Source of the DNA: a virus
Length of the DNA: 64,000 nt
Direction: 5' to 3' (one strand)
Virus record (IMG/VR): IMGVR_UViG_3300020438_005287
Location: 1-64,000 of that record
The notes below the pieces were generated by a model. That model searched no databases and was not told the origin of the DNA. It worked only from the letters and a program-made list of their open reading frames with translations. Positions within the stretch are counted from its first letter, which is position 1. Every line of letters starts with the position of its first letter. This document shows, in pieces, positions 1-64,000 of this stretch. Both the position numbers and the translations under genes were made by a program.

Positions 1-800
1 AAGCAGACAGCACTGGCACACAACTGCTTAACACCTTGACAGATGTAAATGCTGGTTCACCACAAAATCTACAAGCCTTGGTATGGGATAGCGGAACAAA
101 CAAATGGATCGCAGGCGATGTTGTGCAACAAGGTGAATTCCTAGATGGTGATTTTAGAGGGTCGGTATTCGGTGACGATAGTACTTTAATTGTAGACGGT
201 CTACGCAACACTATCACAGCTAGTAAAATCACAGTAACCGAAATTGCATCCACTACTGAAGCAACTAATTTTAAATCTACTCAATCTGGACATAGGCATA
301 TAAACATTACTTCTATAGACTCTGGTACTGATAATAACCATGAACCAGTTATAAATTGTTTTCGAGAATCACCAGATCCGACTACTAGAGTTAGCCATGT
401 ACACGGTGGTATAACATTTAAAGCAATTAATGCAAGTAGTCAAGCAATCTCTAATTATGGTTATGTGCTAGGTACTGGAAAGAGAATTGTCTTCTCAAGT
501 AATGAAAACGGTGTATTTGACAATGAACATTCAATGGCATTTGAGGAGAAGAAATTTGGTGTTGGTACTAGACATCCGTCTTATACATTAGATATACAAG
601 GTGAAGGTGTATTTACTAATTATCTACGTCCTGGAGTATTTACTAACGCTACTACACGTGATGCTGCAATAACAACACCTATAGAAGGGGCAATGGTGTT
701 TTTACAGGATACAAAAAAGATGCAGGTGTATGTGCTTGATACAGGACTTGCAGGTGGTGGTAGTGCCAACACGACAGCCGGATGGCATAACATGTATTAA
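1..800 (+). CDS. Tail-fibre/adhesin-like virion protein, 5' truncated
   Basis: The reading frame is open from the window edge (first full codon at base 3) to the TAA at 798-800, so the real start lies outside the window; a TTG at 36 is only an internal codon. The residues seen are low-complexity, Thr/Ser/Gly/Asn-rich beta structure typical of phage fibres. There is a phrase of the type 'FGVGTRHPSYTLDIQGEG', common before fibre tips, and a C-terminus ending in 'GWHNMY', as in many marine myophage fibre proteins. The likely role is host recognition at the tail, but no catalytic motif is visible. It lies on the plus strand, opposite to the main structural block, and its TAA is followed after one base by the ATG of the desaturase at 802, suggesting co-transcription. 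Confident that it is virion-like; the specific role is inferred. Confidence 0.7.
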   Translation, partial: ADSTGTQLLNTLTDVNAGSPQNLQALVWDSGTNKWIAGDVVQQGEFLDGDFRGSVFGDDSTLIVDGLRNTITASKITVTEIASTTEATNFKSTQSGHRHINITSIDSGTDNNHEPVINCFRESPDPTTRVSHVHGGITFKAINASSQAISNYGYVLGTGKRIVFSSNENGVFDNEHSMAFEEKKFGVGTRHPSYTLDIQGEGVFTNYLRPGVFTNATTRDAAITTPIEGAMVFLQDTKKMQVYVLDTGLAGGGSANTTAGWHNMY

Positions 801-801
801 T

Positions 802-1521
802 ATGCAATACATTATATTTGTATTACAAATCATTGCATATCTTTCACTTTTACCATTATTCTTGATAAATGATATACATCATTACATTTTAGCAATACTA
901 ATATATTTTTTCATGAATGCAATAGGTATGTCTATGACCTATCATAGATTGCTTAGCCATCGTTCCTTTACATGTAATAAACTAATAGAATATATAGGCA
1001 CTACATTAGGTGGATTAGCATTAACTGGAAGTGCTATTACCTGGGTAGCTATGCATAGACAGCATCATAAATATTCTGATTCTGCAAAAGATCCTCACAG
1101 TCCTGATAATTTGGGATGGGTTAGAGTGCAATTTAAAACAGCATTTTCTAAAATAAATGGAAAAAATGCCGTCGATTTGATGAGAAATAAATTTTACATA
1201 TTTCAACATAGGTATTACTTTGGTATTATAATAGCGTATGCCACGTTATTAGCTTTTTTGAATCCATTATATGTAATCAGTGCTTTTTTAGCTCCAGCAG
1301 GTCTCACTTTATTTTTTGGAACATTAGTATTAAGTTCATGTCATAAAGACTATAAACCTAGAACTATTCCTTTTTTGGCTATTGTTACGTTTGGTGAATC
1401 ATATCATTTAGAACATCATAAAGATGCTAGAATATTTAGACTACATAAATATGATATCACTGGATGGATTATAGAAAAGTTTATACATGATAAGACCACA
1501 ATACTGGGCAAAGTCAATTAG
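802..1521 (+). CDS. Membrane fatty acid desaturase-like protein
   Basis: A 239-residue protein with the three histidine boxes of acyl-CoA/acyl-lipid desaturases: H48-x4-H53 (HRLLSH), H85-x2-HH89 (HRQHH) and H202-x2-HH206 (HLEHH). Hydrophobic segments at about 1-45, 65-82 and 140-175 would span the membrane and place the boxes on the cytoplasmic side, where they bind a di-iron centre that inserts a double bond into a fatty acyl chain. An in-frame ATG at 730 lies inside the upstream fibre gene; the ATG at 802, one base after that gene's stop, is preferred because all boxes lie downstream of it. It is shorter than typical bacterial delta-9 enzymes (about 300 residues) but complete in motifs. A 2OG oxygenase and a second desaturase follow on the same strand, suggesting one lipid-modifying unit. 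Substrate and regiospecificity are unknown. Confidence 0.85.
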   Translation: MQYIIFVLQIIAYLSLLPLFLINDIHHYILAILIYFFMNAIGMSMTYHRLLSHRSFTCNKLIEYIGTTLGGLALTGSAITWVAMHRQHHKYSDSAKDPHSPDNLGWVRVQFKTAFSKINGKNAVDLMRNKFYIFQHRYYFGIIIAYATLLAFLNPLYVISAFLAPAGLTLFFGTLVLSSCHKDYKPRTIPFLAIVTFGESYHLEHHKDARIFRLHKYDITGWIIEKFIHDKTTILGKVN

Positions 1522-1551
1522 CTCAGTACCTTTTATATACTGGAATTGTAA

Positions 1552-2280
1552 ATGCAAAAATGGCGAAGTCGTTGGAACTTACCAGTTATTCAACGATTGG
1601 ATAATGTCAGAGTTGACATCGACAAACTCAGAAGAGACTCAGAAGAATTTTCCAAAGGAAAAACTTGGGATGGGTTAGGCAGTGAATATGCATCACTTTG
1701 TGAGACACATACACGGCTACCTAAAATGTTTTTTAAAGAAGAAGAATTAGATAACGTAGATTGTGTATGCGACTTAAATTGGAAGAAAACTAGTTACCAG
1801 CAATTATCACTCACAGAATTTGACGAATCATATACACTAGATCAACGAAAAGAAAAAAGTAACTCTGTATGGGATCACAGAATTGCCAAAAAGAATAAAG
1901 AAGCAGATGAGCGTTGGTTTAGAAAAATAAAAAACGATGTGCCAGACTCATTTAGAGATTTATTCAAATTGTTTGATGACAAAGTTCATAGAACACGTTT
2001 TGCAAAATTATCACCTCATTCTGAAGTAAAGCCGCACATTGATTATGATACATTATATGGTGTACGCTTACACATTGCTTTTGAAACTAATAATGATTGT
2101 GTAAATGGTGGTTGGGATAAATATGGATTAGAAACTAAAATAAATATCCCTGTAGATGGCAGTATTTGGTTTATAAATCCTGGAGTAAAACATTATGCTA
2201 TAAATGGCGGGGACACAGAACGGAATCATTTAATTTTAAGTTTAGACAGTCAAGAATGCTTATCACAAAACTCTTTATAG
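1552..2280 (+). CDS. Aspartyl/asparaginyl beta-hydroxylase-like 2OG-Fe(II) oxygenase
   Basis: A 242-residue protein whose C-terminal half has the double-stranded beta-helix iron site: H162-I-D164 and H214, with R172 following the first pair and R224 in a position to bind 2-oxoglutarate. The order HxD, R-x-H, 'GSIWFINP', H-x-x-x-N, R-N-H matches the AspH/Asp_Arg_Hydrox-type cupin fold. Members hydroxylate amino acid side chains or small molecules using O2 and 2-oxoglutarate. The N-terminal 140 residues are charged and not recognised. It starts 30 bp after one desaturase, and its last 25 bp overlap the start of another, so translation of the three is probably coupled. The substrate could be an acyl lipid, an amino acid or a protein; nothing here decides it. 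Confidence 0.75.
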   Translation: MQKWRSRWNLPVIQRLDNVRVDIDKLRRDSEEFSKGKTWDGLGSEYASLCETHTRLPKMFFKEEELDNVDCVCDLNWKKTSYQQLSLTEFDESYTLDQRKEKSNSVWDHRIAKKNKEADERWFRKIKNDVPDSFRDLFKLFDDKVHRTRFAKLSPHSEVKPHIDYDTLYGVRLHIAFETNNDCVNGGWDKYGLETKINIPVDGSIWFINPGVKHYAINGGDTERNHLILSLDSQECLSQNSL

Positions 2281-2921
2281 CGTGCCATCATATTCTATTT
2301 CTATATGGCTTCTACCTAATTGGATCTTATCAACTTTTGTTTTTTATTATGTCTGGTATATTTTTTATAAGAGTAATATCAGAAGAAATAATGCACAAAG
2401 GATTAAGTCATCAATTGTACAAACCTAATAACAAGTTTGATATCATTTGGAATTTATGTTCAGTACTACTATGCCAAGGTTCGGCTGTTGGTTGGTGCAA
2501 CATACATCGGCAACATCATACTTACACAGACACAGAAAGAGATCCACAGAGTGTAGACCATAATGTATTATTAAAAGTTTATCTTGGTTTATTTAAGTCA
2601 AGTCCAAAAAATAAAATTATGGTAAAAGATTTGATAAGAAGAAAAGGCTTTAGTTGGACACACAAACATTATAACGAACTGCATATTTTATTATGTGTCA
2701 TTGCTTACACTATCAATCCTTACTTATTACTAAGCATTATAAGTCCGGGAATAATATTTGCATTCCATGGGGCAGGTTTAATTAATGGATTTTCACATGC
2801 CAATAAGAGACCAGTAAATAACATATTTTTAAGTTACTTTATCACTTTTAGCAGAGAACTTCATTTAGATCATCACACAAATCCACTCTCAAAAAAATAT
2901 TCATTATTTAATATTTCATAA
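2256..2921 (+). CDS. Membrane fatty acid desaturase-like protein
   Basis: A 221-residue protein with three histidine boxes: H47-x4-H52 (HKGLSH), H84-x2-HH88 (HRQHH) and H203-x2-HH207 (HLDHH). Hydrophobic stretches at about 5-40, 62-82 and 140-175 fit a membrane enzyme. The frame extends upstream to 2166 inside the oxygenase gene; the ATG at 2256 is chosen because the hydrophobic N-terminus starts there and the overlap with the upstream gene falls to 25 bp. It is a clear relative of the desaturase at 802, sharing the second box 'HRQHH', but diverged elsewhere, so it is an old paralogue rather than a recent duplicate. Its end runs 14 bp into the convergent gene on the minus strand. Likely role: unsaturation of host or phage-modified acyl chains. 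Confidence 0.83.
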   Translation: MLITKLFIACHHILFLYGFYLIGSYQLLFFIMSGIFFIRVISEEIMHKGLSHQLYKPNNKFDIIWNLCSVLLCQGSAVGWCNIHRQHHTYTDTERDPQSVDHNVLLKVYLGLFKSSPKNKIMVKDLIRRKGFSWTHKHYNELHILLCVIAYTINPYLLLSIISPGIIFAFHGAGLINGFSHANKRPVNNIFLSYFITFSRELHLDHHTNPLSKKYSLFNIS

Positions 2922-3648
2922 TATCTGAGAACACATTATAATTTTTGTATTCATCAGGTATTCCATTCCAACTTATTGGATCATGCGTAACCCCTTTAAA
3001 TATCAATTTGTCAGAATCCATTTGAAACATTAAATTAATTCTATCAACATCTGAATAATGAAATGCTCTATGGTAAGTGCCAATATTTACAAAGTAGGCA
3101 TAACCTGCATAAAGTCTATATAAACTATTCTTACCTGCTTCATAAAATACAATATGAACTGATTCATTTAATGGAACCATACATCTAAAGCCGTGCAGTG
3201 TATATCTATCGTGATCAATATGATATTTTGTATTCCAACCTAAATAAGCAGTTGCATATTGATGCCTAAAGCATCCTACACTAAAATTTTCAAAAAACTC
3301 TCTTGTAACAGGTTGTATTATATCTAGCAAATCATTAGTGCCTTCTTTGCGCAATCCATAACCTTGATAGTGACCTTTTTTAAATCCTACCTCTTTTAAA
3401 ACTGTCCATATATCATCTGATTCTAAATTATCCGGTAAAACTTGGATTCTTTTTTTAACATAATTCCGTCCAATTTGCTCAATATGATATAATGCTTCGG
3501 TGTGCAATTGCGGAACACAATCAACTTCATTTAATCTGACAACATTAGGATAATTTTTTGGAAATCCTAAATTAGTTGTTACTGGCATAGATTCGTACGA
3601 ACCATATCCAAAAATATCATTTTTTACTAGTTTATCCTGTAATTGCAT
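2908..3648 (-). CDS. AspH-like 2OG-Fe(II) oxygenase
   Basis: A 246-residue protein. The iron-binding triad is visible as H143-I-D145 and H193, with R155 after the first pair and R203 as the probable 2-oxoglutarate anchor. The string from 'KYHIDHD' to 'DRINLMFQ' follows the same pattern as the oxygenases at 1552 and 9079 (HxD, R, then 'G-Y-F-N', H, R). This places it in the aspartyl/asparaginyl beta-hydroxylase-like cupins, which hydroxylate side chains or small molecules. It is the last gene of the minus-strand group that starts at 7072 and overlaps its upstream neighbour by 17 bp. Its stop codon lies within the 14-bp overlap with the convergent desaturase. The substrate is unknown. Confidence 0.7.
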   Translation of the reverse strand: MQLQDKLVKNDIFGYGSYESMPVTTNLGFPKNYPNVVRLNEVDCVPQLHTEALYHIEQIGRNYVKKRIQVLPDNLESDDIWTVLKEVGFKKGHYQGYGLRKEGTNDLLDIIQPVTREFFENFSVGCFRHQYATAYLGWNTKYHIDHDRYTLHGFRCMVPLNESVHIVFYEAGKNSLYRLYAGYAYFVNIGTYHRAFHYSDVDRINLMFQMDSDKLIFKGVTHDPISWNGIPDEYKNYNVFSDIMKY

Positions 3649-4249
3649 AATCTTTAAATTTTTCTTGGGACTTACGTATTAATGCATTATGCTTGTCATT
3701 ATAAAGTCCAAATATACTTATTATTAATTTTTTAGGATCACTAAGTGTTGCACCATGCTTAACTTGTGATTCTTTAATAGCAAATATCTTATTTTTATTT
3801 GGTAATTTTATATATTGTTTTGGTTCTACATAAAAGCTATCGAACGAGTTAGAAATAACAAGCCATTTATAACACATTTGATTTGGTATGCTATTTTCAT
3901 ACTCATGAACATCATAGTGTAACGGCACATCTTTAATTTGTCTTAGAATATTTACATGAGTGATTTTTTCAAAAGGCAACAACTGTAATGTACTTTTAAC
4001 ATTAGATACATTAGAAATATTAGGATGCCATTCAACACTTACTTTGCTATTATATCTATTATTCCAATTAGCATTATATTCTTCTATTGAAGACTCGTAA
4101 ATATTTTTAGCGCAAATAGTCCAATAATACCATAATCCTGTGTAATGAAGTTTTGCATTTTTATCCATATAAAACTGCAATAAATCTTCATTGATTTTTG
4201 GAGTTTGAATATCAATTGGTGTGTATAATAAATTCATTGATTTTATCAC
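3632..4249 (-). CDS. Probable 2OG-Fe(II) oxygenase (divergent AspH-like)
   Basis: A 205-residue protein with a candidate iron site at H111-Y-D113 (within 'LHYDVHEYE') and H165 (within 'QVKHGATLSD'). The spacing of about 50 residues between the HxD and the distal His matches the other oxygenases here. The usual Arg near the end is replaced by lysines in 'DPKKLIISIFG', so the co-substrate site may differ. The N-terminal 100 residues are not recognised. It overlaps the kinase-like gene upstream by 38 bp, or 26 bp if the second Met (4237) is the start. It belongs to the same transcription unit as the PhyH-like and desaturase genes. The family call is moderate because motif recognition is by eye only. 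Confidence 0.5.
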   Translation of the reverse strand: MIKSMNLLYTPIDIQTPKINEDLLQFYMDKNAKLHYTGLWYYWTICAKNIYESSIEEYNANWNNRYNSKVSVEWHPNISNVSNVKSTLQLLPFEKITHVNILRQIKDVPLHYDVHEYENSIPNQMCYKWLVISNSFDSFYVEPKQYIKLPNKNKIFAIKESQVKHGATLSDPKKLIISIFGLYNDKHNALIRKSQEKFKDYAITG

Positions 4250-4904
4250 AACATTGTGTGAAAGATGTTACTTTGCTTGGTAAAACTGATATTAACCGTT
4301 TTTTCATTCCTAATGTATAAGCATCTTGTAAAGCATTTACACCAAACAATTTTTTAACATTTAAAATGGCGCTTTGAAATTCATTTGTTCTTGCTAATAC
4401 CATAGACAGATATATAAAACATATTGTGGCTATTTCTAATTTTAAAGGCTTATAAGATAAGTTGTCCCAATCAACTACATAATTTCCAATTACATTCATA
4501 TATTGCAAATCTCCATGAGATAATATGATATCGTTATTTTCAAATAAATCCATATACTCATGTTGCATCTCATATTTTTCTAATCGCGTATCTGCCACTT
4601 GAATCTGCGTAATAAATTGATAAACATCGTTAAAAAAGTATATAGAATCTATTAAACTTATTTCATTATATTTTATAAACTCTAACTCAATATATCCTAA
4701 ATTATTACATATCTTTGACTCATACATTTGTGGAACTTTGAATATATCACTATTCCAACTAGCGGCCAATTCATATCTGAACACTGCATCTTTATAAATA
4801 CTTAAATTTTTGTATATCTTAAAAAATTGATTATCATGAGTTTCAACTGCATAATTTCCATGTTTTACAAAATTACTTCCTTTATACTCTTTTCTAATAT
4901 TCAT
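4212..4904 (-). CDS. Aminoglycoside phosphotransferase/choline kinase-like protein
   Basis: A 230-residue protein with a catalytic loop of the Brenner type, H130-G-D132-x4-N137 ('SHGDLQYMN'), and a metal-binding D145 in 'YVVDWDN', the two signatures of APH/choline/ethanolamine kinases. These transfer phosphate from ATP to a hydroxyl of a small molecule such as choline, a sugar or an aminoglycoside. The N-terminal lobe (about 1-85) has the expected strand pattern with E75 in 'IELEF', but the nucleotide-binding lysine is not certain. It is shorter than most APH members (250-300 residues). The ATG overlaps the stop of the acetyltransferase-like gene by 4 bp (ATGA arrangement), so expression is coupled. 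In context it may phosphorylate a sugar, a lipid head group or a hydroxylated product of the adjacent oxygenases; this is inference. Confidence 0.7.
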   Translation of the reverse strand: MNIRKEYKGSNFVKHGNYAVETHDNQFFKIYKNLSIYKDAVFRYELAASWNSDIFKVPQMYESKICNNLGYIELEFIKYNEISLIDSIYFFNDVYQFITQIQVADTRLEKYEMQHEYMDLFENNDIILSHGDLQYMNVIGNYVVDWDNLSYKPLKLEIATICFIYLSMVLARTNEFQSAILNVKKLFGVNALQDAYTLGMKKRLISVLPSKVTSFTQCCDKINEFIIHTN

Positions 4905-5527
4905 AAACTGTTCTTTAATTCGTTAATATCAAAAGAACTATCTAAAGGAATATAAAACAAACTTTGCTGAACATTCTGATATTTAACCTTGTCATAATAT
5001 TTTACCAAAGACAAATTAATAGACGAATGTGATTCATTGTGCCTTTTCTTACCTTTTATATTTTTAACAAATGCTTGCATCTTTTTACTATGAGCAAAAA
5101 TTGTAAAAAATAATCCAGCTTTTCCTAAATTAGTAGCTATACTTTTATGTTTATCAACTAATCCATTATCACGCCACATACACATACGAATATTTTTATC
5201 TAATCGATGTGATTTGAGTATATAATGAAATACGCCAAATTTTATGTAACGGCCGTGTTCAATTGCTCCGCTAAAAGCAACAATTTTATCATTATCTAAA
5301 ACTGCTAAAATATGATGGAATTTTGTTTTTAAAAATTTTGCTGCAGAAAATCTATAACCATCTTCAAATGTATTATGATCGTTTGGCATCATACTATATG
5401 TATACGACATATCTTTATATGCTCGATGATCAAAACCTACACAATCTTCAAATAAAACTGAAAACCTAAATTGATCCAATAAATCATTATTGAGTGAATT
5501 GTTGTAAACCTGTATATTCAACGGCAT
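4901..5527 (-). CDS. Putative GNAT-like acyltransferase
   Basis: A 208-residue protein of uncertain family. The centre (about 73-110) has a strand pair 'ILAVLDNDKIVAFSGAIEHG', which resembles the beta3-beta4 hairpin of GNAT acetyltransferases, followed by a helix-rich part. A clean acetyl-CoA loop (Q/RxxGxG/A) is not visible. The upstream PhyH-like gene overlaps it by 41 bp and the kinase-like gene follows with a 4-bp overlap, so it is translated within this small operon. If it is a GNAT it would acylate an amine on a small molecule or lipid precursor. Alternative: a conserved phage protein with no enzymatic role. Confident that it is a gene (operon position, uniform coding), not of its function. 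Confidence 0.4.
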   Translation of the reverse strand: MPLNIQVYNNSLNNDLLDQFRFSVLFEDCVGFDHRAYKDMSYTYSMMPNDHNTFEDGYRFSAAKFLKTKFHHILAVLDNDKIVAFSGAIEHGRYIKFGVFHYILKSHRLDKNIRMCMWRDNGLVDKHKSIATNLGKAGLFFTIFAHSKKMQAFVKNIKGKKRHNESHSSINLSLVKYYDKVKYQNVQQSLFYIPLDSSFDINELKNSL

Positions 5528-6326
5528 AATCTGTTTTACCTTTATCTAGTAATGGACACGGTGGTGGAACAACTTTAGGTGTTACAGGCTCTAACCTTTC
5601 TTTATCATATTCAGATAAATTATTATAAAACTCTTTTGGCAATGATAATTTTAAGTCTTCTAATTGCGTTATAAATCTAGGCAAGAGTTGTAAGAAAAAT
5701 CCAGATCTTGGAACATTGGTTTTATTTGCTGCTCCAGCATGCCACATAGCTCCAAAATATAAAACTAAATCACCTGGCTCAGATATTATTTGCTTACAAT
5801 TATCCCAAAATGTTATATCAGGATATTGACATTTCTTTTGCGATCCTGGATAATATAACGTGCCACCATTTTCTTGTGTAAATTCTGTTAAACACACAAT
5901 AGCTTGTAAATTCAGAGGAAAAGATGTATTTGCCATAGATGACCATCTATCCTTATATCGCAAAGCTAGATACGGATAATCTAAATGAGGTTCTTGTGTT
6001 ATATAACCTGGCATCAGTGTTAGTGATGTCATTGATCCTAAATGATATCCACCACCTAGCCACTTCTTAGCAACTTTATCTATGTAATCAGATTGTACAA
6101 TATGCCAAATTTTTTCATCTAACTGTATTAACCTTGAAAAATTAATACGCTGTCTTTTATTGCCTACACCAGAATTGTATAAATCTATTGATTCTGTTTG
6201 TATAGTGTTTCTATAATCAGCAATAACATCTTGTGGGAAAACTTGTTTGATGTGAACTAATCCATCACCATGCATAAGTTCATTTATTATTACATCGTCA
6301 TTAAAATATTGTTTATCAATAATCAT
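5487..6326 (-). CDS. Phytanoyl-CoA dioxygenase (PhyH)-like protein
   Basis: A 279-residue 2OG-Fe(II) oxygenase of the PhyH type. Visible: an N-terminal 'DGLVHIKQVF' as at the start of PhyH folds, 'PHLDYP' giving H114 and D116, 'QENGGTLYYPGSQ' (the typical PhyH loop that precedes a Gly-Ser), H196 in 'FGAMWHAGAANKT' and R207 for 2-oxoglutarate. Known relatives hydroxylate phytanoyl-CoA, small molecules or natural-product intermediates. The frame is open to 6392, but the ATG at 6326 is preferred because it overlaps the upstream desaturase stop by exactly 4 bp (ATGA) and the extension would overlap that gene by 70 bp. Being next to a desaturase suggests an acyl substrate, but PhyH proteins are broad. 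Confidence 0.82.
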   Translation of the reverse strand: MIIDKQYFNDDVIINELMHGDGLVHIKQVFPQDVIADYRNTIQTESIDLYNSGVGNKRQRINFSRLIQLDEKIWHIVQSDYIDKVAKKWLGGGYHLGSMTSLTLMPGYITQEPHLDYPYLALRYKDRWSSMANTSFPLNLQAIVCLTEFTQENGGTLYYPGSQKKCQYPDITFWDNCKQIISEPGDLVLYFGAMWHAGAANKTNVPRSGFFLQLLPRFITQLEDLKLSLPKEFYNNLSEYDKERLEPVTPKVVPPPCPLLDKGKTDYAVEYTGLQQFTQ

Positions 6327-7072
6327 ACTTTTATCTGTTTTATAACAAACGCAGGAAAATCCCATTCCCACGGTTTTTCTTTTGTATTCCAATTATTTGG
6401 ATATTGATGATGATTATTGTGCCACCCTTCACCAATAGTAAGAATATTCGCTATCCAGCTATTTGTAGATTTATCATTTGTGTTGTAAGTTCTATATCCA
6501 TGTGTATGAGTTACAAAGGACAAGATATATCCACTCATTAAACATAAAAAGTTTGGTATTGCATATAAGCTAAAGAAAAAATAACTACCAAACGACAAAT
6601 CTATAAATAAATAAGCACTTATGATGATACCATGCATCATAAAATAATTATAATGATAAAATCGCAAAGTATCATTTCGTAATTCTTTTATAATCATTGC
6701 TTTTCTAATAGGCACTTTCCATAATCCAAACACAATTCTCCATATATTATTAGTATGGGGGCTGTGAATATCCTTGTCTGTATCAGCATAAAGATGATGA
6801 TATCTATGTTGTCCGACCCATGAAATTACGCTACCTACACCAATATAATGAGAGAAAAACGCTAAAACTTTTTCCCAGAGTTGACTTGTCGTAAATGTAT
6901 TATGTCCGTAGTACCTGTGGAGCCCTACATTGCCACCTAAAGTGACTAATATCACATACATTATTAATGCAAATAATATCCATTCGTAGGACAAAACAAA
7001 GCATCCTATAACAGTAGAAATGAAAAATATATATTGTAAAATTCTAGTTTTCAACCCTAAATTATTAAGCAT
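6323..7072 (-). CDS. Membrane fatty acid desaturase (acyl-CoA/delta-9 type)
   Basis: A 249-residue protein with textbook histidine boxes: H52-x4-H57 (HRYYGH), H89-x2-HH93 (HRYHH) and H218-x2-HH222 (HNNHH, preceded by 'GEGW'). 'GEGWHNNHH' is the hallmark of the acyl-CoA delta-9 desaturase group, so this is the most canonical of the three desaturases here. Hydrophobic segments lie at about 12-47, 65-85 and 145-190. The ATG at 7072 is the left half of an 18-bp palindrome; an alternative ATG at 7096 would add eight residues, has a weak AGGT upstream, and would overlap the divergent plus-strand gene by 12 bp. Both starts are possible. It heads the overlapping operon running down to 2908. Confidence 0.87.
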   Translation of the reverse strand: MLNNLGLKTRILQYIFFISTVIGCFVLSYEWILFALIMYVILVTLGGNVGLHRYYGHNTFTTSQLWEKVLAFFSHYIGVGSVISWVGQHRYHHLYADTDKDIHSPHTNNIWRIVFGLWKVPIRKAMIIKELRNDTLRFYHYNYFMMHGIIISAYLFIDLSFGSYFFFSLYAIPNFLCLMSGYILSFVTHTHGYRTYNTNDKSTNSWIANILTIGEGWHNNHHQYPNNWNTKEKPWEWDFPAFVIKQIKV

Positions 7073-7087
7073 ATAAATATTTATATG
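7070..7087. promoter_or_regulatory. Perfect palindrome with divergent T4-late-type octamers
   Basis: CATATAAATATTTATATG is an 18-bp perfect palindrome. It holds TATAAATA on the plus strand (7072-7079) and on the minus strand (7085-7078), the T4 late promoter -10 sequence. Its two ends are the ATG at 7085 (plus) and the ATG at 7072 (minus). If transcription begins six bases past the octamer, as in T4, both RNAs would begin at the A of the ATG, i.e. be leaderless. The alternative is that the outer or downstream Met codons are used, or that the site binds a dimeric regulator. Sequence is certain; function is inferred. Confidence 0.55.
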
Positions 7088-7576
7088 ATGTTTCATAACA
7101 ACGATTACCTGTTGAGCTTTTCTGTACCAATTAATACTTCTATCTTACTCAATGAATACAATAGTGTTAAAGAGAATGCTGTTGATTACTCTGATCATAG
7201 ACCGAGAGCATCTTTTAATAATTGGAAAATGGTAAAACATGATTTTCCATATGCAAAAGAATTAATTAAATTTTTTAGACTTGAAAAATTTGATGTTCGT
7301 CCTAGATTTTACTTGTTAAATAAAAATACATTATTAAAACAACACGTAGACAATGGAACACTATGTTCTTTGAATTTTATATTATCCTATGAGAATGCAC
7401 CTATAAACTTTCGAGAAAAAGAATTTATTTACAAATATGCTCTTATAAATACCCAATCACATCACGGAGTTAGCCATCCATCTCCTGAAGATAGAATACT
7501 ATTCAAATTAAGTGTTATGGATTTGTCATATCACAAAACAAAATTAATAATAGAAGATGTATTATCAAACACTTAA
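7085..7576 (+). CDS. Small probable 2OG-Fe(II) oxygenase
   Basis: A 163-residue protein with H87-V-D89 ('KQHVDNG'), a distal His at 126 or 127 ('QSHHGVSH') and R137 ('EDRILFKLSV'), the spacing expected of a minimal 2OG-Fe(II) cupin. It resembles the phage oxygenase-like proteins in the neighbouring minus-strand operons but is shorter, so it may be little more than the catalytic barrel. Two adjacent Met codons (7085 and 7088) are possible starts; no clear Shine-Dalgarno precedes either. It is a lone plus-strand gene between two minus-strand operons, divergent from the desaturase across the palindrome. Substrate unknown. Confidence 0.6.
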   Translation: MMFHNNDYLLSFSVPINTSILLNEYNSVKENAVDYSDHRPRASFNNWKMVKHDFPYAKELIKFFRLEKFDVRPRFYLLNKNTLLKQHVDNGTLCSLNFILSYENAPINFREKEFIYKYALINTQSHHGVSHPSPEDRILFKLSVMDLSYHKTKLIIEDVLSNT

Positions 7577-7616
7577 AAATATAGTTAATTGTAAGAGTTT
7601 ATCTTTAATAACATAA

Positions 7617-8270
7617 CTAATCAAATAATAAAAAATCTTGATTACTATTGTTTACAAAAATATCACAATTAAAAGTTTTACGCAAAAATGAAATTTCATA
7701 AAAAGAAAAAAAATGTTTACTTATTTCATTATAACATAATTCTGATATAGAAATTCTGTCATTATCAATTAAGTAAAAATAATCACAATCTATATTAAGT
7801 CCTGTACAGTAACCATAATCTTTATATCTTTTATCAAAAACCCATTTTTTTATTTTAACATTATCATTAGATACAAAAGATAATATTATCTTTTTAGATA
7901 AATTTTGTAAATAATTTATTGTTTGCTGAAAAGTAAAAAAATCAGTATGTGTAAATACGCTGTATGCAAAACAAATGTCAAATTTTTCTTCTAATATAGG
8001 AAAAGGCTCATTTATATTGCCTTCATTATACATAGGACTAAAACGATTATAGTGTATAAAATGAGCATTTGGAAATTCAATTTTTCCTTGTTGTATTGCT
8101 TCTTTTTCTACATCAATACACGTATAATTTTCTTGTTTAATTTTACCTTGACTAAAATACAATAAATTTCCCCTGTTTCCTCCATAATCTAATATTTTTT
8201 TATTTGTATAATTTCCAGCAAATTTTTCAAACAAACTAAATCTATTTGTGCTGTGATTTCGTGGATGCAT
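7617..8270 (-). CDS. Class I SAM-dependent methyltransferase
   Basis: A 217-residue protein with motif I at about 25-33 ('ILDYGGNRGNLL', the SAM-binding glycine loop), an acidic ribose-binding residue in 'CIDVEKEAI', and a motif IV-like 'FDICFAYSVFTHT'. This is the Methyltransf_11/23 style seen in small-molecule and sugar methyltransferases. The C-terminal 80 residues are Phe/Tyr/Asn-rich and unrecognised. It is the last gene of the long minus-strand operon that starts at 23998, 11 bp after the nitroreductase. A likely role is methylation of a sugar or metabolite made by the island. The 40-bp gap to the convergent gene at 7576 shows no convincing hairpin terminator. Confidence 0.75.
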   Translation of the reverse strand: MHPRNHSTNRFSLFEKFAGNYTNKKILDYGGNRGNLLYFSQGKIKQENYTCIDVEKEAIQQGKIEFPNAHFIHYNRFSPMYNEGNINEPFPILEEKFDICFAYSVFTHTDFFTFQQTINYLQNLSKKIILSFVSNDNVKIKKWVFDKRYKDYGYCTGLNIDCDYFYLIDNDRISISELCYNEISKHFFSFYEISFLRKTFNCDIFVNNSNQDFLLFD

Positions 8271-8281
8271 AGTTTATTAAT

Positions 8282-9076
8282 TTAAATTGTAATTATTTTA
8301 GATACAGGACTTCCATGACTTTTTGCTTGACCTGGTCTTCTTTTTTCGTAAAAGTGCACTTCTGTAATTTCTTCATTTAATATTCTTCTTTTTGTTTCCT
8401 GACATCTTACGCCTGTCCATCTTGTTTTATCTTCTTTACCAATACATAATAATATAATAATGTTTTCATTATCATTTAAGTAAATATTGCCATTATTATT
8501 TACTAAATTATTATCATGTATTCCACCAATACCTACAAATGCAGTATCATATCCTAATTCTTGAGCTTTCAACTGTGCCCAACTACAAGATAACATGCAA
8601 TCTCTTATTACGGTTGTTAATAATGCAATACGATTATTTTTCACCAAATTTTCAAGAGTATATCTATCCATTTGATCTCTAGTAGTGAAAAATAAATCTT
8701 TTTTATTACTATCTGCTATCCATTGTCCTACAAATGCAAGCACTAAGGGAGCTTCTAGTTGTTTAAGTTGTTGAACATTTTTAATTTTCGGTGTGGTAAT
8801 ATACGACCGATCGAAGTCGTAAGAATTTACTTGTTTATCTTTATCAATATTCCATGTACATACACAAACATTTTCACACAGATGTTTTTTAAATTTCTTA
8901 CCGTCTTCAGTGTCGGTAATAACCATTATATTATATGGATTTAGGCAATTTTTACTAGGAGCTTTCATAGCTGCCTCAACAATTAGATTTGTATGTTCCT
9001 CTCTAACAACATTATCTAAAAATAATCTAACAGTATGTCTTGTATCAAATAAGTTATCTATCATCTGTGTAAACAT
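8282..9076 (-). CDS. Nitroreductase family flavoprotein
   Basis: A 264-residue protein. The N-terminus has the FMN-binding pattern 'RHTVRLF' (about residues 13-19) and 'EAAMKAPSKNCLNPYNIMVI' (34-53), the family's R-x3-R-x-F and APSxxNxQP-like motifs. The C-terminal part has 'ILLCIGKED'-type sequence matching the last strand of the fold. Family members are FMN-dependent, NAD(P)H-using reductases; some act as dehydrogenases in azoline oxidation or natural-product pathways. The start may be the Met at 9076 or at 9064; an AGGG touching the first ATG gives better spacing for the second. It lies between a 2OG oxygenase and a methyltransferase, so an oxidoreductive step on a small molecule is likely. 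Confidence 0.8.
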   Translation of the reverse strand: MFTQMIDNLFDTRHTVRLFLDNVVREEHTNLIVEAAMKAPSKNCLNPYNIMVITDTEDGKKFKKHLCENVCVCTWNIDKDKQVNSYDFDRSYITTPKIKNVQQLKQLEAPLVLAFVGQWIADSNKKDLFFTTRDQMDRYTLENLVKNNRIALLTTVIRDCMLSCSWAQLKAQELGYDTAFVGIGGIHDNNLVNNNGNIYLNDNENIIILLCIGKEDKTRWTGVRCQETKRRILNEEITEVHFYEKRRPGQAKSHGSPVSKIITI

Positions 9077-9078
9077 CC

Positions 9079-9588
9079 CTAGCTATTTACACATCCTATT
9101 AAATGAATTCTTTGCTGTTTCGATCCATTAATAAATGTATGTGTTTCTGTTGTATTTATCTTGTAAACTTTTCCAACTTCCAAATGAAATCTTTGGCCAT
9201 GTTCAGGAAAATAAAAAACACATTGTGGATCTGTAATGATAGGAATGTGTACTCGCCAAGTACCATCTTGATGGAAAGAATAACAAGTTTTTTGGTTTTT
9301 AACCATAACCCTAGTTCTAAACAAATTTAAATCACAAACAATTTTTTCAATTATAGTGTTTTTAAAAATTTGATTGAGAAATTTAAAATCCTGCTCAACA
9401 GTACCTTTAGGGTATAATTTCAAACTTTCTAAACCATCAATTAAATTCCAAGGATCTAGCACATTTAATCTCGTTTGGACGCTAAAACCATCCATTCTCA
9501 ACGGTAAATCCTTGTACACATAGCTATTTACAATTTTTAACAATTGATTTATATCTATATTATAATTAATTACTTTTATTAATTCCAT
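9079..9588 (-). CDS. AspH-like 2OG-Fe(II) oxygenase
   Basis: A 169-residue protein and the clearest aspartyl/asparaginyl beta-hydroxylase-like sequence here. H106-Q-D108, then R112-V-H114-I-P, 'FHLEVGKVYKIN', H150 and N154, and R160-I-H-L follow the AspH order exactly. This fold hydroxylates Asp/Asn side chains in proteins or free amino acids. The frame is open to 9627, but the Met at 9588 is preferred because the extra residues overlap the radical SAM gene more deeply; the overlap is then 23 bp. It sits between a radical SAM enzyme and a nitroreductase, so it could act on the radical enzyme's product. A protein substrate is also possible. Confidence 0.78.
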   Translation of the reverse strand: MELIKVINYNIDINQLLKIVNSYVYKDLPLRMDGFSVQTRLNVLDPWNLIDGLESLKLYPKGTVEQDFKFLNQIFKNTIIEKIVCDLNLFRTRVMVKNQKTCYSFHQDGTWRVHIPIITDPQCVFYFPEHGQRFHLEVGKVYKINTTETHTFINGSKQQRIHLIGCVNS

Positions 9589-10693
9589 TTTTTTCCTTAG
9601 GAATTTTTGAATCAGCACTAGACACACAACTTTCAGTTATGCAAATTCGTGGTTTTTCTAATATCTTAAAGCCAGTTTCAATATTACCTAACGGTGCATC
9701 ATGACAACTGTAACTACGTTTTATACTTCCATCAGGTTCTCTAATAATTATACCTTGATATCCTGCATTACATGTCCAGCCTTTAAATTTATTAAAATTA
9801 AATGCATTTAACCTCTCTGCTTGATCAATATACCATTTTTTTCCATTAGAATCTTCAAATTCAACCTGCATATGCAAAGGCACTGACGCATCATTTTTTA
9901 ACATACTACCTGGATGCAATGCAAATTTAGGTTTTGGCCTTGCTTGCCATTTCCGCTTACTTTCTGTATAGGCACGCTGCGGCATACCATTCCACAATTT
10001 TTTTAATTGATCATCTGTATAACCATCAACTACACGACTTGCTGTAGGATCACTTTGAGGTTTTAGCGTTACATTTATTCCTTGTTCATGGAAAAAAAGT
10101 GCATTTTCCCAATCTCTGTCAAACCAGTCTGGCACCATTACTTGATTTATTGTAATTTCAACATCATACTCTTGACATAAATTTAATTTATCTGCAAAAT
10201 TTTGCATTTGTTCTTTAGTTCGAATATGCTCAGTATGTAAACTTGCGGTAATACTGGCTCTATGAAATTTTTTTGAATGTCCAATATATTGTTTGAACCA
10301 TTTTATGGGTCTGGAACAATTACTTGTCATATGTATAGACGTAAAGTTAGTGCTGGATACATCATCTGCCAAATATTTTAATATATCCAAATAACCAGGA
10401 TGAAATGTTGGTTCACCACCTGAGAGAGAAAAATGGAACGAATTATATCCGTTTTGTCTTGCTTGACGTTTGATTTCGTCTATAGTTTTTAAACATAACT
10501 CTGTAGGACGATGATCTTTAGTGTTGGATCTGGCATAAGGCCAACAATATGTGCAACGATAATTACAATATCTACCTAACAACCAACTGACCGTAAATAA
10601 ATCTCTGTATTTCAAAGTCCTTTGCCCAAAAGAAACTATATCATCAAAAGGTATTTTTGTAAAATCGTAATTAGACCAACTTAATTTTTCCAT
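9566..10693 (-). CDS. Radical SAM enzyme with C-terminal Cys-rich (SPASM-like) region
   Basis: A 375-residue protein with the [4Fe-4S]-SAM cluster motif C43-x3-C47-x2-C50 ('YCNYRCTYC') and the SAM-contacting 'SLSGGEPTFHP' near 110. The C-terminal quarter has further cysteines ('WTCNAGYQG', 'YSCHDAPLGNI', 'ICITESCVSS') in a layout like the SPASM/twitch auxiliary cluster domains. 'DGSIKRSYSC' resembles the SPASM strand that precedes the cluster Cys. It differs from the eight radical SAM proteins in the two blocks: it lacks the N-terminal Cys cluster and its core is more like anaerobic sulfatase-maturating or peptide-modifying enzymes. The substrate is unknown. It sits between two 2OG oxygenases and touches the upstream gene by one base. 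Confidence 0.88.
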   Translation of the reverse strand: MEKLSWSNYDFTKIPFDDIVSFGQRTLKYRDLFTVSWLLGRYCNYRCTYCWPYARSNTKDHRPTELCLKTIDEIKRQARQNGYNSFHFSLSGGEPTFHPGYLDILKYLADDVSSTNFTSIHMTSNCSRPIKWFKQYIGHSKKFHRASITASLHTEHIRTKEQMQNFADKLNLCQEYDVEITINQVMVPDWFDRDWENALFFHEQGINVTLKPQSDPTASRVVDGYTDDQLKKLWNGMPQRAYTESKRKWQARPKPKFALHPGSMLKNDASVPLHMQVEFEDSNGKKWYIDQAERLNAFNFNKFKGWTCNAGYQGIIIREPDGSIKRSYSCHDAPLGNIETGFKILEKPRICITESCVSSADSKIPKEKNGINKSN

Positions 10694-11487
10694 TAGGAAA
10701 ATTTCTTTGTAATATTAAATCGTATCCCGCCTTTTAATTTTGTGTTGCTATATTTATTATTTCCTGTAACATGTGGTTGATACGGATCAAATAAAATTAT
10801 GCTCCCTGGAATAAATGGCAAAATGTTTTCTATAATCATTCCATTATATGTATCTCTCGGTAAATGACATAAGCGTTTGTTATAAATCTCATCCGTAATA
10901 TTATTGACATCTAATTCAATTTGTTTACCAAATTCATCAACCCAAGGCAATATATTGTAATTATCAACATTTTTTTGATAAGTCATTTTTACATCGTTAA
11001 CCTGATTACTAAAGTTACACTCCCATCCAAACAATCTGTTTCTAAAAAATACAATTTCAGCATGTGGAGTTGTTTGGGATTTACATACAAATAATGGCAA
11101 AATGAAACTTTTTACTGATAATTGATTACAATCAAAATATAAAGATGGATTACAGCTATCCATGTGTAATGCATAATTTGTTGCAGTAATATATCCATTT
11201 CCACTTAAATAATATTGATTTTCATTTAACCAAGGATACAATAATTTTAACTTTGGATATAAAATTTCTGTATATTTATCTGTATCAAACTTTTCAAATT
11301 TCAATGTACCCCCATTATAGTGTCGATATCGAGAAAATGTTCTAAATAAATCAATAAAAATTGTGTCTAACTCTTTATCTGTAAGAAAATTATTTACAAC
11401 TGATGATTTTTCTAAATATGTAGATAGTTCATTCTCATGCTGTGTTGGCCATTTTTGTCTAGGTTGCATTGGAGTAATTTTTAACAT
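10693..11487 (-). CDS. Probable 2OG-Fe(II) oxygenase
   Basis: A 264-residue protein. The presumptive iron ligands are H108 and D110 in 'NYALHMDS' and H239 in 'FDPYQPHVTG', with R256 in 'GGIRFNI' as the 2-oxoglutarate anchor. The distal half 'GSIILFDPYQPHV' is typical of the strand before the second His. The central insertion between D110 and H239 is about 130 residues, larger than in its relatives nearby, and may form a lid. It overlaps the SGNH-like gene by 7 bp upstream and the radical SAM gene by one base downstream, so translation is coupled to both. Family level is fairly likely; the substrate is unknown. Confidence 0.62.
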   Translation of the reverse strand: MLKITPMQPRQKWPTQHENELSTYLEKSSVVNNFLTDKELDTIFIDLFRTFSRYRHYNGGTLKFEKFDTDKYTEILYPKLKLLYPWLNENQYYLSGNGYITATNYALHMDSCNPSLYFDCNQLSVKSFILPLFVCKSQTTPHAEIVFFRNRLFGWECNFSNQVNDVKMTYQKNVDNYNILPWVDEFGKQIELDVNNITDEIYNKRLCHLPRDTYNGMIIENILPFIPGSIILFDPYQPHVTGNNKYSNTKLKGGIRFNITKKFS

Positions 11488-12332
11488 ATTATTTGTATAG
11501 GAATATCATGTGATTCAACCAATTTGGTTGCATTTGTAAAAGATTCTAACCATGCAGAGCCAAAATTATAAATATATTTGTCCTTTGATTGTGTTATATT
11601 ATAAATATCTTTTATTTGTTCTTCCATATTATTATTAATGGCTTTAATTTTTTCAATTGATTTAGAAAAATTATAATTACTTACGTGTTGAATATATTTT
11701 AAATGTTCATTTGGTGTCGGATGACAATCATCAAAGTACTTATGAATTTTTTTGCAATCCGCTTTTTTATTTTCTAAATTATTATTCCATAAATATGCAT
11801 AATAATCTTTAGGCATAATATCAATTATACTACTATATGTGTTTTTTAAAACATCTAATTTTTTGTTTACTACAATAGTATTATCAAATTGATCAAAAAT
11901 ATCAAAAGGATTAATCATACAAAGAAATTGTAAATTTGTTTTGCTTTTTAATAGCTGATACACAAAATAAATTTGTGCATAATCTCGTAACAAACAATGT
12001 TCTATAGAATTATATTTTCGAACAAACTTTCTATCGTAAATCTGTTGTGTGCTTAAATTACCTGGCAAAATCCATTCCTGTTTGCTTGTATATCTATCTT
12101 CTCTAAACACATTTGTCCAACAAATTACCACTAAATCATGTTTATTAAATTGGAAAAAATTATCAGCTTGTGCAATTATGTTACTGATGTACATGTTACC
12201 AGCTCCAGATTTTCCAAAATTGTAATAAGTGCAATTTAGATCATACGCTATTATATCTGCCCAAGTAGGCCATTTATATTTTGTAAAACTACAACCAAAA
12301 GAAAAAAAACGATCTATAGAATCTTTATACAT
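11481..12332 (-). CDS. SGNH/GDSL-hydrolase-like protein
   Basis: A 283-residue protein with the catalytic blocks of SGNH hydrolases: block I 'FSFGCSFTKY' (probable nucleophile S15), block II/III 'NFGKSGAGNMYISN', a beta-strand 'DLVVICWTNVFRED', and a C-terminal 'DDCHPTPNEH' carrying the Asp-x-x-His dyad. Such enzymes cleave or transfer acetyl and acyl esters, often on polysaccharides. The frame runs to 12410, but the ATG at 12332 is chosen: it starts just before block I and overlaps the PP-loop gene by only 8 bp. A second SGNH-like gene is at 23015. A likely job is O-acyl editing of a glycan made by the island. Confidence 0.7.
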   Translation of the reverse strand: MYKDSIDRFFSFGCSFTKYKWPTWADIIAYDLNCTYYNFGKSGAGNMYISNIIAQADNFFQFNKHDLVVICWTNVFREDRYTSKQEWILPGNLSTQQIYDRKFVRKYNSIEHCLLRDYAQIYFVYQLLKSKTNLQFLCMINPFDIFDQFDNTIVVNKKLDVLKNTYSSIIDIMPKDYYAYLWNNNLENKKADCKKIHKYFDDCHPTPNEHLKYIQHVSNYNFSKSIEKIKAINNNMEEQIKDIYNITQSKDKYIYNFGSAWLESFTNATKLVESHDIPIQIIC

Positions 12333-13017
12333 ATCTGCCAAATGCCCAGTATCTTTCCTTACACCACCAACATTTTCCACAATGATTTTTATAATTATCT
12401 GTAACATCATGCATACCTTCGCAAGAATATGTTACGGGAAATAGTGTTTCCAGTGTATTAGTTTGTTTATATAATTCTGCAACAAATCGTTTATCAACAC
12501 AATCAAATGGACGACTTGGCATTGGCTTATCTTTGATCTTATCTCTATCTATTACCCTCCATTTTGTTAAAAAATCATGTTTTATCATCTCTTTTTCAGG
12601 TGGATTAGCTGTTACTCCATATACAAATTTAAAAGTGCCAACACTGTTTTCTTCTAATCTTCTGTGTAAATCCCTAACATGCTCCTTTTCCTGTTCAGAA
12701 GTTTGTTTTTCTAATTGATTTTTTGGTTGTGGATCTATGAAATGATACAAAAATACATTTTTTCCAAGTATTTCATTAATTTTGTCTATAACCAACCTAG
12801 ACCTCCAGATATTCCAATTTTTTGGAAACGGTTGAGGATAAGGTCTTTCTCTCGTAAATGGCAATATCCTGGTATATGAAGTTGATTCAATTATATCCTT
12901 TGCGATTAAATATGTTAATATTGCACTATCAGCTCCTCCACTCAAAGAACACCCCAGCACATCTACATCAAGATCAGGAGTATAACAAAACCCATATCTA
13001 TTTTCATACTTCATCAT
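12325..13017 (-). CDS. QueC-like PP-loop ATPase (7-cyano-7-deazaguanine synthase family)
   Basis: A 230-residue protein with the PP-loop 'SLSGGADSA' (S26-S31), which binds ATP pyrophosphate, and a C-terminal zinc site C199, C213, C216 and C219 ('CGKCWWC') followed by Glu-Arg, as in QueC. QueC converts 7-carboxy-7-deazaguanine and ammonia to preQ0 by adenylating the carboxylate. Length is normal for QueC (about 220-230). However, no queD, queE or folE relative is visible, and this copy sits between an SGNH hydrolase and a run of radical SAM enzymes. It may instead adenylate a different carboxylate or thiolate a substrate. It overlaps both neighbours (8 and 14 bp). Two Met codons, 13017 and 13014, are possible starts. 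Confidence 0.75.
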   Translation of the reverse strand: MMKYENRYGFCYTPDLDVDVLGCSLSGGADSAILTYLIAKDIIESTSYTRILPFTRERPYPQPFPKNWNIWRSRLVIDKINEILGKNVFLYHFIDPQPKNQLEKQTSEQEKEHVRDLHRRLEENSVGTFKFVYGVTANPPEKEMIKHDFLTKWRVIDRDKIKDKPMPSRPFDCVDKRFVAELYKQTNTLETLFPVTYSCEGMHDVTDNYKNHCGKCWWCKERYWAFGRYV

Positions 13018-14278
13018 ATAAATATTCCTTTAAAATAGGTAGTGAACAATTTTTATATGTAAATCCTCTTATCAAATCTTGCTTGTTAATTTCATTTAAC
13101 ACGATATCTTTTAAATTTTTTTTATTGCCACTAGCAGGTAATATGTTTTCTACATACTTAATTATATTCGAAAAACTAATATCACAAGTATAATCATTTG
13201 AATTTAGTTGAAGGTCATCATTTACAAATGTGTGTAATAATTTATTACGTACTGCTAAAGGTAGTAAATTTACACTCCAAGGACTGTTACTTGGTTTAAG
13301 ACTTGTATCAAAATATATAAATTCTAAATTGTTATACTTTTTTTTATAGTAGTGAAACCACGAACGTAAATTTGGTAGGCACTCAATATTTAAATTCATT
13401 ACCAAACAAGATATATTAAATTTTATGTTTGGTAAGTTATCAATACTTGATAAAATTGTGTTTTCAAACGTTAACCATTTACTAGGCCAACGAATATAAT
13501 CATAAATGTTTGATATTCCGTCTATACTATATTTTATCTGTGTGTTGTTTAACTTCTTTAAAATTGGTAAAAAATCTTTATGGATGACCGTACCATTTGT
13601 AGTAATTACAATGTATATATCTGGATTATATTTTGCAGCTAATGATAATATTTTTATAAAATCTTTATTCAAAAAAGGCTCTCCGCCTGTAAATTTAAGC
13701 ACTTTCAATGTTGTAATATTTTTTTGTATATATGTACTCAAAGTTTCATCAACAGTTTTTTGAAAACTTTTATTTACTCGCCATGCAGATGGAATATTTT
13801 TATCTTGTAAATCACTTACTAAATCAGATATTTTTGTGCTTGAATTCCCATTACACATAACACAGGCTAAATTGCAAAAATTACTTGTTTTCAAATCAAA
13901 AAATATCGGCTGCGGATTTTCATAAAAATTTTTAGTTATATTTAAATTTCTTTTATTATCATGATATTCACGCAAAGCTCCTAATCTTGGACTATCTAAA
14001 TTTTTTTCTTCTTGTATCCAACATCTCTTACAAAGATTATTTTTTTGTCCAGTGATAAGATCTGAACGCAATTGCGTCATTACTGCGCCATAAAACCAAG
14101 TATTCCATCTGGTATTCTCTACTGAATAATTACCTACAACATCAGCATTACAACATGGAGCGTATCTTCCACGAACATTATAAAAAGCATGAACAAAAGG
14201 TAACGGACATATAGTATCCATACAGTATTTAGAAATGTCTATATTTTTTAAATATTGATAAAATTTTTGTTTTGTCAT
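13004..14278 (-). CDS. N-twitch radical SAM protein
   Basis: A 424-residue protein. The radical SAM cluster motif is C135-x3-C139-x2-C142 ('FCNLACVMC'), followed by 'KFTGGEPFLNKDF' near 195. Before it lies a separate Cys-rich domain: C24, 'CC' at 42-43, C83 and C86 ('CKRCW'), matching the N-terminal twitch domain of a radical SAM family known from phages and marine bacteria, expected to hold an auxiliary iron-sulfur cluster. The reaction is unknown. It is the third N-twitch member of block B, starts with a 4-bp ATGA overlap and runs 14 bp into the PP-loop gene, so the three N-twitch proteins and the PP-loop enzyme are likely made together. Confidence 0.88.
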   Translation of the reverse strand: MTKQKFYQYLKNIDISKYCMDTICPLPFVHAFYNVRGRYAPCCNADVVGNYSVENTRWNTWFYGAVMTQLRSDLITGQKNNLCKRCWIQEEKNLDSPRLGALREYHDNKRNLNITKNFYENPQPIFFDLKTSNFCNLACVMCNGNSSTKISDLVSDLQDKNIPSAWRVNKSFQKTVDETLSTYIQKNITTLKVLKFTGGEPFLNKDFIKILSLAAKYNPDIYIVITTNGTVIHKDFLPILKKLNNTQIKYSIDGISNIYDYIRWPSKWLTFENTILSSIDNLPNIKFNISCLVMNLNIECLPNLRSWFHYYKKKYNNLEFIYFDTSLKPSNSPWSVNLLPLAVRNKLLHTFVNDDLQLNSNDYTCDISFSNIIKYVENILPASGNKKNLKDIVLNEINKQDLIRGFTYKNCSLPILKEYLYDEV

Positions 14279-15387
14279 GTTTCTATTTTTTCTTTCAATT
14301 CAATTAAAGAAGGAATAGTATTGTAAATATCAACATGCAATTTATCTTCTGCATAATCTAAATATTTTATCAATTTTGTTATTGTATTTTTGTGCGGCTT
14401 AATATCTTTCAATATTGCATTACATAAATTCTGCATATTTTTTTGAGAATCATAATTTTTTGAACGAATTTTTTTAACTACATTTTCTCGCATTGCCATA
14501 GGCAAATTATACAATGTCATGTAATCTGGTTGAGTACAGATTGTATAATTAAATAAACATTCTTGTCTTACCATCTGTAATTTTTTATTAAACCATTCTA
14601 AGTAATCATATAAACCTAAAGTATTGATCACAGTAAAAGTAGGGACTACCCTGATAATCCAATCTTTATGTAGTTCTTGACTAAATTTTAAAATATTTTT
14701 TTCTACAGTTTTCCAATTACTTTTTACTCTTTGTATTTCATTCCACGAATTTACTCCATCAATACTACAATGTAATCTTCCAGTTTTATATTGATTAAGT
14801 TTCTGGATAATTTCATCATCACACAAACTTACATTTGTGATAAATTTTAAATCTAAAGTGCAAGGAATATTGTCTAAAAGTGTAAAAAGTTGTTTTTTAT
14901 TGTAAAATGGCTCTCCTCCTGCCAAACTAATAGATTTTAAATTTACACAATCACTTATAAAATTCATTATCTTGTTGAATTTAGTAGGTTCCCTCATCCA
15001 ACTCACGTGTGGATTAGGATTTTTATTAATCTTTCCCCAAAGATGGCTGTCACGTTCGCCACACATAAGACAAGTGTAATTACAAACATTTCCAATTCTC
15101 AAGTCAATATATTCTACTTGCCTTGGATCTAATTCAGCTGTAATTTTATTTTTTATCGGCCACATGGTATTCATGTTATCTTTGTGGCTTGCAAACAGAT
15201 TGCCTATATCAAAACAAGCTGTTTTACATCCTTGGATAATTTTTCCTTGTAATATTTCTTGCCTACCTTTAACCAAACTATCTGCATTATAATGCCATCC
15301 AATAGGATCTCTACTAACACAACAATAAGAAAATTCTCCTGTATTTTTTATTTGAACTGTGGTCCAAGGTGCGCTACAAAAAGTCAT
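14275..15387 (-). CDS. N-twitch radical SAM protein
   Basis: A 370-residue protein with the radical SAM motif C102-x3-C106-x2-C109 ('VCNYTCLMC') and 'SLAGGEPFYNK' near 155. The N-terminal twitch-type cysteines are C4, 'CC' at 22-23, C54 and C58. It is the shortest of the N-twitch group because both the N-terminal domain and the linker are compressed. It shares the phrases 'YIDLRxGxxC' and 'LHCSIDGVNSWNEIQR' style with its neighbours, which shows common descent. ATGA overlaps of 4 bp exist on both sides (15387/15384 and 14278/14275), an arrangement that favours fixed stoichiometry. Function unknown beyond SAM radical chemistry. Confidence 0.87.
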   Translation of the reverse strand: MTFCSAPWTTVQIKNTGEFSYCCVSRDPIGWHYNADSLVKGRQEILQGKIIQGCKTACFDIGNLFASHKDNMNTMWPIKNKITAELDPRQVEYIDLRIGNVCNYTCLMCGERDSHLWGKINKNPNPHVSWMREPTKFNKIMNFISDCVNLKSISLAGGEPFYNKKQLFTLLDNIPCTLDLKFITNVSLCDDEIIQKLNQYKTGRLHCSIDGVNSWNEIQRVKSNWKTVEKNILKFSQELHKDWIIRVVPTFTVINTLGLYDYLEWFNKKLQMVRQECLFNYTICTQPDYMTLYNLPMAMRENVVKKIRSKNYDSQKNMQNLCNAILKDIKPHKNTITKLIKYLDYAEDKLHVDIYNTIPSLIELKEKIET

Positions 15388-16796
15388 AAATCTTTTAAAA
15401 GTGGAAAAATATTATCAAATTTAGAAGTCCACCCTCTTTGCTGATTTATTGTAGCGATCCATTCTCTTGTTTCAGGTAACCGTTCACTCCAATCTTCAGA
15501 ATTCATAAAATTTATTATACCATTAAATCTTTTAATGCCATAAGGAGCATTTTTCCATGTCTCTAAATTTATGTTTGCTTGTGACACTCCTGTAAATTTG
15601 TCATAATTATCAATTAACCAAGGAAAAAATTCATAAAGGTATTTATTGGAAATTTTTTCCTTAAGATTTTTCGGTAATACTTTTACATTTAACTGCGGGG
15701 GCCAATATGCAAAGTGCATATTAATTCCACCGGCTCCTAGTGGCCATTTGTTTATTTTTTGGAAATTTTGGTTGACCTTCCATTTTACTAACTCTGGTAT
15801 ATAACCTATATTTAATGCCATAATAGTAGTAGCTATAGTCACTTCTATTTTATCATTAGTTTTATCTAATTTCCAAAAAACATCCTCTTGATGTTTCCAA
15901 TTTGAGGGATAACGAATATAATCATTTTGTTTCCCGTAAGCATCAATTGAATAATGGAATCTCACTCTTTTAAATTCATTCCATAAATCAAACAAATCAT
16001 CTCTCCATTCAACTGCATTACTATTATAGCGCAATTCAATATTTTTAGCATAATTTTTCCTGACGCATTCTTCTAATAAACTATAATGCTCATCTATAAT
16101 TAAACTTTCTCCACCAGCAAAATATAATTGATACATATGCGGTATTTGTTGCATTAAATCGTCCCAAAACAAAGGGTTGTTCTTATGCCAATTATATGAC
16201 GAACCATGTGATAAACCTTTATTATCCCAACTTTGATTCTTTATTAGCCTATTATTTTTTAATTTAGGAAAAATCTGTGTCCAATCCTTGATCCATCCAG
16301 ACGAATCATGTGGTGAACACATTACACAAGCAAGCTGGCATTTACTGCCCATACGTAGATCGATATATCTAATTTTAGGCTCTACAACACCATCAATTGA
16401 TGTTTCAGATACAAGTTGCTGTATATCATATCTTTTACTCCAGTAATCTGTTTCCCAATTACGTTTTGATATGTGGCCTGCTGCTTCTTCTTTATAACAT
16501 TTGATACAACTTTCTGGTTGTTTTCCTTGCAACATTAATTTACGCACATTTCTCATATAACCACTATTCCAAGCATCAGCCAATCTTGTGTTGTTAAAAT
16601 TTACAGATTCTCCTTTATCATTCTTCAACACACCAACCTCACCTCCCCCCGATTTTTTAGTAGAGTTTGGATCTTGTACAGAACTTGCATTAGATGTACA
16701 ACAGGTTCTCATTTTTCCATCTGGCCTACTTGATAGATGTATCCAAGGTAGAATACAAAAAGTTGGTGAAATTTCATTTTTAGGTAATTTACTCAT
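15384..16796 (-). CDS. N-twitch radical SAM protein
   Basis: A 470-residue protein. The radical SAM motif is C153-x3-C157-x2-C160 ('KCQLACVMC'), followed by 'LYFAGGESLIIDEH', where GGES replaces the usual GGEP. Twitch-type cysteines are C14 ('FCILPWIH'), 'CC' at 32-33, C97 and C100 ('CIKCY'). An insert of about 25 residues (36-60, Ser/Gly/Lys-rich) follows the CC pair. The frame is open upstream to 16832, but the ATG at 16796 is chosen because 'SKLPKNEISPTFC' matches the start of its relatives and leaves a 7-bp gap to the previous gene. It is most similar to the 29387 gene in block A ('YVDVR/YIDLR', 'GGE'). Substrate unknown. Confidence 0.87.
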   Translation of the reverse strand: MSKLPKNEISPTFCILPWIHLSSRPDGKMRTCCTSNASSVQDPNSTKKSGGGEVGVLKNDKGESVNFNNTRLADAWNSGYMRNVRKLMLQGKQPESCIKCYKEEAAGHISKRNWETDYWSKRYDIQQLVSETSIDGVVEPKIRYIDLRMGSKCQLACVMCSPHDSSGWIKDWTQIFPKLKNNRLIKNQSWDNKGLSHGSSYNWHKNNPLFWDDLMQQIPHMYQLYFAGGESLIIDEHYSLLEECVRKNYAKNIELRYNSNAVEWRDDLFDLWNEFKRVRFHYSIDAYGKQNDYIRYPSNWKHQEDVFWKLDKTNDKIEVTIATTIMALNIGYIPELVKWKVNQNFQKINKWPLGAGGINMHFAYWPPQLNVKVLPKNLKEKISNKYLYEFFPWLIDNYDKFTGVSQANINLETWKNAPYGIKRFNGIINFMNSEDWSERLPETREWIATINQQRGWTSKFDNIFPLLKDL

Positions 16797-16803
16797 ATTG
16801 AAT

Positions 16804-17871
16804 TCACGAAAATTGTTCAGTGAAGGGATCAAATTCTATGCCACATTTTACAGCACAAACTTTTAATTTTCCATTATCACAAGATTTTATTTTCCAACTT
16901 TTTTCTATTTTGTCAAAAATACCAGAATCAAATACATTTTTTAATCCATTCTTTGCATTTATACTATCTTTATCATCAATAAATTTCCAAATTTGCTCAA
17001 TCTTTGGATCATTATGCCACCATTTATACATCCTACCAGCAGTCCAACAGCAGGGCAAAGCTAATCCTTCTGCAGTAATAAATAAACTACCTATTTTTTT
17101 TACCTTACAATTTATCGGTACAGTGTCATAATACAAATCCATAGAATGGTGTTTTTGTACAAGTTGATTAATTTTAGACAACGCTGAATTTTGATATTTT
17201 TTTTCCGGTTTAGTAAGATTAAATATATTTTTACCTTTTTTATTAATAGATTGGTGAGAATCTTTTGGTTCCAAATTAGAAGTAACAAATCTTCCTGTTT
17301 TTTTAATTTGAAAACGTTCACAACCCCATTTATCTGCCATATCTTTTGCTTGTTCTATTTGATGTTGATTGTGTTCAAATACTATGTAATCCCAACGTGC
17401 TCTTCCTCCTGCACCTATAAATGCTTTCACATTTTGTTCTATATTTTCCCATAATACTCCTTGGCGATAAAGATGATTTGTATCTTGAAGTCCATCAATA
17501 GAAAAAATTACTGCAGCTGAACCACGTAACACTTTTGCAAGATCTTTCCACCAATTCTTGTCTCTTGCTCCGCCATTTGTGTTCATCGATAACCACATTG
17601 TTTTATTAGTTGTGCGAAAATAATCAAATATTTCTAAAGTATCGTTAGCAATAATAGGATCTCCTAGATTGCCACACATATACATTGTGTTTAATTGCAT
17701 TATAAACTTTTTATCAAATATTTTTTTACAATCTTGTAATGAAAGTTCATCTAAATTTATATGCGGATTTATCTTACCTCCATTTTGATTTCTATCACAC
17801 ATAGGGCAGCTAGCTTGACATTTTTGTGTCACTTCTAAATGTATTTGCTTGATATCAGAATATTTGTACAA
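16804..17871 (-). CDS. Radical SAM/SPASM-type protein, TTG start
   Basis: A 355-residue protein with C18-x3-C22-x2-C25 ('KCQASCPMC') right at the N-terminus, 'MCGNLGDPIIAND' in place of GGEP, 'NTNGGARDKNWW' and 'FSIDGLQDTNHLYRQ', then a C-terminal SPASM-like region: 'CKVKKIG', 'TAEGLALPCCW', 'VCAVKCGIEFDP'. It is a clear paralogue of the 26900 gene, sharing 'SIDGLxDTNHLYR' and 'NTNGG'. SPASM domains hold auxiliary Fe-S clusters and often act on peptides, but other substrates are known. The start is a TTG directly after the TAA of the upstream gene and in its frame; AAGG lies 8 bp before the TTG. No ATG exists before the cluster motif. Confidence 0.87.
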   Translation of the reverse strand: MYKYSDIKQIHLEVTQKCQASCPMCDRNQNGGKINPHINLDELSLQDCKKIFDKKFIMQLNTMYMCGNLGDPIIANDTLEIFDYFRTTNKTMWLSMNTNGGARDKNWWKDLAKVLRGSAAVIFSIDGLQDTNHLYRQGVLWENIEQNVKAFIGAGGRARWDYIVFEHNQHQIEQAKDMADKWGCERFQIKKTGRFVTSNLEPKDSHQSINKKGKNIFNLTKPEKKYQNSALSKINQLVQKHHSMDLYYDTVPINCKVKKIGSLFITAEGLALPCCWTAGRMYKWWHNDPKIEQIWKFIDDKDSINAKNGLKNVFDSGIFDKIEKSWKIKSCDNGKLKVCAVKCGIEFDPFTEQFS

Positions 17872-18822
17872 TTAAAAAACCTTGTTATGGTATAAATCAA
17901 TGTAGCAGGTATTATCAATTTTTTGCCATCTATCAAATATTTTTTGAAGTTTATGATCTGAATGCATAGCAGTAAGTGGACAAAACATAGGAGTATTATC
18001 TATTATTTCATGTACTTCATATTGATTTAATTTAGCATGATTATAAAAAGGATTCATATCTTTAACTGCTAGTAAACGTTCAACTTCTATACAAAATTTA
18101 TCAAATCTATCACTTGTATCATTGTCAAAATCATAATTGATGTAAGGATTGAGCGTCACTCCTAGTTTAGCTATTCGTTTATACATACCTGGATAACCCA
18201 AAACAAGATTAGGCTTAGCAAGTAAAAAAGGTCTCCAAGTTTTTTCAGTAATAAACTTGTAAAATTTCATTTCACTATAGCTACCAGTTTCTATACCGAA
18301 TTCCCAATGGGTCTTAAAATATTCTGAACAAAGAGGAAATCTAGATGTTTTTTTTAAATTATTTTTATGACGATATGCAAAATTATAATAACTTTTGTGT
18401 AAAAATTTTTCTATAAAGTTATACCATAATCTCCTATAAATTGTGTCTTTGCCAATAAGAGTTATGAATTTTTTCTGCGGTGTATATTCAAAATTATTGA
18501 TATCATACAATGTATCTATAAAATATTTACATCTATGTAAATGCCATGTAGGTAGCATAAACAAATTTCCAAACTGATTTTGCTCACTACTACTACATAT
18601 TATAATATTATTACGTAAAAAAGATGCAGTGACGCCATATCTATGTTGGAAATGTTCCCAAGGTTCGTTTGGGATGAAAACAAATTTATTTAGGCGGCAA
18701 AAGTTTTTTAGCCTTTTTATATTATATCCAAGTTTACCAATAATAAATGAATTTAATATTCCTATATCATCTCTAATATTGTGTATATTTACATATCCAT
18801 ATATATCACTCATGTAATTCAA
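17872..18822 (-). CDS. Glycosyltransferase-like protein (EKTWRP motif)
   Basis: A 316-residue protein. A motif near residue 200, 'FITEKTWRPFLLAKPNLVLG' followed by 'GYPGMYKRIAKLGV', also occurs in altered form in the plus-strand gene at 24032 ('SEKTFRPIGLLMPFIIYG'). This Glu-Lys-plus-Pro-Gly/Gly pattern resembles the nucleotide-sugar-binding part of GT-B enzymes such as the fucosyltransferase-like GT10 family, but I cannot prove that from sequence reading. The N-terminal half is not recognised. It would transfer a sugar within the island's glycan route. It ends in TAA directly before the TTG of the radical SAM gene. The start is 18822, or 18813 (fourth residue Met). Confidence 0.42.
   Translation of the reverse strand: MNYMSDIYGYVNIHNIRDDIGILNSFIIGKLGYNIKRLKNFCRLNKFVFIPNEPWEHFQHRYGVTASFLRNNIIICSSSEQNQFGNLFMLPTWHLHRCKYFIDTLYDINNFEYTPQKKFITLIGKDTIYRRLWYNFIEKFLHKSYYNFAYRHKNNLKKTSRFPLCSEYFKTHWEFGIETGSYSEMKFYKFITEKTWRPFLLAKPNLVLGYPGMYKRIAKLGVTLNPYINYDFDNDTSDRFDKFCIEVERLLAVKDMNPFYNHAKLNQYEVHEIIDNTPMFCPLTAMHSDHKLQKIFDRWQKIDNTCYIDLYHNKVF
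17880..17883 (-). promoter_or_regulatory. Shine-Dalgarno AAGG deciding the TTG start
   Basis: On the minus strand AAGG lies 8 bases before the TTG at 17871-17869. It falls within the last codons of the upstream gene, whose TAA (17874-17872) touches the TTG. It supports re-initiation at TTG rather than stop-codon read-through. Confidence 0.55.
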
Positions 18823-19276
18823 CTTTTATACGGGAAAATCCTAATTTATGAGTATAGTATACATACTTATATTTTGTATTAACAAATGTGCCGCCTGGTT
18901 TGATTAAAGATAAATTATATACGATAGCTGCATTATTTTGTTTATTTTTTGTTATTTTAAGAAAACTTTTATAACTGTTTTTTACACAGGAAAAAAGATG
19001 AAATCCACAAAAAAAGATATTTTCATATCCTAATTTATTTAAATTTAATTGCCATTGTTTATCATAAATGTTACCATCAAATAAGTCAATATATTGAGTT
19101 ATAGGATCCCAAGATAAATGGTATATATGATAGGAAAATTTATTTTTAATTTGACATAGTTGTATTTGTAAAAATGTTGCAAAGGCATTGCATTCCTGCT
19201 GCCAAAAAGGAAATTTATTTGTATCTTCAAATAAACATTTTTCCCATGCATCAACAACAATCACACAAGTTTTCAT
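18806..19276 (-). CDS. Unknown protein, possibly isochorismatase-like fold
   Basis: A 156-residue protein. The start 'CVIVVDAWEKC' resembles the first strand and catalytic Asp of isochorismatase-like cysteine hydrolases, and the later 'IFFCGFHLFSCV' looks like their Cys-bearing strand. The match is thin: the Lys of the triad is not obvious and the domain is short. It lies in the operon with a 4-bp overlap to the small gene upstream and a 17-bp overlap with the next. Annotated as a real gene because of operon position and coding uniformity; a function should not be inferred beyond a weak hint. Confidence 0.35.
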   Translation of the reverse strand: MKTCVIVVDAWEKCLFEDTNKFPFWQQECNAFATFLQIQLCQIKNKFSYHIYHLSWDPITQYIDLFDGNIYDKQWQLNLNKLGYENIFFCGFHLFSCVKNSYKSFLKITKNKQNNAAIVYNLSLIKPGGTFVNTKYKYVYYTHKLGFSRIKVELHE

Positions 19277-19491
19277 AATATTAACTTTATGTCTTTGGCG
19301 GGGCCAATTTCAGATGGTAATCCACCGTATTGATCTATGTACCATTTAATTACTGCTTTATACCAATTTTGACTATTATGATGTGCCTGTTGGTTAAATG
19401 TATATATATTTTTATTTGTAGCTTGTATAACAAATAGTGCTTTTGCACTTTCTTGTTGTAATTTTCTTAATGAAAGTTTATTTATATCCAA
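19273..19491 (-). CDS. Small conserved-context protein of unknown function
   Basis: A 72-residue protein, Asn/Gln/Lys-rich at the N-terminus with a pattern 'NWYKAVIKWYIDQYGG' predicted helical. It has no cysteines, no signal peptide and no motif I recognise. It overlaps the methyltransferase upstream by 14 bp and the next gene by 4 bp, so it is translated as part of the operon. Its lack of Cys and of a leader/core pattern argues against its being the substrate peptide of the nearby radical SAM enzymes. Could be a small adaptor. Real gene likely, function unknown. Confidence 0.4.
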   Translation of the reverse strand: MDINKLSLRKLQQESAKALFVIQATNKNIYTFNQQAHHNSQNWYKAVIKWYIDQYGGLPSEIGPAKDIKLIL

Positions 19492-20161
19492 TCCGCATAA
19501 ATCTATTATATTGTTTTAACTCCAACACACCTTCATAAATGACTCTATCTAATGGCGTTTGATCTGCAAATTCATAAAGATTACTAACACAATTGACATG
19601 TTGATCACAATTAACAAAATCGTTAGATTGTAATACACATAGGGTTCGACTCGGAATGCGCCAGAACCACTGTTCAAAATTTGTTATATGTTCACAACTT
19701 GTATTTATAATTGTATCTGGCATTTCTGTCAAAGTTAAACTTGTACCATTTCTCCTAAAAGTTTTATAGGTGGTGGGAAATTCCATAGTACAAATATCTA
19801 ACGTACTAGCTTTAAATTGCCAACCATTAATGACGAATGGACGATTAATATTATCAGCTATTTCAGCGCATCCTGGATCTATGTCAAACGACCGTATTTT
19901 ATTAAATTTTTTAGATACCTTTTGAAACATAAGATTAGCTAGTGTACCATACCAGCCAGCGCAAATAAATATCAAATTTAAATTATCTGGTAGATTTTCA
20001 ATTAACCACAACTTACTCTTAAGTTGTCCAATAGAATATGCATCTATTAAATATTCTTCTGTTTCTGGAAACAGATCTAATGTTCGTTTTATTTGAGATA
20101 TAGTTACATTTTCTGGATATAAAAATTCTAACCCATTCAAAATTTTAATTGTACTTTTCAT
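19478..20161 (-). CDS. Class I SAM-dependent methyltransferase-like protein
   Basis: A 227-residue protein. Motif I is seen as 'LIFICAGWYGTLANLMF' (about 63-79), the ribose-binding acidic motif as 'SFDIDPGCAEIAD' (about 90-102), and a catalytic loop as 'IINTSCEHITNF'. This type is widespread in marine myophages and is usually annotated as a class I methyltransferase. The acceptor is unknown; in this cluster a sugar or nucleotide-sugar acceptor is plausible. It overlaps the glycosyltransferase upstream by 17 bp and the small gene downstream by 14 bp. Confident of the fold, less so that methyl transfer is the actual reaction. Confidence 0.68.
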   Translation of the reverse strand: MKSTIKILNGLEFLYPENVTISQIKRTLDLFPETEEYLIDAYSIGQLKSKLWLIENLPDNLNLIFICAGWYGTLANLMFQKVSKKFNKIRSFDIDPGCAEIADNINRPFVINGWQFKASTLDICTMEFPTTYKTFRRNGTSLTLTEMPDTIINTSCEHITNFEQWFWRIPSRTLCVLQSNDFVNCDQHVNCVSNLYEFADQTPLDRVIYEGVLELKQYNRFMRIGYK

Positions 20162-21794
20162 AAACTTCTTTCAACCAATCAAAATCGTTAATTTTTTGTA
20201 GTGCTATGATGTTTCCTTGGTTATTGTATCCATATTCTCTACCCGCTGTGGCACCTAATATAGCATGTTGTCCATATGGTTTATCTTCACCAACTGTACA
20301 CCATATATTTAATCTATCTTCTGTTTCTTGATTTTTTTGTCGATCGATAACTTTTGAAGCTAATTTACAACATTCCCTAAAAGCTGATTTCCAGGTATTA
20401 AATGGATCTGTATTGAAAGTTGTTATATTAGAAATTGTGTTCATTGCTTTAAACTTGTCTGTAATACTAGTAGTCATGTCTGGTTTTGATAAATCCATAT
20501 CTACTGTAAGTTGCCTTGGAAATAATTTTACTCCACCATATCCGTAAACTAAATTATTAATAGGATTCTTTGATCTCCACACATGTACAGCATCTCGATC
20601 CCATCTTTCAACAAAATATTCAAAATTAAATTCATCTACAATTACAGCATCAGCATCGACAATCCAAAACATGTCTCTAGAACATATTTTTGCAGCTTCT
20701 ATGTGCGCTTGATGTATGCCTTTTACACCATGTATCCTTTTTGCAGCAGGATATTTTTTTAAAAGCTGGTGAAAATTTTGATCTGCAAAAGATTCATTGT
20801 AACTTATAAAAACAACATCATACGGTTTATGTTTGCTAACTACAATGTTGTGTTGTTTTTTATTTACAATATGCCGGAATGCAATTTCTCGTTCACTTAC
20901 AGGTATATGTTTTGAAAATAAGAAAACACCGTTTTCCTTTTTTTCATTGTTGCATATATTTTGGAATGCGTGATTTATGTGTCTTTCATAATGAAATTCA
21001 TCTGTACGATAATTATAATATAAATCAAATTCAAAATTATCTGATATAATATCACTACTAATACTCCAAAAAAGTTCAGTTTTAGTATTTTTCAATGCGT
21101 GTTTATAATCTGTATAATTATCAATCGTAAATTTATCATAATATTTTTGAGTGCTAGTTACAATAGGCCATTCTTTCCTAGATACTATGTGCCGATACTC
21201 GATTTCATTTTTAGTAATGGGTTTGTGTTTTGATAATAAAAAAAGTCCATCATACTTTTGTTCACCCTGTATATCATGTAAAAAAACGTGATTTTCGCAA
21301 CGATTGTATCTGTCACTAACTGGAAAATATAAATCAAAATTATATCCTGTTGTATCTATATTAATGCTATCTGCCCAAAATATTTCTGTAGTACTATTGT
21401 TTAAAGCATGCAAATAATCATCATATGTATCTATACAAAATTTATCATATGGCTTTGGATTACTAGCAACTATATCCACTTCTTTCTTACGAACTAAAAA
21501 TCTGTGTTCTATTTCTTTTTTAGATACTTTGTAATTTTTTGATGCTAACCAAATACCATCATTATATTGTTTATTTAAAAATACATGTGATATGTCTTGA
21601 CTTCCTTCATCTGGTTCATAATCAAAATCAAAATTATCGTTTACACAGACATCTGACCAAATACACCAGAAAAATTTTGTTATTGCTTGCCAGTTTGCAT
21701 CATCAAAACTATCTGCCTGTTTAATCGTAAAAAATTTTTCTTTTAATTTATAAAATTGTTGATCTTTTTTACCAATATAGAATATATCAAACAT
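20145..21794 (-). CDS. Glycosyltransferase-like protein with three N-terminal repeats
   Basis: A 549-residue protein of two parts. Residues 1-322 are three tandem repeats of about 104 residues (1-113, 114-217, 218-322). The last two are close, with shared 'YDKFxID', 'DYxHALxN', 'FDLYF/Y' and 'EIxxRHIV'; the first is more diverged. Residues 323-549 have a GT-A-like core: 'DVVFISYNES', 'AKRIHGVKG', the metal-binding triplet D380-A-D382 ('WIVDADAVI') and 'NLVYGYGGVKLFPR'. The core is homologous to the 30601 protein (DGDN, 'GLMYGNGGVKCWPR'). The repeats may bind carbohydrate or act as an acceptor scaffold. It overlaps UDP-sugar dehydrogenase by 8 bp. Sugar and acceptor unknown. Confidence 0.62.
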   Translation of the reverse strand: MFDIFYIGKKDQQFYKLKEKFFTIKQADSFDDANWQAITKFFWCIWSDVCVNDNFDFDYEPDEGSQDISHVFLNKQYNDGIWLASKNYKVSKKEIEHRFLVRKKEVDIVASNPKPYDKFCIDTYDDYLHALNNSTTEIFWADSINIDTTGYNFDLYFPVSDRYNRCENHVFLHDIQGEQKYDGLFLLSKHKPITKNEIEYRHIVSRKEWPIVTSTQKYYDKFTIDNYTDYKHALKNTKTELFWSISSDIISDNFEFDLYYNYRTDEFHYERHINHAFQNICNNEKKENGVFLFSKHIPVSEREIAFRHIVNKKQHNIVVSKHKPYDVVFISYNESFADQNFHQLLKKYPAAKRIHGVKGIHQAHIEAAKICSRDMFWIVDADAVIVDEFNFEYFVERWDRDAVHVWRSKNPINNLVYGYGGVKLFPRQLTVDMDLSKPDMTTSITDKFKAMNTISNITTFNTDPFNTWKSAFRECCKLASKVIDRQKNQETEDRLNIWCTVGEDKPYGQHAILGATAGREYGYNNQGNIIALQKINDFDWLKEVYEKYN

Positions 21795-23013
21795 TCAACC
21801 TTGTGTTGCCATAATGTACCACTGTGCACTTGCTATTTTGATAACTTCTCCACGGATCAACAACTATTGACCCATCTGGAATTATACAATACAAATCATC
21901 TTTTTCTGCTTGTTTAAGATATTTATATGTTACTGTACTCCTATGTGCTAACAAAAACACACACGGTTCTTTAGGTTGAAAAATATCACCAGTACAAGGA
22001 TCAACATAAGTCGGTTTGCATCCTAGTTGTTTACAATAATACCCTACTAATACGCTATAACTACCATCGCAAAAAGGCACTTTTGGCTTATAAGCTTTGC
22101 CATGTATTACAATTTGTAAATTTGATCCTTTGCTTAATTCTACTAACTTTTTTGCTAAATTTTCTGCTTGTATTTCGCGAGCATTCATTATACTATCAAA
22201 AAGATCATAACCTAAATTTAAATTATCACTCATCCAACGTAATGCAATATTATCTCTAGGATGACATGCTCCTCCGTCACCCATTCCTGCAGTCATATAT
22301 TGCGGACCCATAATTCTTTGCGAGCTTTTAGCAAGTGCATCTGTCACAATATCAACATTTATATTACCCTGTGATTCAGCTACATCCTGTATCATATTTA
22401 CAAGGCTTAATTTTGCACTAATAAAAGTATTATAAAATATTTTTATACACTCGCACTCATCCCATGTACCTACCACATAACGAGGATTGTTTTCCATCAT
22501 AGATTCATAAAACTCTGACAATCTTTTTGCAATACCTGTAATGGACCCATTTTGAGTGCCAATCATTACCATTTCAGGATTAACCATATCCCATGCTACT
22601 GAACCCATAGCTATAAGATAAGGATTATAAATAAATTCTGTATTTGTAGTAAACTCTATCAACTCCCTACGTACAGTACCAGGTAACACTGTACTGATCA
22701 ATACCAACAATTGATTTTTGCCCATCCATTTATTTGCTTCTGCTAATACCTCTTTAACAACATCATATGAAAAATCCTTTGATTGTAAATGGGCAACAGG
22801 AGTGCTGCCATCATAATTTTTATCATGTGGTGTTGGCACAGCAACAAATACAATCTCTTTGTTTTTTACAACAAGTTCTATATTTTTTACAGTATCAAAA
22901 AATTTACTTTTAGTTAGATTTATATCATAACCTTCTACTTCATGCCCTTTTTTTGCAATAACTTCCGCACAGGGCATTCCTAACTTGCCTAAACCAATAA
23001 AACCTATTCGCAT
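21787..23013 (-). CDS. UDP-glucose/GDP-mannose 6-dehydrogenase family protein
   Basis: A 408-residue protein. The N-terminal Rossmann motif is 'IGFIGLGKLGMP' (3-14), followed by 'FVAVPTPHDK' (56-65), 'ISTVLPGTV' (106-114), 'YNPYLIAMG' in the substrate loop, a long interdomain helix with 'FYNTFISAKLSLVNM', and the catalytic cysteine C250 in 'GGACHPRD'. The GGxCxPxD motif is diagnostic: the enzyme oxidises the C6 alcohol of a UDP- or GDP-sugar to the uronic acid using two NAD+, supplying UDP-glucuronate or a similar donor. Length fits the family (about 400). Its position in front of glycosyltransferases makes this the donor-sugar step of the island. The exact nucleotide sugar cannot be decided. 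Confidence 0.9.
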   Translation of the reverse strand: MRIGFIGLGKLGMPCAEVIAKKGHEVEGYDINLTKSKFFDTVKNIELVVKNKEIVFVAVPTPHDKNYDGSTPVAHLQSKDFSYDVVKEVLAEANKWMGKNQLLVLISTVLPGTVRRELIEFTTNTEFIYNPYLIAMGSVAWDMVNPEMVMIGTQNGSITGIAKRLSEFYESMMENNPRYVVGTWDECECIKIFYNTFISAKLSLVNMIQDVAESQGNINVDIVTDALAKSSQRIMGPQYMTAGMGDGGACHPRDNIALRWMSDNLNLGYDLFDSIMNAREIQAENLAKKLVELSKGSNLQIVIHGKAYKPKVPFCDGSYSVLVGYYCKQLGCKPTYVDPCTGDIFQPKEPCVFLLAHRSTVTYKYLKQAEKDDLYCIIPDGSIVVDPWRSYQNSKCTVVHYGNTRLNV

Positions 23014-23014
23014 G

Positions 23015-23998
23015 CTATTCCTTCAATAATTTCCAATAATTAATTAAAAAATTTGCCCATAAAAAGTGACACTCAGCATTTGGATGATATCCATGTAAAG
23101 GACTTGATTTCAAATGTTCGTTAAATTTCTCTAATCTTTTAAATTCTTCAATAATCTCCTGTCGATCGTAACGAAAATTTTTATATATCCTATATGTTTT
23201 ATCAAACCACCCTACTTCATTGCAATATGGTAATTCAAAATTCCTTCCTAATATCAGAGCTGAAAATTGTGTCCAAGGTGTATCACAAATATGTATATTT
23301 GGAAAAAATTTATTATATTTTTTTTGTGTACCTATAAAATTATTAAAATTTTTCCACATAAATAATTTCATATTTGGAATTCTATCTTGAATTTTTGACA
23401 CACCAGATATTATCATATGTTCATACATACGGAAAAAATCTTCAAGTTCATAAAGATTATCTACTGTTTTTTCGTTATTATACAATACATCAAAATTAGG
23501 TAAATTATAATCTTTCAATATTCCGGTGTAATCTCTGCCAGGAGATGTTATCTGATATAAAACAAATATTTTTTTAAATTTTTTAAAATCTTCAGAAAAC
23601 TCTGTAACTAATCCATCAAAATTACATAACATATTTTCATTACTGTTTCCTGGGTAACTAGAAATTAAAATGTTAGTATTTAACATGTGTGCAATTGTAC
23701 CCCAAAAACAATGTTTTACTCTTATATCTATATTATCTTGCATTTTAGGACTACAAATAATGTCAGTTCCTATTATATTTTCGCCCCAACTCCAACTTTC
23801 TCCACTTACAAACAATAAGTTCTCGCAATCACCATAATCTATATACATTTCCGTGTTAGGAGCTATATTGTTAGGATGGTATTTGGCTTGTCTTACATAA
23901 ACTTTTGGCGTTTCTTTACGGCTAAATAATGCTGATAGACTTTTTTTATTTTTTACAATTTTTAAAATATGTGTATTAAAATTATTGATATTTAACAT
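23015..23998 (-). CDS. SGNH-hydrolase-like protein
   Basis: A 327-residue protein that shows the SGNH layout: block I-like 'LFVSGESWSWGE' (Ser near 68), 'SSYPGNSNENML' with the Gly/Asn of blocks II-III, and 'GYHPNAECHFLWANFL' near the end with the catalytic His block. It is related to the 11481 protein by the same pattern but is not a recent duplicate. The first 50 residues are not recognised. As first gene of the long operon it starts from the divergent intergenic region, with AAGG before the ATG. It could remove or add acyl groups on the glycan. Family-level confidence only. Confidence 0.6.
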   Translation of the reverse strand: MLNINNFNTHILKIVKNKKSLSALFSRKETPKVYVRQAKYHPNNIAPNTEMYIDYGDCENLLFVSGESWSWGENIIGTDIICSPKMQDNIDIRVKHCFWGTIAHMLNTNILISSYPGNSNENMLCNFDGLVTEFSEDFKKFKKIFVLYQITSPGRDYTGILKDYNLPNFDVLYNNEKTVDNLYELEDFFRMYEHMIISGVSKIQDRIPNMKLFMWKNFNNFIGTQKKYNKFFPNIHICDTPWTQFSALILGRNFELPYCNEVGWFDKTYRIYKNFRYDRQEIIEEFKRLEKFNEHLKSSPLHGYHPNAECHFLWANFLINYWKLLKE

Positions 23999-24031
23999 GT
24001 TACCTTATAAGATATTTAGCATACTCTCAAT
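23999..24031. promoter_or_regulatory. Divergent intergenic promoter region
   Basis: These 33 bases separate two divergent ATG codons. On the minus strand GCTAAATA (24020-24013) resembles the late octamer; a start six bases past it would leave a 9-base leader with AAGG (24006-24003) before the ATG at 23998. On the plus strand the short palindrome CTTATAAG is present but no clear late octamer. The core is AT-rich. The promoter reading is inference. Confidence 0.4.
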
Positions 24032-25351
24032 ATGACTCAAGACCTTACGAAGTTACCATTAATTACTAACCCATATTTAAGAGATAGTAATTCTGGATCT
24101 TTAATAAAAGAATTTTTATTTAACCATTGGAAAAACAAAAAATTTGTATTTTATAAAGTTATGCTGCTATACCAGCAATTACCAAAAAAGCCTGATATAT
24201 TCCAATATATTCCTACTAAAGTCTTAAATTCAATACGCATAAAAAATAATGTTTTTTTGATTTATGACTGCTCAAATGAAGGATATAGTTCTTTAGAAAC
24301 TCCTTGGAATTTTTTTTATATCATACAATACAATTGCAAAAAATATAATATTCCTATAAATAAAGTAATTTACGCGACAAGTAATCTTCGAGAAAAAGAA
24401 AATTTACAGAAATATATAAATTCTGGCAATATCAATATGTCATTGCGAAATGACATGAAAATATTTTATTTTCATGCATTTAAGTGGAGCATAGGTAATA
24501 GATTAAAAGGAGAATTAATAGCTAATGTTTTTCCTTTACAATCAGAATACAATCATATATATACACATGGCGAAAATGAATCACATGTAAAAGTAAAAAT
24601 TAAATCCAATCGGTATTGGAAAGTTATGAAAGAAAACTTTCAACAATCTTATATACATAATAAAATTATTTTATCGTTAAGCAGACGATCAAGAGAACAC
24701 AGAGTGCTTGCAAATTATGTTTTAAAGATGAATAAAGATACAAACAACTATTGCACTGTTAGTCAAGGATTGCTACAGAAAACACTAAATGGTCACAATA
24801 TACAAAGTATTCAAGATTATTTAAAAAAAGAATTACCTATATTTGGAATGAGATATGATCGTAAGTGGCTAAAGATGTTACCTATCATTGCCGATACATC
24901 TGATTTTGCTACTAATCATGCACATAATTTAAATGTGAAATTGTGTCAACAACACCTTATAGAATTAGTTTTAGAAACTGATGTTGATAATAAAAACAAC
25001 ACTATGATGTTTTTCAGTGAAAAAACTTTTAGACCAATTGGATTATTAATGCCATTCATAATTTATGGACACCAACACTGCTATAAATATTTGCAAAATC
25101 TTGGATTTATATTGTATACTGATATATTTGACTATTCTTTTGATAGTGAACCAGACAACACAAAGAGATTTTATCTTATTTTTTGTCAATTGAAAAAATT
25201 AATAGATACTTTAAAAAATATGTCACACCAAGAACAAATAAATTGGCGTTTATCACATAAATCTGCTTTGATACATAATTTTGAAAAACTTTTTGAATAT
25301 AAAGATGAACTGCAAGACTTTCAATCTCTTATCGCATACACTAGGCAGTAA
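24032..25351 (+). CDS. Glycosyltransferase-like protein (EKTFRP motif)
   Basis: A 439-residue protein on the plus strand, alone between two minus-strand operons. Near residue 332 it has 'FFSEKTFRPIGLLMPFIIYG' followed by 'CYKYLQNLGF', the same pattern as in the 17872 protein ('EKTWRPFLLAKPNLVLG'), and earlier 'ILSLSRRSREHR' (about 212), which may be an Arg-rich nucleotide-binding strand. This suggests a GT-B-type glycosyltransferase with the Glu-Lys pair near the donor site, but no family signature is certain. The divergent position suggests separate control from the operons flanking it. The convergent end at 25351 leaves 23 bp to the next gene, with only a weak AT-rich inverted repeat. Confidence 0.4.
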   Translation: MTQDLTKLPLITNPYLRDSNSGSLIKEFLFNHWKNKKFVFYKVMLLYQQLPKKPDIFQYIPTKVLNSIRIKNNVFLIYDCSNEGYSSLETPWNFFYIIQYNCKKYNIPINKVIYATSNLREKENLQKYINSGNINMSLRNDMKIFYFHAFKWSIGNRLKGELIANVFPLQSEYNHIYTHGENESHVKVKIKSNRYWKVMKENFQQSYIHNKIILSLSRRSREHRVLANYVLKMNKDTNNYCTVSQGLLQKTLNGHNIQSIQDYLKKELPIFGMRYDRKWLKMLPIIADTSDFATNHAHNLNVKLCQQHLIELVLETDVDNKNNTMMFFSEKTFRPIGLLMPFIIYGHQHCYKYLQNLGFILYTDIFDYSFDSEPDNTKRFYLIFCQLKKLIDTLKNMSHQEQINWRLSHKSALIHNFEKLFEYKDELQDFQSLIAYTRQ

Positions 25352-25374
25352 CTTATAAAGATTGTATCAAAATA

Positions 25375-26907
25375 TTAAAAAACTTTATTATCAAAAGATT
25401 TTTGCGTATGTTGGCATTCAAGGAAAAAATCTTTCAATTCAGGAAACATTTTACACAAATTTTTATTTCTTTTTTTATCATATTGTACAAAAAATTTTGC
25501 AAAATTTGCTCTATCAATTGCATTACTATTTGTTTTTAAAAATTGTAAATTTCTTTCCATTTTTGCTATCTCAAAATCATAAAATCCATTAAAGTTATCA
25601 ATTTTTGTATTGGTTTTCATAAAATCAATAGCATTTTCTAAATTTTTACTATATATTGATTCCGGTAAAATATTTACTGCCATCCATTTTGGATTCCGCA
25701 GTAAAGGTATATCGAACCAAATTCGCTGGCGAGGATAGTACTCATAATCTGGATGTTTTGTATAAGGATCCTGAATTGGAATCTTAACAATAGTTTGATT
25801 ATTTTTACTAAAATGTGTTCTCAAATCTAAAATAAATTTCAAATAATCTAATGTATTACACACACTGAACACACTGAAAGTATTAATAAACGTTACTGTA
25901 GTATTATTTGTTTCTTGTAAAAACCTATATACATTATCAACCATATAATTAAAATTTAATCCATCACGCACATATTCTGCTTTAGCATTTGTATTATCAA
26001 CACTAATAAAAAGTGCAAAATTTTTCAATGCAGGATTGACGTACCAATGATTACCACTACCAGGGTTAAATCTTTCTTTATCTTCCCAAATTTGTATTTT
26101 TTCTAATTTTTTTACAGCTTGTAAAAATTTATCCATTAATTCTTTCTTGTTAGGAGAAAAATTTGTTGTAATTGATAATTCTAGCCATCTGTTTGGATTG
26201 TTGTACACATAATCTAAAATTTTGTATGTATTAGAATCCATTAATGGTTCACCTCCGGTAATTCTAAAAACTTGTAAAGATTTATAAAGTTTTGGCCACC
26301 AATTCCAAAATGCCGTAATATATGGATTATTTTTTTGAGCTACTTTCAAAGGCATAAATCCTAATTCGTTCAATGCCTCTAAATTATTATGTTTGACAGT
26401 TTTATTACCTTGGTAAATTTCATAATCACCCTTTTCTTGTATATGCTGTTCCCAAGTAGAGCTTAAATGCGGAGAACAATAAGCACAAGAAAGATTACAT
26501 GCTTGATTAAAATTTACTTCAACATAAGTAGGATCAATATTATCTGTATCTAATTTAGAAAAAATTTCTTTTCTAGAATCTTGTGCCCAATATTCACCAG
26601 ATTTATAAACTCTATCACTCCTTTCATTACGTTTTTCTATATCCCAGCAATACGAACATCCACGAGGCTGTGCACCTTTCAACATCATTGTTCTTTCTTG
26701 TTTTTTTTGCCTAGTATTATGTAATGCTGACGGATCATTCAAAATTTCATAAGGATCAATTTTATGTAATGGAGGATGATAACAACTACTGCCTAGTCCA
26801 TTTGTTAAATGCAAAGATACTTGTGCCCATTTGGCATAACACATAGTAGGACTTATCATTTTTAATTGTTTTTCTGCTTTATCAGCATCTGCATTATAAT
26901 CACTCAT
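25375..26907 (-). CDS. N-twitch radical SAM protein
   Basis: A 510-residue protein with the radical SAM motif C137-x3-C141-x2-C144 ('ACNLSCAYC'), 'RITGGEPLMDSN' about 70 residues later, and twitch-type cysteines C23, C42, C84 and C87 ('CSYCW'). It has the phrases 'SPTMCYAKW', 'SCYHPPLHKI' and 'DPSALHN', shared almost word for word with the 28002 protein, so these two are recent paralogues. The single Cys at 42 (not CC) is another trait shared with that protein. The frame is open to 27003; the ATG at 26907 is chosen, giving an 8-bp overlap with the SPASM-type gene. It is the last gene of block A. Confidence 0.88.
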   Translation of the reverse strand: MSDYNADADKAEKQLKMISPTMCYAKWAQVSLHLTNGLGSSCYHPPLHKIDPYEILNDPSALHNTRQKKQERTMMLKGAQPRGCSYCWDIEKRNERSDRVYKSGEYWAQDSRKEIFSKLDTDNIDPTYVEVNFNQACNLSCAYCSPHLSSTWEQHIQEKGDYEIYQGNKTVKHNNLEALNELGFMPLKVAQKNNPYITAFWNWWPKLYKSLQVFRITGGEPLMDSNTYKILDYVYNNPNRWLELSITTNFSPNKKELMDKFLQAVKKLEKIQIWEDKERFNPGSGNHWYVNPALKNFALFISVDNTNAKAEYVRDGLNFNYMVDNVYRFLQETNNTTVTFINTFSVFSVCNTLDYLKFILDLRTHFSKNNQTIVKIPIQDPYTKHPDYEYYPRQRIWFDIPLLRNPKWMAVNILPESIYSKNLENAIDFMKTNTKIDNFNGFYDFEIAKMERNLQFLKTNSNAIDRANFAKFFVQYDKKRNKNLCKMFPELKDFFLECQHTQKSFDNKVF

Positions 26908-28021
26908 GTTTTTTATCAATGAAAAGATTAGCAAATCGTCTTTGCGATTTTTTACAGTTTTCATAACAAAAATGAAAAGGGTTGTAATCAAACTTACTTG
27001 CAAACATTTGTAATGAATTTGTGTGATTTATTATTTGTTCTAATGAAAAATAATGTAAATTATTTTTTTCTCTTAAATGTTTGTACTGATCATGTAATTC
27101 TGACACACTAGATTTGTAAGCTGCTCCATTAGCTGCATTCCCTACCAAACAACATGGATAAACTTTACCTTGTGCTGATACATATAATTCTTGCATAGCA
27201 ACATTAGGATCAGATTCTAATTTATCAAAACTATAACAACGTATACATTCATCTTTTTTTAATTCTACACTCTTCTTTGGTAACGGACTTGGTTTCCCTA
27301 CAAATTTGCCACCAGCAGGCATTTTAGGTAATTCTTTTTCATGATGTTCTAAATAATATTCTAATTCAAAATTTTTGTCTAACACAGGCATAGCAAAATT
27401 TTCTACACCAAATGGATTTTTTAACATTAATGATACTCCATATTTTTCTGCAAGAAGTCTTGCTTCATCTATCTGATGATTATTATGTTTAAATCTTAAA
27501 AAATCCCAATGTATGTTAGCTCCTGTTTCTGCACAAGCAGCAAGATTTGCTTCTAATTTTTTCCAAACAACATTTCTTCTGTAAAGATGGTTTGTATCTT
27601 CTAATCCGTCAATAGAAAAAACAATATAACGATATGTATCTATTTTAGAATGATTATGCACTGAATTTTTAAATAAATTTCCTAATTTTCTAAAAAATTT
27701 AGGATTCCTTAAGCCTCCGTTAGTGTTTAATTGCACCCGAGATACACTATTGTTACAAACATATTCTAAAATTTTATATATATCAGGACACGCCAATGGA
27801 TCTCCTTGACTACCACAAAATAACCATCTTTTAATTTTTTTAGTAAAATTTAAAGGAAACCACTTTTGGAAATTTTCAATATTGATAGAAGTCAAAATTA
27901 AGTCCGGATTGACATTAGGACTATAATTAACATGCCTAGTACAACCAGGACAAGCTGCATTACAAAGTGAACTTGGTTCAATATGCAGTGCATTAATTTT
28001 ATTATATTCCCATTTTATCAT
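26900..28021 (-). CDS. Radical SAM/SPASM-type protein
   Basis: A 373-residue protein with C20-x3-C24-x2-C27 ('LCNAACPGC'), 'FCGSQGDPLACPD' in the GGEP position, 'LNTNGGLRNPKFF' and 'FSIDGLEDTNHLYRR', then C-terminal cysteines in 'CIRCYSFDKLE', 'YPCCLVGN' and 'FCYENCKK', like a SPASM/twitch domain. It is paralogous to the 16804 protein. The GTG-initiated extension to 28045 is rejected: the ATG at 28021 begins 'MIKWEYNKI', has a GAG upstream and overlaps the previous gene by only 20 bp. It lies between the two closely related N-twitch paralogues, so the three may act together. Substrate unknown. Confidence 0.87.
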   Translation of the reverse strand: MIKWEYNKINALHIEPSSLCNAACPGCTRHVNYSPNVNPDLILTSINIENFQKWFPLNFTKKIKRWLFCGSQGDPLACPDIYKILEYVCNNSVSRVQLNTNGGLRNPKFFRKLGNLFKNSVHNHSKIDTYRYIVFSIDGLEDTNHLYRRNVVWKKLEANLAACAETGANIHWDFLRFKHNNHQIDEARLLAEKYGVSLMLKNPFGVENFAMPVLDKNFELEYYLEHHEKELPKMPAGGKFVGKPSPLPKKSVELKKDECIRCYSFDKLESDPNVAMQELYVSAQGKVYPCCLVGNAANGAAYKSSVSELHDQYKHLREKNNLHYFSLEQIINHTNSLQMFASKFDYNPFHFCYENCKKSQRRFANLFIDKKHE

Positions 28022-29390
28022 TATAAATATCTCTAGATTTGGCACACAAATCCCAAAAATCTTTCATTTCCGGAAAAGTATGTAAAAAATTTGTGTTTCG
28101 CCTTTTATCATATTCTGTAAACCAATAAAAAAAATCTTTTCTACCCTCTAAAATTTTATCTTCATCATAATTTGATTGTAAAAAATAATTTTTTACCCTT
28201 CTAAAACGTTCATATTCTAAACTGCTAAACAATGTTGTATCTTTATCATCACAATTTTTATGTATAAAATTTAATATATTATCAAAATATTTACTAAATT
28301 GATCTTTTGGTAATATATTCATATCATATTGTAATGGTTCTTTTAAATATGGAGTATCAAATCTTATACGGCGTGCTTTGCTATTATAAAATTTTTTCCG
28401 TAAATCTAAAATTTTTTGTAAAAATAAGATAAAACTTGTAACACTTAGTATATTAAAAGTACACATAATACTTACATTTCCATTTGTTGATTCTAAAAAG
28501 TATGTTAAATTCTTTTCCCACAACTCTATTTGCAATCCTGTGCGTAAGTATTCAGCCCTATCATTATATGTATCAATACTAGTATATAATTTAAATTTAC
28601 GCACTGATTTTTTGTCTTCTAATAAATTAACTTTTTGTGCAAGTTTTTTAACAAGTCTATGCGTAACTCCTAAATTACTGTTGATATTTAATTCAAGATG
28701 AGGCTTTTTGTTTATTAATAGGTCATCCAAAATCTGCCACGTACTCCTATGCAATAAAGGCTCACCGCCAGTAATTCTTAATATATTAAGTGTTTGGCTA
28801 ACTTCAGGCCACCACTTCCACCATGCATCAACATATGGATTGTCCTTTTCATCAATAGGAGTAAACCAATCAACATTAACACGATGATTACTTACTTGCT
28901 TGACAGGACCATATTTTTCAACTTCAGCATAATACGAACTACTTGCCATTGGATGGCAATATCCGCATTTAAAATTACATTCGTTACTGAAAGAAATTTC
29001 AATGTATTCAGGATTAATATCAAAGTCCCAATTATTTTTAAGTATTTCATCTACCCGATCTTTTTTGTAGATACTTTGATTTCTTATCATTCTATCTGAA
29101 ATATGATCATCACCTAATTCTTCAACGTTCCAACAATATTGGCATCCTTCACACTTAACACCAACTAACATTTGTGCTCGTTCTTTCTTTTTTTGTAATG
29201 TATTATGCAATGCTGAAGGATTTTTTTTAATTTCATTTAATGAAATTTTGTGCGGTGACGGATGATAACAACTATGAGTGTCACCTGTATGCAAATAAAT
29301 TGTTGTATGATGCCACTTTGCTAAACAAAATGTAGGACTTATTTTATCCATCAAAAAATTATTTTGTCTTATTAAATTAGTTTCACTCAT
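28002..29390 (-). CDS. N-twitch radical SAM protein
   Basis: A 462-residue protein with the radical SAM motif C138-x3-C142-x2-C145 ('ECNFKCGYC') and 'RITGGEPLLHRS'. N-terminal twitch-type cysteines are C22, C41, C83 and C86 ('CQYCW'). 'KISPTFCLAKW' and 'SCYHPSPHKI' are nearly the same as in the 25375 protein; the rest of the N-terminal domain and the core also align by eye, so this is its paralogue. The 4-bp ATGA overlap with the upstream gene (29387) and the 20-bp overlap with the SPASM-type gene keep block A translationally coupled. The pair may make a heterodimer or act on two sites of one substrate; this is inference. Confidence 0.88.
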   Translation of the reverse strand: MSETNLIRQNNFLMDKISPTFCLAKWHHTTIYLHTGDTHSCYHPSPHKISLNEIKKNPSALHNTLQKKKERAQMLVGVKCEGCQYCWNVEELGDDHISDRMIRNQSIYKKDRVDEILKNNWDFDINPEYIEISFSNECNFKCGYCHPMASSSYYAEVEKYGPVKQVSNHRVNVDWFTPIDEKDNPYVDAWWKWWPEVSQTLNILRITGGEPLLHRSTWQILDDLLINKKPHLELNINSNLGVTHRLVKKLAQKVNLLEDKKSVRKFKLYTSIDTYNDRAEYLRTGLQIELWEKNLTYFLESTNGNVSIMCTFNILSVTSFILFLQKILDLRKKFYNSKARRIRFDTPYLKEPLQYDMNILPKDQFSKYFDNILNFIHKNCDDKDTTLFSSLEYERFRRVKNYFLQSNYDEDKILEGRKDFFYWFTEYDKRRNTNFLHTFPEMKDFWDLCAKSRDIYNDKMGI

Positions 29391-30598
29391 ATACTTTGAT
29401 TTTCTATACCATATAATTCTGGAAAAACATTATATAAATTTTCATTACGTATAGCATCTCTACTATCAACTTGATTCAAAAAATTTATTTTTTGTTTTTT
29501 CCACAAATCTACACTATACGCTAAATCTAAAAGACTATATAAATTGTTTGCAAAATAATACCCTTCTTTTTTCCAAATACTAGCTTCTGTATAAAATTTG
29601 TCTTTGACTTTATTTTTAAAGGACATTGGTAATACGCAAGGAGAAAAATGTTCAGGATTTTGACAAGCAGTAAAAGTGATATTTGTCGTTTTTGTAAATA
29701 GCCTTTCATTTATCATGTAATGTATAAAATTTATAAGCGTTAAAAAACTAAAATTTGTAACAGTGACATTATAATCTATATTGATATTTGATAATTTTTG
29801 TAACTGTTTTATATTTTTACATACAACTTGCCATTTTGTACCATGCCGTATATACTCTGCACGACTACCATAATGATCAATACTTGCATAAAATTGAACT
29901 TCTTTATATTGATTCCATAGATCAATAATATTCTTTTTTTTATATTTTATTGTACTCATATTTGAATTGTACCGTAGTTTAATATCTACACTACGTCCTG
30001 ATTCAATAATTTTTTCCAGTAAAATAAAATGCTCATTCATTAGCAGCGGTTCTCCGCCTGCAAAATAAACCACTTTGATATTTGGAATTTGCTCTATAAT
30101 TTTATTAACTATAGATTTGTTTGCACTAATAATAGGAAATTCATTTCCATTTTCCTCTGCCCACGAACTACTAAATAGTGACCCGCACATTCTACATTTA
30201 AAATTGCACTTATTACTTAGTCTAACATCTACATATAGCATTTTAAAATTATCTAAAGAACCGTCTGAATTTGTAGATGACACTATATTCTCAAATTCCG
30301 ATTCATATTCAAAAGATGACGTACGAAAACTATTAGCAGAATATTTTTCACTTTTATAACAAGTTTCGCAATATTTAGATGGTTCATCGGCTAGCATCTT
30401 GAGCCGTAGTTCCTTCATTTTTTTAGAATTTGTTAATTCTAAAAAACTTTGTTCTTTTACATTTGAAACGAATGGATTCATATCTCCAAGTAAACAACAA
30501 GGATACATTTCTGAATTAGGAGTAAACATCATATGTATCCAAGGAAACATACAAAAATTTTTACTTTTATTAAAATAATAATTTTTGTCAAATTTCAT
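29387..30598 (-). CDS. N-twitch radical SAM protein
   Basis: A 403-residue protein. The radical SAM motif is C131-x3-C135-x2-C138 ('KCNFKCRMC'), with 'YFAGGEPLLMNEH' later. Twitch-type cysteines are C16 ('FCMFPWIH'), 'CC' at 34-35, C77 and C80 ('CETCY'). It is closest to the 15384 protein of block B (shared 'FPWIH/LPWIH', 'YVDVRLSNKC', 'YSIDxYG/ASIDHYG'). So this subtype is present once in each block. It is the first radical SAM gene of block A, two bases after the glycosyltransferase at 30601, and its start ATG has upstream coding DNA but no visible promoter. Chemistry unknown. Confidence 0.88.
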   Translation of the reverse strand: MKFDKNYYFNKSKNFCMFPWIHMMFTPNSEMYPCCLLGDMNPFVSNVKEQSFLELTNSKKMKELRLKMLADEPSKYCETCYKSEKYSANSFRTSSFEYESEFENIVSSTNSDGSLDNFKMLYVDVRLSNKCNFKCRMCGSLFSSSWAEENGNEFPIISANKSIVNKIIEQIPNIKVVYFAGGEPLLMNEHFILLEKIIESGRSVDIKLRYNSNMSTIKYKKKNIIDLWNQYKEVQFYASIDHYGSRAEYIRHGTKWQVVCKNIKQLQKLSNINIDYNVTVTNFSFLTLINFIHYMINERLFTKTTNITFTACQNPEHFSPCVLPMSFKNKVKDKFYTEASIWKKEGYYFANNLYSLLDLAYSVDLWKKQKINFLNQVDSRDAIRNENLYNVFPELYGIENQSI

Positions 30599-30600
30599 TA

Positions 30601-31524
30601 TTACTCAGGATCTATTACTGCGCGAGATATCCTATCCGGATTGCGATAGACAGTTTTGAAAAATTTATTCTGTTCAGGCATTAACGGATTATCACAAATC
30701 GGTAGTTCTAATTTTGTTTTTATTTTGTTTCCAATATTAATACATCTATTTAACATTTCATCATAATTGTAATTTTTATATTCTTGCCATAATTGATTTA
30801 AATATTTAAAATCTCTGACCTGAATATAATCCCAATCAGTACACATAGTTTTATATAATCCTTGTCTTGCGCCATATATTGCCCATAAACCATTATCCAC
30901 GTCAGTACCTACCATTAACCAAATATATAATCTGTGTAAGTTTTTCCAATGATTCTGTTTAAATTGTGATAGACTTGGCCGTACTCCTTGATCTAATGCC
31001 ATTTTAACACCTTCGCGAAATCCTGCCCTCCATGCCTGATGCGGTGTTGCATTATTATATATATCTGAAAAACATGAATTCATCTGTATGTATTCAACGT
31101 CCCAACAAAAATCAACCTGTGCATGCGGATTGTCAGGTGCAGCATTTTCATGTGTTCGCATGTTTAACACAAATTCACGTGGCCAACACTTAACACCACC
31201 ATTTCCATACATTAATCCGTTAATTACGTTATGTCCGCACCAAGATATAACTTTATTTTCTAGTTCTACATGTTCATCAAAATCGATCTCTTGTGCTAAA
31301 AAATGTTCACGTATACGATTATCACCATCTATTGTAACAAATCTATCTGTTTCACTTATTTTTGCACATGCTTTATGAGCAGCATCTGAACCTTCTACAC
31401 CGTGCACACGTTTGGCCCAAGGTATTTTTTTACATAAATCAGCGTAATTCTGTTCGGCATTGGGTTCATCATAGCTAAGATACACAATGTCATAATCAAG
31501 TACACGAAATTTTTTTTTACTCAT
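30601..31524 (-). CDS. GT-A-like glycosyltransferase
   Basis: A 307-residue protein with a nucleotide-sugar-transferase look: 'YDIVYLSYDEPNAEQNY' at the N-terminus, 'AKRVHGVEGSDAAHKACAK', a DxD-like metal triplet D66-G-D68 ('TIDGDNR') and 'NGLMYGNGGVKCWPR'. These match the C-terminal domain of the 20145 protein nearly one to one, so the two are paralogues, one with and one without the repeat domain. Both stand upstream of a radical SAM block, which suggests that the glycosyltransferase and the radical SAM enzymes act on the same molecule. The Asp triplet and strand pattern support GT-A; sugar and acceptor are unknown. It overlaps the upstream gene by 8 bp. Confidence 0.65.
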   Translation of the reverse strand: MSKKKFRVLDYDIVYLSYDEPNAEQNYADLCKKIPWAKRVHGVEGSDAAHKACAKISETDRFVTIDGDNRIREHFLAQEIDFDEHVELENKVISWCGHNVINGLMYGNGGVKCWPREFVLNMRTHENAAPDNPHAQVDFCWDVEYIQMNSCFSDIYNNATPHQAWRAGFREGVKMALDQGVRPSLSQFKQNHWKNLHRLYIWLMVGTDVDNGLWAIYGARQGLYKTMCTDWDYIQVRDFKYLNQLWQEYKNYNYDEMLNRCINIGNKIKTKLELPICDNPLMPEQNKFFKTVYRNPDRISRAVIDPE

Positions 31525-32077
31525 TGTTTATTTTTTTATAATTATATGAATTAAATCGTTTATTTGTAAACACACTGATATTTGTACCCTCAAACTCAAA
31601 AGGATATTTAAAATCAACAATAAAGTAATGTTCTTGCAATAATTTATCAAATCTTACTATTAACTGCCTATATAAAATGTTTGGATTGTGCAATTTGGTT
31701 ACACTAAAAAATAAATCAATTCGTCTACCAAAATTTTGTGTTGCAACTCCATTTTTTAATTCAGTTGATGGAAAAAATTTCCAACATTTATTAGGACAAT
31801 CTTGTACAATTGACAAATCTGCAGTATCTTGCGTTGTGGGCACTTCGTAAATTATTTGGTTAATGTCAAATGCATCTTCCTCATAATCAGTCTTAGGTGT
31901 TAATTCCAATAAAGTGGTTTTTGGATTTAATTTTACTTGATAGTGTAAGTAACTATCCTTGCCTTGAAAAAATGGTTCAACTTCTTCTAGTGCAACCTCT
32001 AGATAATTTCCGTCAATAGGCATAACATTTGTTATCGAAGTTACGTTGTTTTCAGTATCATAAATTACATACATCAT
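31517..32077 (-). CDS. Unknown protein in glycosyltransferase operon
   Basis: A 186-residue protein with beta-rich sequence, no transmembrane segment and no recognisable catalytic motif; two cysteines are close together ('CPNKCWKF'). The start is Met 32077 (4-bp overlap with the upstream gene) or Met 32074. It is probably a soluble partner or an unrecognised modification enzyme, but function cannot be inferred. It sits between two glycosyltransferase genes in overlapping order, so its expression is tied to theirs. Confidence 0.4.
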   Translation of the reverse strand: MMYVIYDTENNVTSITNVMPIDGNYLEVALEEVEPFFQGKDSYLHYQVKLNPKTTLLELTPKTDYEEDAFDINQIIYEVPTTQDTADLSIVQDCPNKCWKFFPSTELKNGVATQNFGRRIDLFFSVTKLHNPNILYRQLIVRFDKLLQEHYFIVDFKYPFEFEGTNISVFTNKRFNSYNYKKINNE

Positions 32078-32907
32078 AATCCTATCTTTTCACAATATCT
32101 TTCTAGCAACTTATAAGAAAAAAAACATGGTTCAGTATAATGAAAAACTCCTGTCTGTCTATAATTACCAATCACAAGATCAAGATTTTCTGTAACATAT
32201 ACGCCTAGTTGATTTGTCCATTTTTCTTTCACCTGAGTCCATCCTTGAATGTATGGTTTCATATGAACAAATTTAATAATGTTGTTTTTAGTATAAGTTA
32301 TTTGTTTTTCGATACCTAATAGTTTGCATGCTACAGCAGCAGTAATATCCATGCTAGGATATTGAGGATAATGATGTTTTACATATTGTCCATAAAATAA
32401 TTCCCAATTATTTGAAATTAATTCCATCCATGCGTAAAATTCTTTTGCTTTATCTGTTTTTTTAAAAAAATGTAAACCAGAATACAAGTTAGGCAAATTA
32501 TTTTGTGTAAATGCTTTCCTATAATAATCATTATCAATCTTGACTCCTCTATATGTTACAACATCTGTCACATAATAAAGATAATATTGATCTAGAAAAT
32601 TCCACCACAGAGACAAATCTTGTAGGACTATTGTATCTGAATCTAGAACGATAGTTTGATCATATGGCGAAGCATGATATATTTTCCATCTATTCTCGAT
32701 GCTATATCTACTCTTATCTACACTTTTATCATACCAAGGTATTGGTATGATTTTGTCAAACAAATTTATAAATTTATCGGGAATTACATCATTAGTAATC
32801 ACTGATATTTTAACATTTTTATTTTTTACATGTAAACTTGCAGCACATAACAAAGCTTGGTTCACATAGTTAGCACCATCAGCAAATATTACAAAACCTT
32901 TTTTCAT
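32074..32907 (-). CDS. GT-A-type glycosyltransferase (DSD motif)
   Basis: A 277-residue protein with a DxD metal site D89-S-D91 ('QTIVLDSDTIVLQDL') and the flanking strands of GT8-like retaining glycosyltransferases. 'GFVIFADGANYVNQALLCAAS' begins the nucleotide-binding fold, and 'LYSGLHFFKK' resembles the acceptor loop. Members transfer sugars to glycans or proteins using UDP-sugars. It is paralogous in style to 32904 (DTD motif). Overlaps of 4 bp with both neighbours indicate a coupled operon. Length is short but sufficient for the catalytic domain. Substrate not defined. Confidence 0.72.
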   Translation of the reverse strand: MKKGFVIFADGANYVNQALLCAASLHVKNKNVKISVITNDVIPDKFINLFDKIIPIPWYDKSVDKSRYSIENRWKIYHASPYDQTIVLDSDTIVLQDLSLWWNFLDQYYLYYVTDVVTYRGVKIDNDYYRKAFTQNNLPNLYSGLHFFKKTDKAKEFYAWMELISNNWELFYGQYVKHHYPQYPSMDITAAVACKLLGIEKQITYTKNNIIKFVHMKPYIQGWTQVKEKWTNQLGVYVTENLDLVIGNYRQTGVFHYTEPCFFSYKLLERYCEKIGL

Positions 32908-33800
32908 AATTGTATTTCATCAATGCATCTGTTAAGACTATACTTGTTCATAACATGTATAGAATGTTCTTTCCATTTGCATAGGGTGTATTCACCATGA
33001 TATTGTTGTTTTTCTAGTAAAAAAGTGATTTCGTTATCAGATATTTCCCAACAAATATCTTTATCCATGGTATAAAACAACTTTCCTGGCATTTTATTTG
33101 CAAAATTTCCATCTTGATACCCATTCATAATATGAATTGCTATCGAAAACACATGATCATTGCGTAATAAATTTTCACCAACTTGAAAAACTGATCTATA
33201 ATGATTCCAATTTTCTTGGATATGACTTGCTAAATCGAAAAATATTTTATTTACTTGGGTTTTTCTAAAAAATACTACAGTAGCCCAATAAAACTTTACT
33301 CCAACATTGTTTATATAAGAAAATTCACTGTAATCTCTAAATTCAGCTAGATCATAAGATTCATCATATATTAAAAAATCATGTTCTTGATTAAAACAAT
33401 GTTTCCATATATCATCTAAAACAACGATATCAGTATCTAACAATAAAGTTTCTTCATACGGAGTAACATCATAAACATAAGCTCTACAATTATTCTTGAA
33501 CGGTAACCTCTTTTCAACGTTTGTACCATCTCTATAAGACTTTATATGATGATTTTCTGATGGAGATAAAAGTTTTGTATCTGCATTATCAATTTTATCA
33601 TAAACAACTTCTATTACATTATGAAATACATCTTTATAATCTGTGTAATTTTTCTCAAGATATTCTATACTATCAGTAATAACGCTTGTCGGTAAATTCA
33701 AAAATTTTTTTATTTGTTTTGCTAGGAAATATGCTTGTTTAATGTAATCAATCTGCTTGTTATTCCTAGCAATTACTAAAATTCCCTGGGTATTTTGCAT
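32904..33800 (-). CDS. GT-A-type glycosyltransferase (DTD motif)
   Basis: A 298-residue protein with D122-T-D124 ('LLLDTDIVVLDDI') as the metal-binding DxD of a GT-A glycosyltransferase. The N-terminal 'GILVIARNNKQIDYIKQAYF' and 'LPTSVITDS' are the first beta-alpha units of the nucleotide-binding fold. It is the first gene of the glycosyltransferase/radical SAM block A, only one base after the stop of the 114-residue gene at 33802. The similar order and motif to 32074 suggests duplication followed by divergence of acceptor specificity. Confident of the fold and metal site, not of the sugar. Confidence 0.7.
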   Translation of the reverse strand: MQNTQGILVIARNNKQIDYIKQAYFLAKQIKKFLNLPTSVITDSIEYLEKNYTDYKDVFHNVIEVVYDKIDNADTKLLSPSENHHIKSYRDGTNVEKRLPFKNNCRAYVYDVTPYEETLLLDTDIVVLDDIWKHCFNQEHDFLIYDESYDLAEFRDYSEFSYINNVGVKFYWATVVFFRKTQVNKIFFDLASHIQENWNHYRSVFQVGENLLRNDHVFSIAIHIMNGYQDGNFANKMPGKLFYTMDKDICWEISDNEITFLLEKQQYHGEYTLCKWKEHSIHVMNKYSLNRCIDEIQL

Positions 33801-33801
33801 A

Positions 33802-34146
33802 TTAGCTTATGACAAATTCAACAGATCTCTTGCTTCGTAGAACTTTATAATCATTAAGATAAGAATTAGTCGCTAATACATATTTTTCAATAATAGAATC
33901 AAAAAATTCTTGTAAATCATTTATTTCAATTGGCATATCATTATCGTCTATTAAGACTATAGTTTTTTGACACTTTGTCAACATAGCATTACAAAAACTA
34001 ATTAATTCTTTAGTAATTAAAAATTGTCCACCATTTATATACATCATAGCATCTTGATAAAACTTTTCTCGTAATGCTCTTTTTTGATTATCAATTGTAA
34101 CCATAAAATTAGAAAATTCTAAGGCTTTTTCCAATCTTTCATCCAT
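33802..34146 (-). CDS. Small helical protein, unknown
   Basis: A 114-residue protein, helical by its pattern of alternating hydrophobic and charged residues, with no Cys and no known motif. It has a strong ribosome-binding site AAGGAG six bases before the ATG and the upstream leader contains 'ATATAATATAAAGG', similar to the leader of the 35210 start. The gene separates the structural fibre genes from the glycosyltransferase/radical SAM operon. Likely a phage-conserved accessory protein; function unknown. Confidence 0.45.
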   Translation of the reverse strand: MDERLEKALEFSNFMVTIDNQKRALREKFYQDAMMYINGGQFLITKELISFCNAMLTKCQKTIVLIDDNDMPIEINDLQEFFDSIIEKYVLATNSYLNDYKVLRSKRSVEFVIS

Positions 34147-34208
34147 AAGACTCCTTTATATTATATATCAGAAAAATTGGATGTAGGATTATATGTTGAT
34201 AGGAAAAA

Positions 34209-35210
34209 TTATGATATATTATTGATATTGCAGCTAGGACCTGCAGTGTTTACGTATGATCCAGTGGCTCTTGTTTCGCCCATAGTAAGAGTAAGAGATC
34301 CGCCTGTTGCAGGGGAAGTTGAATTACTGAACACATACTCATCTATACCATAGCCTCCTGGTTGATTCAAATCTTGCCATTCAATCTTAAACACTACTTG
34401 CGTGGCTGCAGGAGCTTTTGCAGATATAATGTACCTATTATCACTATAATTACTAGTACCTGCTCTGACATATATCTGCTGATAAGCTGTGGTTAACTGA
34501 TAATTGCCTTTCGCGGCTTCTGGAGTGCCATTAGTACCCGAACTTTCTGTTCTATTATGGAAAAAAGTAATAGTCTCGTCTAATTGACTTATCCAATTAG
34601 AATATTTAGTGCTAGTAGCAGCATTTGATCCGCCTGCTAAAGCGCTCACAATAGAAATAGATCCACCTGCGTTAAAAAAATATCTTCGATAATCTGCACT
34701 TTCCCAAGTTAAAGTTACTTCAGTAGACAGATTACCTTTCCAGTCAGTAGTGTGCGCCTTAGTTCCATTAGTAAGTGTTGCGGCAGTAGCTTGTGCGGCA
34801 GAAAGAGTAAATCTTGCATCTCCATCAATATTATCAACTGCTTGCTGATAATCATTAAAAGTATTTGTTGCATTATCTTCTACAGACGGGTTACCAGCTG
34901 TAATAATATTTCCAGTATTAACTTGTGTTAGATTTGATGCTGCTACTCCACTTGTTTGCTGCATGCCTTTTGCTAGATCATTAACCTGATGATAGGTAAT
35001 ATCATCTAAATCTGTTTTAAGATTATTCAAATGGCTATGATCTATTGTGTCTGTAACCGAAGTAACCTGTGCACTTGTCACAGTTTGACCATACCCTGTG
35101 TTGCCACTGCCTGAGCCTAAAATATTCCCTACCACAGTTTGCAATGCATTATATTGGGCTGCTGTAATATCTGTTACACTACCCGACGTTACTGTTGACT
35201 GAAATGCCAT
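34209..35210 (-). CDS. Putative virion structural protein
   Basis: A 333-residue protein, Ser/Thr/Ala/Gly/Asn-rich with a helical region at the N-terminus ('TDITAAQYNALQTVVGNILG') and a long beta-rich C-terminal region ending in 'TYVNTAGPSCNINNIS'-like sequence. This composition and position, directly after the tail fibres, fits a fibre-associated or capsid-decorating protein as found in marine T4-like phages. No catalytic motif is seen. It starts 15 bp before the stop of the upstream fibre gene and has the leader 'TATAATATAAAGGTAAAAC' before its ATG, with AAGG as ribosome site. The exact virion role is uncertain. Confidence 0.55.
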   Translation of the reverse strand: MAFQSTVTSGSVTDITAAQYNALQTVVGNILGSGSGNTGYGQTVTSAQVTSVTDTIDHSHLNNLKTDLDDITYHQVNDLAKGMQQTSGVAASNLTQVNTGNIITAGNPSVEDNATNTFNDYQQAVDNIDGDARFTLSAAQATAATLTNGTKAHTTDWKGNLSTEVTLTWESADYRRYFFNAGGSISIVSALAGGSNAATSTKYSNWISQLDETITFFHNRTESSGTNGTPEAAKGNYQLTTAYQQIYVRAGTSNYSDNRYIISAKAPAATQVVFKIEWQDLNQPGGYGIDEYVFSNSTSPATGGSLTLTMGETRATGSYVNTAGPSCNINNIS

Positions 35211-35224
35211 GTTTTACCTTTATA

Positions 35225-36742
35225 TTATACGACTACTTCTATTAATCTAATACTGTCATCTTGTATATCTTCTAGAGCTTTGCCTAGCACACAATAAGCA
35301 GGTGTTGCTGGACCAGTAGGTACTTCAGCTACTCCTTTTTCTGCCGATGTGACTAATAAATCACCTTTACATACAGGTCCTTTTACTTTACAAGGGACTC
35401 TGCCACGTAAAGCTATAGGAGTACCGTCAATGCTATCATTCATTAAATATGCAGGATTAGTAGAAACTACTCCTGCAACTTTTGCATCTAAAAATTTTCC
35501 ACTGATAGTAACTTCTTCTTGCCCGCCAAATACCATAACTGTACCTGGCTCATAATTATCATCTGCTAGATAATTTTCTGCAAGATCAGCATATTGCGCT
35601 TTTGTAGAAATTCCGTGGAACATACGTGCAGTAATATCATTTGTAGCATCCCTTATAGCTACAGTATTTGCAGAACTGGCTATAGACCCTGTATATGCCG
35701 TTGAACCAACTTTAATAGCAGAAGCTTCAGTAGCCAATCCACTGAAAGTTGTAGCATGCACTTCATTAAATTTTTCGGAACTACTACCAATATTGATACC
35801 GGAATTAGTTGTACCTGGCGTATAAGTAGTATCAGTTGGTGTAATACCATTAGTATGACCGGGTAAAAGTTCTGTTGCTTTAATTTTAAAGGGCATACTT
35901 GTTGCCCCTTGTGCTGTTTTACACTGTAAATATATTACCTGTCCAACAGTATTACTTATCAAACCCTCATTATCATTAACTATTTTAACGAGTAAATCAT
36001 TTCCACCGCCAACTGTAAATCCTGCATCAGCAAAAGCTGCTGAACTTGAAAAACTAGGTGATGACTTTAACAAATAATCAGCTGCGGCTACTCCGCCTAA
36101 TTTTTCTGCATTTGTAGCAGTGCCCCACCATCTATCTGTAGATGTTGTGACACCTGTATCACTGTTCCTTAGAGTAAGTCCTGCACGTACTGTTGTAAAT
36201 CCAACATAGGATGATGCATCAGCTGTACCTATAGTAAATGCTATTCTGCTTATAATATGGACAACAGCATCATCTACAATAGACACAATAACAGGCCGTG
36301 CTACTCCTGCTGTATCTCGTATAGTGCGACTTTGGAATCGTGTGATTGAAGATCCAACTCCTTGTGGTCCAATTAGTACAAATGCTGTGCCATTGTACGC
36401 ATATAATTGTTCATTTGTACTATCAAACCAAAAGTCTCCGCTTGTTAATCCTGTAGGTTCAGTAGTGCCAACTTCAGCTCCGCCTGCAGTCCTCCATTGC
36501 GTACCATCATAAAATTTTAATTTATTAATACCGCTATCAAACCATAGTTGTCCACTTATTGCCTTAGGTGGTTGATTTGCTCCGGCAAAATTTTCTAAAA
36601 GAAATACAAAGTTTTCGTTTTGTATTTCGCCATATCCAGCATAATTCTTGCCAACTAATTTTAAATCAGTAACTTGATCAATAGTTCCATCTTCGACTAC
36701 TGTTAATTGAGCTGTATTATACCTATTGATTACATATGCCAT
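35225..36742 (-). CDS. Tail fibre protein with shared N-domain and C-terminal cap domain
   Basis: A 505-residue protein with an N-terminal attachment domain (1-130) shared with the two fibre genes upstream: 'LVGKNYAGYGEIQNENFVFL' then 'ISGQLWFDSGINKLKFYDGT' and 'SGDFWFDSTNEQLYAYNGT'. After a beta-rich middle, the C-terminal 120 residues ('DLAENYLADDNYEPGTVMVF' to 'VAGVVSTNPAYLMN') resemble the peptidase_G2/IMC-type or endosialidase-like chaperone/cap domains of phage tail fibres, which I recognise only in outline. Likely role: tail or baseplate fibre. A late-type octamer CATAAATA lies 20 bases before the ATG and AGGGGT serves as ribosome site. Last fibre in the row of three. Confidence 0.75.
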   Translation of the reverse strand: MAYVINRYNTAQLTVVEDGTIDQVTDLKLVGKNYAGYGEIQNENFVFLLENFAGANQPPKAISGQLWFDSGINKLKFYDGTQWRTAGGAEVGTTEPTGLTSGDFWFDSTNEQLYAYNGTAFVLIGPQGVGSSITRFQSRTIRDTAGVARPVIVSIVDDAVVHIISRIAFTIGTADASSYVGFTTVRAGLTLRNSDTGVTTSTDRWWGTATNAEKLGGVAAADYLLKSSPSFSSSAAFADAGFTVGGGNDLLVKIVNDNEGLISNTVGQVIYLQCKTAQGATSMPFKIKATELLPGHTNGITPTDTTYTPGTTNSGINIGSSSEKFNEVHATTFSGLATEASAIKVGSTAYTGSIASSANTVAIRDATNDITARMFHGISTKAQYADLAENYLADDNYEPGTVMVFGGQEEVTISGKFLDAKVAGVVSTNPAYLMNDSIDGTPIALRGRVPCKVKGPVCKGDLLVTSAEKGVAEVPTGPATPAYCVLGKALEDIQDDSIRLIEVVV

Positions 36743-36762
36743 TCTTTACCCCTATTATATCT

Positions 36763-36770
36763 TATTTATG
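36763..36770 (-). promoter_or_regulatory. T4-late-type promoter octamer CATAAATA
   Basis: CATAAATA on the minus strand ends 20 bases before the ATG at 36742. A start six bases past the octamer gives a 15-base leader with AGGGGT. The same geometry occurs before 41397 and 61306. Confidence 0.6.
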
Positions 36771-36784
36771 TAAGATATTATCTA

Positions 36785-38713
36785 TTACAGTGTTGCTACA
36801 GTGCTGTAATTCCACGTTGAACCATTTCCTGTAAATGTATACAAAAATCTATTTGTCGTTACACTTAAAGATGCCGTTTGATTTGCTTGACCTGTATTTA
36901 CTGCTATATCTTGTACCACACTGGTTGTACCGCCACTTGAGTTACGTACTGTTGCAAAAGATTTTTGCAACACCGTTGAATTACCTGTAGAAATATCTAA
37001 AGTGAATGTGGCATTAGCAAAAGTTGTAGTTGTAGCAACCACCTTAGCTACAGTGCCATTAGGTTTTGTGCCTGCAGAAATTATTGATTGTAAAATATCT
37101 CTTACACCTGTTGCTGATCCTGCTGGATTTGCAGTATCAGTTATTATCCCAGACGCATCAAACGATATATATACTGCTTGATTAGCCAATGTATTATCTA
37201 CATAGTTTTTTGTCGCTACATCTTGAACAGCAATTGGATCTGCTACTGTAGTAATTCGCTGATTATCGACCACTAATGGTCCTCGTGCAGTAATATTTAA
37301 ACCTGTACCACTGCCGGTCACTCTTTCTATTGTAGCAGAATCTATTTTTACATAATCAACTGTGAGTTCTGTAAGTGTGCCTACACTTGTTAAAGACGAA
37401 GATACAACTTGTCCTCCTAGACCTGTTGCAGTTAAAACTGTAGTACCATTAATTTTATATTCTGGGTTAGTTATTGTTGTGAGATTAAAATGTTGATTAC
37501 ATGTCCAACTATCTGTAGAATTCACCCATGATAAATCCTTAGATCCTTGACTACTTTTTAATGTTAATCCGCCACCGTCTACTGCTGTATCGTCACCTTG
37601 CGTGCCAGTGCTTGTATAACCTAATTCAATATTTTTATCTTCTACTCGTAATGTAGTTGTATCTAGATAAGTAGTGTTGCCTCCTACTGTAAGATTTCCT
37701 ACTACATTTACGTCTCCTGTAACATCTAATTTTGGTTGTAGTGTAGAATAATTAATATCTTTAAAAAGGCTCATCTTGTATTGATCGGTATCTACATTCA
37801 ACACATTAATTACACTATTACCTACCCGTGTGCGCAAATTAAAATCTGCATTGCTCCTAAAATTTTCTAAATATGTGTCATTTCCTAGTATACGTAAACC
37901 AGCGTAGGTATCTGTGCCTACACCAATAGCTAAACCCTCACTGTTGCGAATAATAATATTTCCTGTCGTCTCTGCTGTAGCAGTGCGAGGCATAAAATCA
38001 TTACTTGATTTTTTATTATTAGCATCATCTAGAAGAAATTTTGCATTACTAGCAGTGCCACGCCACCAAAATCCATCAGTACCAGTTTCTCCTGCTTGAT
38101 TAACTATATTAAACCCTTTATACAATCTTTGGCGTTTTGGATTATTAATATCCGATTGGTCAACACTTAATCCTGTAATTGCAAATTCTGTAGGTATATA
38201 AAAAGTCAACGGACTATATATACCTATCAATATACCTCCTAAAAATAATTTTAATATTTGTCTTTGTATATTAATCGAATCTATCTGTGAAGCAGCTTCA
38301 AATGTAGTTTTACCTTGTCCTGCATTATAATTTGGTCCAACTAAGGTAAGATCAGTTCCATCAAAAATATATAATTTGTTATTTGAGTTATCAACCCATA
38401 AATCACCGGTGGTAAGATTTGTTGGTTGTGAACTTTGAACAAAAGTTCCAGATGCTGATTTAAATATTGTGCCGTTGAAAACCTTTAATCTTTGATCTTG
38501 TTTATCATACCAAACTTGACCTGTGACAGGATTACTAGGTTGAGCAGTTGATGCAAAATTTTCTAAAAGTTTTACAAAATTTTCATTGACTAATTCACCA
38601 AATCCTTGATAATTTTTTCCAATTAGAGTTAAATTCGTGCTAGTTGTATCTATATTTCCATCTGTTAAATCAACTAATAATTCACCGTCTGTTCTGTTTA
38701 TTCTATAACTCAT
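36785..38713 (-). CDS. Tail fibre protein with shared N-domain
   Basis: A 642-residue fibre protein. Its N-terminal 130 residues ('SLTLIGKNYQGFGELVNENF'-like, 'VTGQVWYDKQDQRLKVFNGT', 'TGDLWVDNSNNKLYIFDGT') are paralogous to those of the 35225 and 38710 proteins. The middle has the fibre knob phrase 'ATDTYAGLRILGNDTYLENF'-type repeats and 'LEGYTSTGTQGDD', and the C-terminus is a Thr/Ser/Ala-rich shaft ending in 'TGNGSTWNYSTVATL'. No enzyme motif. It begins with a 4-bp overlap with the collar-type fibre gene, so the two are made together. Probable role in host binding; which fibre it corresponds to in T4 is not decided. Confidence 0.7.
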   Translation of the reverse strand: MSYRINRTDGELLVDLTDGNIDTTSTNLTLIGKNYQGFGELVNENFVKLLENFASTAQPSNPVTGQVWYDKQDQRLKVFNGTIFKSASGTFVQSSQPTNLTTGDLWVDNSNNKLYIFDGTDLTLVGPNYNAGQGKTTFEAASQIDSINIQRQILKLFLGGILIGIYSPLTFYIPTEFAITGLSVDQSDINNPKRQRLYKGFNIVNQAGETGTDGFWWRGTASNAKFLLDDANNKKSSNDFMPRTATAETTGNIIIRNSEGLAIGVGTDTYAGLRILGNDTYLENFRSNADFNLRTRVGNSVINVLNVDTDQYKMSLFKDINYSTLQPKLDVTGDVNVVGNLTVGGNTTYLDTTTLRVEDKNIELGYTSTGTQGDDTAVDGGGLTLKSSQGSKDLSWVNSTDSWTCNQHFNLTTITNPEYKINGTTVLTATGLGGQVVSSSLTSVGTLTELTVDYVKIDSATIERVTGSGTGLNITARGPLVVDNQRITTVADPIAVQDVATKNYVDNTLANQAVYISFDASGIITDTANPAGSATGVRDILQSIISAGTKPNGTVAKVVATTTTFANATFTLDISTGNSTVLQKSFATVRNSSGGTTSVVQDIAVNTGQANQTASLSVTTNRFLYTFTGNGSTWNYSTVATL

Positions 38714-40779
38714 GTTGCTTGTCCGTGATAAATGATATAAGTCAATGCCAAATATGGATTCATTAAATCTACTGCCTGGCCAATAGTTTCTGACGTATCT
38801 ATATTTCCGCTGTTTCCTAATCCCCTTGCTTGATCTGCTGCAGTACCTTTATTGAAATTTATCAAATTAGCATCATTACCTGGTGTAGCTTCTCTGATTG
38901 CATAATGCTGCCCTTCACTGCTTTGTAAATTGTGTTGGTGTTGCGGTAAATTGTTTATAGACAATGTACGAGATGCAGATCCACTTGCTGCTCCTAATGT
39001 GTTCGCAGCTGATACGGTATTTGCAGGATTTGTAGTATCTCTCATATTATCTAGACCAAGCGCCATCCTTCCCCTTAAATCAGGTAATGCAAAATATCCT
39101 GTGCCATTTACTAACAGATTTTCTGCTTTAAACGTAAATCCAATTAAATTATACAGCAGTGTATAGTTTGCTATCTGGACTTCACTTCCGTCACACAATA
39201 ACCATCCTGTAGGCGCTGCAATTGCACCATAAGGTAATATAACCCCTACTGGCATAGTAGGTACAGCTTTTAATAAATTTTGTACTTGCACTTTCTTTAT
39301 GCCAGTGCTTAAACTGACTCTATTCAGTAAGATCTCATCATCACCTTGTGTTTCTGTTACACTGGATTTATTTGCAATAAAATCATTACTAACTTGTGTG
39401 TTAAATGTGCTTGTACCACCTTGTCCATTAAACACAAGATCTGTGCTTAATGTCATATCGCCAGCAAATGCAAACGTAGTAGAACTTGCTAGTCTATTAG
39501 CAGATCCAGCTACACCTGTGATAGTCCCTGTAACATTTCCTTCAACATCACCGTAAAACTTTTTTGAGTATACGGAATTATATTTTAATGTAGTTGTACC
39601 AATAGTCCCACGTTCATTTCCTCCAGGTACTATTTTTTCAGCTTTTATGTACCTATCAGCTACATAATCGCCGGCAACAAATCCAACTGTAAGATTATCT
39701 CCTACATGCATGTTTTTTGCAACACCCGCTCCGCCACTTACCACTAAGGCACCGGTATTTATTGATGTACTGTCTGTTACTCCTTGAACACTTAATTTAC
39801 CACTTGTAGTATCAGTTGATATAGGAGATAATTTTACATTACCTGTGACATGTAGAGTTTCATCTGGTGCTACTGTGTTTATTCCTACACGCATTGCACT
39901 ATCTAAACGCAGTATATTTTTTAGTAAACCATCATTTTTTACTTTAAAATCTATGCTAGATCCTGCAATATTGTGTGTTACAGAACCTGCATTACCTTCT
40001 ATTCCAATATTTAATTCATTATTAATGCCAAAATTTATTCCTGCATTAGTCCGCATGTTCAAGGCATATGATGATGAGCTGACAGCATCAGCTCTCAAAA
40101 AATTACTAGCTGCAACAACTGTGCTTCCAACTATTAAATTTTCGGCTTTTTCTGCAGCGCCTAGATATTTAAGTGTACCTGCTCCTGCTACATTAGCACT
40201 AGTTAAATTATAGCCTGGATTTATTTGAGAAAATCCATCAATTTTAATTTTTGGAATAAAAGATTGTGTTGATATAATTGCAGCAGGTTTTCCAGAAATA
40301 TCAATTTGCAACACATTATAATTTACATCATCAGTGCCTGCCAGTACCTTAGGCGTTGCTCCTGTTAACAATCCTTGGCTAAATTCTGGGCCTATAAGTA
40401 TCCAACCATTTGCTTCTGTATACAAATACAACTGTGAATTATTACTGTCTACCCAAAGATCTCCTGGCTGCGTAATCGTTGGCTGGGTTGCACTTTTTGT
40501 AATTGCATTTGCTGCTACCCAGTTAGCACCATTATATACTTTTAATTGTTCTGCACCTCCTGTGCTGTCATACCATAATTGTCCTTCAACTGGATTTCCA
40601 GGTGCAGTAGCACTTGCAAAATTTTCTAAAAGATGTAAAAAGTTTTCTGCAATTGCACTACCATAGGCAGTGGTGCTTTTTCCTGGTATTTGTAAAGAAG
40701 TATCAGTATTTATAATCCCATCTTCAATGGTAATAAACGCTTTATTTGCATAATCAGTATATTTTATTTGATAAGGCAT
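38710..40779 (-). CDS. Tail fibre protein with tail-collar domain and HxH metal site
   Basis: A 689-residue protein. The N-terminal attachment domain (1-135) is shared with the two fibre paralogues. The middle is beta-rich. From about residue 505 the classic phage tail collar domain appears: 'MPVGVILPYGAIAAPTGWLLCDG', here shortened as 'PVGVILPYGA' and 'GWLLCDGSEV', then 'LPDLRGRMALGLDNM'. A 'NLPQHQHN' motif follows, like the His-x-His zinc site of the T4 short tail fibre tip (gp12), and the end 'NPYLALTYIIYHGQ' is typical of the collar C-terminus. It is likely a receptor-binding short or side fibre. A 4-bp overlap joins it to the next fibre gene. Confidence 0.87.
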   Translation of the reverse strand: MPYQIKYTDYANKAFITIEDGIINTDTSLQIPGKSTTAYGSAIAENFLHLLENFASATAPGNPVEGQLWYDSTGGAEQLKVYNGANWVAANAITKSATQPTITQPGDLWVDSNNSQLYLYTEANGWILIGPEFSQGLLTGATPKVLAGTDDVNYNVLQIDISGKPAAIISTQSFIPKIKIDGFSQINPGYNLTSANVAGAGTLKYLGAAEKAENLIVGSTVVAASNFLRADAVSSSSYALNMRTNAGINFGINNELNIGIEGNAGSVTHNIAGSSIDFKVKNDGLLKNILRLDSAMRVGINTVAPDETLHVTGNVKLSPISTDTTSGKLSVQGVTDSTSINTGALVVSGGAGVAKNMHVGDNLTVGFVAGDYVADRYIKAEKIVPGGNERGTIGTTTLKYNSVYSKKFYGDVEGNVTGTITGVAGSANRLASSTTFAFAGDMTLSTDLVFNGQGGTSTFNTQVSNDFIANKSSVTETQGDDEILLNRVSLSTGIKKVQVQNLLKAVPTMPVGVILPYGAIAAPTGWLLCDGSEVQIANYTLLYNLIGFTFKAENLLVNGTGYFALPDLRGRMALGLDNMRDTTNPANTVSAANTLGAASGSASRTLSINNLPQHQHNLQSSEGQHYAIREATPGNDANLINFNKGTAADQARGLGNSGNIDTSETIGQAVDLMNPYLALTYIIYHGQAT

Positions 40780-40785
40780 ATTTTT

Positions 40786-41397
40786 TTATTCCCCTATACC
40801 GGATAAACTTTGCACTCTCACTGTATAATCAATTTGTATTAATCTGTTTAAACTTTTTTGTACAGGATGAAAAATAACATGTGTTAAAAGATTACCAGCA
40901 CCTGTAGAACTCCAACTCCTCAAACCTAATTCATCAAAGACATATAAACTTTCTGTATCTGTTGCTGTATCAAATGCGTCTTGTCCTGACGGTTCTCCAT
41001 AATCCAACAAGCAAGATACAATCACATCTGTATAGTTAGTACCTGATGTATGCCTTACTTCTGTCTTATTCCTTACTGGATCATTATTACTAATACTCCT
41101 ATCATCGATAATTTTTGTATAAGTTTGATTATATAAGCTAGCATTGACTCCAGTATTATTAGGCGTTAAATAGGTGATAATACCAGTAGGATCAATACTA
41201 GTTCCACCATTACCAAAATTAATTTCATGCACCCATCCTTGACCTGCATTCGATAAACTTTCAGCTAACGCATAACTCATATTTTCATAATGTATAGCAT
41301 TATGTTTATCTACAAATATATCATTATTACTTGGATCGTAAATTTTTACGTAACCTTGTATAAGAATTCCATTTTGATCATAAAGTGTATCGGTCAT
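40786..41397 (-). CDS. Putative virion structural protein (T4-like)
   Basis: A 203-residue protein. The N-terminus ('GYVKIYDPSNNDIFVDKHNA' type) and 'GWVHEINFGNGGTSIDPTG' are phrases seen in T4-like phage virion proteins that lie near the baseplate and fibres. It is beta-rich and lacks catalytic motifs. A late-type octamer GATAAATA sits at 41425-41418, overlapping the stop codon of the giant gene, and predicts a 15-base leader with AGGA before the ATG. The gene lies between the giant protein and the fibre trio, so it may be an adaptor between baseplate and fibres; this is inference. Confidence 0.6.
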   Translation of the reverse strand: MTDTLYDQNGILIQGYVKIYDPSNNDIFVDKHNAIHYENMSYALAESLSNAGQGWVHEINFGNGGTSIDPTGIITYLTPNNTGVNASLYNQTYTKIIDDRSISNNDPVRNKTEVRHTSGTNYTDVIVSCLLDYGEPSGQDAFDTATDTESLYVFDELGLRSWSSTGAGNLLTHVIFHPVQKSLNRLIQIDYTVRVQSLSGIGE

Positions 41398-41417
41398 ATA
41401 TTTTTATCCTACTATGT

Positions 41418-41425
41418 TATTTATC
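41418..41425 (-). promoter_or_regulatory. T4-late-type promoter octamer GATAAATA
   Basis: GATAAATA on the minus strand overlaps the TAA of the giant gene (41423-41421) and lies 20 bases before the ATG at 41397. It lets the gene at 41397 be expressed without transcribing the preceding 16.3-kb gene. Confidence 0.6.
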
Positions 41426-44400
41426 TTGGTAAGTCTACCTGTTTACTTTGCAAAAAATTCACTATATCACTGTTACTATTACTTAGTGAAACTCCTGTAT
41501 CACTCCATTGTTTTCCTTGTTTACGAATAACTATAATCTTTTGTCCAGTTTCTGGCGTGTTCAATAATTGTAATTCATTACTACTAGTAAGTGTAAATTC
41601 TGCCGGTAACGTTATGTCACCCTCTGGAGAATCTTGTGATACTGTTTCGGTACTTGTACCATAAGATGTACGCAACAATGTATCTAATTGATAAGATTGA
41701 ATACTGTTTTTACGTAATCGTTTACCTGCAACAAATACTTCAAATCCATTCACGCCCGATACTGGAGTAAAATCTAAACTGTAGATAGATGTGCTTCCAT
41801 CACCTGTAAAAATAGTAGTTATAGTTTCGTCTTTATATGGCACGGTGTTATTAACAGACTGATCTATTATTTCTGTACCAGCACTGTGATTATCTTTGAT
41901 ACCTGTACCTAACGTTCCTCTACGTAATTGTTTCAGTAGATTGCCGTCCTTTATAAAATATTCTATTCGTTCACCATTTATGAATAAAACACCAGGATAT
42001 TTAGAATTTTCATTAGGCACTGGTAAGTTTTCATGATTGATTACTTCTATAGATCTATCATACCAATTTAAATCTTTTGCTAATGCACAGCCATTTGCTT
42101 TTGCCAAAGCTTTGTAATGATTCCGATTCAAAATGTCTTTGAACTGTCTCCAGCCATATTTGCTCTTTAATTTTGTATTGCTAAAATGTAAAACTTCAAG
42201 TGTGTCATTGTCGGTAATTGTTTTTAAAACTTTAATTTGTTGCTTTGACGGTAGGGCATAATAATCTACACTAGCATCTAACAATACTCCATTCAAGATT
42301 ACCCAAACATATTGATCATCAATTACAGGATACTCTAATGGTATAATCCCATTTCTTATTTGCCGAAATTCATACCAATCAGCTGTTGTACTATCATAAG
42401 CAAAATCAGCATCTATTTCTGCTATTTCAATATAATCATTATCTACGACAGTAATGCCAAGATTATTTAAATTTATTATTTTTGTCCCATTACCGATTAT
42501 GGTATTAATAATTGCATTGTTGTTAAGTTGATATGCAGTACCGTAATTTGGATCATCTAAACGAATATTATTCTTAAAAATTGCATATTTCCTATTTCCA
42601 ATTAATTCAAAATCTAAATTAATTACAGCAGTTGATCCATCCATAATATGTGTACTGGTATTTACAAATGTGCCAGGTGTTAATTCTGTTCTTTCTTTTA
42701 TGTCAAAACTTTGTCTGTCTAATCTCTGACTATCGTTATTACTAAATTGATATACAGTGATTTTATCATTTGTGGATAACGAAGTGCTTACATGCAGTAT
42801 TCCGGGAGTTTTTATAAATGTTCCATCTGCTTCAAAATACCCAAATCTATAATCACCTCCTGAAGGTGTACTATCATCTAAACCATTTATGTATATTTTT
42901 AATTTATCTCCTACGTCTCCAACACCTACATTCAAAGTAATAGTACTTCCTGATTGACTATCATCAGCAAGCAATGGATTATATTCTGAACTACCTTGGA
43001 AGGTCCAATCGTCTAAATAATTTATTTCTTTGTTATTCAAAAATACACGTAATTGATTATTATTCACTGACTGTTCTGCGACTTGATGTAACTTTAATCT
43101 GTACTGCCGTACTTCAGTTAATGTAAAAGTTTCTACATATCCAGCATTAAGAATTTTATTATTTACTTTAACAAGTATTTGCCATTCATCTGGCTCAACT
43201 GTAAATGGATTTTGACTTAAACTAAACTGTGAAGAATCAGTATAAGTAAAATTATCAATAGCAACGATGCTATAATCTTTGATGGTGCCATCAAATAAAG
43301 CAAATTTTACAATTTTTCCTTGCTGTGGAGGATTTCCTACATTTATAACTACATTATCTTGCCTATCAAAACTACTGTCATCTGACTTTCTAATTGTATG
43401 ATCTACAATTTTTCCATCAATAGTTACTAACCCTGTGACAGCATCTGAATAACGAATGTTTGTTAAAAATGAACTTGTGTTTCCGTCTGCTACAAATTTA
43501 TCAATATCCAGGAATTTAATACCACTGTATCCTAAGGTAGTGATGTTAATCTTTGAACCATTACTAGGAGCAAGAATAAAAGTTAATGTGTTTTTACTAT
43601 GATCAAAAGTAAATTGATCTGTTATAACATTGTCAATTTTTACGATTATATTTTTTTCGTAAAATAAATCATTTATTAAGAATGTTTTAGTTGTGCCATC
43701 ACCAGAGAAATTATGTGTGATAATTTCACTACACCCGCCAGTTGGTCTCTCAAAAACCTGTATATCTAATGTATCCTGCACTTGTCCAGGTACTACTTCT
43801 TCTGGCCCTTTACAATTAACAGGAGTAATAAACCCTTCCCCATCTACCACAATATCTTCAGCTGCTACACCAGTTGCATTACTGTAATTTAAAGCGCCAC
43901 CAGATAATATAGTATCATAATCAATGTTTGTTGGCAAAAAGCTACCGTCACTGGTATTTTTTCTCACAATAATTGTGTCATTAGGCACTGTTATTATGCC
44001 TAATTGTTCTAAATTAACAACAGTAGTAGTGCCATCTCCAGTAATACTCTTCATAATTGCATTAGGATTAGAAACAACACTAGAACTATCTACCCAAGCT
44101 GGATCATCTAATCTTATGCCATTTTTGTATAAATGATACTCAACTGTGCTTTCTAACGCACTACTAAGGGTAATGGTTTTATTATAAAATAAAGTACCAT
44201 TTATATTTGTACCAGTTAATATAGCTGCTGCAGAAAGTGTTATTTCAAAGTTAGGTCCTGTTGAACCTATGGAATTTACAAATGTATTAGAAGGAATTCC
44301 ACTTGCGGTTACTAATGCACCAATAACGAAATAAGATTTATTTTGGGTAGTAATTATATTGTTTCCATTTGTAGTGCTAATAGTTACATCTCTTTCTATA

Positions 44401-47400
44401 AAAGTATGTACATGATCTACATATGTTGTATCATAAGTATCATATTCACCTGCAAACCAATCAGCCTCGTCCCAGCCTGATTGTTTTCCAAAATCAAAAC
44501 TTTTTACTTCTACTCCTCCATAATCAACACCATCCATAAGTTGACTAACATCTTTTCCATATTGTCCTACACTTGGATTATAAAATAAATTTATCCTATC
44601 TGCAGCAGATAATAAGTCAATATTCTTTTTGTATACGACTTTGATAATTTTACCACTTGCAGGAGGTAGTGTCAAAGTAATCCTTCCAAAATACCTGTTA
44701 TAGGTTTTTGTAGCGTCGATTACGTTAGTATATGAATACTCAGATGTCAAAAGATCTATGTTATCAACTGTGACTGTAATATTATTTTTGTTAAGATCAA
44801 TTGGCCAGGTTAAATCCAAAATATATTTTGAGCCTGATGCTGTAAAATTTTGTATAACATTTAAATCGAGAATTTCAAATTGTCCTGATACACGATCAAA
44901 CTTAATACCAGTCAATAAACTCCGCATACTTGGTTTGTCTAAAATAACACTTAGTTTTGCAGGTACACTATCTGGTTCTTGTGTGCCCTGAATTAAAATT
45001 TCAGGCGCTGCAAGATATCCATAGCCTGAATTTTTTACATTGACTGCTGTAATAACCCCATTGCTTCCTAAGGAAACTTCTGCTTCTAAACCTGTGCCTG
45101 AAGTACTTGTAAACTTTAACTTAGGCACATTTTGATATCCTGTACCTCCGTCACTGACTTGAATTTCTTTTATGCCTACACCTATATTGTCTATCCAAGA
45201 TTTTTCAGGATAACTTGTTAAAACATCACTGCCAGTTAACATGCCATTTTGATACTTTATAGCAAACGGTTCAATACTATTTGTAATTGGATTAAATTGC
45301 GGAGCCAAATCAAAATCGGTTGTGAGTGTAGCTGTTGGTTCTAATTTTTCATATGAACTTATATATTCCCTTATTTTTGCCTTAAATGGTTTTACTTCAT
45401 TTACATATTCTTGGTATGAAGGTAAATTAGCATTATTGAAGGTAGAGTCTTCAACAAACTCTCCTACATTATGAATTGCTCTGACAAAACTGGTCTTGAA
45501 AATCCAATCAACATAATTTTGCTCAGCTAAAACATACCTTATGCTTGCAAAAAATAATTTATTGTATTCTATTAGGAATTCATTTGTAAAAATATTGTCA
45601 CGAATCGTTTCTATAATGGTGCGTATTTCAGTACTGGGTATACCATCATACATTTGAGTGTCAAAACTTATTAAATCGAAATTATTATAAGATACGCTAC
45701 TATTATATAAACTTTCTTTAAATTTAATTGTACCAGACTGTCTGCCAATAGTTGAATAATTTACCGTGTAATCAACATTAACTTGATTATCAATTTTAAG
45801 AAGTAGAAGCCATCCACCTGAGCCAATATAATTAATTTTTACAATATCACCTATATTATCTTCTAGACCGTACAATTGATAACTGTAATCAACATTATAA
45901 TTTATTTCTGTAAAAGAATTATATCCTTGTTGATACCAATCAATGTATTCCCAATATAAATTTACATTAAATCCTTGACTTTGTATTCTCTGCCATTTGT
46001 TTAATAAAATTTCTCTTTCATATATTGCCCATTTGTTGTTTAAACTTTCGTCATTCTCAATAAGCACAGCGAATTTTCTTATCTGTATTTGTGTAGTTAT
46101 AGGATAATTTTTTCCTTGATTAACAATAGTTACGCTGTTTAACGCTCCGTTTTCATTAATAGTAAATTCTAATTCAGCATCGGTTCCATTTCCTACAATA
46201 GTATACGTAGGAACGACTAAATATCCTCTACCGGGATCAGTAATCACCACTTCAATTATTTTTCCATTTTGCGTGGTTGTACTTAAAACTGCTGGTTTAA
46301 AATTTGATACACCGTAGACATTTAAATCTTCAAGAGTGTCTAATTTTACATCATATACTCTACTAGTGCTTGCTGGATAAGGATCAGAAGTAGTTAAAGG
46401 AGTTAAATCTTTACTATCGATTATTAAACTGTTTTGCAATACACGGTTTACTCTTTCAATATATTGTTTTAAAGCTTCTTCACGATTGACAAACCAACTT
46501 TGTCTTGGCTTAAATAAATTACCGTATTTTTCCTTTTCTGGTAATGTATAGTCTGGTACAGGACGACCATAAGTGTCAAATCCCACTAAGCTATCTATCC
46601 ATTTTTTATCAATGTTACTTTTTGGCTTGCTGGTGTAATTATCTGTAATAATGCTATATTGTGTATGTACATTTTGATTATGATTATCTGATGTATAATA
46701 TTGAAAGCTTATTATGACATCTTTGTTTTCTAATAATTGTTCACAATTATATATCGCAAATTTATCATTGTTTATTAGTCCAACAAATTGATATCCTTGA
46801 TCGGCTGGATTCAATATAAGATTTGATACAGATTCTGAAGATAATGTTCTTCCTTCCCGTTGTGGGATTGTTTTTTTATTTTTTACCCAGTAAAAATACT
46901 TGTTACTAAAAGTTTGTGATATGCTATCATATTTCCGTATGCTACTATAAGCACTATCTCCATATTTCGTTGTGCCTGATATACCTTGTGATAATCCTTC
47001 GTTTGTATCCGCTAACGCATCCCATTGGCTTGGTAAGTAATCAGACTCCACCCATTCATAAATATCTGCTGTATTACTTAGAAAACTGTCTCCCCAATAA
47101 TTTACTGCAAATGTAACATCCCCTTGGTAAGGATAATAAAATTTAGAATTATTCAAATCCCACCATAATTTTCCAACATTTTTTGCGTCCCATCTATCTG
47201 TCTGATCAACTCTCAAATTACCCATCGTAGCTGATGTGTAAACAGCAGGATCATAATACAGTTTATAAGATAAATTTTGTTCAGCAACGCCTGCAATTTT
47301 TCCTTGCAAAGGATCTATATAATCTAAATATTTTAATAATTTTTTTGTCTTTTTATTATATAATATTATCCTTTTTATTTTTTTAACATCTACTGTATCT

Positions 47401-50400
47401 TTAGCATTCCGTATAGATTGATATATATCACCTGATATATTATAATCTAAAATTTTTCCTAATTTTCCTTCGCTATCTGTAATACTTGGCAATGATGTAT
47501 AAATGTGATTGTTTATCAACAAACATGATCTACCAAAATAATATATTGGCGTGCTATCACTAGTAGTATAAGATAATTGATCGCCATACACATATGTATT
47601 ATTTGTCTTTTCATAAACATAAATTGTTCCATTGTCATCATTTTCATAAGCAAAATATGTAAATTGTTGATCTAACAAAGTTGTATTTTTATCAAATGTA
47701 GTTGTAACTTCTATACCACCATTTTTTGCATTTACAATAATTTTGTTTTTATCACAACTAACTTTATATCCAAATAATTCAGCCTGTGTATTTTGAGGAC
47801 TGTACAATGTTTGTTGTAATGTGAATACTCCATTTACTTGGCTATAAACATACACAGCACCTTGATCTAATTTAATTGTGTCTGCAGCAGGAGCTCCTAC
47901 AACAATTGTTGTTCCATCATTATTAATTGAAACACTCCTGCCATATTCTGCTGTAGCATCATCAATTGTTAAATTTTGACTCCATTGGTAAAATCCGTTG
48001 TTGTTCCTATACACAGTAATTTTATTTGACATACTTGTGTATTTTGCCACAACAATTAACACTTCCCCATCATCACTAATATCAAAATCAGTGCCGAAAT
48101 CATACATTTGAGTAGTATCTAGTGCACTATCTGTATCACTGTCATCACGCACGGTAAAACTTGTTGTATTTGGTATAGATCCTACGTAATCAATCAAAGT
48201 ATTGTTTAAAGACCAAGACTGTATATCAAATACTCCTGCAGTTATATTAGTTTTAGCTGTGTACAATTGCCCTGCTGAGGTATTGTCAATATATACAATA
48301 TCGCCTGTCAAATAATTTGTACTTGTTGAAAATTCTCCTCTGAATTTTTTATTTTTAGCAAACTCCCATGCATATGTAATATTATTATCAACTCCGTCTT
48401 TAAAAAAATACATTTTTCCAGCTTCGGATACTGTTTCACCATCAGATGCTAATATAAAACCACGTCTTAAATTTTTATATGATGTAACTTTAGATTTTGT
48501 TCCAAAATAATGATTACTTTTAAATTCTGATGGTAGTAAAATGCTTGTCAAAATAAAGTTAGCATTAGTTCTCTGGTATACGTAACATATTCCTAAATTT
48601 TGATAATTTGTTGCTGTAGCAGTGGAATCAACTTCTAATTTATATTTTGGAATCCATGACAAACTTGTATCATTAGGTATTTGGATATTTTGAGTGACTC
48701 CAGATAAAGTAGTCTGCGTATAAAACCAGTACTCTAACCCTTTCAATTCTTGCAATAACTCACCAGTATTAGCATCTATAGTTTCCGCAAAAGGTTGATT
48801 TAACGGTCCTTGGAATACAAATAATTTTCCTATGCCAGCAGAATCGTAACCAAGAGATACACTTTTAATTTTTCCCAACGTCCTATCAACGGTATATATA
48901 TTTGGTCTTCCTAGAAGATCTGGATTAGGCCCTGCAGCATATACTGTCATTTCTATTTCTTGTGTATCTCCAAAGTCTTCTCCAATGCTCCAAGTACCTA
49001 TAACATTTCTTACATATATTCTGCACGAATTTCCATTTCTTTGATAATATAATACTTCAGCAGTTGCACCTGTATTACGGTCTCTAACAATTTGTCCAAT
49101 ATTATTTTGTGCTAAAGAATTTAATTGTAAATCTGAATTTTCTACAAAAACATATTTGGCTATGGGTTCAAACGGATTGCCATCATAAAAGAATTCTGTA
49201 ATTTCGTAATCAATATAACCGTCCCATACGTCATATATTGTTTGCACTGCTGCAGTTGCAACATTGTTTGGAATAGAAATGTCACTCGGTTGTATTAAAG
49301 GAGTAATAACTGGCAATGATACTGGTTTAATATCTACATCACCACTTTGGCTACCAATTAACCTGTCAGCAAAATTAAAAGTTGTACTAGATACTGCTAC
49401 TAGTTCAATAGTATATTCTCTAGCATTAATTGGACTTAGTTCGTCAACAACGACATTTGTACTATAAACCTGCGCTGATGCACCTGTGTTTTCTTGTGTT
49501 AATGTTTCTCCTACAACTAAAGTTGGCGGAAGATTAATACTTATATTCTTAACTTTAAGAGTACTTACAGTTTTTGCAAGATTATTAAAATAGATAGCAA
49601 AGCTATCTCCTACAGTTTTGCTATCACTTAATGCCTTTGGAACTCTTAACATCCAATAAGAAGAAATAGGTTTTACCGTTGAATTAAACGGACCAATACC
49701 AGATTGCCCACTAATTTTCACTAATAAACTATGATCAGTGTTGAAACTGTTGGATATCACAGTTTTTGTGTCCAACACATTATAATAATATCGTGTCGAA
49801 GTAGTATTTTGTCTAATTATATCAGTAATTACTAATCCCCTACCACTATCATTTATTGTTGGAGTTTGTGCAGATATATTGTAAGTTTGTTGTACTCCGT
49901 TACTGTCGTTTGGCATAGGAATCATCAAATAACCAAACAAATAAGCACTTGTATCCGTTGTTTCTGTTGGAGCTTGAACTACATAAGTTCCTATTAAAGT
50001 ATCAGTTCCTATACTAATATCTTTAACTGGTTCACTAGTGAAATTGCCACTTACATCATTTATATACATTGTAACATCTGATCCTAACTGGTGTCGATAG
50101 GCTATTCTTCCTGCAGAGTTACCTGAGGTTACTACATCTCCTGCTACTGGCAAATTAATATAATTATTAACTGTTAGAATTGTTTCTACTTTTGCAGTAA
50201 TAGTATGCGTTCCGTCAATGTGTGTTTCATTGAAATTACTTACAGTGCCGTTAAACGGCTGTCGTGATAATAAACTGGTTTGAGTTTGATTAGCATTAGT
50301 TAACTGATTCCAATTCAGTACGATAGTGTCATTTATTGTAATAGCATCATAAACATTTTTTGGTGCTTTAATTAAATAATGATCAATAGTATTTGTTTGA

Positions 50401-53400
50401 CTAGATGATTCTGTAAAAGGATAATTGCCTGTCAATAAGAATGGAATATCTTCGCTACCACTTGCATCTAATCCTATACTTGTAAATATATCGTTATAAT
50501 TTTGAAAACTGCTAAATGTAATGTTAGACAAATCTTGTACAAAATTTGATCTTGCTGCCCAAAAACGATTTGCGTAGGACACAACATCGTCTGCATTATA
50601 TGATGCTGTAGTTGAATATGAACCTATAAACTTTGTCTTAACATTACTAGCTGTTGGTGCACCAACTATTAAGTATCTGCCATCTGCAGATAAACACACA
50701 CTACGTCCATAACTTTGACTAGTAGCAATATCTAAATTTGGTTCTAAAATTTCACTTAATTGCCATGCTTGATTCTGAGCTGCTCGATTATAAATATAAA
50801 CTTTACCATTACCATCATTTTCTGCTCCTATTACTAAAATTGTATTTCTGCTTTCAACATCATATGAGTTAGCAAATTTTGTAGATCCGGACTCAGGGTT
50901 GGTAACTTCATATCCTTCTACGAAATTATTTTGATTTTGTAATACTGTCCATTTTTCATTGCCATCTTTATCAATCCAGATTTTATCATTTTTATCAAGA
51001 TGATTTTCAGCCAATCTATTAGCCTTCTCAAAGTCAGCTACTCTTACACTATTAAAAATTCCAAATATACCCGTACAGGAACCAAATTTTTCACTACCTA
51101 CTAAGCCTACAAATGTTGAAGTACTCTCAAACTCGATCACATTTAAAATAATACTTTTGATTTTAAAAAAACCTTGAACTATTGATTTACTAAACGAACT
51201 ATTTGCAGAATCATCATAATTTATTTTGGTTATTTGTTGTATATAAACAATATCATTAATTTGTAAATTTATCGGCGTCTCGGTTAATTCTACACCAAAT
51301 GTATCAGTAGAATGATCAAATGTAACAATATTGTCTATGATATATTCTGCATTTTTGAATTTGTAAACATTCCAAGACTTATCTACGTTTCCGACCCAAA
51401 CATAATCATTAATTTTTAATAAGGTTGGATCAATAGTTAATATATCATCATATGTACCAAGTATATGTGTAACATCGTCTGGATGGACATAACCACTATT
51501 TTTTACATAAGTGTTTTGTATATATGTTGTTGGAAACGGTTTGTGATCATAACCAACTGGAGCTGTGTATACTTCATATTTTGGTATTCTGTATATTAAA
51601 TCTGTTTCTCTCCCTGTAATATAATCAGTTAATAATATAGGTTGTGGAGTAAGCTTGAATTTATCTTCATCTAAAATATATTCAACTTCTTCAAATGTAT
51701 CTGTTGCTCCGTATTGACCATCTCTAATAGCCCATTCTTCATAAAATTCTAAGCTATCTTTATTTGCACTTGCAAGTACATCAAATAATTTTGTGAGACT
51801 GTTCCTAGTGCCTTTTTCTTGGATATAACCTTGATAAAATTTGTACTGACTAACATCATCATTGATAATATTCTGTAAATACTTTCTTTTTTGATAGCCA
51901 ATCAGATGCTGTGCCATTTTTTGCTGCTCACTATCAAAATTATCGCTATCAAGACTATAAAAATCTGTAAATTGTTTAACCTTATAGTCAAAATTTGGTA
52001 ACAGACTAGATTCAGGAGGAGCATCAAGTTGATACCATTCCTTTGAATCAAACAAAAGTGAACCAGCAATTTTACGTCTGGCTATATAATAAAATTCTTT
52101 ATGTTTTACTAATGATCCTATAGCATAATCATTCCACTGTTTCCATTCGGTTAATGTTGCATCATCATACACAAATCCGGAAAGATTTACAGAACCGTTC
52201 CATCCAGCTGTTCTATAACCAGCCACTTTAATTCTATCTTGCCGATATCCAGGTGTAATGTTGTATATGGTATCATTAAAGTCTGTTTTGTTATCTAGTA
52301 ATACTGTGTGCTCTGTTGTAATTAAAGGTAACTTTATAAGATATATCCCGCTGGTTGTATTAATTACTTCAGCACTAAAAGTATTGTCATCATCTTTGAA
52401 AAACCTTAAATTTTCTTTTCCTAATGTCTTACCATTTGCCTTCAATATACTGTAATTGTTCCTATTACTAATTACATTACCTACAGTAAAATTTGGATCC
52501 TGAAAATTTATCTTTCCTGCTCCTGGACTTAATGAAATTACAGCTCCTGCAGCCCAATTTTGTGTGGTCCAAAACACAAATTGATTAGCAGATAAAAACC
52601 AATCTGATACTTCATAAACATTTTCATTAAATGTTGAAAATGAAAATCCTTGTAATTCTAAATATTGCCCATATCCTAATAAAAAATCAACAACATCTTG
52701 AATTTCAGTAAATAAGGTATCATAGTTGAGTGTGCTAACATTGTCCTCAAATACTTTCCTATAAGTCAAAGCAACTCCGCCTTGCGTAGGTAATTCTGGC
52801 AATTCGACAAATTTAGTAAGATCAATTTCTCCAGTAGAAGTATGTGTTTCTATGCACCTATAAAATTTAGAATTTAAAGAATTTTTTACAATAGTATCTG
52901 TTGCGTAAAATTTATTTACATCCCACGTAATAAATGCGGCACTTACTCCGCCTACATTAATAACTGGATCAGTGGTTTTAGGAATAGGCTTATGGTATTT
53001 AAAATTAGGCAAAACACTGTCATATCCTTTGACATAAAATCCAGCTGCTTGCTTTTCTATAATTACTCCGCTATATACTATTTCTTTGACAACTGCACTT
53101 GAATTCGAGAAAATTTTGTAGTTATTCTCAGGAATAAAAACATTGCCTTGATTTAGAGGTGTACGACTATCTAGTATAATTTTAAATTTTTCTTTTTCTG
53201 TAAAACCTCCTATCTTAAAAGCTAGTTGATTTGTTATAGACTTTATTTCTTCTTTATATTCTTCAATAGACTCACTAAATTCTTGATTTTTGTATTCTAT
53301 AATATAATTAATTAAACCACTAGTGTAAACTTCATTCGTATCTTTCACTGTGTTTGGAAAAATTAAATTAGATAATTTAATAAAAGTGCCAAGCGTATCA

Positions 53401-56400
53401 CCATAAACAAGTTGTCCAGCAATATTTCTTTTTTGTCTGCTCCGATCAAAAGCTGTAGCAAATACTTTACAAGGCTTATTAATAATAAAACTTTTTAAAA
53501 GACTAAAAGGATAATCACTACTATGTCTCCATGCATTTTCTATAGGTGCGCCGTCTCCAAACTTAAAACCATCTTGTAAGAATCTATTTGTAATTTGATA
53601 TGGTAAGTTTGCTTGACTAGGTGACCTTAAATTTCCATCAGCATCAACAGGTATTTTTTCCAGTAAATCTGGTCTTATATATTTTGAATTAATTGTAAAA
53701 GTAGGTTGACGTATAATTCCTTTAGATAAATCTTCCCACATAATTAAATTATTAGAAGTATAAGGAGGCTTTCCGTATTGTGTTTGCCACCAACTTGGTT
53801 CTTGACTAAATCCTAACATTTCCCAAGGATGTGTGTTAGGTCTATCAGTGTCATATACATATCTATAAATTTGATTTATCCAACCTGGCATCGATTCAGC
53901 ATTACTAAACGATAATGTACCATAATTATATGTTGAAGAATTATTTAAATCAAAATATATATTATCAGAATACTTACCATTTACCAACTGTGTCCAATCA
54001 ATAAAATCACTTAGCAAAGCGTTATTTAATTTTTTTGCAGGTCCGCCTACTTTACGATATAAACCATCAATAAAATCATTTATATCAAAGAAAGTAGTAT
54101 CATAATGCATTTTACAATTATTATATATTCTCTTTTCTAATTCTAATAATAAATTATCCTTATAATCAAGGAACGCTGGTATCCTACTACCATCGTGTCC
54201 CTGTATAATCACTATACCTTCATCCCATTTTTCATAATCATTTGATTCATACTGACCTATATTTTGATCTGTTGTTGGCATAAAAAATGGTCTATCTAGT
54301 CCTTCAAACTTATATAGTACGGCCTGTCCTGATCCACCTAATGCTGTATCTTTATTCTTTGCGTCTAAAATGTTTGTATAACAAGGATAAGCCCATCCTG
54401 CTGAATCACTGTTATATTGATTGCCTACAGGTTGGCCATAGATTTGAAAAGGCTTTACAGAATATGAAAACGAATATCCGCTATCAACATACCCAATTTC
54501 TGCATACGTATCAGCCTGATTTACTGTTGGATTATTTTGCCCATTATTACCTATAAATGTATCAATATAGATTTTAGGAGTAAATTTAGGATATAGACCT
54601 AATTTAGTTGGTGTTGGCGGAATATAACTTCCATGTGTAGAGTCGTATTCGTAAATTTCTATTACATCATCCACTTGCTTGTAACCAGTATAAACAACAA
54701 ATCCGTCTACATCAAATGTATAATCTATCCCATATAATGATAAATTGCCATTCCGATATACAGACACAGCTCTTTTGCCTAATTCACTTTGTGAAAAAAC
54801 TTGATTCAGTGGAAAGTATGTTTGATCAGTATCAACAAGTGTAGTGCTACTTGTTAGAACTCCTACTTGTGGTAACATATCACTGAAATAAAATGGCATA
54901 TCACTTGTTTTATCAATATTCATTTGTGCAATAATATTATCAACATGCGGTTTAGTCCTACCGTCAAATCCTAAAGTATCAGCAGTAGTCAAAAAATTAC
55001 GTTTAAACTTACTGTATTCTGTCTTAGCAAAATTTACCGCACTTATCACATTAGAAGATTCATTGCTCAAATGATATGATACTAAATTAAATAAAGCACT
55101 ATGAGCTTGAAATTTCTTTCCATATTTTGAAATTTCTCCTAAATCTCTAATATTACTCAAACCAGGATATACACCATCAAAATTATCAATCTCCTCAACA
55201 ATTGTGCTTAAATGATCATTTACTTCTCCTAAAGTAAAATCTGTAAGATTATTATTCAAAGGGTTTTTTTCTAGATTTCCAGGTATTTCATAATATCCAT
55301 TATTATTTTTTTGATACTTTGATCGTATTTTAATTAAAATTACATCACCTTGTTTACAACTAGGTAAAAACTGCAAAAACTTTCTGTCATTTGCATTTGC
55401 ATATATCACATAATCTGTGTCCTTTTTTTGAATAACATTGTTTTTATAAATTCTATACCATGCATGATCTAAAAAATCAGTCTCGTCATACATGTCTAAA
55501 GCAAAATACTCCTGATTTTCGGCTGCTATTTCTTGTTTTATAACATTCTGTGAACTATCAAATTCCCCAATTGCCCATCCATTACTTAATTGATATTGTG
55601 TTCTGTCATTGTAGATACGCACAAACCCTTGGTCAGTAGACTGTGTTAGCACTTGATTACTGCTGTTATACACAAAACTTTTAGTTACTAAGTCAAAAGA
55701 AAACACAATATCTCCAGTGTTAACTATGTTTTTGTATAAAACTGGAAAGCCTAATTCTTCATCATTTGTTCCTACAGCATCTGCATAACAAAATATTTTA
55801 TTGCCATTGAATTGAGAATATTGGTAGTTAACAGAATCATTGAATTGTATATCTGTCCCATCATACATATCAAATAAAGGAGACTGATTAACTTTTGTTT
55901 TTGCTTGGGCAGTTTTCCATTGCGTTCCATTGTAGTAGAAAATTTTTCCGCCATTTAATGTACCTTTAGTAACAAGTACAGTTTCGTCAATCAAAGGATC
56001 TGTATCTTCATCTTCTATTAAAGTTATCTGTGTTCTGTTATTAACTGTTAATAATTTTACTTTATATATTTTTCCATAAACCATTGGATCCGTATCGGCC
56101 ACAAACATAATTCTCATACCAGCTACTAGGTCTACAGAATCTATGTTATATCCAAGTGATCCTTCTACAATAGAAAAGGCATCTGTAGTAAAAGTATCAA
56201 TTAAGTCTATACTTTGTTTAGCATGTGTGCCAAAATTGTGTAATCTTATCCCATCATTAAATTCTATAATAGGTCTTTTAGCCCGTGCAGCTTGATCTAA
56301 AACAAATGCCTGTCCATTTAATTCTAATGATTTTTTTATTACATCTTTATGGATCCATCGATTATATTTTGACCATAAATTACCGTCTCCACTTGATTTA

Positions 56401-57689
56401 TTGATGGTTATATAATCTTTTGCTACTGGAAATCCTAAGGCTTCAGAGAACGGATAAAAATCAAATCTAGTACCATCAAATTCTACTTCAATATCAGATG
56501 TAAACAAACCACTTACTAATAAATCCTCTTGGTGTATTAACTTTATAGCCTTACCTACACCTTCTACATACCATTCTCCACTAGCGTATTTTTCACTTAG
56601 TACATTACCGACAAATTTTACTTTCATTCCATTTGAAAAATTCCAATTATTAGTTGTAGTATATGTTTTTTTACCAATTATTTCTTTCTCAACATCTATT
56701 TCGGTATTTTCTATAATGTCATTTATACGAAATAATCCAGATACGTTTGGATCGCTTTGCGATATATAATACAAATAATCAGGTGCATTTTCCGGAACAG
56801 TGAATTCTATAACTCCTTTTTCGACGAAAATTGTTTTTGGGGAAAAGAATCCTTCATCATTAAATTCTGTAAACCCTGTTTCATATACAAAATTTTGTAT
56901 ACCAGTGCTATATATTAAATCTGTATTTTCGTCAGTTTTATATAAAGTTAAATCAAAATTACCTTGAGATCTTACTCCAGCTTGTGTTTCAACAAGTGTA
57001 GTTGACCCTGGAATAAAACTCTTATTTGTTGCAAAAGCAATAGGATAATTTGGAGTGTCTATTTCAAAACGATACTTTTGTCCTCTAAATAACTTAATTG
57101 TAGGATTATCAGTTACTCCATCTGGTGTAAACAAATATGTAATATTATCTGCATTGTTCTTTAAACCAATTGTATATGTGCTTTGTACATCCTTAGATTG
57201 ACCAGCTACATTAATAACAGCAGGCCCAACGGGCATCCAATAATATTCACGGAAATTTACAAATTTATCCCAATCAATGTGTGGATTCCATGAATAATAT
57301 TCCTGTGAATTTGTATCATTATGATTAATTGGATCATTACCATATAATTTTAAAGTGTTTATATAATCATTATAATCTGCATAAAATTTTATATTTCCAA
57401 GCTCATCTTTTATTATGCTCGCTGGTTCTAATTGATAATTTTCTCTATCGTCAGTGATATCCCCTATATAAGTATCTGTTGATGAAAAAGCTTTTGCATT
57501 TTTTCGACCATAGTAACCATTAATTTTTTCTGCTACACCAGGCTGCATTAACCTGTCTAATGTAGCATTCAAAAACTTATTGTTAAACTGGGTGCGAAAA
57601 TATTTTGGTAAATGATTTTTTACCTTTCTTTTGTAATTTTTATTTCCACCCGGAAGTGCCGGTTCTAGTTGATTGTCTTCAAATGCCAT
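41421..57689 (-). CDS. Giant multidomain virion protein, 5,422 residues
   Basis: A single open frame of 16.3 kb with no internal stop. The N-terminus is charged ('MAFEDNQLEPALPGGNKNYK') and the first 1,500 residues resemble baseplate- or tail-associated proteins of marine T4-like phages. Later modules by motif: CBM5/12-like aromatic repeats near 1585-1635, 1850-1890, 2350-2390 and 3110-3150; FG-GAP/integrin-like propeller units near 2270-2340 and 3180-3320 ('DGTTIVVGAPAAD'); Gly-Tyr repeats near 3820 and 4190 ('GGTGYQNVPKLKF'); and, from about 4550 to the end, many 'GDGT-T-F' modules with 'LYKNGIRLDDP'-type strands as in phage adhesins. Probably a large adhesion and tail-tip structure. It follows gp6 by 14 bp and is preceded by AGGAAAA. 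Its relation to T4 gp7 (same map position) is uncertain. Confidence 0.8.
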   Translation of the reverse strand: MAFEDNQLEPALPGGNKNYKRKVKNHLPKYFRTQFNNKFLNATLDRLMQPGVAEKINGYYGRKNAKAFSSTDTYIGDITDDRENYQLEPASIIKDELGNIKFYADYNDYINTLKLYGNDPINHNDTNSQEYYSWNPHIDWDKFVNFREYYWMPVGPAVINVAGQSKDVQSTYTIGLKNNADNITYLFTPDGVTDNPTIKLFRGQKYRFEIDTPNYPIAFATNKSFIPGSTTLVETQAGVRSQGNFDLTLYKTDENTDLIYSTGIQNFVYETGFTEFNDEGFFSPKTIFVEKGVIEFTVPENAPDYLYYISQSDPNVSGLFRINDIIENTEIDVEKEIIGKKTYTTTNNWNFSNGMKVKFVGNVLSEKYASGEWYVEGVGKAIKLIHQEDLLVSGLFTSDIEVEFDGTRFDFYPFSEALGFPVAKDYITINKSSGDGNLWSKYNRWIHKDVIKKSLELNGQAFVLDQAARAKRPIIEFNDGIRLHNFGTHAKQSIDLIDTFTTDAFSIVEGSLGYNIDSVDLVAGMRIMFVADTDPMVYGKIYKVKLLTVNNRTQITLIEDEDTDPLIDETVLVTKGTLNGGKIFYYNGTQWKTAQAKTKVNQSPLFDMYDGTDIQFNDSVNYQYSQFNGNKIFCYADAVGTNDEELGFPVLYKNIVNTGDIVFSFDLVTKSFVYNSSNQVLTQSTDQGFVRIYNDRTQYQLSNGWAIGEFDSSQNVIKQEIAAENQEYFALDMYDETDFLDHAWYRIYKNNVIQKKDTDYVIYANANDRKFLQFLPSCKQGDVILIKIRSKYQKNNNGYYEIPGNLEKNPLNNNLTDFTLGEVNDHLSTIVEEIDNFDGVYPGLSNIRDLGEISKYGKKFQAHSALFNLVSYHLSNESSNVISAVNFAKTEYSKFKRNFLTTADTLGFDGRTKPHVDNIIAQMNIDKTSDMPFYFSDMLPQVGVLTSSTTLVDTDQTYFPLNQVFSQSELGKRAVSVYRNGNLSLYGIDYTFDVDGFVVYTGYKQVDDVIEIYEYDSTHGSYIPPTPTKLGLYPKFTPKIYIDTFIGNNGQNNPTVNQADTYAEIGYVDSGYSFSYSVKPFQIYGQPVGNQYNSDSAGWAYPCYTNILDAKNKDTALGGSGQAVLYKFEGLDRPFFMPTTDQNIGQYESNDYEKWDEGIVIIQGHDGSRIPAFLDYKDNLLLELEKRIYNNCKMHYDTTFFDINDFIDGLYRKVGGPAKKLNNALLSDFIDWTQLVNGKYSDNIYFDLNNSSTYNYGTLSFSNAESMPGWINQIYRYVYDTDRPNTHPWEMLGFSQEPSWWQTQYGKPPYTSNNLIMWEDLSKGIIRQPTFTINSKYIRPDLLEKIPVDADGNLRSPSQANLPYQITNRFLQDGFKFGDGAPIENAWRHSSDYPFSLLKSFIINKPCKVFATAFDRSRQKRNIAGQLVYGDTLGTFIKLSNLIFPNTVKDTNEVYTSGLINYIIEYKNQEFSESIEEYKEEIKSITNQLAFKIGGFTEKEKFKIILDSRTPLNQGNVFIPENNYKIFSNSSAVVKEIVYSGVIIEKQAAGFYVKGYDSVLPNFKYHKPIPKTTDPVINVGGVSAAFITWDVNKFYATDTIVKNSLNSKFYRCIETHTSTGEIDLTKFVELPELPTQGGVALTYRKVFEDNVSTLNYDTLFTEIQDVVDFLLGYGQYLELQGFSFSTFNENVYEVSDWFLSANQFVFWTTQNWAAGAVISLSPGAGKINFQDPNFTVGNVISNRNNYSILKANGKTLGKENLRFFKDDDNTFSAEVINTTSGIYLIKLPLITTEHTVLLDNKTDFNDTIYNITPGYRQDRIKVAGYRTAGWNGSVNLSGFVYDDATLTEWKQWNDYAIGSLVKHKEFYYIARRKIAGSLLFDSKEWYQLDAPPESSLLPNFDYKVKQFTDFYSLDSDNFDSEQQKMAQHLIGYQKRKYLQNIINDDVSQYKFYQGYIQEKGTRNSLTKLFDVLASANKDSLEFYEEWAIRDGQYGATDTFEEVEYILDEDKFKLTPQPILLTDYITGRETDLIYRIPKYEVYTAPVGYDHKPFPTTYIQNTYVKNSGYVHPDDVTHILGTYDDILTIDPTLLKINDYVWVGNVDKSWNVYKFKNAEYIIDNIVTFDHSTDTFGVELTETPINLQINDIVYIQQITKINYDDSANSSFSKSIVQGFFKIKSIILNVIEFESTSTFVGLVGSEKFGSCTGIFGIFNSVRVADFEKANRLAENHLDKNDKIWIDKDGNEKWTVLQNQNNFVEGYEVTNPESGSTKFANSYDVESRNTILVIGAENDGNGKVYIYNRAAQNQAWQLSEILEPNLDIATSQSYGRSVCLSADGRYLIVGAPTASNVKTKFIGSYSTTASYNADDVVSYANRFWAARSNFVQDLSNITFSSFQNYNDIFTSIGLDASGSEDIPFLLTGNYPFTESSSQTNTIDHYLIKAPKNVYDAITINDTIVLNWNQLTNANQTQTSLLSRQPFNGTVSNFNETHIDGTHTITAKVETILTVNNYINLPVAGDVVTSGNSAGRIAYRHQLGSDVTMYINDVSGNFTSEPVKDISIGTDTLIGTYVVQAPTETTDTSAYLFGYLMIPMPNDSNGVQQTYNISAQTPTINDSGRGLVITDIIRQNTTSTRYYYNVLDTKTVISNSFNTDHSLLVKISGQSGIGPFNSTVKPISSYWMLRVPKALSDSKTVGDSFAIYFNNLAKTVSTLKVKNISINLPPTLVVGETLTQENTGASAQVYSTNVVVDELSPINAREYTIELVAVSSTTFNFADRLIGSQSGDVDIKPVSLPVITPLIQPSDISIPNNVATAAVQTIYDVWDGYIDYEITEFFYDGNPFEPIAKYVFVENSDLQLNSLAQNNIGQIVRDRNTGATAEVLYYQRNGNSCRIYVRNVIGTWSIGEDFGDTQEIEMTVYAAGPNPDLLGRPNIYTVDRTLGKIKSVSLGYDSAGIGKLFVFQGPLNQPFAETIDANTGELLQELKGLEYWFYTQTTLSGVTQNIQIPNDTSLSWIPKYKLEVDSTATATNYQNLGICYVYQRTNANFILTSILLPSEFKSNHYFGTKSKVTSYKNLRRGFILASDGETVSEAGKMYFFKDGVDNNITYAWEFAKNKKFRGEFSTSTNYLTGDIVYIDNTSAGQLYTAKTNITAGVFDIQSWSLNNTLIDYVGSIPNTTSFTVRDDSDTDSALDTTQMYDFGTDFDISDDGEVLIVVAKYTSMSNKITVYRNNNGFYQWSQNLTIDDATAEYGRSVSINNDGTTIVVGAPAADTIKLDQGAVYVYSQVNGVFTLQQTLYSPQNTQAELFGYKVSCDKNKIIVNAKNGGIEVTTTFDKNTTLLDQQFTYFAYENDDNGTIYVYEKTNNTYVYGDQLSYTTSDSTPIYYFGRSCLLINNHIYTSLPSITDSEGKLGKILDYNISGDIYQSIRNAKDTVDVKKIKRIILYNKKTKKLLKYLDYIDPLQGKIAGVAEQNLSYKLYYDPAVYTSATMGNLRVDQTDRWDAKNVGKLWWDLNNSKFYYPYQGDVTFAVNYWGDSFLSNTADIYEWVESDYLPSQWDALADTNEGLSQGISGTTKYGDSAYSSIRKYDSISQTFSNKYFYWVKNKKTIPQREGRTLSSESVSNLILNPADQGYQFVGLINNDKFAIYNCEQLLENKDVIISFQYYTSDNHNQNVHTQYSIITDNYTSKPKSNIDKKWIDSLVGFDTYGRPVPDYTLPEKEKYGNLFKPRQSWFVNREEALKQYIERVNRVLQNSLIIDSKDLTPLTTSDPYPASTSRVYDVKLDTLEDLNVYGVSNFKPAVLSTTTQNGKIIEVVITDPGRGYLVVPTYTIVGNGTDAELEFTINENGALNSVTIVNQGKNYPITTQIQIRKFAVLIENDESLNNKWAIYEREILLNKWQRIQSQGFNVNLYWEYIDWYQQGYNSFTEINYNVDYSYQLYGLEDNIGDIVKINYIGSGGWLLLLKIDNQVNVDYTVNYSTIGRQSGTIKFKESLYNSSVSYNNFDLISFDTQMYDGIPSTEIRTIIETIRDNIFTNEFLIEYNKLFFASIRYVLAEQNYVDWIFKTSFVRAIHNVGEFVEDSTFNNANLPSYQEYVNEVKPFKAKIREYISSYEKLEPTATLTTDFDLAPQFNPITNSIEPFAIKYQNGMLTGSDVLTSYPEKSWIDNIGVGIKEIQVSDGGTGYQNVPKLKFTSTSGTGLEAEVSLGSNGVITAVNVKNSGYGYLAAPEILIQGTQEPDSVPAKLSVILDKPSMRSLLTGIKFDRVSGQFEILDLNVIQNFTASGSKYILDLTWPIDLNKNNITVTVDNIDLLTSEYSYTNVIDATKTYNRYFGRITLTLPPASGKIIKVVYKKNIDLLSAADRINLFYNPSVGQYGKDVSQLMDGVDYGGVEVKSFDFGKQSGWDEADWFAGEYDTYDTTYVDHVHTFIERDVTISTTNGNNIITTQNKSYFVIGALVTASGIPSNTFVNSIGSTGPNFEITLSAAAILTGTNINGTLFYNKTITLSSALESTVEYHLYKNGIRLDDPAWVDSSSVVSNPNAIMKSITGDGTTTVVNLEQLGIITVPNDTIIVRKNTSDGSFLPTNIDYDTILSGGALNYSNATGVAAEDIVVDGEGFITPVNCKGPEEVVPGQVQDTLDIQVFERPTGGCSEIITHNFSGDGTTKTFLINDLFYEKNIIVKIDNVITDQFTFDHSKNTLTFILAPSNGSKINITTLGYSGIKFLDIDKFVADGNTSSFLTNIRYSDAVTGLVTIDGKIVDHTIRKSDDSSFDRQDNVVINVGNPPQQGKIVKFALFDGTIKDYSIVAIDNFTYTDSSQFSLSQNPFTVEPDEWQILVKVNNKILNAGYVETFTLTEVRQYRLKLHQVAEQSVNNNQLRVFLNNKEINYLDDWTFQGSSEYNPLLADDSQSGSTITLNVGVGDVGDKLKIYINGLDDSTPSGGDYRFGYFEADGTFIKTPGILHVSTSLSTNDKITVYQFSNNDSQRLDRQSFDIKERTELTPGTFVNTSTHIMDGSTAVINLDFELIGNRKYAIFKNNIRLDDPNYGTAYQLNNNAIINTIIGNGTKIINLNNLGITVVDNDYIEIAEIDADFAYDSTTADWYEFRQIRNGIIPLEYPVIDDQYVWVILNGVLLDASVDYYALPSKQQIKVLKTITDNDTLEVLHFSNTKLKSKYGWRQFKDILNRNHYKALAKANGCALAKDLNWYDRSIEVINHENLPVPNENSKYPGVLFINGERIEYFIKDGNLLKQLRRGTLGTGIKDNHSAGTEIIDQSVNNTVPYKDETITTIFTGDGSTSIYSLDFTPVSGVNGFEVFVAGKRLRKNSIQSYQLDTLLRTSYGTSTETVSQDSPEGDITLPAEFTLTSSNELQLLNTPETGQKIIVIRKQGKQWSDTGVSLSNSNSDIVNFLQSKQVDLPR

Positions 57690-57703
57690 TAATATTTTCC
57701 TGT

Positions 57704-60700
57704 TTAATATCCGCTGCTACTACTTGATCCTGAACTACTACTTGATCCTGAACTACTACTTGATCCTGAACTACTACTTGATGCCGAACTGCTGGTTGAT
57801 GTAGAGGTTGTTGTATTCACAGCCGATGTAGTACCCGACACTAATGCACTTGAATAGTTTGATGCAGTGCTAGTAGTTGAGGTCACACTTGCTGCACTTT
57901 GTATTCCTGTATTAATGTATCCGGTATTTGTCACTACTGATCCTGTAGAGTTCAGTCTACTTGCGGTTACGGCATCTATTATGTTAATATCATCAACCGT
58001 TATACCACTGATAAAAATTTCGTCTGTTTCGGATTTTATTTCATATAAACTTCCAAATGATTGATTTGCTTGTAACGGCACTAATACAATTGTTACAATT
58101 GTAGGAGCAAGTTGTTGCATAATATATGCACTCAGTTCGGAAAAATAAAAAGTTTCTCCAAACTCCCAATTTTCTAAAGCAAAATATTGATTGATTTTAT
58201 TCACTGCAGATGTTTTAATTTCATTATTATCTAGCACAAGATCAGGGTTTTTTACAATTTTTAACGATGCTTGTAAATTTGTATCTGCTTTATTACCAAA
58301 AAGAATCCGATATTTGGCTGAATGATAAATTATTTCATCAGTTAATGATTTAATATTATTTACTGATGAACCAAATTGCACAAATAATGAATCTGAGGAT
58401 GCTGGTAATGGCTTAGAAGTGCTGACTCCATTTAGATACTGCCGGAAACTCTTATCATAACTTCTTGTCAACAAATATGTATCTATTATGTTTGTGACAC
58501 TAGGGTCAATCCTACTATTATCATCTGCTGCATGAACATACTGAAAACGTATTTTATCTCTTCCATAAAAAGCTTTGTAATCACTCGTTAAAGTAAGTGT
58601 GGTAGTAGTTTTGTTAAAAGTTTCAAAAATGTCTTCTTCGATGTAATAAAATTTTTGTCCATCATCATACACACTCAGTGCTCCAACTGATGCCTTATTT
58701 TGAAAAATTTTAATATTTTCTATAACATTATCAACATAATTATAATCCTCAACACCGTCAGTAGTTAACAACTTTTTTTGAAAAATCAATTTGGTTGAAT
58801 TTAGTGGGCCGATTATTTCTTCAAATATTTCTGGATTATCTACTACTCCATCGTCGTCACTATCGAAAAAATACACTTGTATTTTACTAGTGTTTACATA
58901 TCCGCCGGCATCCCTAAATTGTGCTGTGACTTGCCAATCAAAATCTATTGTAAATTTATCTAGACTACCTGGTTTATTGTTATTATTTAAAATTGTAATT
59001 TTATCTTTAACAATTTTTCCTGTTTTATTGTTGTAAATTTTATCTGTATCATCATAATAAAATCTAATTTCTTTCTCACTTTCAAAAATGTATCTAGAAG
59101 CCCTTGTAGTGATAGTATATTTTTCATTATCTGTAGTAAATTTTAATATCCAACTGCTATCTAACTTTTGATTTGAATTATCTCCTGTTTTTCCAACACT
59201 AAATGAATTTACCACATCTAAATTTGCTTCTGTTATTAACCGCCATTGTCTTAAATCTCTATCAAATCTAAGGCCAAATGTTAAATTAGCATAGGCTTGA
59301 TCAATAATATTTGTTTGTACATCAGATGTAAGCACTTTTGGTATAGAGGGCAAAATTACACTTAATTTAGCACCTGTAGGTATTATGTCATTCAACATAA
59401 CTGGTCCTGTGCCGTCAGCTGCAACTATGATTCCATTGTCATTTATTGATATTACTTTTACCCATTTGTAAGTAACTGCATTGGCATGATCTACTGCTCC
59501 TGTCATTAGTGTATGGCTGTTATCTGCCATAAAATGTTTGCCTGTTGGAGCGATAAATTTTACACTACAACCTGCTGTCAAATTTTTAAGTATGCCATCA
59601 CTTTTATTACCTATCATCTGCTTGATATTATTTTCGTTTTCAAAATACCCAGTATTTAAATTTGTATCTGAAGTGCTTTGATACCAAAAAATGTTTAAAT
59701 CAGATACATCTATTTTAGTGTATTCATTAAAATAAAAATTACTTATATAGTCGCTTGCAATAATAGGTTCTATTATATTGGCTATTATTCCTTCTATATC
59801 TGTTTTTGTTGAAAAAGTAAAATTCTGTGTTGTTAAATAATTTTCTCTATAAAGGATGCCATCTAAGCCAAACAAATTTGTTTTACTATATTTGCCTGTT
59901 GAATCTGTTAAATCAAAATATCTTGAAATGCCACTTGCAATTCTATTCACACTTTTTGTTTTAACTATTTCTTGATTAACATTTAATAAGCCAATTTGAT
60001 AATCTTCTGCTGTTATTAATCTATTTTGTGTATAATATGTAGCTGGAGCATTTTGTTTAATACTAGCATTACTTTCTGCTGGTACAGCATTATCAACAGT
60101 GTACAATAGTTCAAAAGTAAAGTTTAAAGTTTCTTCTTTTCCTACCACACTCGTGTAGGGTACGCTTATACTCACCCCTGTTAAGTCACGTGGCTTTATA
60201 ACAATATTATCATTCCTTGATGCTCGAAAATATGTTTGAAAACTACCTACTGGTAAATTTCCAAAAACACCATCTGAAAAAACAAAGCTTATTTTATCAT
60301 CTAATCTAGTAAGAACGGTGTAAATATCTCGTACATTTTTATTTAAACTATTGTAAATTATATTATTACCTTCAATTGCATCAACTTTTGTCCACAACCT
60401 ATCAAATGTAAGATCTGTATTTAAACTGTATAACCATACATCATCATTGTTAATATTTGCTGCATCAATTGATACAATCTGATTAGGTACTGCATTTGTT
60501 ATATTAAAAGTTCCTTGATCTAATGTACCTTGCTTGAACAATACAAAAAATCCTGTTGAAGAACTTCCAGCACCTTGACTGTCATTCCTATATAAGATTG
60601 AAAAATTATTCCCTGGTAATGGCGGTTCTTCTGTAATATTTTGATTGAGCATTGTAGACACAATTTCACACTTAATATTATTACCGTCTATGAAACGAGT

Positions 60701-61306
60701 AAAAGGAAAAATTGGTACACTTGTAGCACTTGATGTTCTTATCCTATATCTTTCTGTAGTTACATTATCAATTGTGTCTTTCTGAACCGGCTTGCCAAAA
60801 TTTTCAGTTTCTGTAAAAGCTCTATTGAGTATTTTTATAAATTGTTCATACCAATTACTATTTGTTGGATCATTCCAAATTATAGTTTGATCTCTCAAAT
60901 TATTATTATTAGTATCAATGATATCCTCTGTACTGCTTACAGAAGATATTTTCAACAATCCGCTTGCAGAAATATTCCTTTTTGGTGTATAGTTTACCAA
61001 TCTAGCTAATCGTAATATGCTTTCACGTCTTTCAGCAAGTTCTAAAAAATTTTCTCTTGCATTAAGATCTATCCTAAAGGCCAAATTTTGACCTAAATAT
61101 GCAATTAAATCCACCAGTGCAATATATTCTGAACTTTCTATGTAATCATTAAAATCTTCAGGATAATTATCCCTTAGATAATTGATCATTGTTCTACGCA
61201 AATTATCAAAGTCGTAATTCTTAAAATCTGCATTCCTATATGATTGGTAGATGCGCTTCCAATCTTCGGCAAGCAACAGTCTATTTTGCCTATCAGTTGA
61301 TGACAT
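57704..61306 (-). CDS. 6: Baseplate wedge protein gp6-like, with Ser/Gly tail
   Basis: A 1,200-residue protein. The N-terminal 120 residues ('YRNADFKNYDFDNLRRTMIN', then 'YLGQNLAFRIDLNARENFLE') are the conserved start of T4-like gp6 wedge proteins, which dimerise around the baseplate hub. It is nearly twice T4 gp6 (660 residues): a long beta-rich part (about 350-1080) and an unusual C-terminal Ser/Thr/Gly tail ending in repeated 'SSSSSG' are added. The frame begins at a TTG at 61312, but the ATG at 61306 is the start, with AAAGGA before it and a late octamer at 61333-61326. It lies next to gp25, with which it forms the wedge core in T4. Confidence 0.85.
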   Translation of the reverse strand: MSSTDRQNRLLLAEDWKRIYQSYRNADFKNYDFDNLRRTMINYLRDNYPEDFNDYIESSEYIALVDLIAYLGQNLAFRIDLNARENFLELAERRESILRLARLVNYTPKRNISASGLLKISSVSSTEDIIDTNNNNLRDQTIIWNDPTNSNWYEQFIKILNRAFTETENFGKPVQKDTIDNVTTERYRIRTSSATSVPIFPFTRFIDGNNIKCEIVSTMLNQNITEEPPLPGNNFSILYRNDSQGAGSSSTGFFVLFKQGTLDQGTFNITNAVPNQIVSIDAANINNDDVWLYSLNTDLTFDRLWTKVDAIEGNNIIYNSLNKNVRDIYTVLTRLDDKISFVFSDGVFGNLPVGSFQTYFRASRNDNIVIKPRDLTGVSISVPYTSVVGKEETLNFTFELLYTVDNAVPAESNASIKQNAPATYYTQNRLITAEDYQIGLLNVNQEIVKTKSVNRIASGISRYFDLTDSTGKYSKTNLFGLDGILYRENYLTTQNFTFSTKTDIEGIIANIIEPIIASDYISNFYFNEYTKIDVSDLNIFWYQSTSDTNLNTGYFENENNIKQMIGNKSDGILKNLTAGCSVKFIAPTGKHFMADNSHTLMTGAVDHANAVTYKWVKVISINDNGIIVAADGTGPVMLNDIIPTGAKLSVILPSIPKVLTSDVQTNIIDQAYANLTFGLRFDRDLRQWRLITEANLDVVNSFSVGKTGDNSNQKLDSSWILKFTTDNEKYTITTRASRYIFESEKEIRFYYDDTDKIYNNKTGKIVKDKITILNNNNKPGSLDKFTIDFDWQVTAQFRDAGGYVNTSKIQVYFFDSDDDGVVDNPEIFEEIIGPLNSTKLIFQKKLLTTDGVEDYNYVDNVIENIKIFQNKASVGALSVYDDGQKFYYIEEDIFETFNKTTTTLTLTSDYKAFYGRDKIRFQYVHAADDNSRIDPSVTNIIDTYLLTRSYDKSFRQYLNGVSTSKPLPASSDSLFVQFGSSVNNIKSLTDEIIYHSAKYRILFGNKADTNLQASLKIVKNPDLVLDNNEIKTSAVNKINQYFALENWEFGETFYFSELSAYIMQQLAPTIVTIVLVPLQANQSFGSLYEIKSETDEIFISGITVDDINIIDAVTASRLNSTGSVVTNTGYINTGIQSAASVTSTTSTASNYSSALVSGTTSAVNTTTSTSTSSSASSSSSGSSSSSGSSSSSGSSSSSGY
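57717..57788 (-). repeat. 18-bp tandem repeat, four copies, in the gp6-like 3' end
   Basis: Four head-to-tail copies of ctactacttgatcctgaa (plus-strand sequence), the fourth with one mismatch. On the coding strand each adds six residues of Ser/Gly, making the tail. Copies are multiples of three, so gain or loss changes length but not frame. Confidence 0.9.
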
Positions 61307-61325
61307 TTTCAATATCCTTTTTTGT

Positions 61326-61333
61326 TATTTATC
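61326..61333 (-). promoter_or_regulatory. T4-late-type promoter octamer GATAAATA
   Basis: GATAAATA on the minus strand lies in the short gap between gp25- and gp6-like genes, 19 bases before the ATG at 61306; a start six bases past it leaves a 14-base leader containing AAAGGA. Confidence 0.6.
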
Positions 61334-61353
61334 GTGATAATAAAACACACATT

Positions 61354-61794
61354 TTATGACGATAAGAAGCCAGCATCTGCATCAAACTTCATACGCATTT
61401 TTTCTTTTATGCTATATTGTAAATATACTATATCTATTTCTATACTGATCCCAGTTTCGTAATTGTCAACAAGTAAATTATCAAGCCTTACCCTTGGATC
61501 ATTTGAAATGATTCCCTTTACATTTTCTGTAATTAATCTTATTGTTTGTTCTGTATATGGTTCAAAAAGCATATCCCATATAATAGTACCGAATCTTGGA
61601 TCACTTAGTTTTTCGCCCTGCCTAATATGGAAATGATTGATAATATCTTGCTTTATCAATGCTATATCATATAAACTTACACTATTTGATTCAGGATTTA
61701 CTGTTGACAATCCTTTGTAGGTTTTGCGATTGTAATCAAACTTATTCTGTTGTGTAGTATTAACCTCAACTTGTTTATATAAATCCTGCTGCAT
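61354..61794 (-). CDS. 25: Baseplate wedge protein gp25-like
   Basis: A 146-residue protein of the GPW/gp25 family. The hallmark is 'GEKLSDPRFGTIIWDMLFEP', where the Arg-Phe-Gly and the Glu-Pro pair of the conserved lysozyme-like wedge domain are visible, followed by 'NVKGIISNDPRVRLDNLLVD'. In T4, gp25 initiates sheath assembly and sits in the inner baseplate next to gp6 and gp53. Length is normal (T4: 132). The ATG shares one base with the stop of the hub gene (TAATG), so translation is coupled. There is no sign of the enzyme activity from which the fold is named. Confidence 0.93.
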   Translation of the reverse strand: MQQDLYKQVEVNTTQQNKFDYNRKTYKGLSTVNPESNSVSLYDIALIKQDIINHFHIRQGEKLSDPRFGTIIWDMLFEPYTEQTIRLITENVKGIISNDPRVRLDNLLVDNYETGISIEIDIVYLQYSIKEKMRMKFDADAGFLSS

Positions 61795-63728
61795 TATTTT
61801 GCCTTCCTAAAAGTATCTATTGTTTCACTATATTTCTCTTCAACTTGTGGTGTTCTAGTTGTGCTATCTGTTTTATCTCTATAAAACATTTCTGGTTTTA
61901 AATTTTCATGACTATAATAAGGTTCGTGCATTGGTATACGAATTGGAAGATATGCAGGATCTGTGAGTTCAGGCAAAACAGCATCTTGAGCGTTTGCTGC
62001 TGCTAGTGCAGTAGGTCCATTTGTACCTCTTTCCGATCCACTACCAAATTGTTGAATTTGACTCATTTTGTTTAAAGGTGCATTGTATTCATTGCTACTG
62101 CCAGCTGTTATAAAATTTTTGTTAGCTGATTTAACATGATTCGCATTCATAGCAGTAAAAAAATTATTTTTTGCTTTAACCGTTGCATTAACATCAGCAT
62201 ATATTCTTAAATGCTTATCACTTTTGATATGCATGTCTGTACCAGAATGCTGATAAAATTCTTCTCCTGATTTTTGATCAAATGTAGTATCTGCAGCATG
62301 ATAAGTTTTTTTATTACTGTGCTGATGTATATTACGCTTGGCTAATAAAAAGAAATCTCTGTCAAATGTGGCATGGCCGTCTTGTGATACTTCTAATTTG
62401 AAATCTCCAAGTTTAGGATGTGTACCAACTTTCCAATATACATCTCTACTAACATCTATATAAAGATTATCACCTGGCTGATCAACAGTAGGCAGTGATT
62501 CAAATGAATCCCATTTCCAAGTACCATCTTCATTTTTTATTCCTAATTCCGGTCTTAACGACGGATCTTTTTTAACTTCTGCTGTACCTACTTTCCAATG
62601 TGTTCTATTTCCAGATTCAAGTCGCATTTGTTCATTAGCTTTTATGTTAACATTTCCTGCTGCTTCTAAATTAATATCTCTTTTTGCTTTTACATTGAAA
62701 TCATTTTCAGTATGTACACTTACACTGTCTTTTGCATATATATCAATTTTTCCATTACTTGTTAATTCTATCCATGCAGTACCCTGTGCATTAATTACGT
62801 ATATTAAATCCTCTGTATTGTGTAATAAAATTTGATGACCAGTCCTTGTTTTTAACCTTACTAGTTCATTGTGTAATAATGTTGGATCTCCACTTTTGTC
62901 ATTTGCTTCTACTTTTGCATAATCAGGAGGGTCTGTGCTTGCTGATTTTTTACGTAATATTTTTTCATCTCCATCATCCATTACTAAACTTGTACCACCT
63001 AGCCTGCTCCAGGGAATATTAGCTTGAGCATATTTCTCTCCATATTTAACTTTTGGTTTGCCATCACGCCTATCTAGAGGTCCAGGTGTGCTCCAACCAA
63101 AAACCATACTAGGCACTTCTCTCCTAGCACTACTTGTATTAGTGCCTCTCATTTGGTCATCTTGTATACCTTGATTTGTTATAATATCTAGATGATCTTT
63201 TGCATGAGATTTTTCAAATTGTGTAGGATCATTCCCTTTACCGGCTGGTTTGGATCGAATTATTTTTTTATTATATTCTGCAACAGGAATCATCTTACTT
63301 TTATCAGTGTCATTGTAAGTAGTTGCAGCATATCCTGGCATCATAAAATTCATAAAATGATCTTGAACACATCCTATCCAGTATCCATGACTGTAATTAT
63401 TTTCTGCCATTAGCACTAATACTTTTACACCAATATCAGGAGGAATAGCCCACATACCATAACTTTTTTGTGTGTTATCATATCCATCGTTAACATTAAC
63501 ACCCTCTCTTGGAGTTACTCCCATAAATGGGCTTACATATGTGCAAGGAATAAAATATCCACTGCTTTCTTCATTAGCACCTATACCAGAATTTTTAAGA
63601 ATTTCTACCTCAATACTTCCCATATATTCTACATCTAGATGATTAACAATTTTACCAATATATGGTCCAGTACTGGTCATCCAATCTGGTTTTACAGCCC
63701 TAGTTTGTTGATTTCTTGCTTGGTACAT
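61794..63728 (-). CDS. 5: Baseplate central spike/hub protein gp5-like
   Basis: A 644-residue protein. The first 120 residues ('GPYIGKIVNHLDVEYMGSIE', then 'YVSPFMGVTPREG' and 'KSYGMWAIPPDIGVKVLVLM') form the OB-fold of T4-like gp5 spike proteins. The C-terminal part is a run of short beta strands ('VKAKRDINLEAAGNVNIKAN', 'HIKSDKHLRIYADVNATVKA') as in the triple-stranded beta-helix spike. Between these I do not find the T4-lysozyme domain (no Glu-Asp-Thr layout), so this spike appears to lack peptidoglycan hydrolysis, as in marine cyanophage relatives. Its start has weak GGT upstream, 7 bp after the stop of the upstream gene. Role: membrane puncture at infection. Confidence 0.88.
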   Translation of the reverse strand: MYQARNQQTRAVKPDWMTSTGPYIGKIVNHLDVEYMGSIEVEILKNSGIGANEESSGYFIPCTYVSPFMGVTPREGVNVNDGYDNTQKSYGMWAIPPDIGVKVLVLMAENNYSHGYWIGCVQDHFMNFMMPGYAATTYNDTDKSKMIPVAEYNKKIIRSKPAGKGNDPTQFEKSHAKDHLDIITNQGIQDDQMRGTNTSSARREVPSMVFGWSTPGPLDRRDGKPKVKYGEKYAQANIPWSRLGGTSLVMDDGDEKILRKKSASTDPPDYAKVEANDKSGDPTLLHNELVRLKTRTGHQILLHNTEDLIYVINAQGTAWIELTSNGKIDIYAKDSVSVHTENDFNVKAKRDINLEAAGNVNIKANEQMRLESGNRTHWKVGTAEVKKDPSLRPELGIKNEDGTWKWDSFESLPTVDQPGDNLYIDVSRDVYWKVGTHPKLGDFKLEVSQDGHATFDRDFFLLAKRNIHQHSNKKTYHAADTTFDQKSGEEFYQHSGTDMHIKSDKHLRIYADVNATVKAKNNFFTAMNANHVKSANKNFITAGSSNEYNAPLNKMSQIQQFGSGSERGTNGPTALAAANAQDAVLPELTDPAYLPIRIPMHEPYYSHENLKPEMFYRDKTDSTTRTPQVEEKYSETIDTFRKAK

Positions 63729-63735
63729 ATACCTA

Positions 63736-64000
63736 TTAATCCCGTTTAAATGATGACGTGCTTGTTTTTCTTAACCGAGCTACTTCTGCATCAACTGTTT
63801 CTCTTACTGCTTGCACTTGTGTTTGTACTCTTTCTTTTGCTGCAGCTACCATAGATCCAAGACTTTCATCCGGCTTAACATTATATCCACCAGGTGTCAT
63901 ATCTCTTACTTTTGCTATTTCTTCAGCATCAAAAGCAAGATCTTCTGCAAGTTTATTAACTTCAGGTGCTACAGTATCTAATCCTTTTTGGTTTCGTCGT
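63736..64000 (-). CDS. Unknown protein, 3' end only
   Basis: On the minus strand an open frame enters from the window edge and ends in TAA at 63738-63736. The 88 visible residues are predicted helical and charged; they include 'NKLAEDLAFDAEEIAKVRDM', 'TPGGYNVKPDESLGSMVAAA' and a coiled-coil-like 'VQAVRETVDAEVARLRK' before a short basic end. The gene lies just before the spike gene in the structural operon, so a baseplate or tail role is possible. I do not recognise the family. Confidence 0.55.
   Translation of the reverse strand, partial: RRNQKGLDTVAPEVNKLAEDLAFDAEEIAKVRDMTPGGYNVKPDESLGSMVAAAKERVQTQVQAVRETVDAEVARLRKTSTSSFKRD

Follow-up and report, generated by a model that had tools for sequence, protein, structure and literature searches.

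The conserved unit behind a dense array of radical SAM (rSAM) genes in a T4-like phage is one cassette, composed of two GT-A glycosyltransferase (GT)-like genes (GT0A and GT0B), a methyltransferase-like gene (MT14), the small-protein gene SP72 and the rSAM genes R17, R2' and R13, with a further rSAM gene, R1, paired with GT0A; rSAM genes outside this core and R1 are variable additions. The cassette enzymes, without SP72, also co-localise on Bdellovibrionota chromosomes, and the phages therefore appear to carry an undescribed biosynthetic pathway. We tentatively propose, with a confidence somewhat short of even, that it is a phage-borne biosynthetic gene cluster within the tail-fibre/host-recognition module, which would make a surface glycoconjugate through glycosylation and radical tailoring.

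Genomic setting and identity of the radical SAM genes

The window (the whole stretch of DNA that was analysed) covers the first 64,000 bases of a linear IMG/VR virus record 69,660 bases long, and its source is a T4-like aquatic phage. T4-like baseplate and tail-fibre proteins are encoded at 35-64 kb, and the rSAM/GT region lies on the minus strand directly behind the tail-fibre genes. The gene at 35225 matches tail/virion families and the one at 57704, on the baseplate/tail-fibre flank, matches phrog_10646 (1.6e-289); the GT/rSAM genes are thus flanked by baseplate wedge and tail-fibre genes, as expected of the host-recognition region of a T4-like myophage. A single 5422-aa ORF (41421-57689), with little similarity in related loci, is situated between the tail-fibre and baseplate genes. 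The genes of the rSAM/GT region are listed below.

30601..31524, minus strand: GT0A, GT-A-fold glycosyltransferase-like, invariant DxD, first gene of the GT0A-R1 pair (alignment, AlphaFold model)
29387..30598, minus strand: N-twitch rSAM, variable member (NF033640 348 bits; nearest relatives ~40% in other phages)
28002..29390, minus strand: R1, N-twitch rSAM, conserved partner of GT0A (NF033640 304 bits)
26900..28045, minus strand: rSAM with C-terminal SPASM/twitch-like domain, divergent paralogue of 16804 (SPASM 21.2 bits, just under the 21.5 cut-off; tree)
25375..27003, minus strand: N-twitch rSAM, R1-like paralogue of 28002 (NF033640 283 bits; own clade with other phages and L156)
21787..23013, minus strand: UDP-glucose/GDP-mannose dehydrogenase family enzyme (UGD), directly upstream of GT0B (PF03721, PF00984; phrog_9148 8.6e-98)
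20145..21794, minus strand: GT0B, N-terminal GT-A-like repeats and C-terminal GT-A domain, first gene of the SP72 cassette (tree clade)
19478..20161, minus strand: MT14, Rossmann methyltransferase-like from its sequence (no Pfam or NCBIfam match)
19273..19491, minus strand: SP72, conserved 72-aa protein, TTG start (28-sequence alignment)
16804..17871, minus strand: R17, rSAM with C-terminal twitch-like domain (PF04055 29.2 bits against a cut-off of 29.5)
15384..16832, minus strand: R2', N-twitch rSAM, most constant cassette rSAM (NF033640 399 bits)
14275..15387, minus strand: N-twitch rSAM, variable member (NF033640 182 bits; orthologues in L170, L254)
13004..14278, minus strand: N-twitch rSAM, variable member (NF033640 233 bits; orthologues in L170, L254)
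12325..13017, minus strand: PP-loop ATPase-like with CxxCxxC, QueC-like below cut-off, recurrent accessory gene (PF06508 20.0 bits, cut-off 22; family in 19/45 related loci)
9566..10693, minus strand: R13, rSAM with C-terminal Cys cluster C308, C330, C351, C356 (invariant alignment columns)

All nine rSAM ORFs of the original prediction are present at the positions it gave, on the minus strand, and each carries one CX3CX2C motif together with a match to PF04055, confirming the assignment of these CxxxCxxC genes; nine clear rSAM domains within 21 kb are not explained by chance occurrence of the motif. The PF04055 score exceeds the curated cut-off (29.5 bits) for 9566, 13004, 14275 and 29387 and lies below it, at 22.8-29.2 bits, for the remaining five. 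The predicted division into N-twitch and C-terminal types was reproduced with NF033640, the N-twitch rSAM profile (cut-off 170 bits, whole-protein score), which is passed by 13004, 14275, 15384, 25375, 28002 and 29387 (182-399 bits); in 16804, 26900 and 9566 the match is below cut-off and confined to the catalytic domain, and C-terminal Cys clusters are found instead. The extra-cluster cysteines are invariant in the 28002, 29387/15384 and 9566 families, so the enzymes look intact. In the R1 alignment the invariant cysteines are C22, C41, C83 and C86 plus C138/C142/C145, and the R1 structure model has a pLDDT of 92.6.

Two known rSAM functions were considered and rejected. For prokaryotic viperin (NF038283), the best score among the nine is 42.6 bits against a cut-off of 180. 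The region resembles phage queuosine/preQ0 genes in pairing rSAMs with a QueC-like PP-loop protein (12325), but this protein is under the QueC cut-off (20.0 against 22 bits), and no window rSAM passes QueE, the models reaching at most ~23 bits against 260-300.

Paralogy among the radical SAM genes

Eight of the genes had been described as two parallel blocks, A (25375-30598) and B (13004-17871), each downstream of a related GT. The named paralogue pairs hold in blastp comparisons (16804 with 26900, 5e-41; 15384 with 29387, 2e-44; 25375 with 28002, 8e-90). The GTs 30601 and 20145 are likewise related (blastp 2e-31), but 20145 is not directly upstream of block B, as 19478, 19273, 18806 and 17872 intervene before 16804. 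Trees separate the members of A and B: the six window N-twitch genes fall into separate clades, each with genes of other phages and not together, 16804 clusters with Bdellovibrionota genes (97/99) apart from 26900, and GT0A and GT0B belong to two distinct conserved clades whose gene neighbourhoods differ. Most of the nine genes have a relative outside the window that is closer, often by far, than any window paralogue, with best outside identities of 72-79% for 15384 and 9566, 69% for 28002 and 66% for 16804. The weakest case is 26900 (35% outside against 34% inside the window); 14275, ambiguous in the initial comparison, has 53% relatives in further loci. A recent duplication of block A into block B is ruled out by the trees and by the best relatives lying outside the window. 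Neither block is a copy of the other: the paralogous relationships do exist but are ancient, so that speaking of two parallel blocks is misleading, the conserved unit being a single cassette.

A conserved cassette in phage genomes

Relatives of R1 (28002) occur at 78 viral loci, at 33-100% and mostly 55-69% identity, and a recurrent gene order around such genes is tail fibres, a 114-aa gene, two GTs, a 186-aa gene, GT0A and R1. Relatives of R2' (15384) show 50-75% identity in most of the best 80 viral loci; on these contigs, 45 of them non-redundant, the order is GT0B, MT14, SP72, R17 and R2', followed downstream by a variable set of more rSAMs, PP-loop proteins and R13. Locus counts refer to the best 80 matches, with ORFs called by a simple script in sequence collections that contain fragments. 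One locus, L191/L254, comes close to the window order, with orthologues of 14275 and 13004, a PP-loop gene and R13. GT0B and MT14 are apparently fused in several phages, as judged from protein length, gene order and the missing separate MT14; in the tree, the GT0B clade is accompanied by R13/R17/MT14 contexts. NDP-sugar epimerases and further GT-like families adjoin the cassette in relatives. The proposed tie of the rSAMs to GT-like genes is supported, the GT-A paralogues 30601 and 20145 both lying in the conserved cassette.

The density of rSAM genes, considered very unusual in the original prediction, proved to be widespread: 6-13 rSAM genes per ~21 kb are common in relatives, and whole viral contigs with the cassette carry 1-17 N-twitch rSAMs. 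T4-like TARA_ERS488813_N000010 has 12 rSAM genes and Fe-S assembly genes (PMC5332604), and in the host-recognition clusters of pelagimyophages a hypervariable tail-fibre region contains GTs as well as rSAM cassettes (PMC7029224). Since such rSAM-rich T4-like marine viruses are already published, density alone is not new. The best-scoring N-twitch gene matches R2' in length and score in 13/13 contigs examined. An A-type Fe-S carrier, encoded on 4/14 cassette contigs, is in line with the Fe-S cluster demand.

Several further observations were made on the viral contigs. The most extreme arrays (L139, L219, L222, G995) include 13 rSAM genes packed into ~22 kb and a viral contig of 243 kb with 17 N-twitch genes. 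A second family of tiny peptides, about 38-56 aa long and sharing the C-terminal end ...KKKLxELRKRDPFIYx, is encoded near rSAM/GT genes in phages and on one Bdellovibrionota chromosome (L144:5816-5986, L165 near 2782-2913, L178:1216-1332, L048:9183-9314, L068:9198-9314 and others); it was not found in the window. Among INPHARED cultured-phage records, 28002, GT0A and SP72 have no match, and cultured phages were set aside as a source of relatives, yielding only weak rSAM relatives in Vibrio phages. One of these, Vibrio phage K566 (L001, 17965-24701), carries a small N-twitch-like rSAM array with ~24% identity to window genes and is a possible laboratory model.

SP72, a small protein linked to the cassette

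No obvious substrate gene had been noticed in the region; SP72, which was overlooked, is a strictly linked candidate acceptor or precursor, or alternatively a candidate accessory subunit. Its gene shares 14 nt with the end of MT14 and 4 nt with the ORF that follows. Relatives show 46-72% identity along the entire protein (28-sequence alignment), the conserved C-terminal half reads AHHNSQNWYKAVIxWYxxxYGDLPSxxGPGK, and polar or aromatic amino acids (R, Q, E, N, H, S, W, Y) account for most of the invariant positions. With a median dN/dS of 0.18 (60 pairs with dS below 1.5), SP72 is under strong purifying selection.

When SP72 itself, and not an rSAM, served as the query, at least 444 viral contigs proved to encode it. 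In the 38 non-redundant loci from the best 80 of these contigs, SP72 follows GT/methyltransferase genes without exception (38/38) and was never seen without the cassette. The gene immediately upstream is MT14 in 28 loci and GT0, likely GT0-MT14, in 9, and in the remaining locus MT14 lies one gene further away; 36/38 include R17. Conversely, SP72 was found in 25/37 non-redundant phage loci with cassette enzymes, the other 12/37 being without detectable SP72. Its association with any particular accessory rSAM is not significant. SP72 matches no Pfam, PHROG or NCBIfam family, and comparison with solved structures in the PDB returned only chance helical or antibody matches.

A counterpart in Bdellovibrionota

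Bdellovibrionota loci were reached by a genome scan with the N-twitch alignment. One of them is on a 493-kb contig (L336) with ordinary chromosomal genes as flanks, where GT0A (44% identity), GT0B (50%), R2' (53%), R17 (48%) and R13 (60%) lie within about 7 kb; in most other loci examined, R13 stands beside R2' and/or R17, often with MT14 or GT0. R2' is 49-55% identical to the Bdellovibrionota copies, MT14 34-47% identical to genes in Bdellovibrionota loci and L143, and R13 64% identical to a chromosomal gene of L144. SP72 was absent from the Bdellovibrionota loci tested, even at a low threshold, and no recognised tail fibres lie beside the bacterial cassettes; for the most part, the bacterial loci examined do not look like obvious polysaccharide clusters.

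An R13-type gene was detected in 17/291 sampled Bdellovibrionota genomes, some of the copies possibly on misbinned phage contigs, and in 0/398 Pseudomonadota and 0/296 Bacteroidota genomes. In the tree, phage R13 genes form one clade next to the bacterial ones and a separate short-type phage clade. Bacterial-MAG contigs with the phage tail-fibre/GT/rSAM order (L090, L098, L100, L102, L103, L346) are probably misbinned or integrated phage; L346, in the Bdellovibrionota set, is probably a misbinned phage contig. Orphan N-twitch genes in Bacteroidota, Paenibacillus and Alphaproteobacteria were tried as a functional guide, and with no constant neighbour they offer no functional clue. Elsewhere in the window (730-7096), three fatty-acid-desaturase-type proteins (730, 2166, 6323) occur with Asp/Asn-hydroxylase and PhyH genes; the gene at 1552 is 59% identical to an Oligoflexia MAG gene (L113) adjoining an N-twitch rSAM, and that locus also holds homologues of window 730, 2908 and 3632.

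Proposed function and alternatives

GT0A has invariant D66 and D68 in the alignment, and its AlphaFold model (pLDDT 90) finds GT-A enzymes as the best named fold matches at a low TM (~0.3); it is thus predicted to be a GT-A glycosyltransferase-like protein. The weak matches of GT0A include the GT of mycobacteriophage Che8, and SunS/ThuS peptide S-glycosyltransferases are among the low-TM matches of GT0, which has no curated family match. The N-terminal ~320 residues of GT0B resemble several degenerate copies of a GT-A half-domain.

In the proposed glycoconjugate pathway, the GT-A proteins would load sugars onto an acceptor, drawing on NDP-sugars shaped by host enzymes and the product of 21787. 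The rSAMs would split SAM at the CX3CX2C cluster to give a 5'-deoxyadenosyl radical and, aided by the extra twitch cluster, could oxidise, epimerise or cross-link C-H positions, and MT14, a putative methyltransferase, may add methyl groups. The resulting glycoconjugate would be displayed on the infected cell or the virion and alter phage recognition; variable rSAMs would give variable products from a fixed core, and SP72 may act as a phage-specific acceptor, precursor or accessory subunit.

Three points favour this pathway: bacteria and some phages have the enzymes but not SP72, UGD, epimerase and other GT-like genes adjoin the cassette, and the N-twitch profile matches the auxiliary domain of BtrN (E 4e-7). 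In that aminocyclitol dehydrogenase the twitch/auxiliary-cluster domain is C-terminal, unlike N-twitch. The position directly behind the tail fibres, where pelagimyophages carry GTs and rSAM cassettes (PMC7029224), also speaks for it. So do the fixed order and co-occurrence in phages, the apparent GT0B-MT14 fusions, the core orthologues on bacterial chromosomes, the rSAM families with their cluster-ligating cysteines, the DxD and model of GT0, and the purifying selection on SP72. Counting against it are the lack of a curated family for GT0, its TM of ~0.3 and the scarcity of obvious polysaccharide clusters among the bacterial loci; moreover, the polar and aromatic residues conserved in SP72 would fit a peptide substrate as well, and peptides are the more frequent substrates of twitch/SPASM enzymes.

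In the main rival, which we consider somewhat unlikely, SP72 would be a ribosomal precursor or fixed scaffold, with R17/R2' and other rSAMs modifying its C-terminal half, GT0B glycosylating and MT14 methylating it, to give a RiPP-type peptide against the host or competitors. The strict dependence of SP72 on the enzymes (38/38 non-redundant loci from the best 80), its small size and overlap with the MT14 end, the character of its invariant residues, the Asp/Asn-hydroxylase-like genes nearby in the window and the SunS/ThuS matches fit this explanation; the absence of SP72 from the Bdellovibrionota cassette and its lack in 12/37 enzyme-bearing phage loci do not. SP72 is, in addition, conserved along its whole length with no clear leader/core split. 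The region shares with rSAM RiPP systems (SPASM maturases, e.g. SkfB, PqqE) an auxiliary-cluster rSAM beside a small conserved ORF, but the auxiliary domain is N-terminal in 6/9 window enzymes, no RRE, protease/leader peptidase or exporter was recognised in the subset of window ORFs scanned, and the bacterial relatives are without the small ORF. It is also unlikely that widespread uncultured T4-like phages carry a complete rSAM natural-product pathway with SP72 as precursor or carrier, a core common to Bdellovibrionota, and rSAMs combinatorially expanded to diversify the product.

Alternatively, the targets of glycosylation and radical modification might be the phage's own tail fibres or other structural proteins, whose genes lie next to those of the enzymes. 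In many phages, tail-fibre genes are directly followed by GT3, GT4, GT0A and R1; mycobacteriophages are an established case of virion glycosylation (cited in PMC12619734), and the weak fold matches of GT0A include the Che8 GT. We regard this as improbable, given that the core enzymes are 50-79% conserved against about 30-49% for the adjoining tail-fibre genes, unlike enzymes tracking a variable substrate, and that the bacterial cassettes have no recognised adjoining tail fibres. Similarly improbable is a hypervariable island that gathers unrelated rSAM and GT genes acting separately: N-twitch rSAMs do vary from 1 to 17 per contig and the order outside the core varies, but core order and co-occurrence are kept across phages and recur in bacteria.

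Relation to known systems and significance

The NF033640 family, shared by the six window proteins above cut-off, has no function assigned; its window members form arrays around a fixed GT/methyltransferase/small-protein cassette. Pelagimyophages and TARA_ERS488813_N000010 are, like the window, T4-like marine phages, and the available text of those reports describes neither the conserved cassette nor SP72 or the bacterial counterpart (PMC7029224, PMC5332604). All three appear to be undescribed in the literature searched, which included few subscription journals and parts of the cited papers; the same search returned nothing pertinent on Bdellovibrionota rSAM clusters or phage RiPPs.

In the available portions of earlier reports, marine-phage rSAM genes were counted with no function or fixed unit given. 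A defined cassette that includes a small partner protein and recurs on hundreds of viral contigs, with its enzymes also on chromosomes of a predatory bacterial lineage, turns them into a testable pathway. Such a pathway, here tentatively read as one for a surface glycoconjugate, would show that lytic-type phages devote genes to radical chemistry of several steps, and the N-twitch rSAM family would gain a candidate setting and partner.
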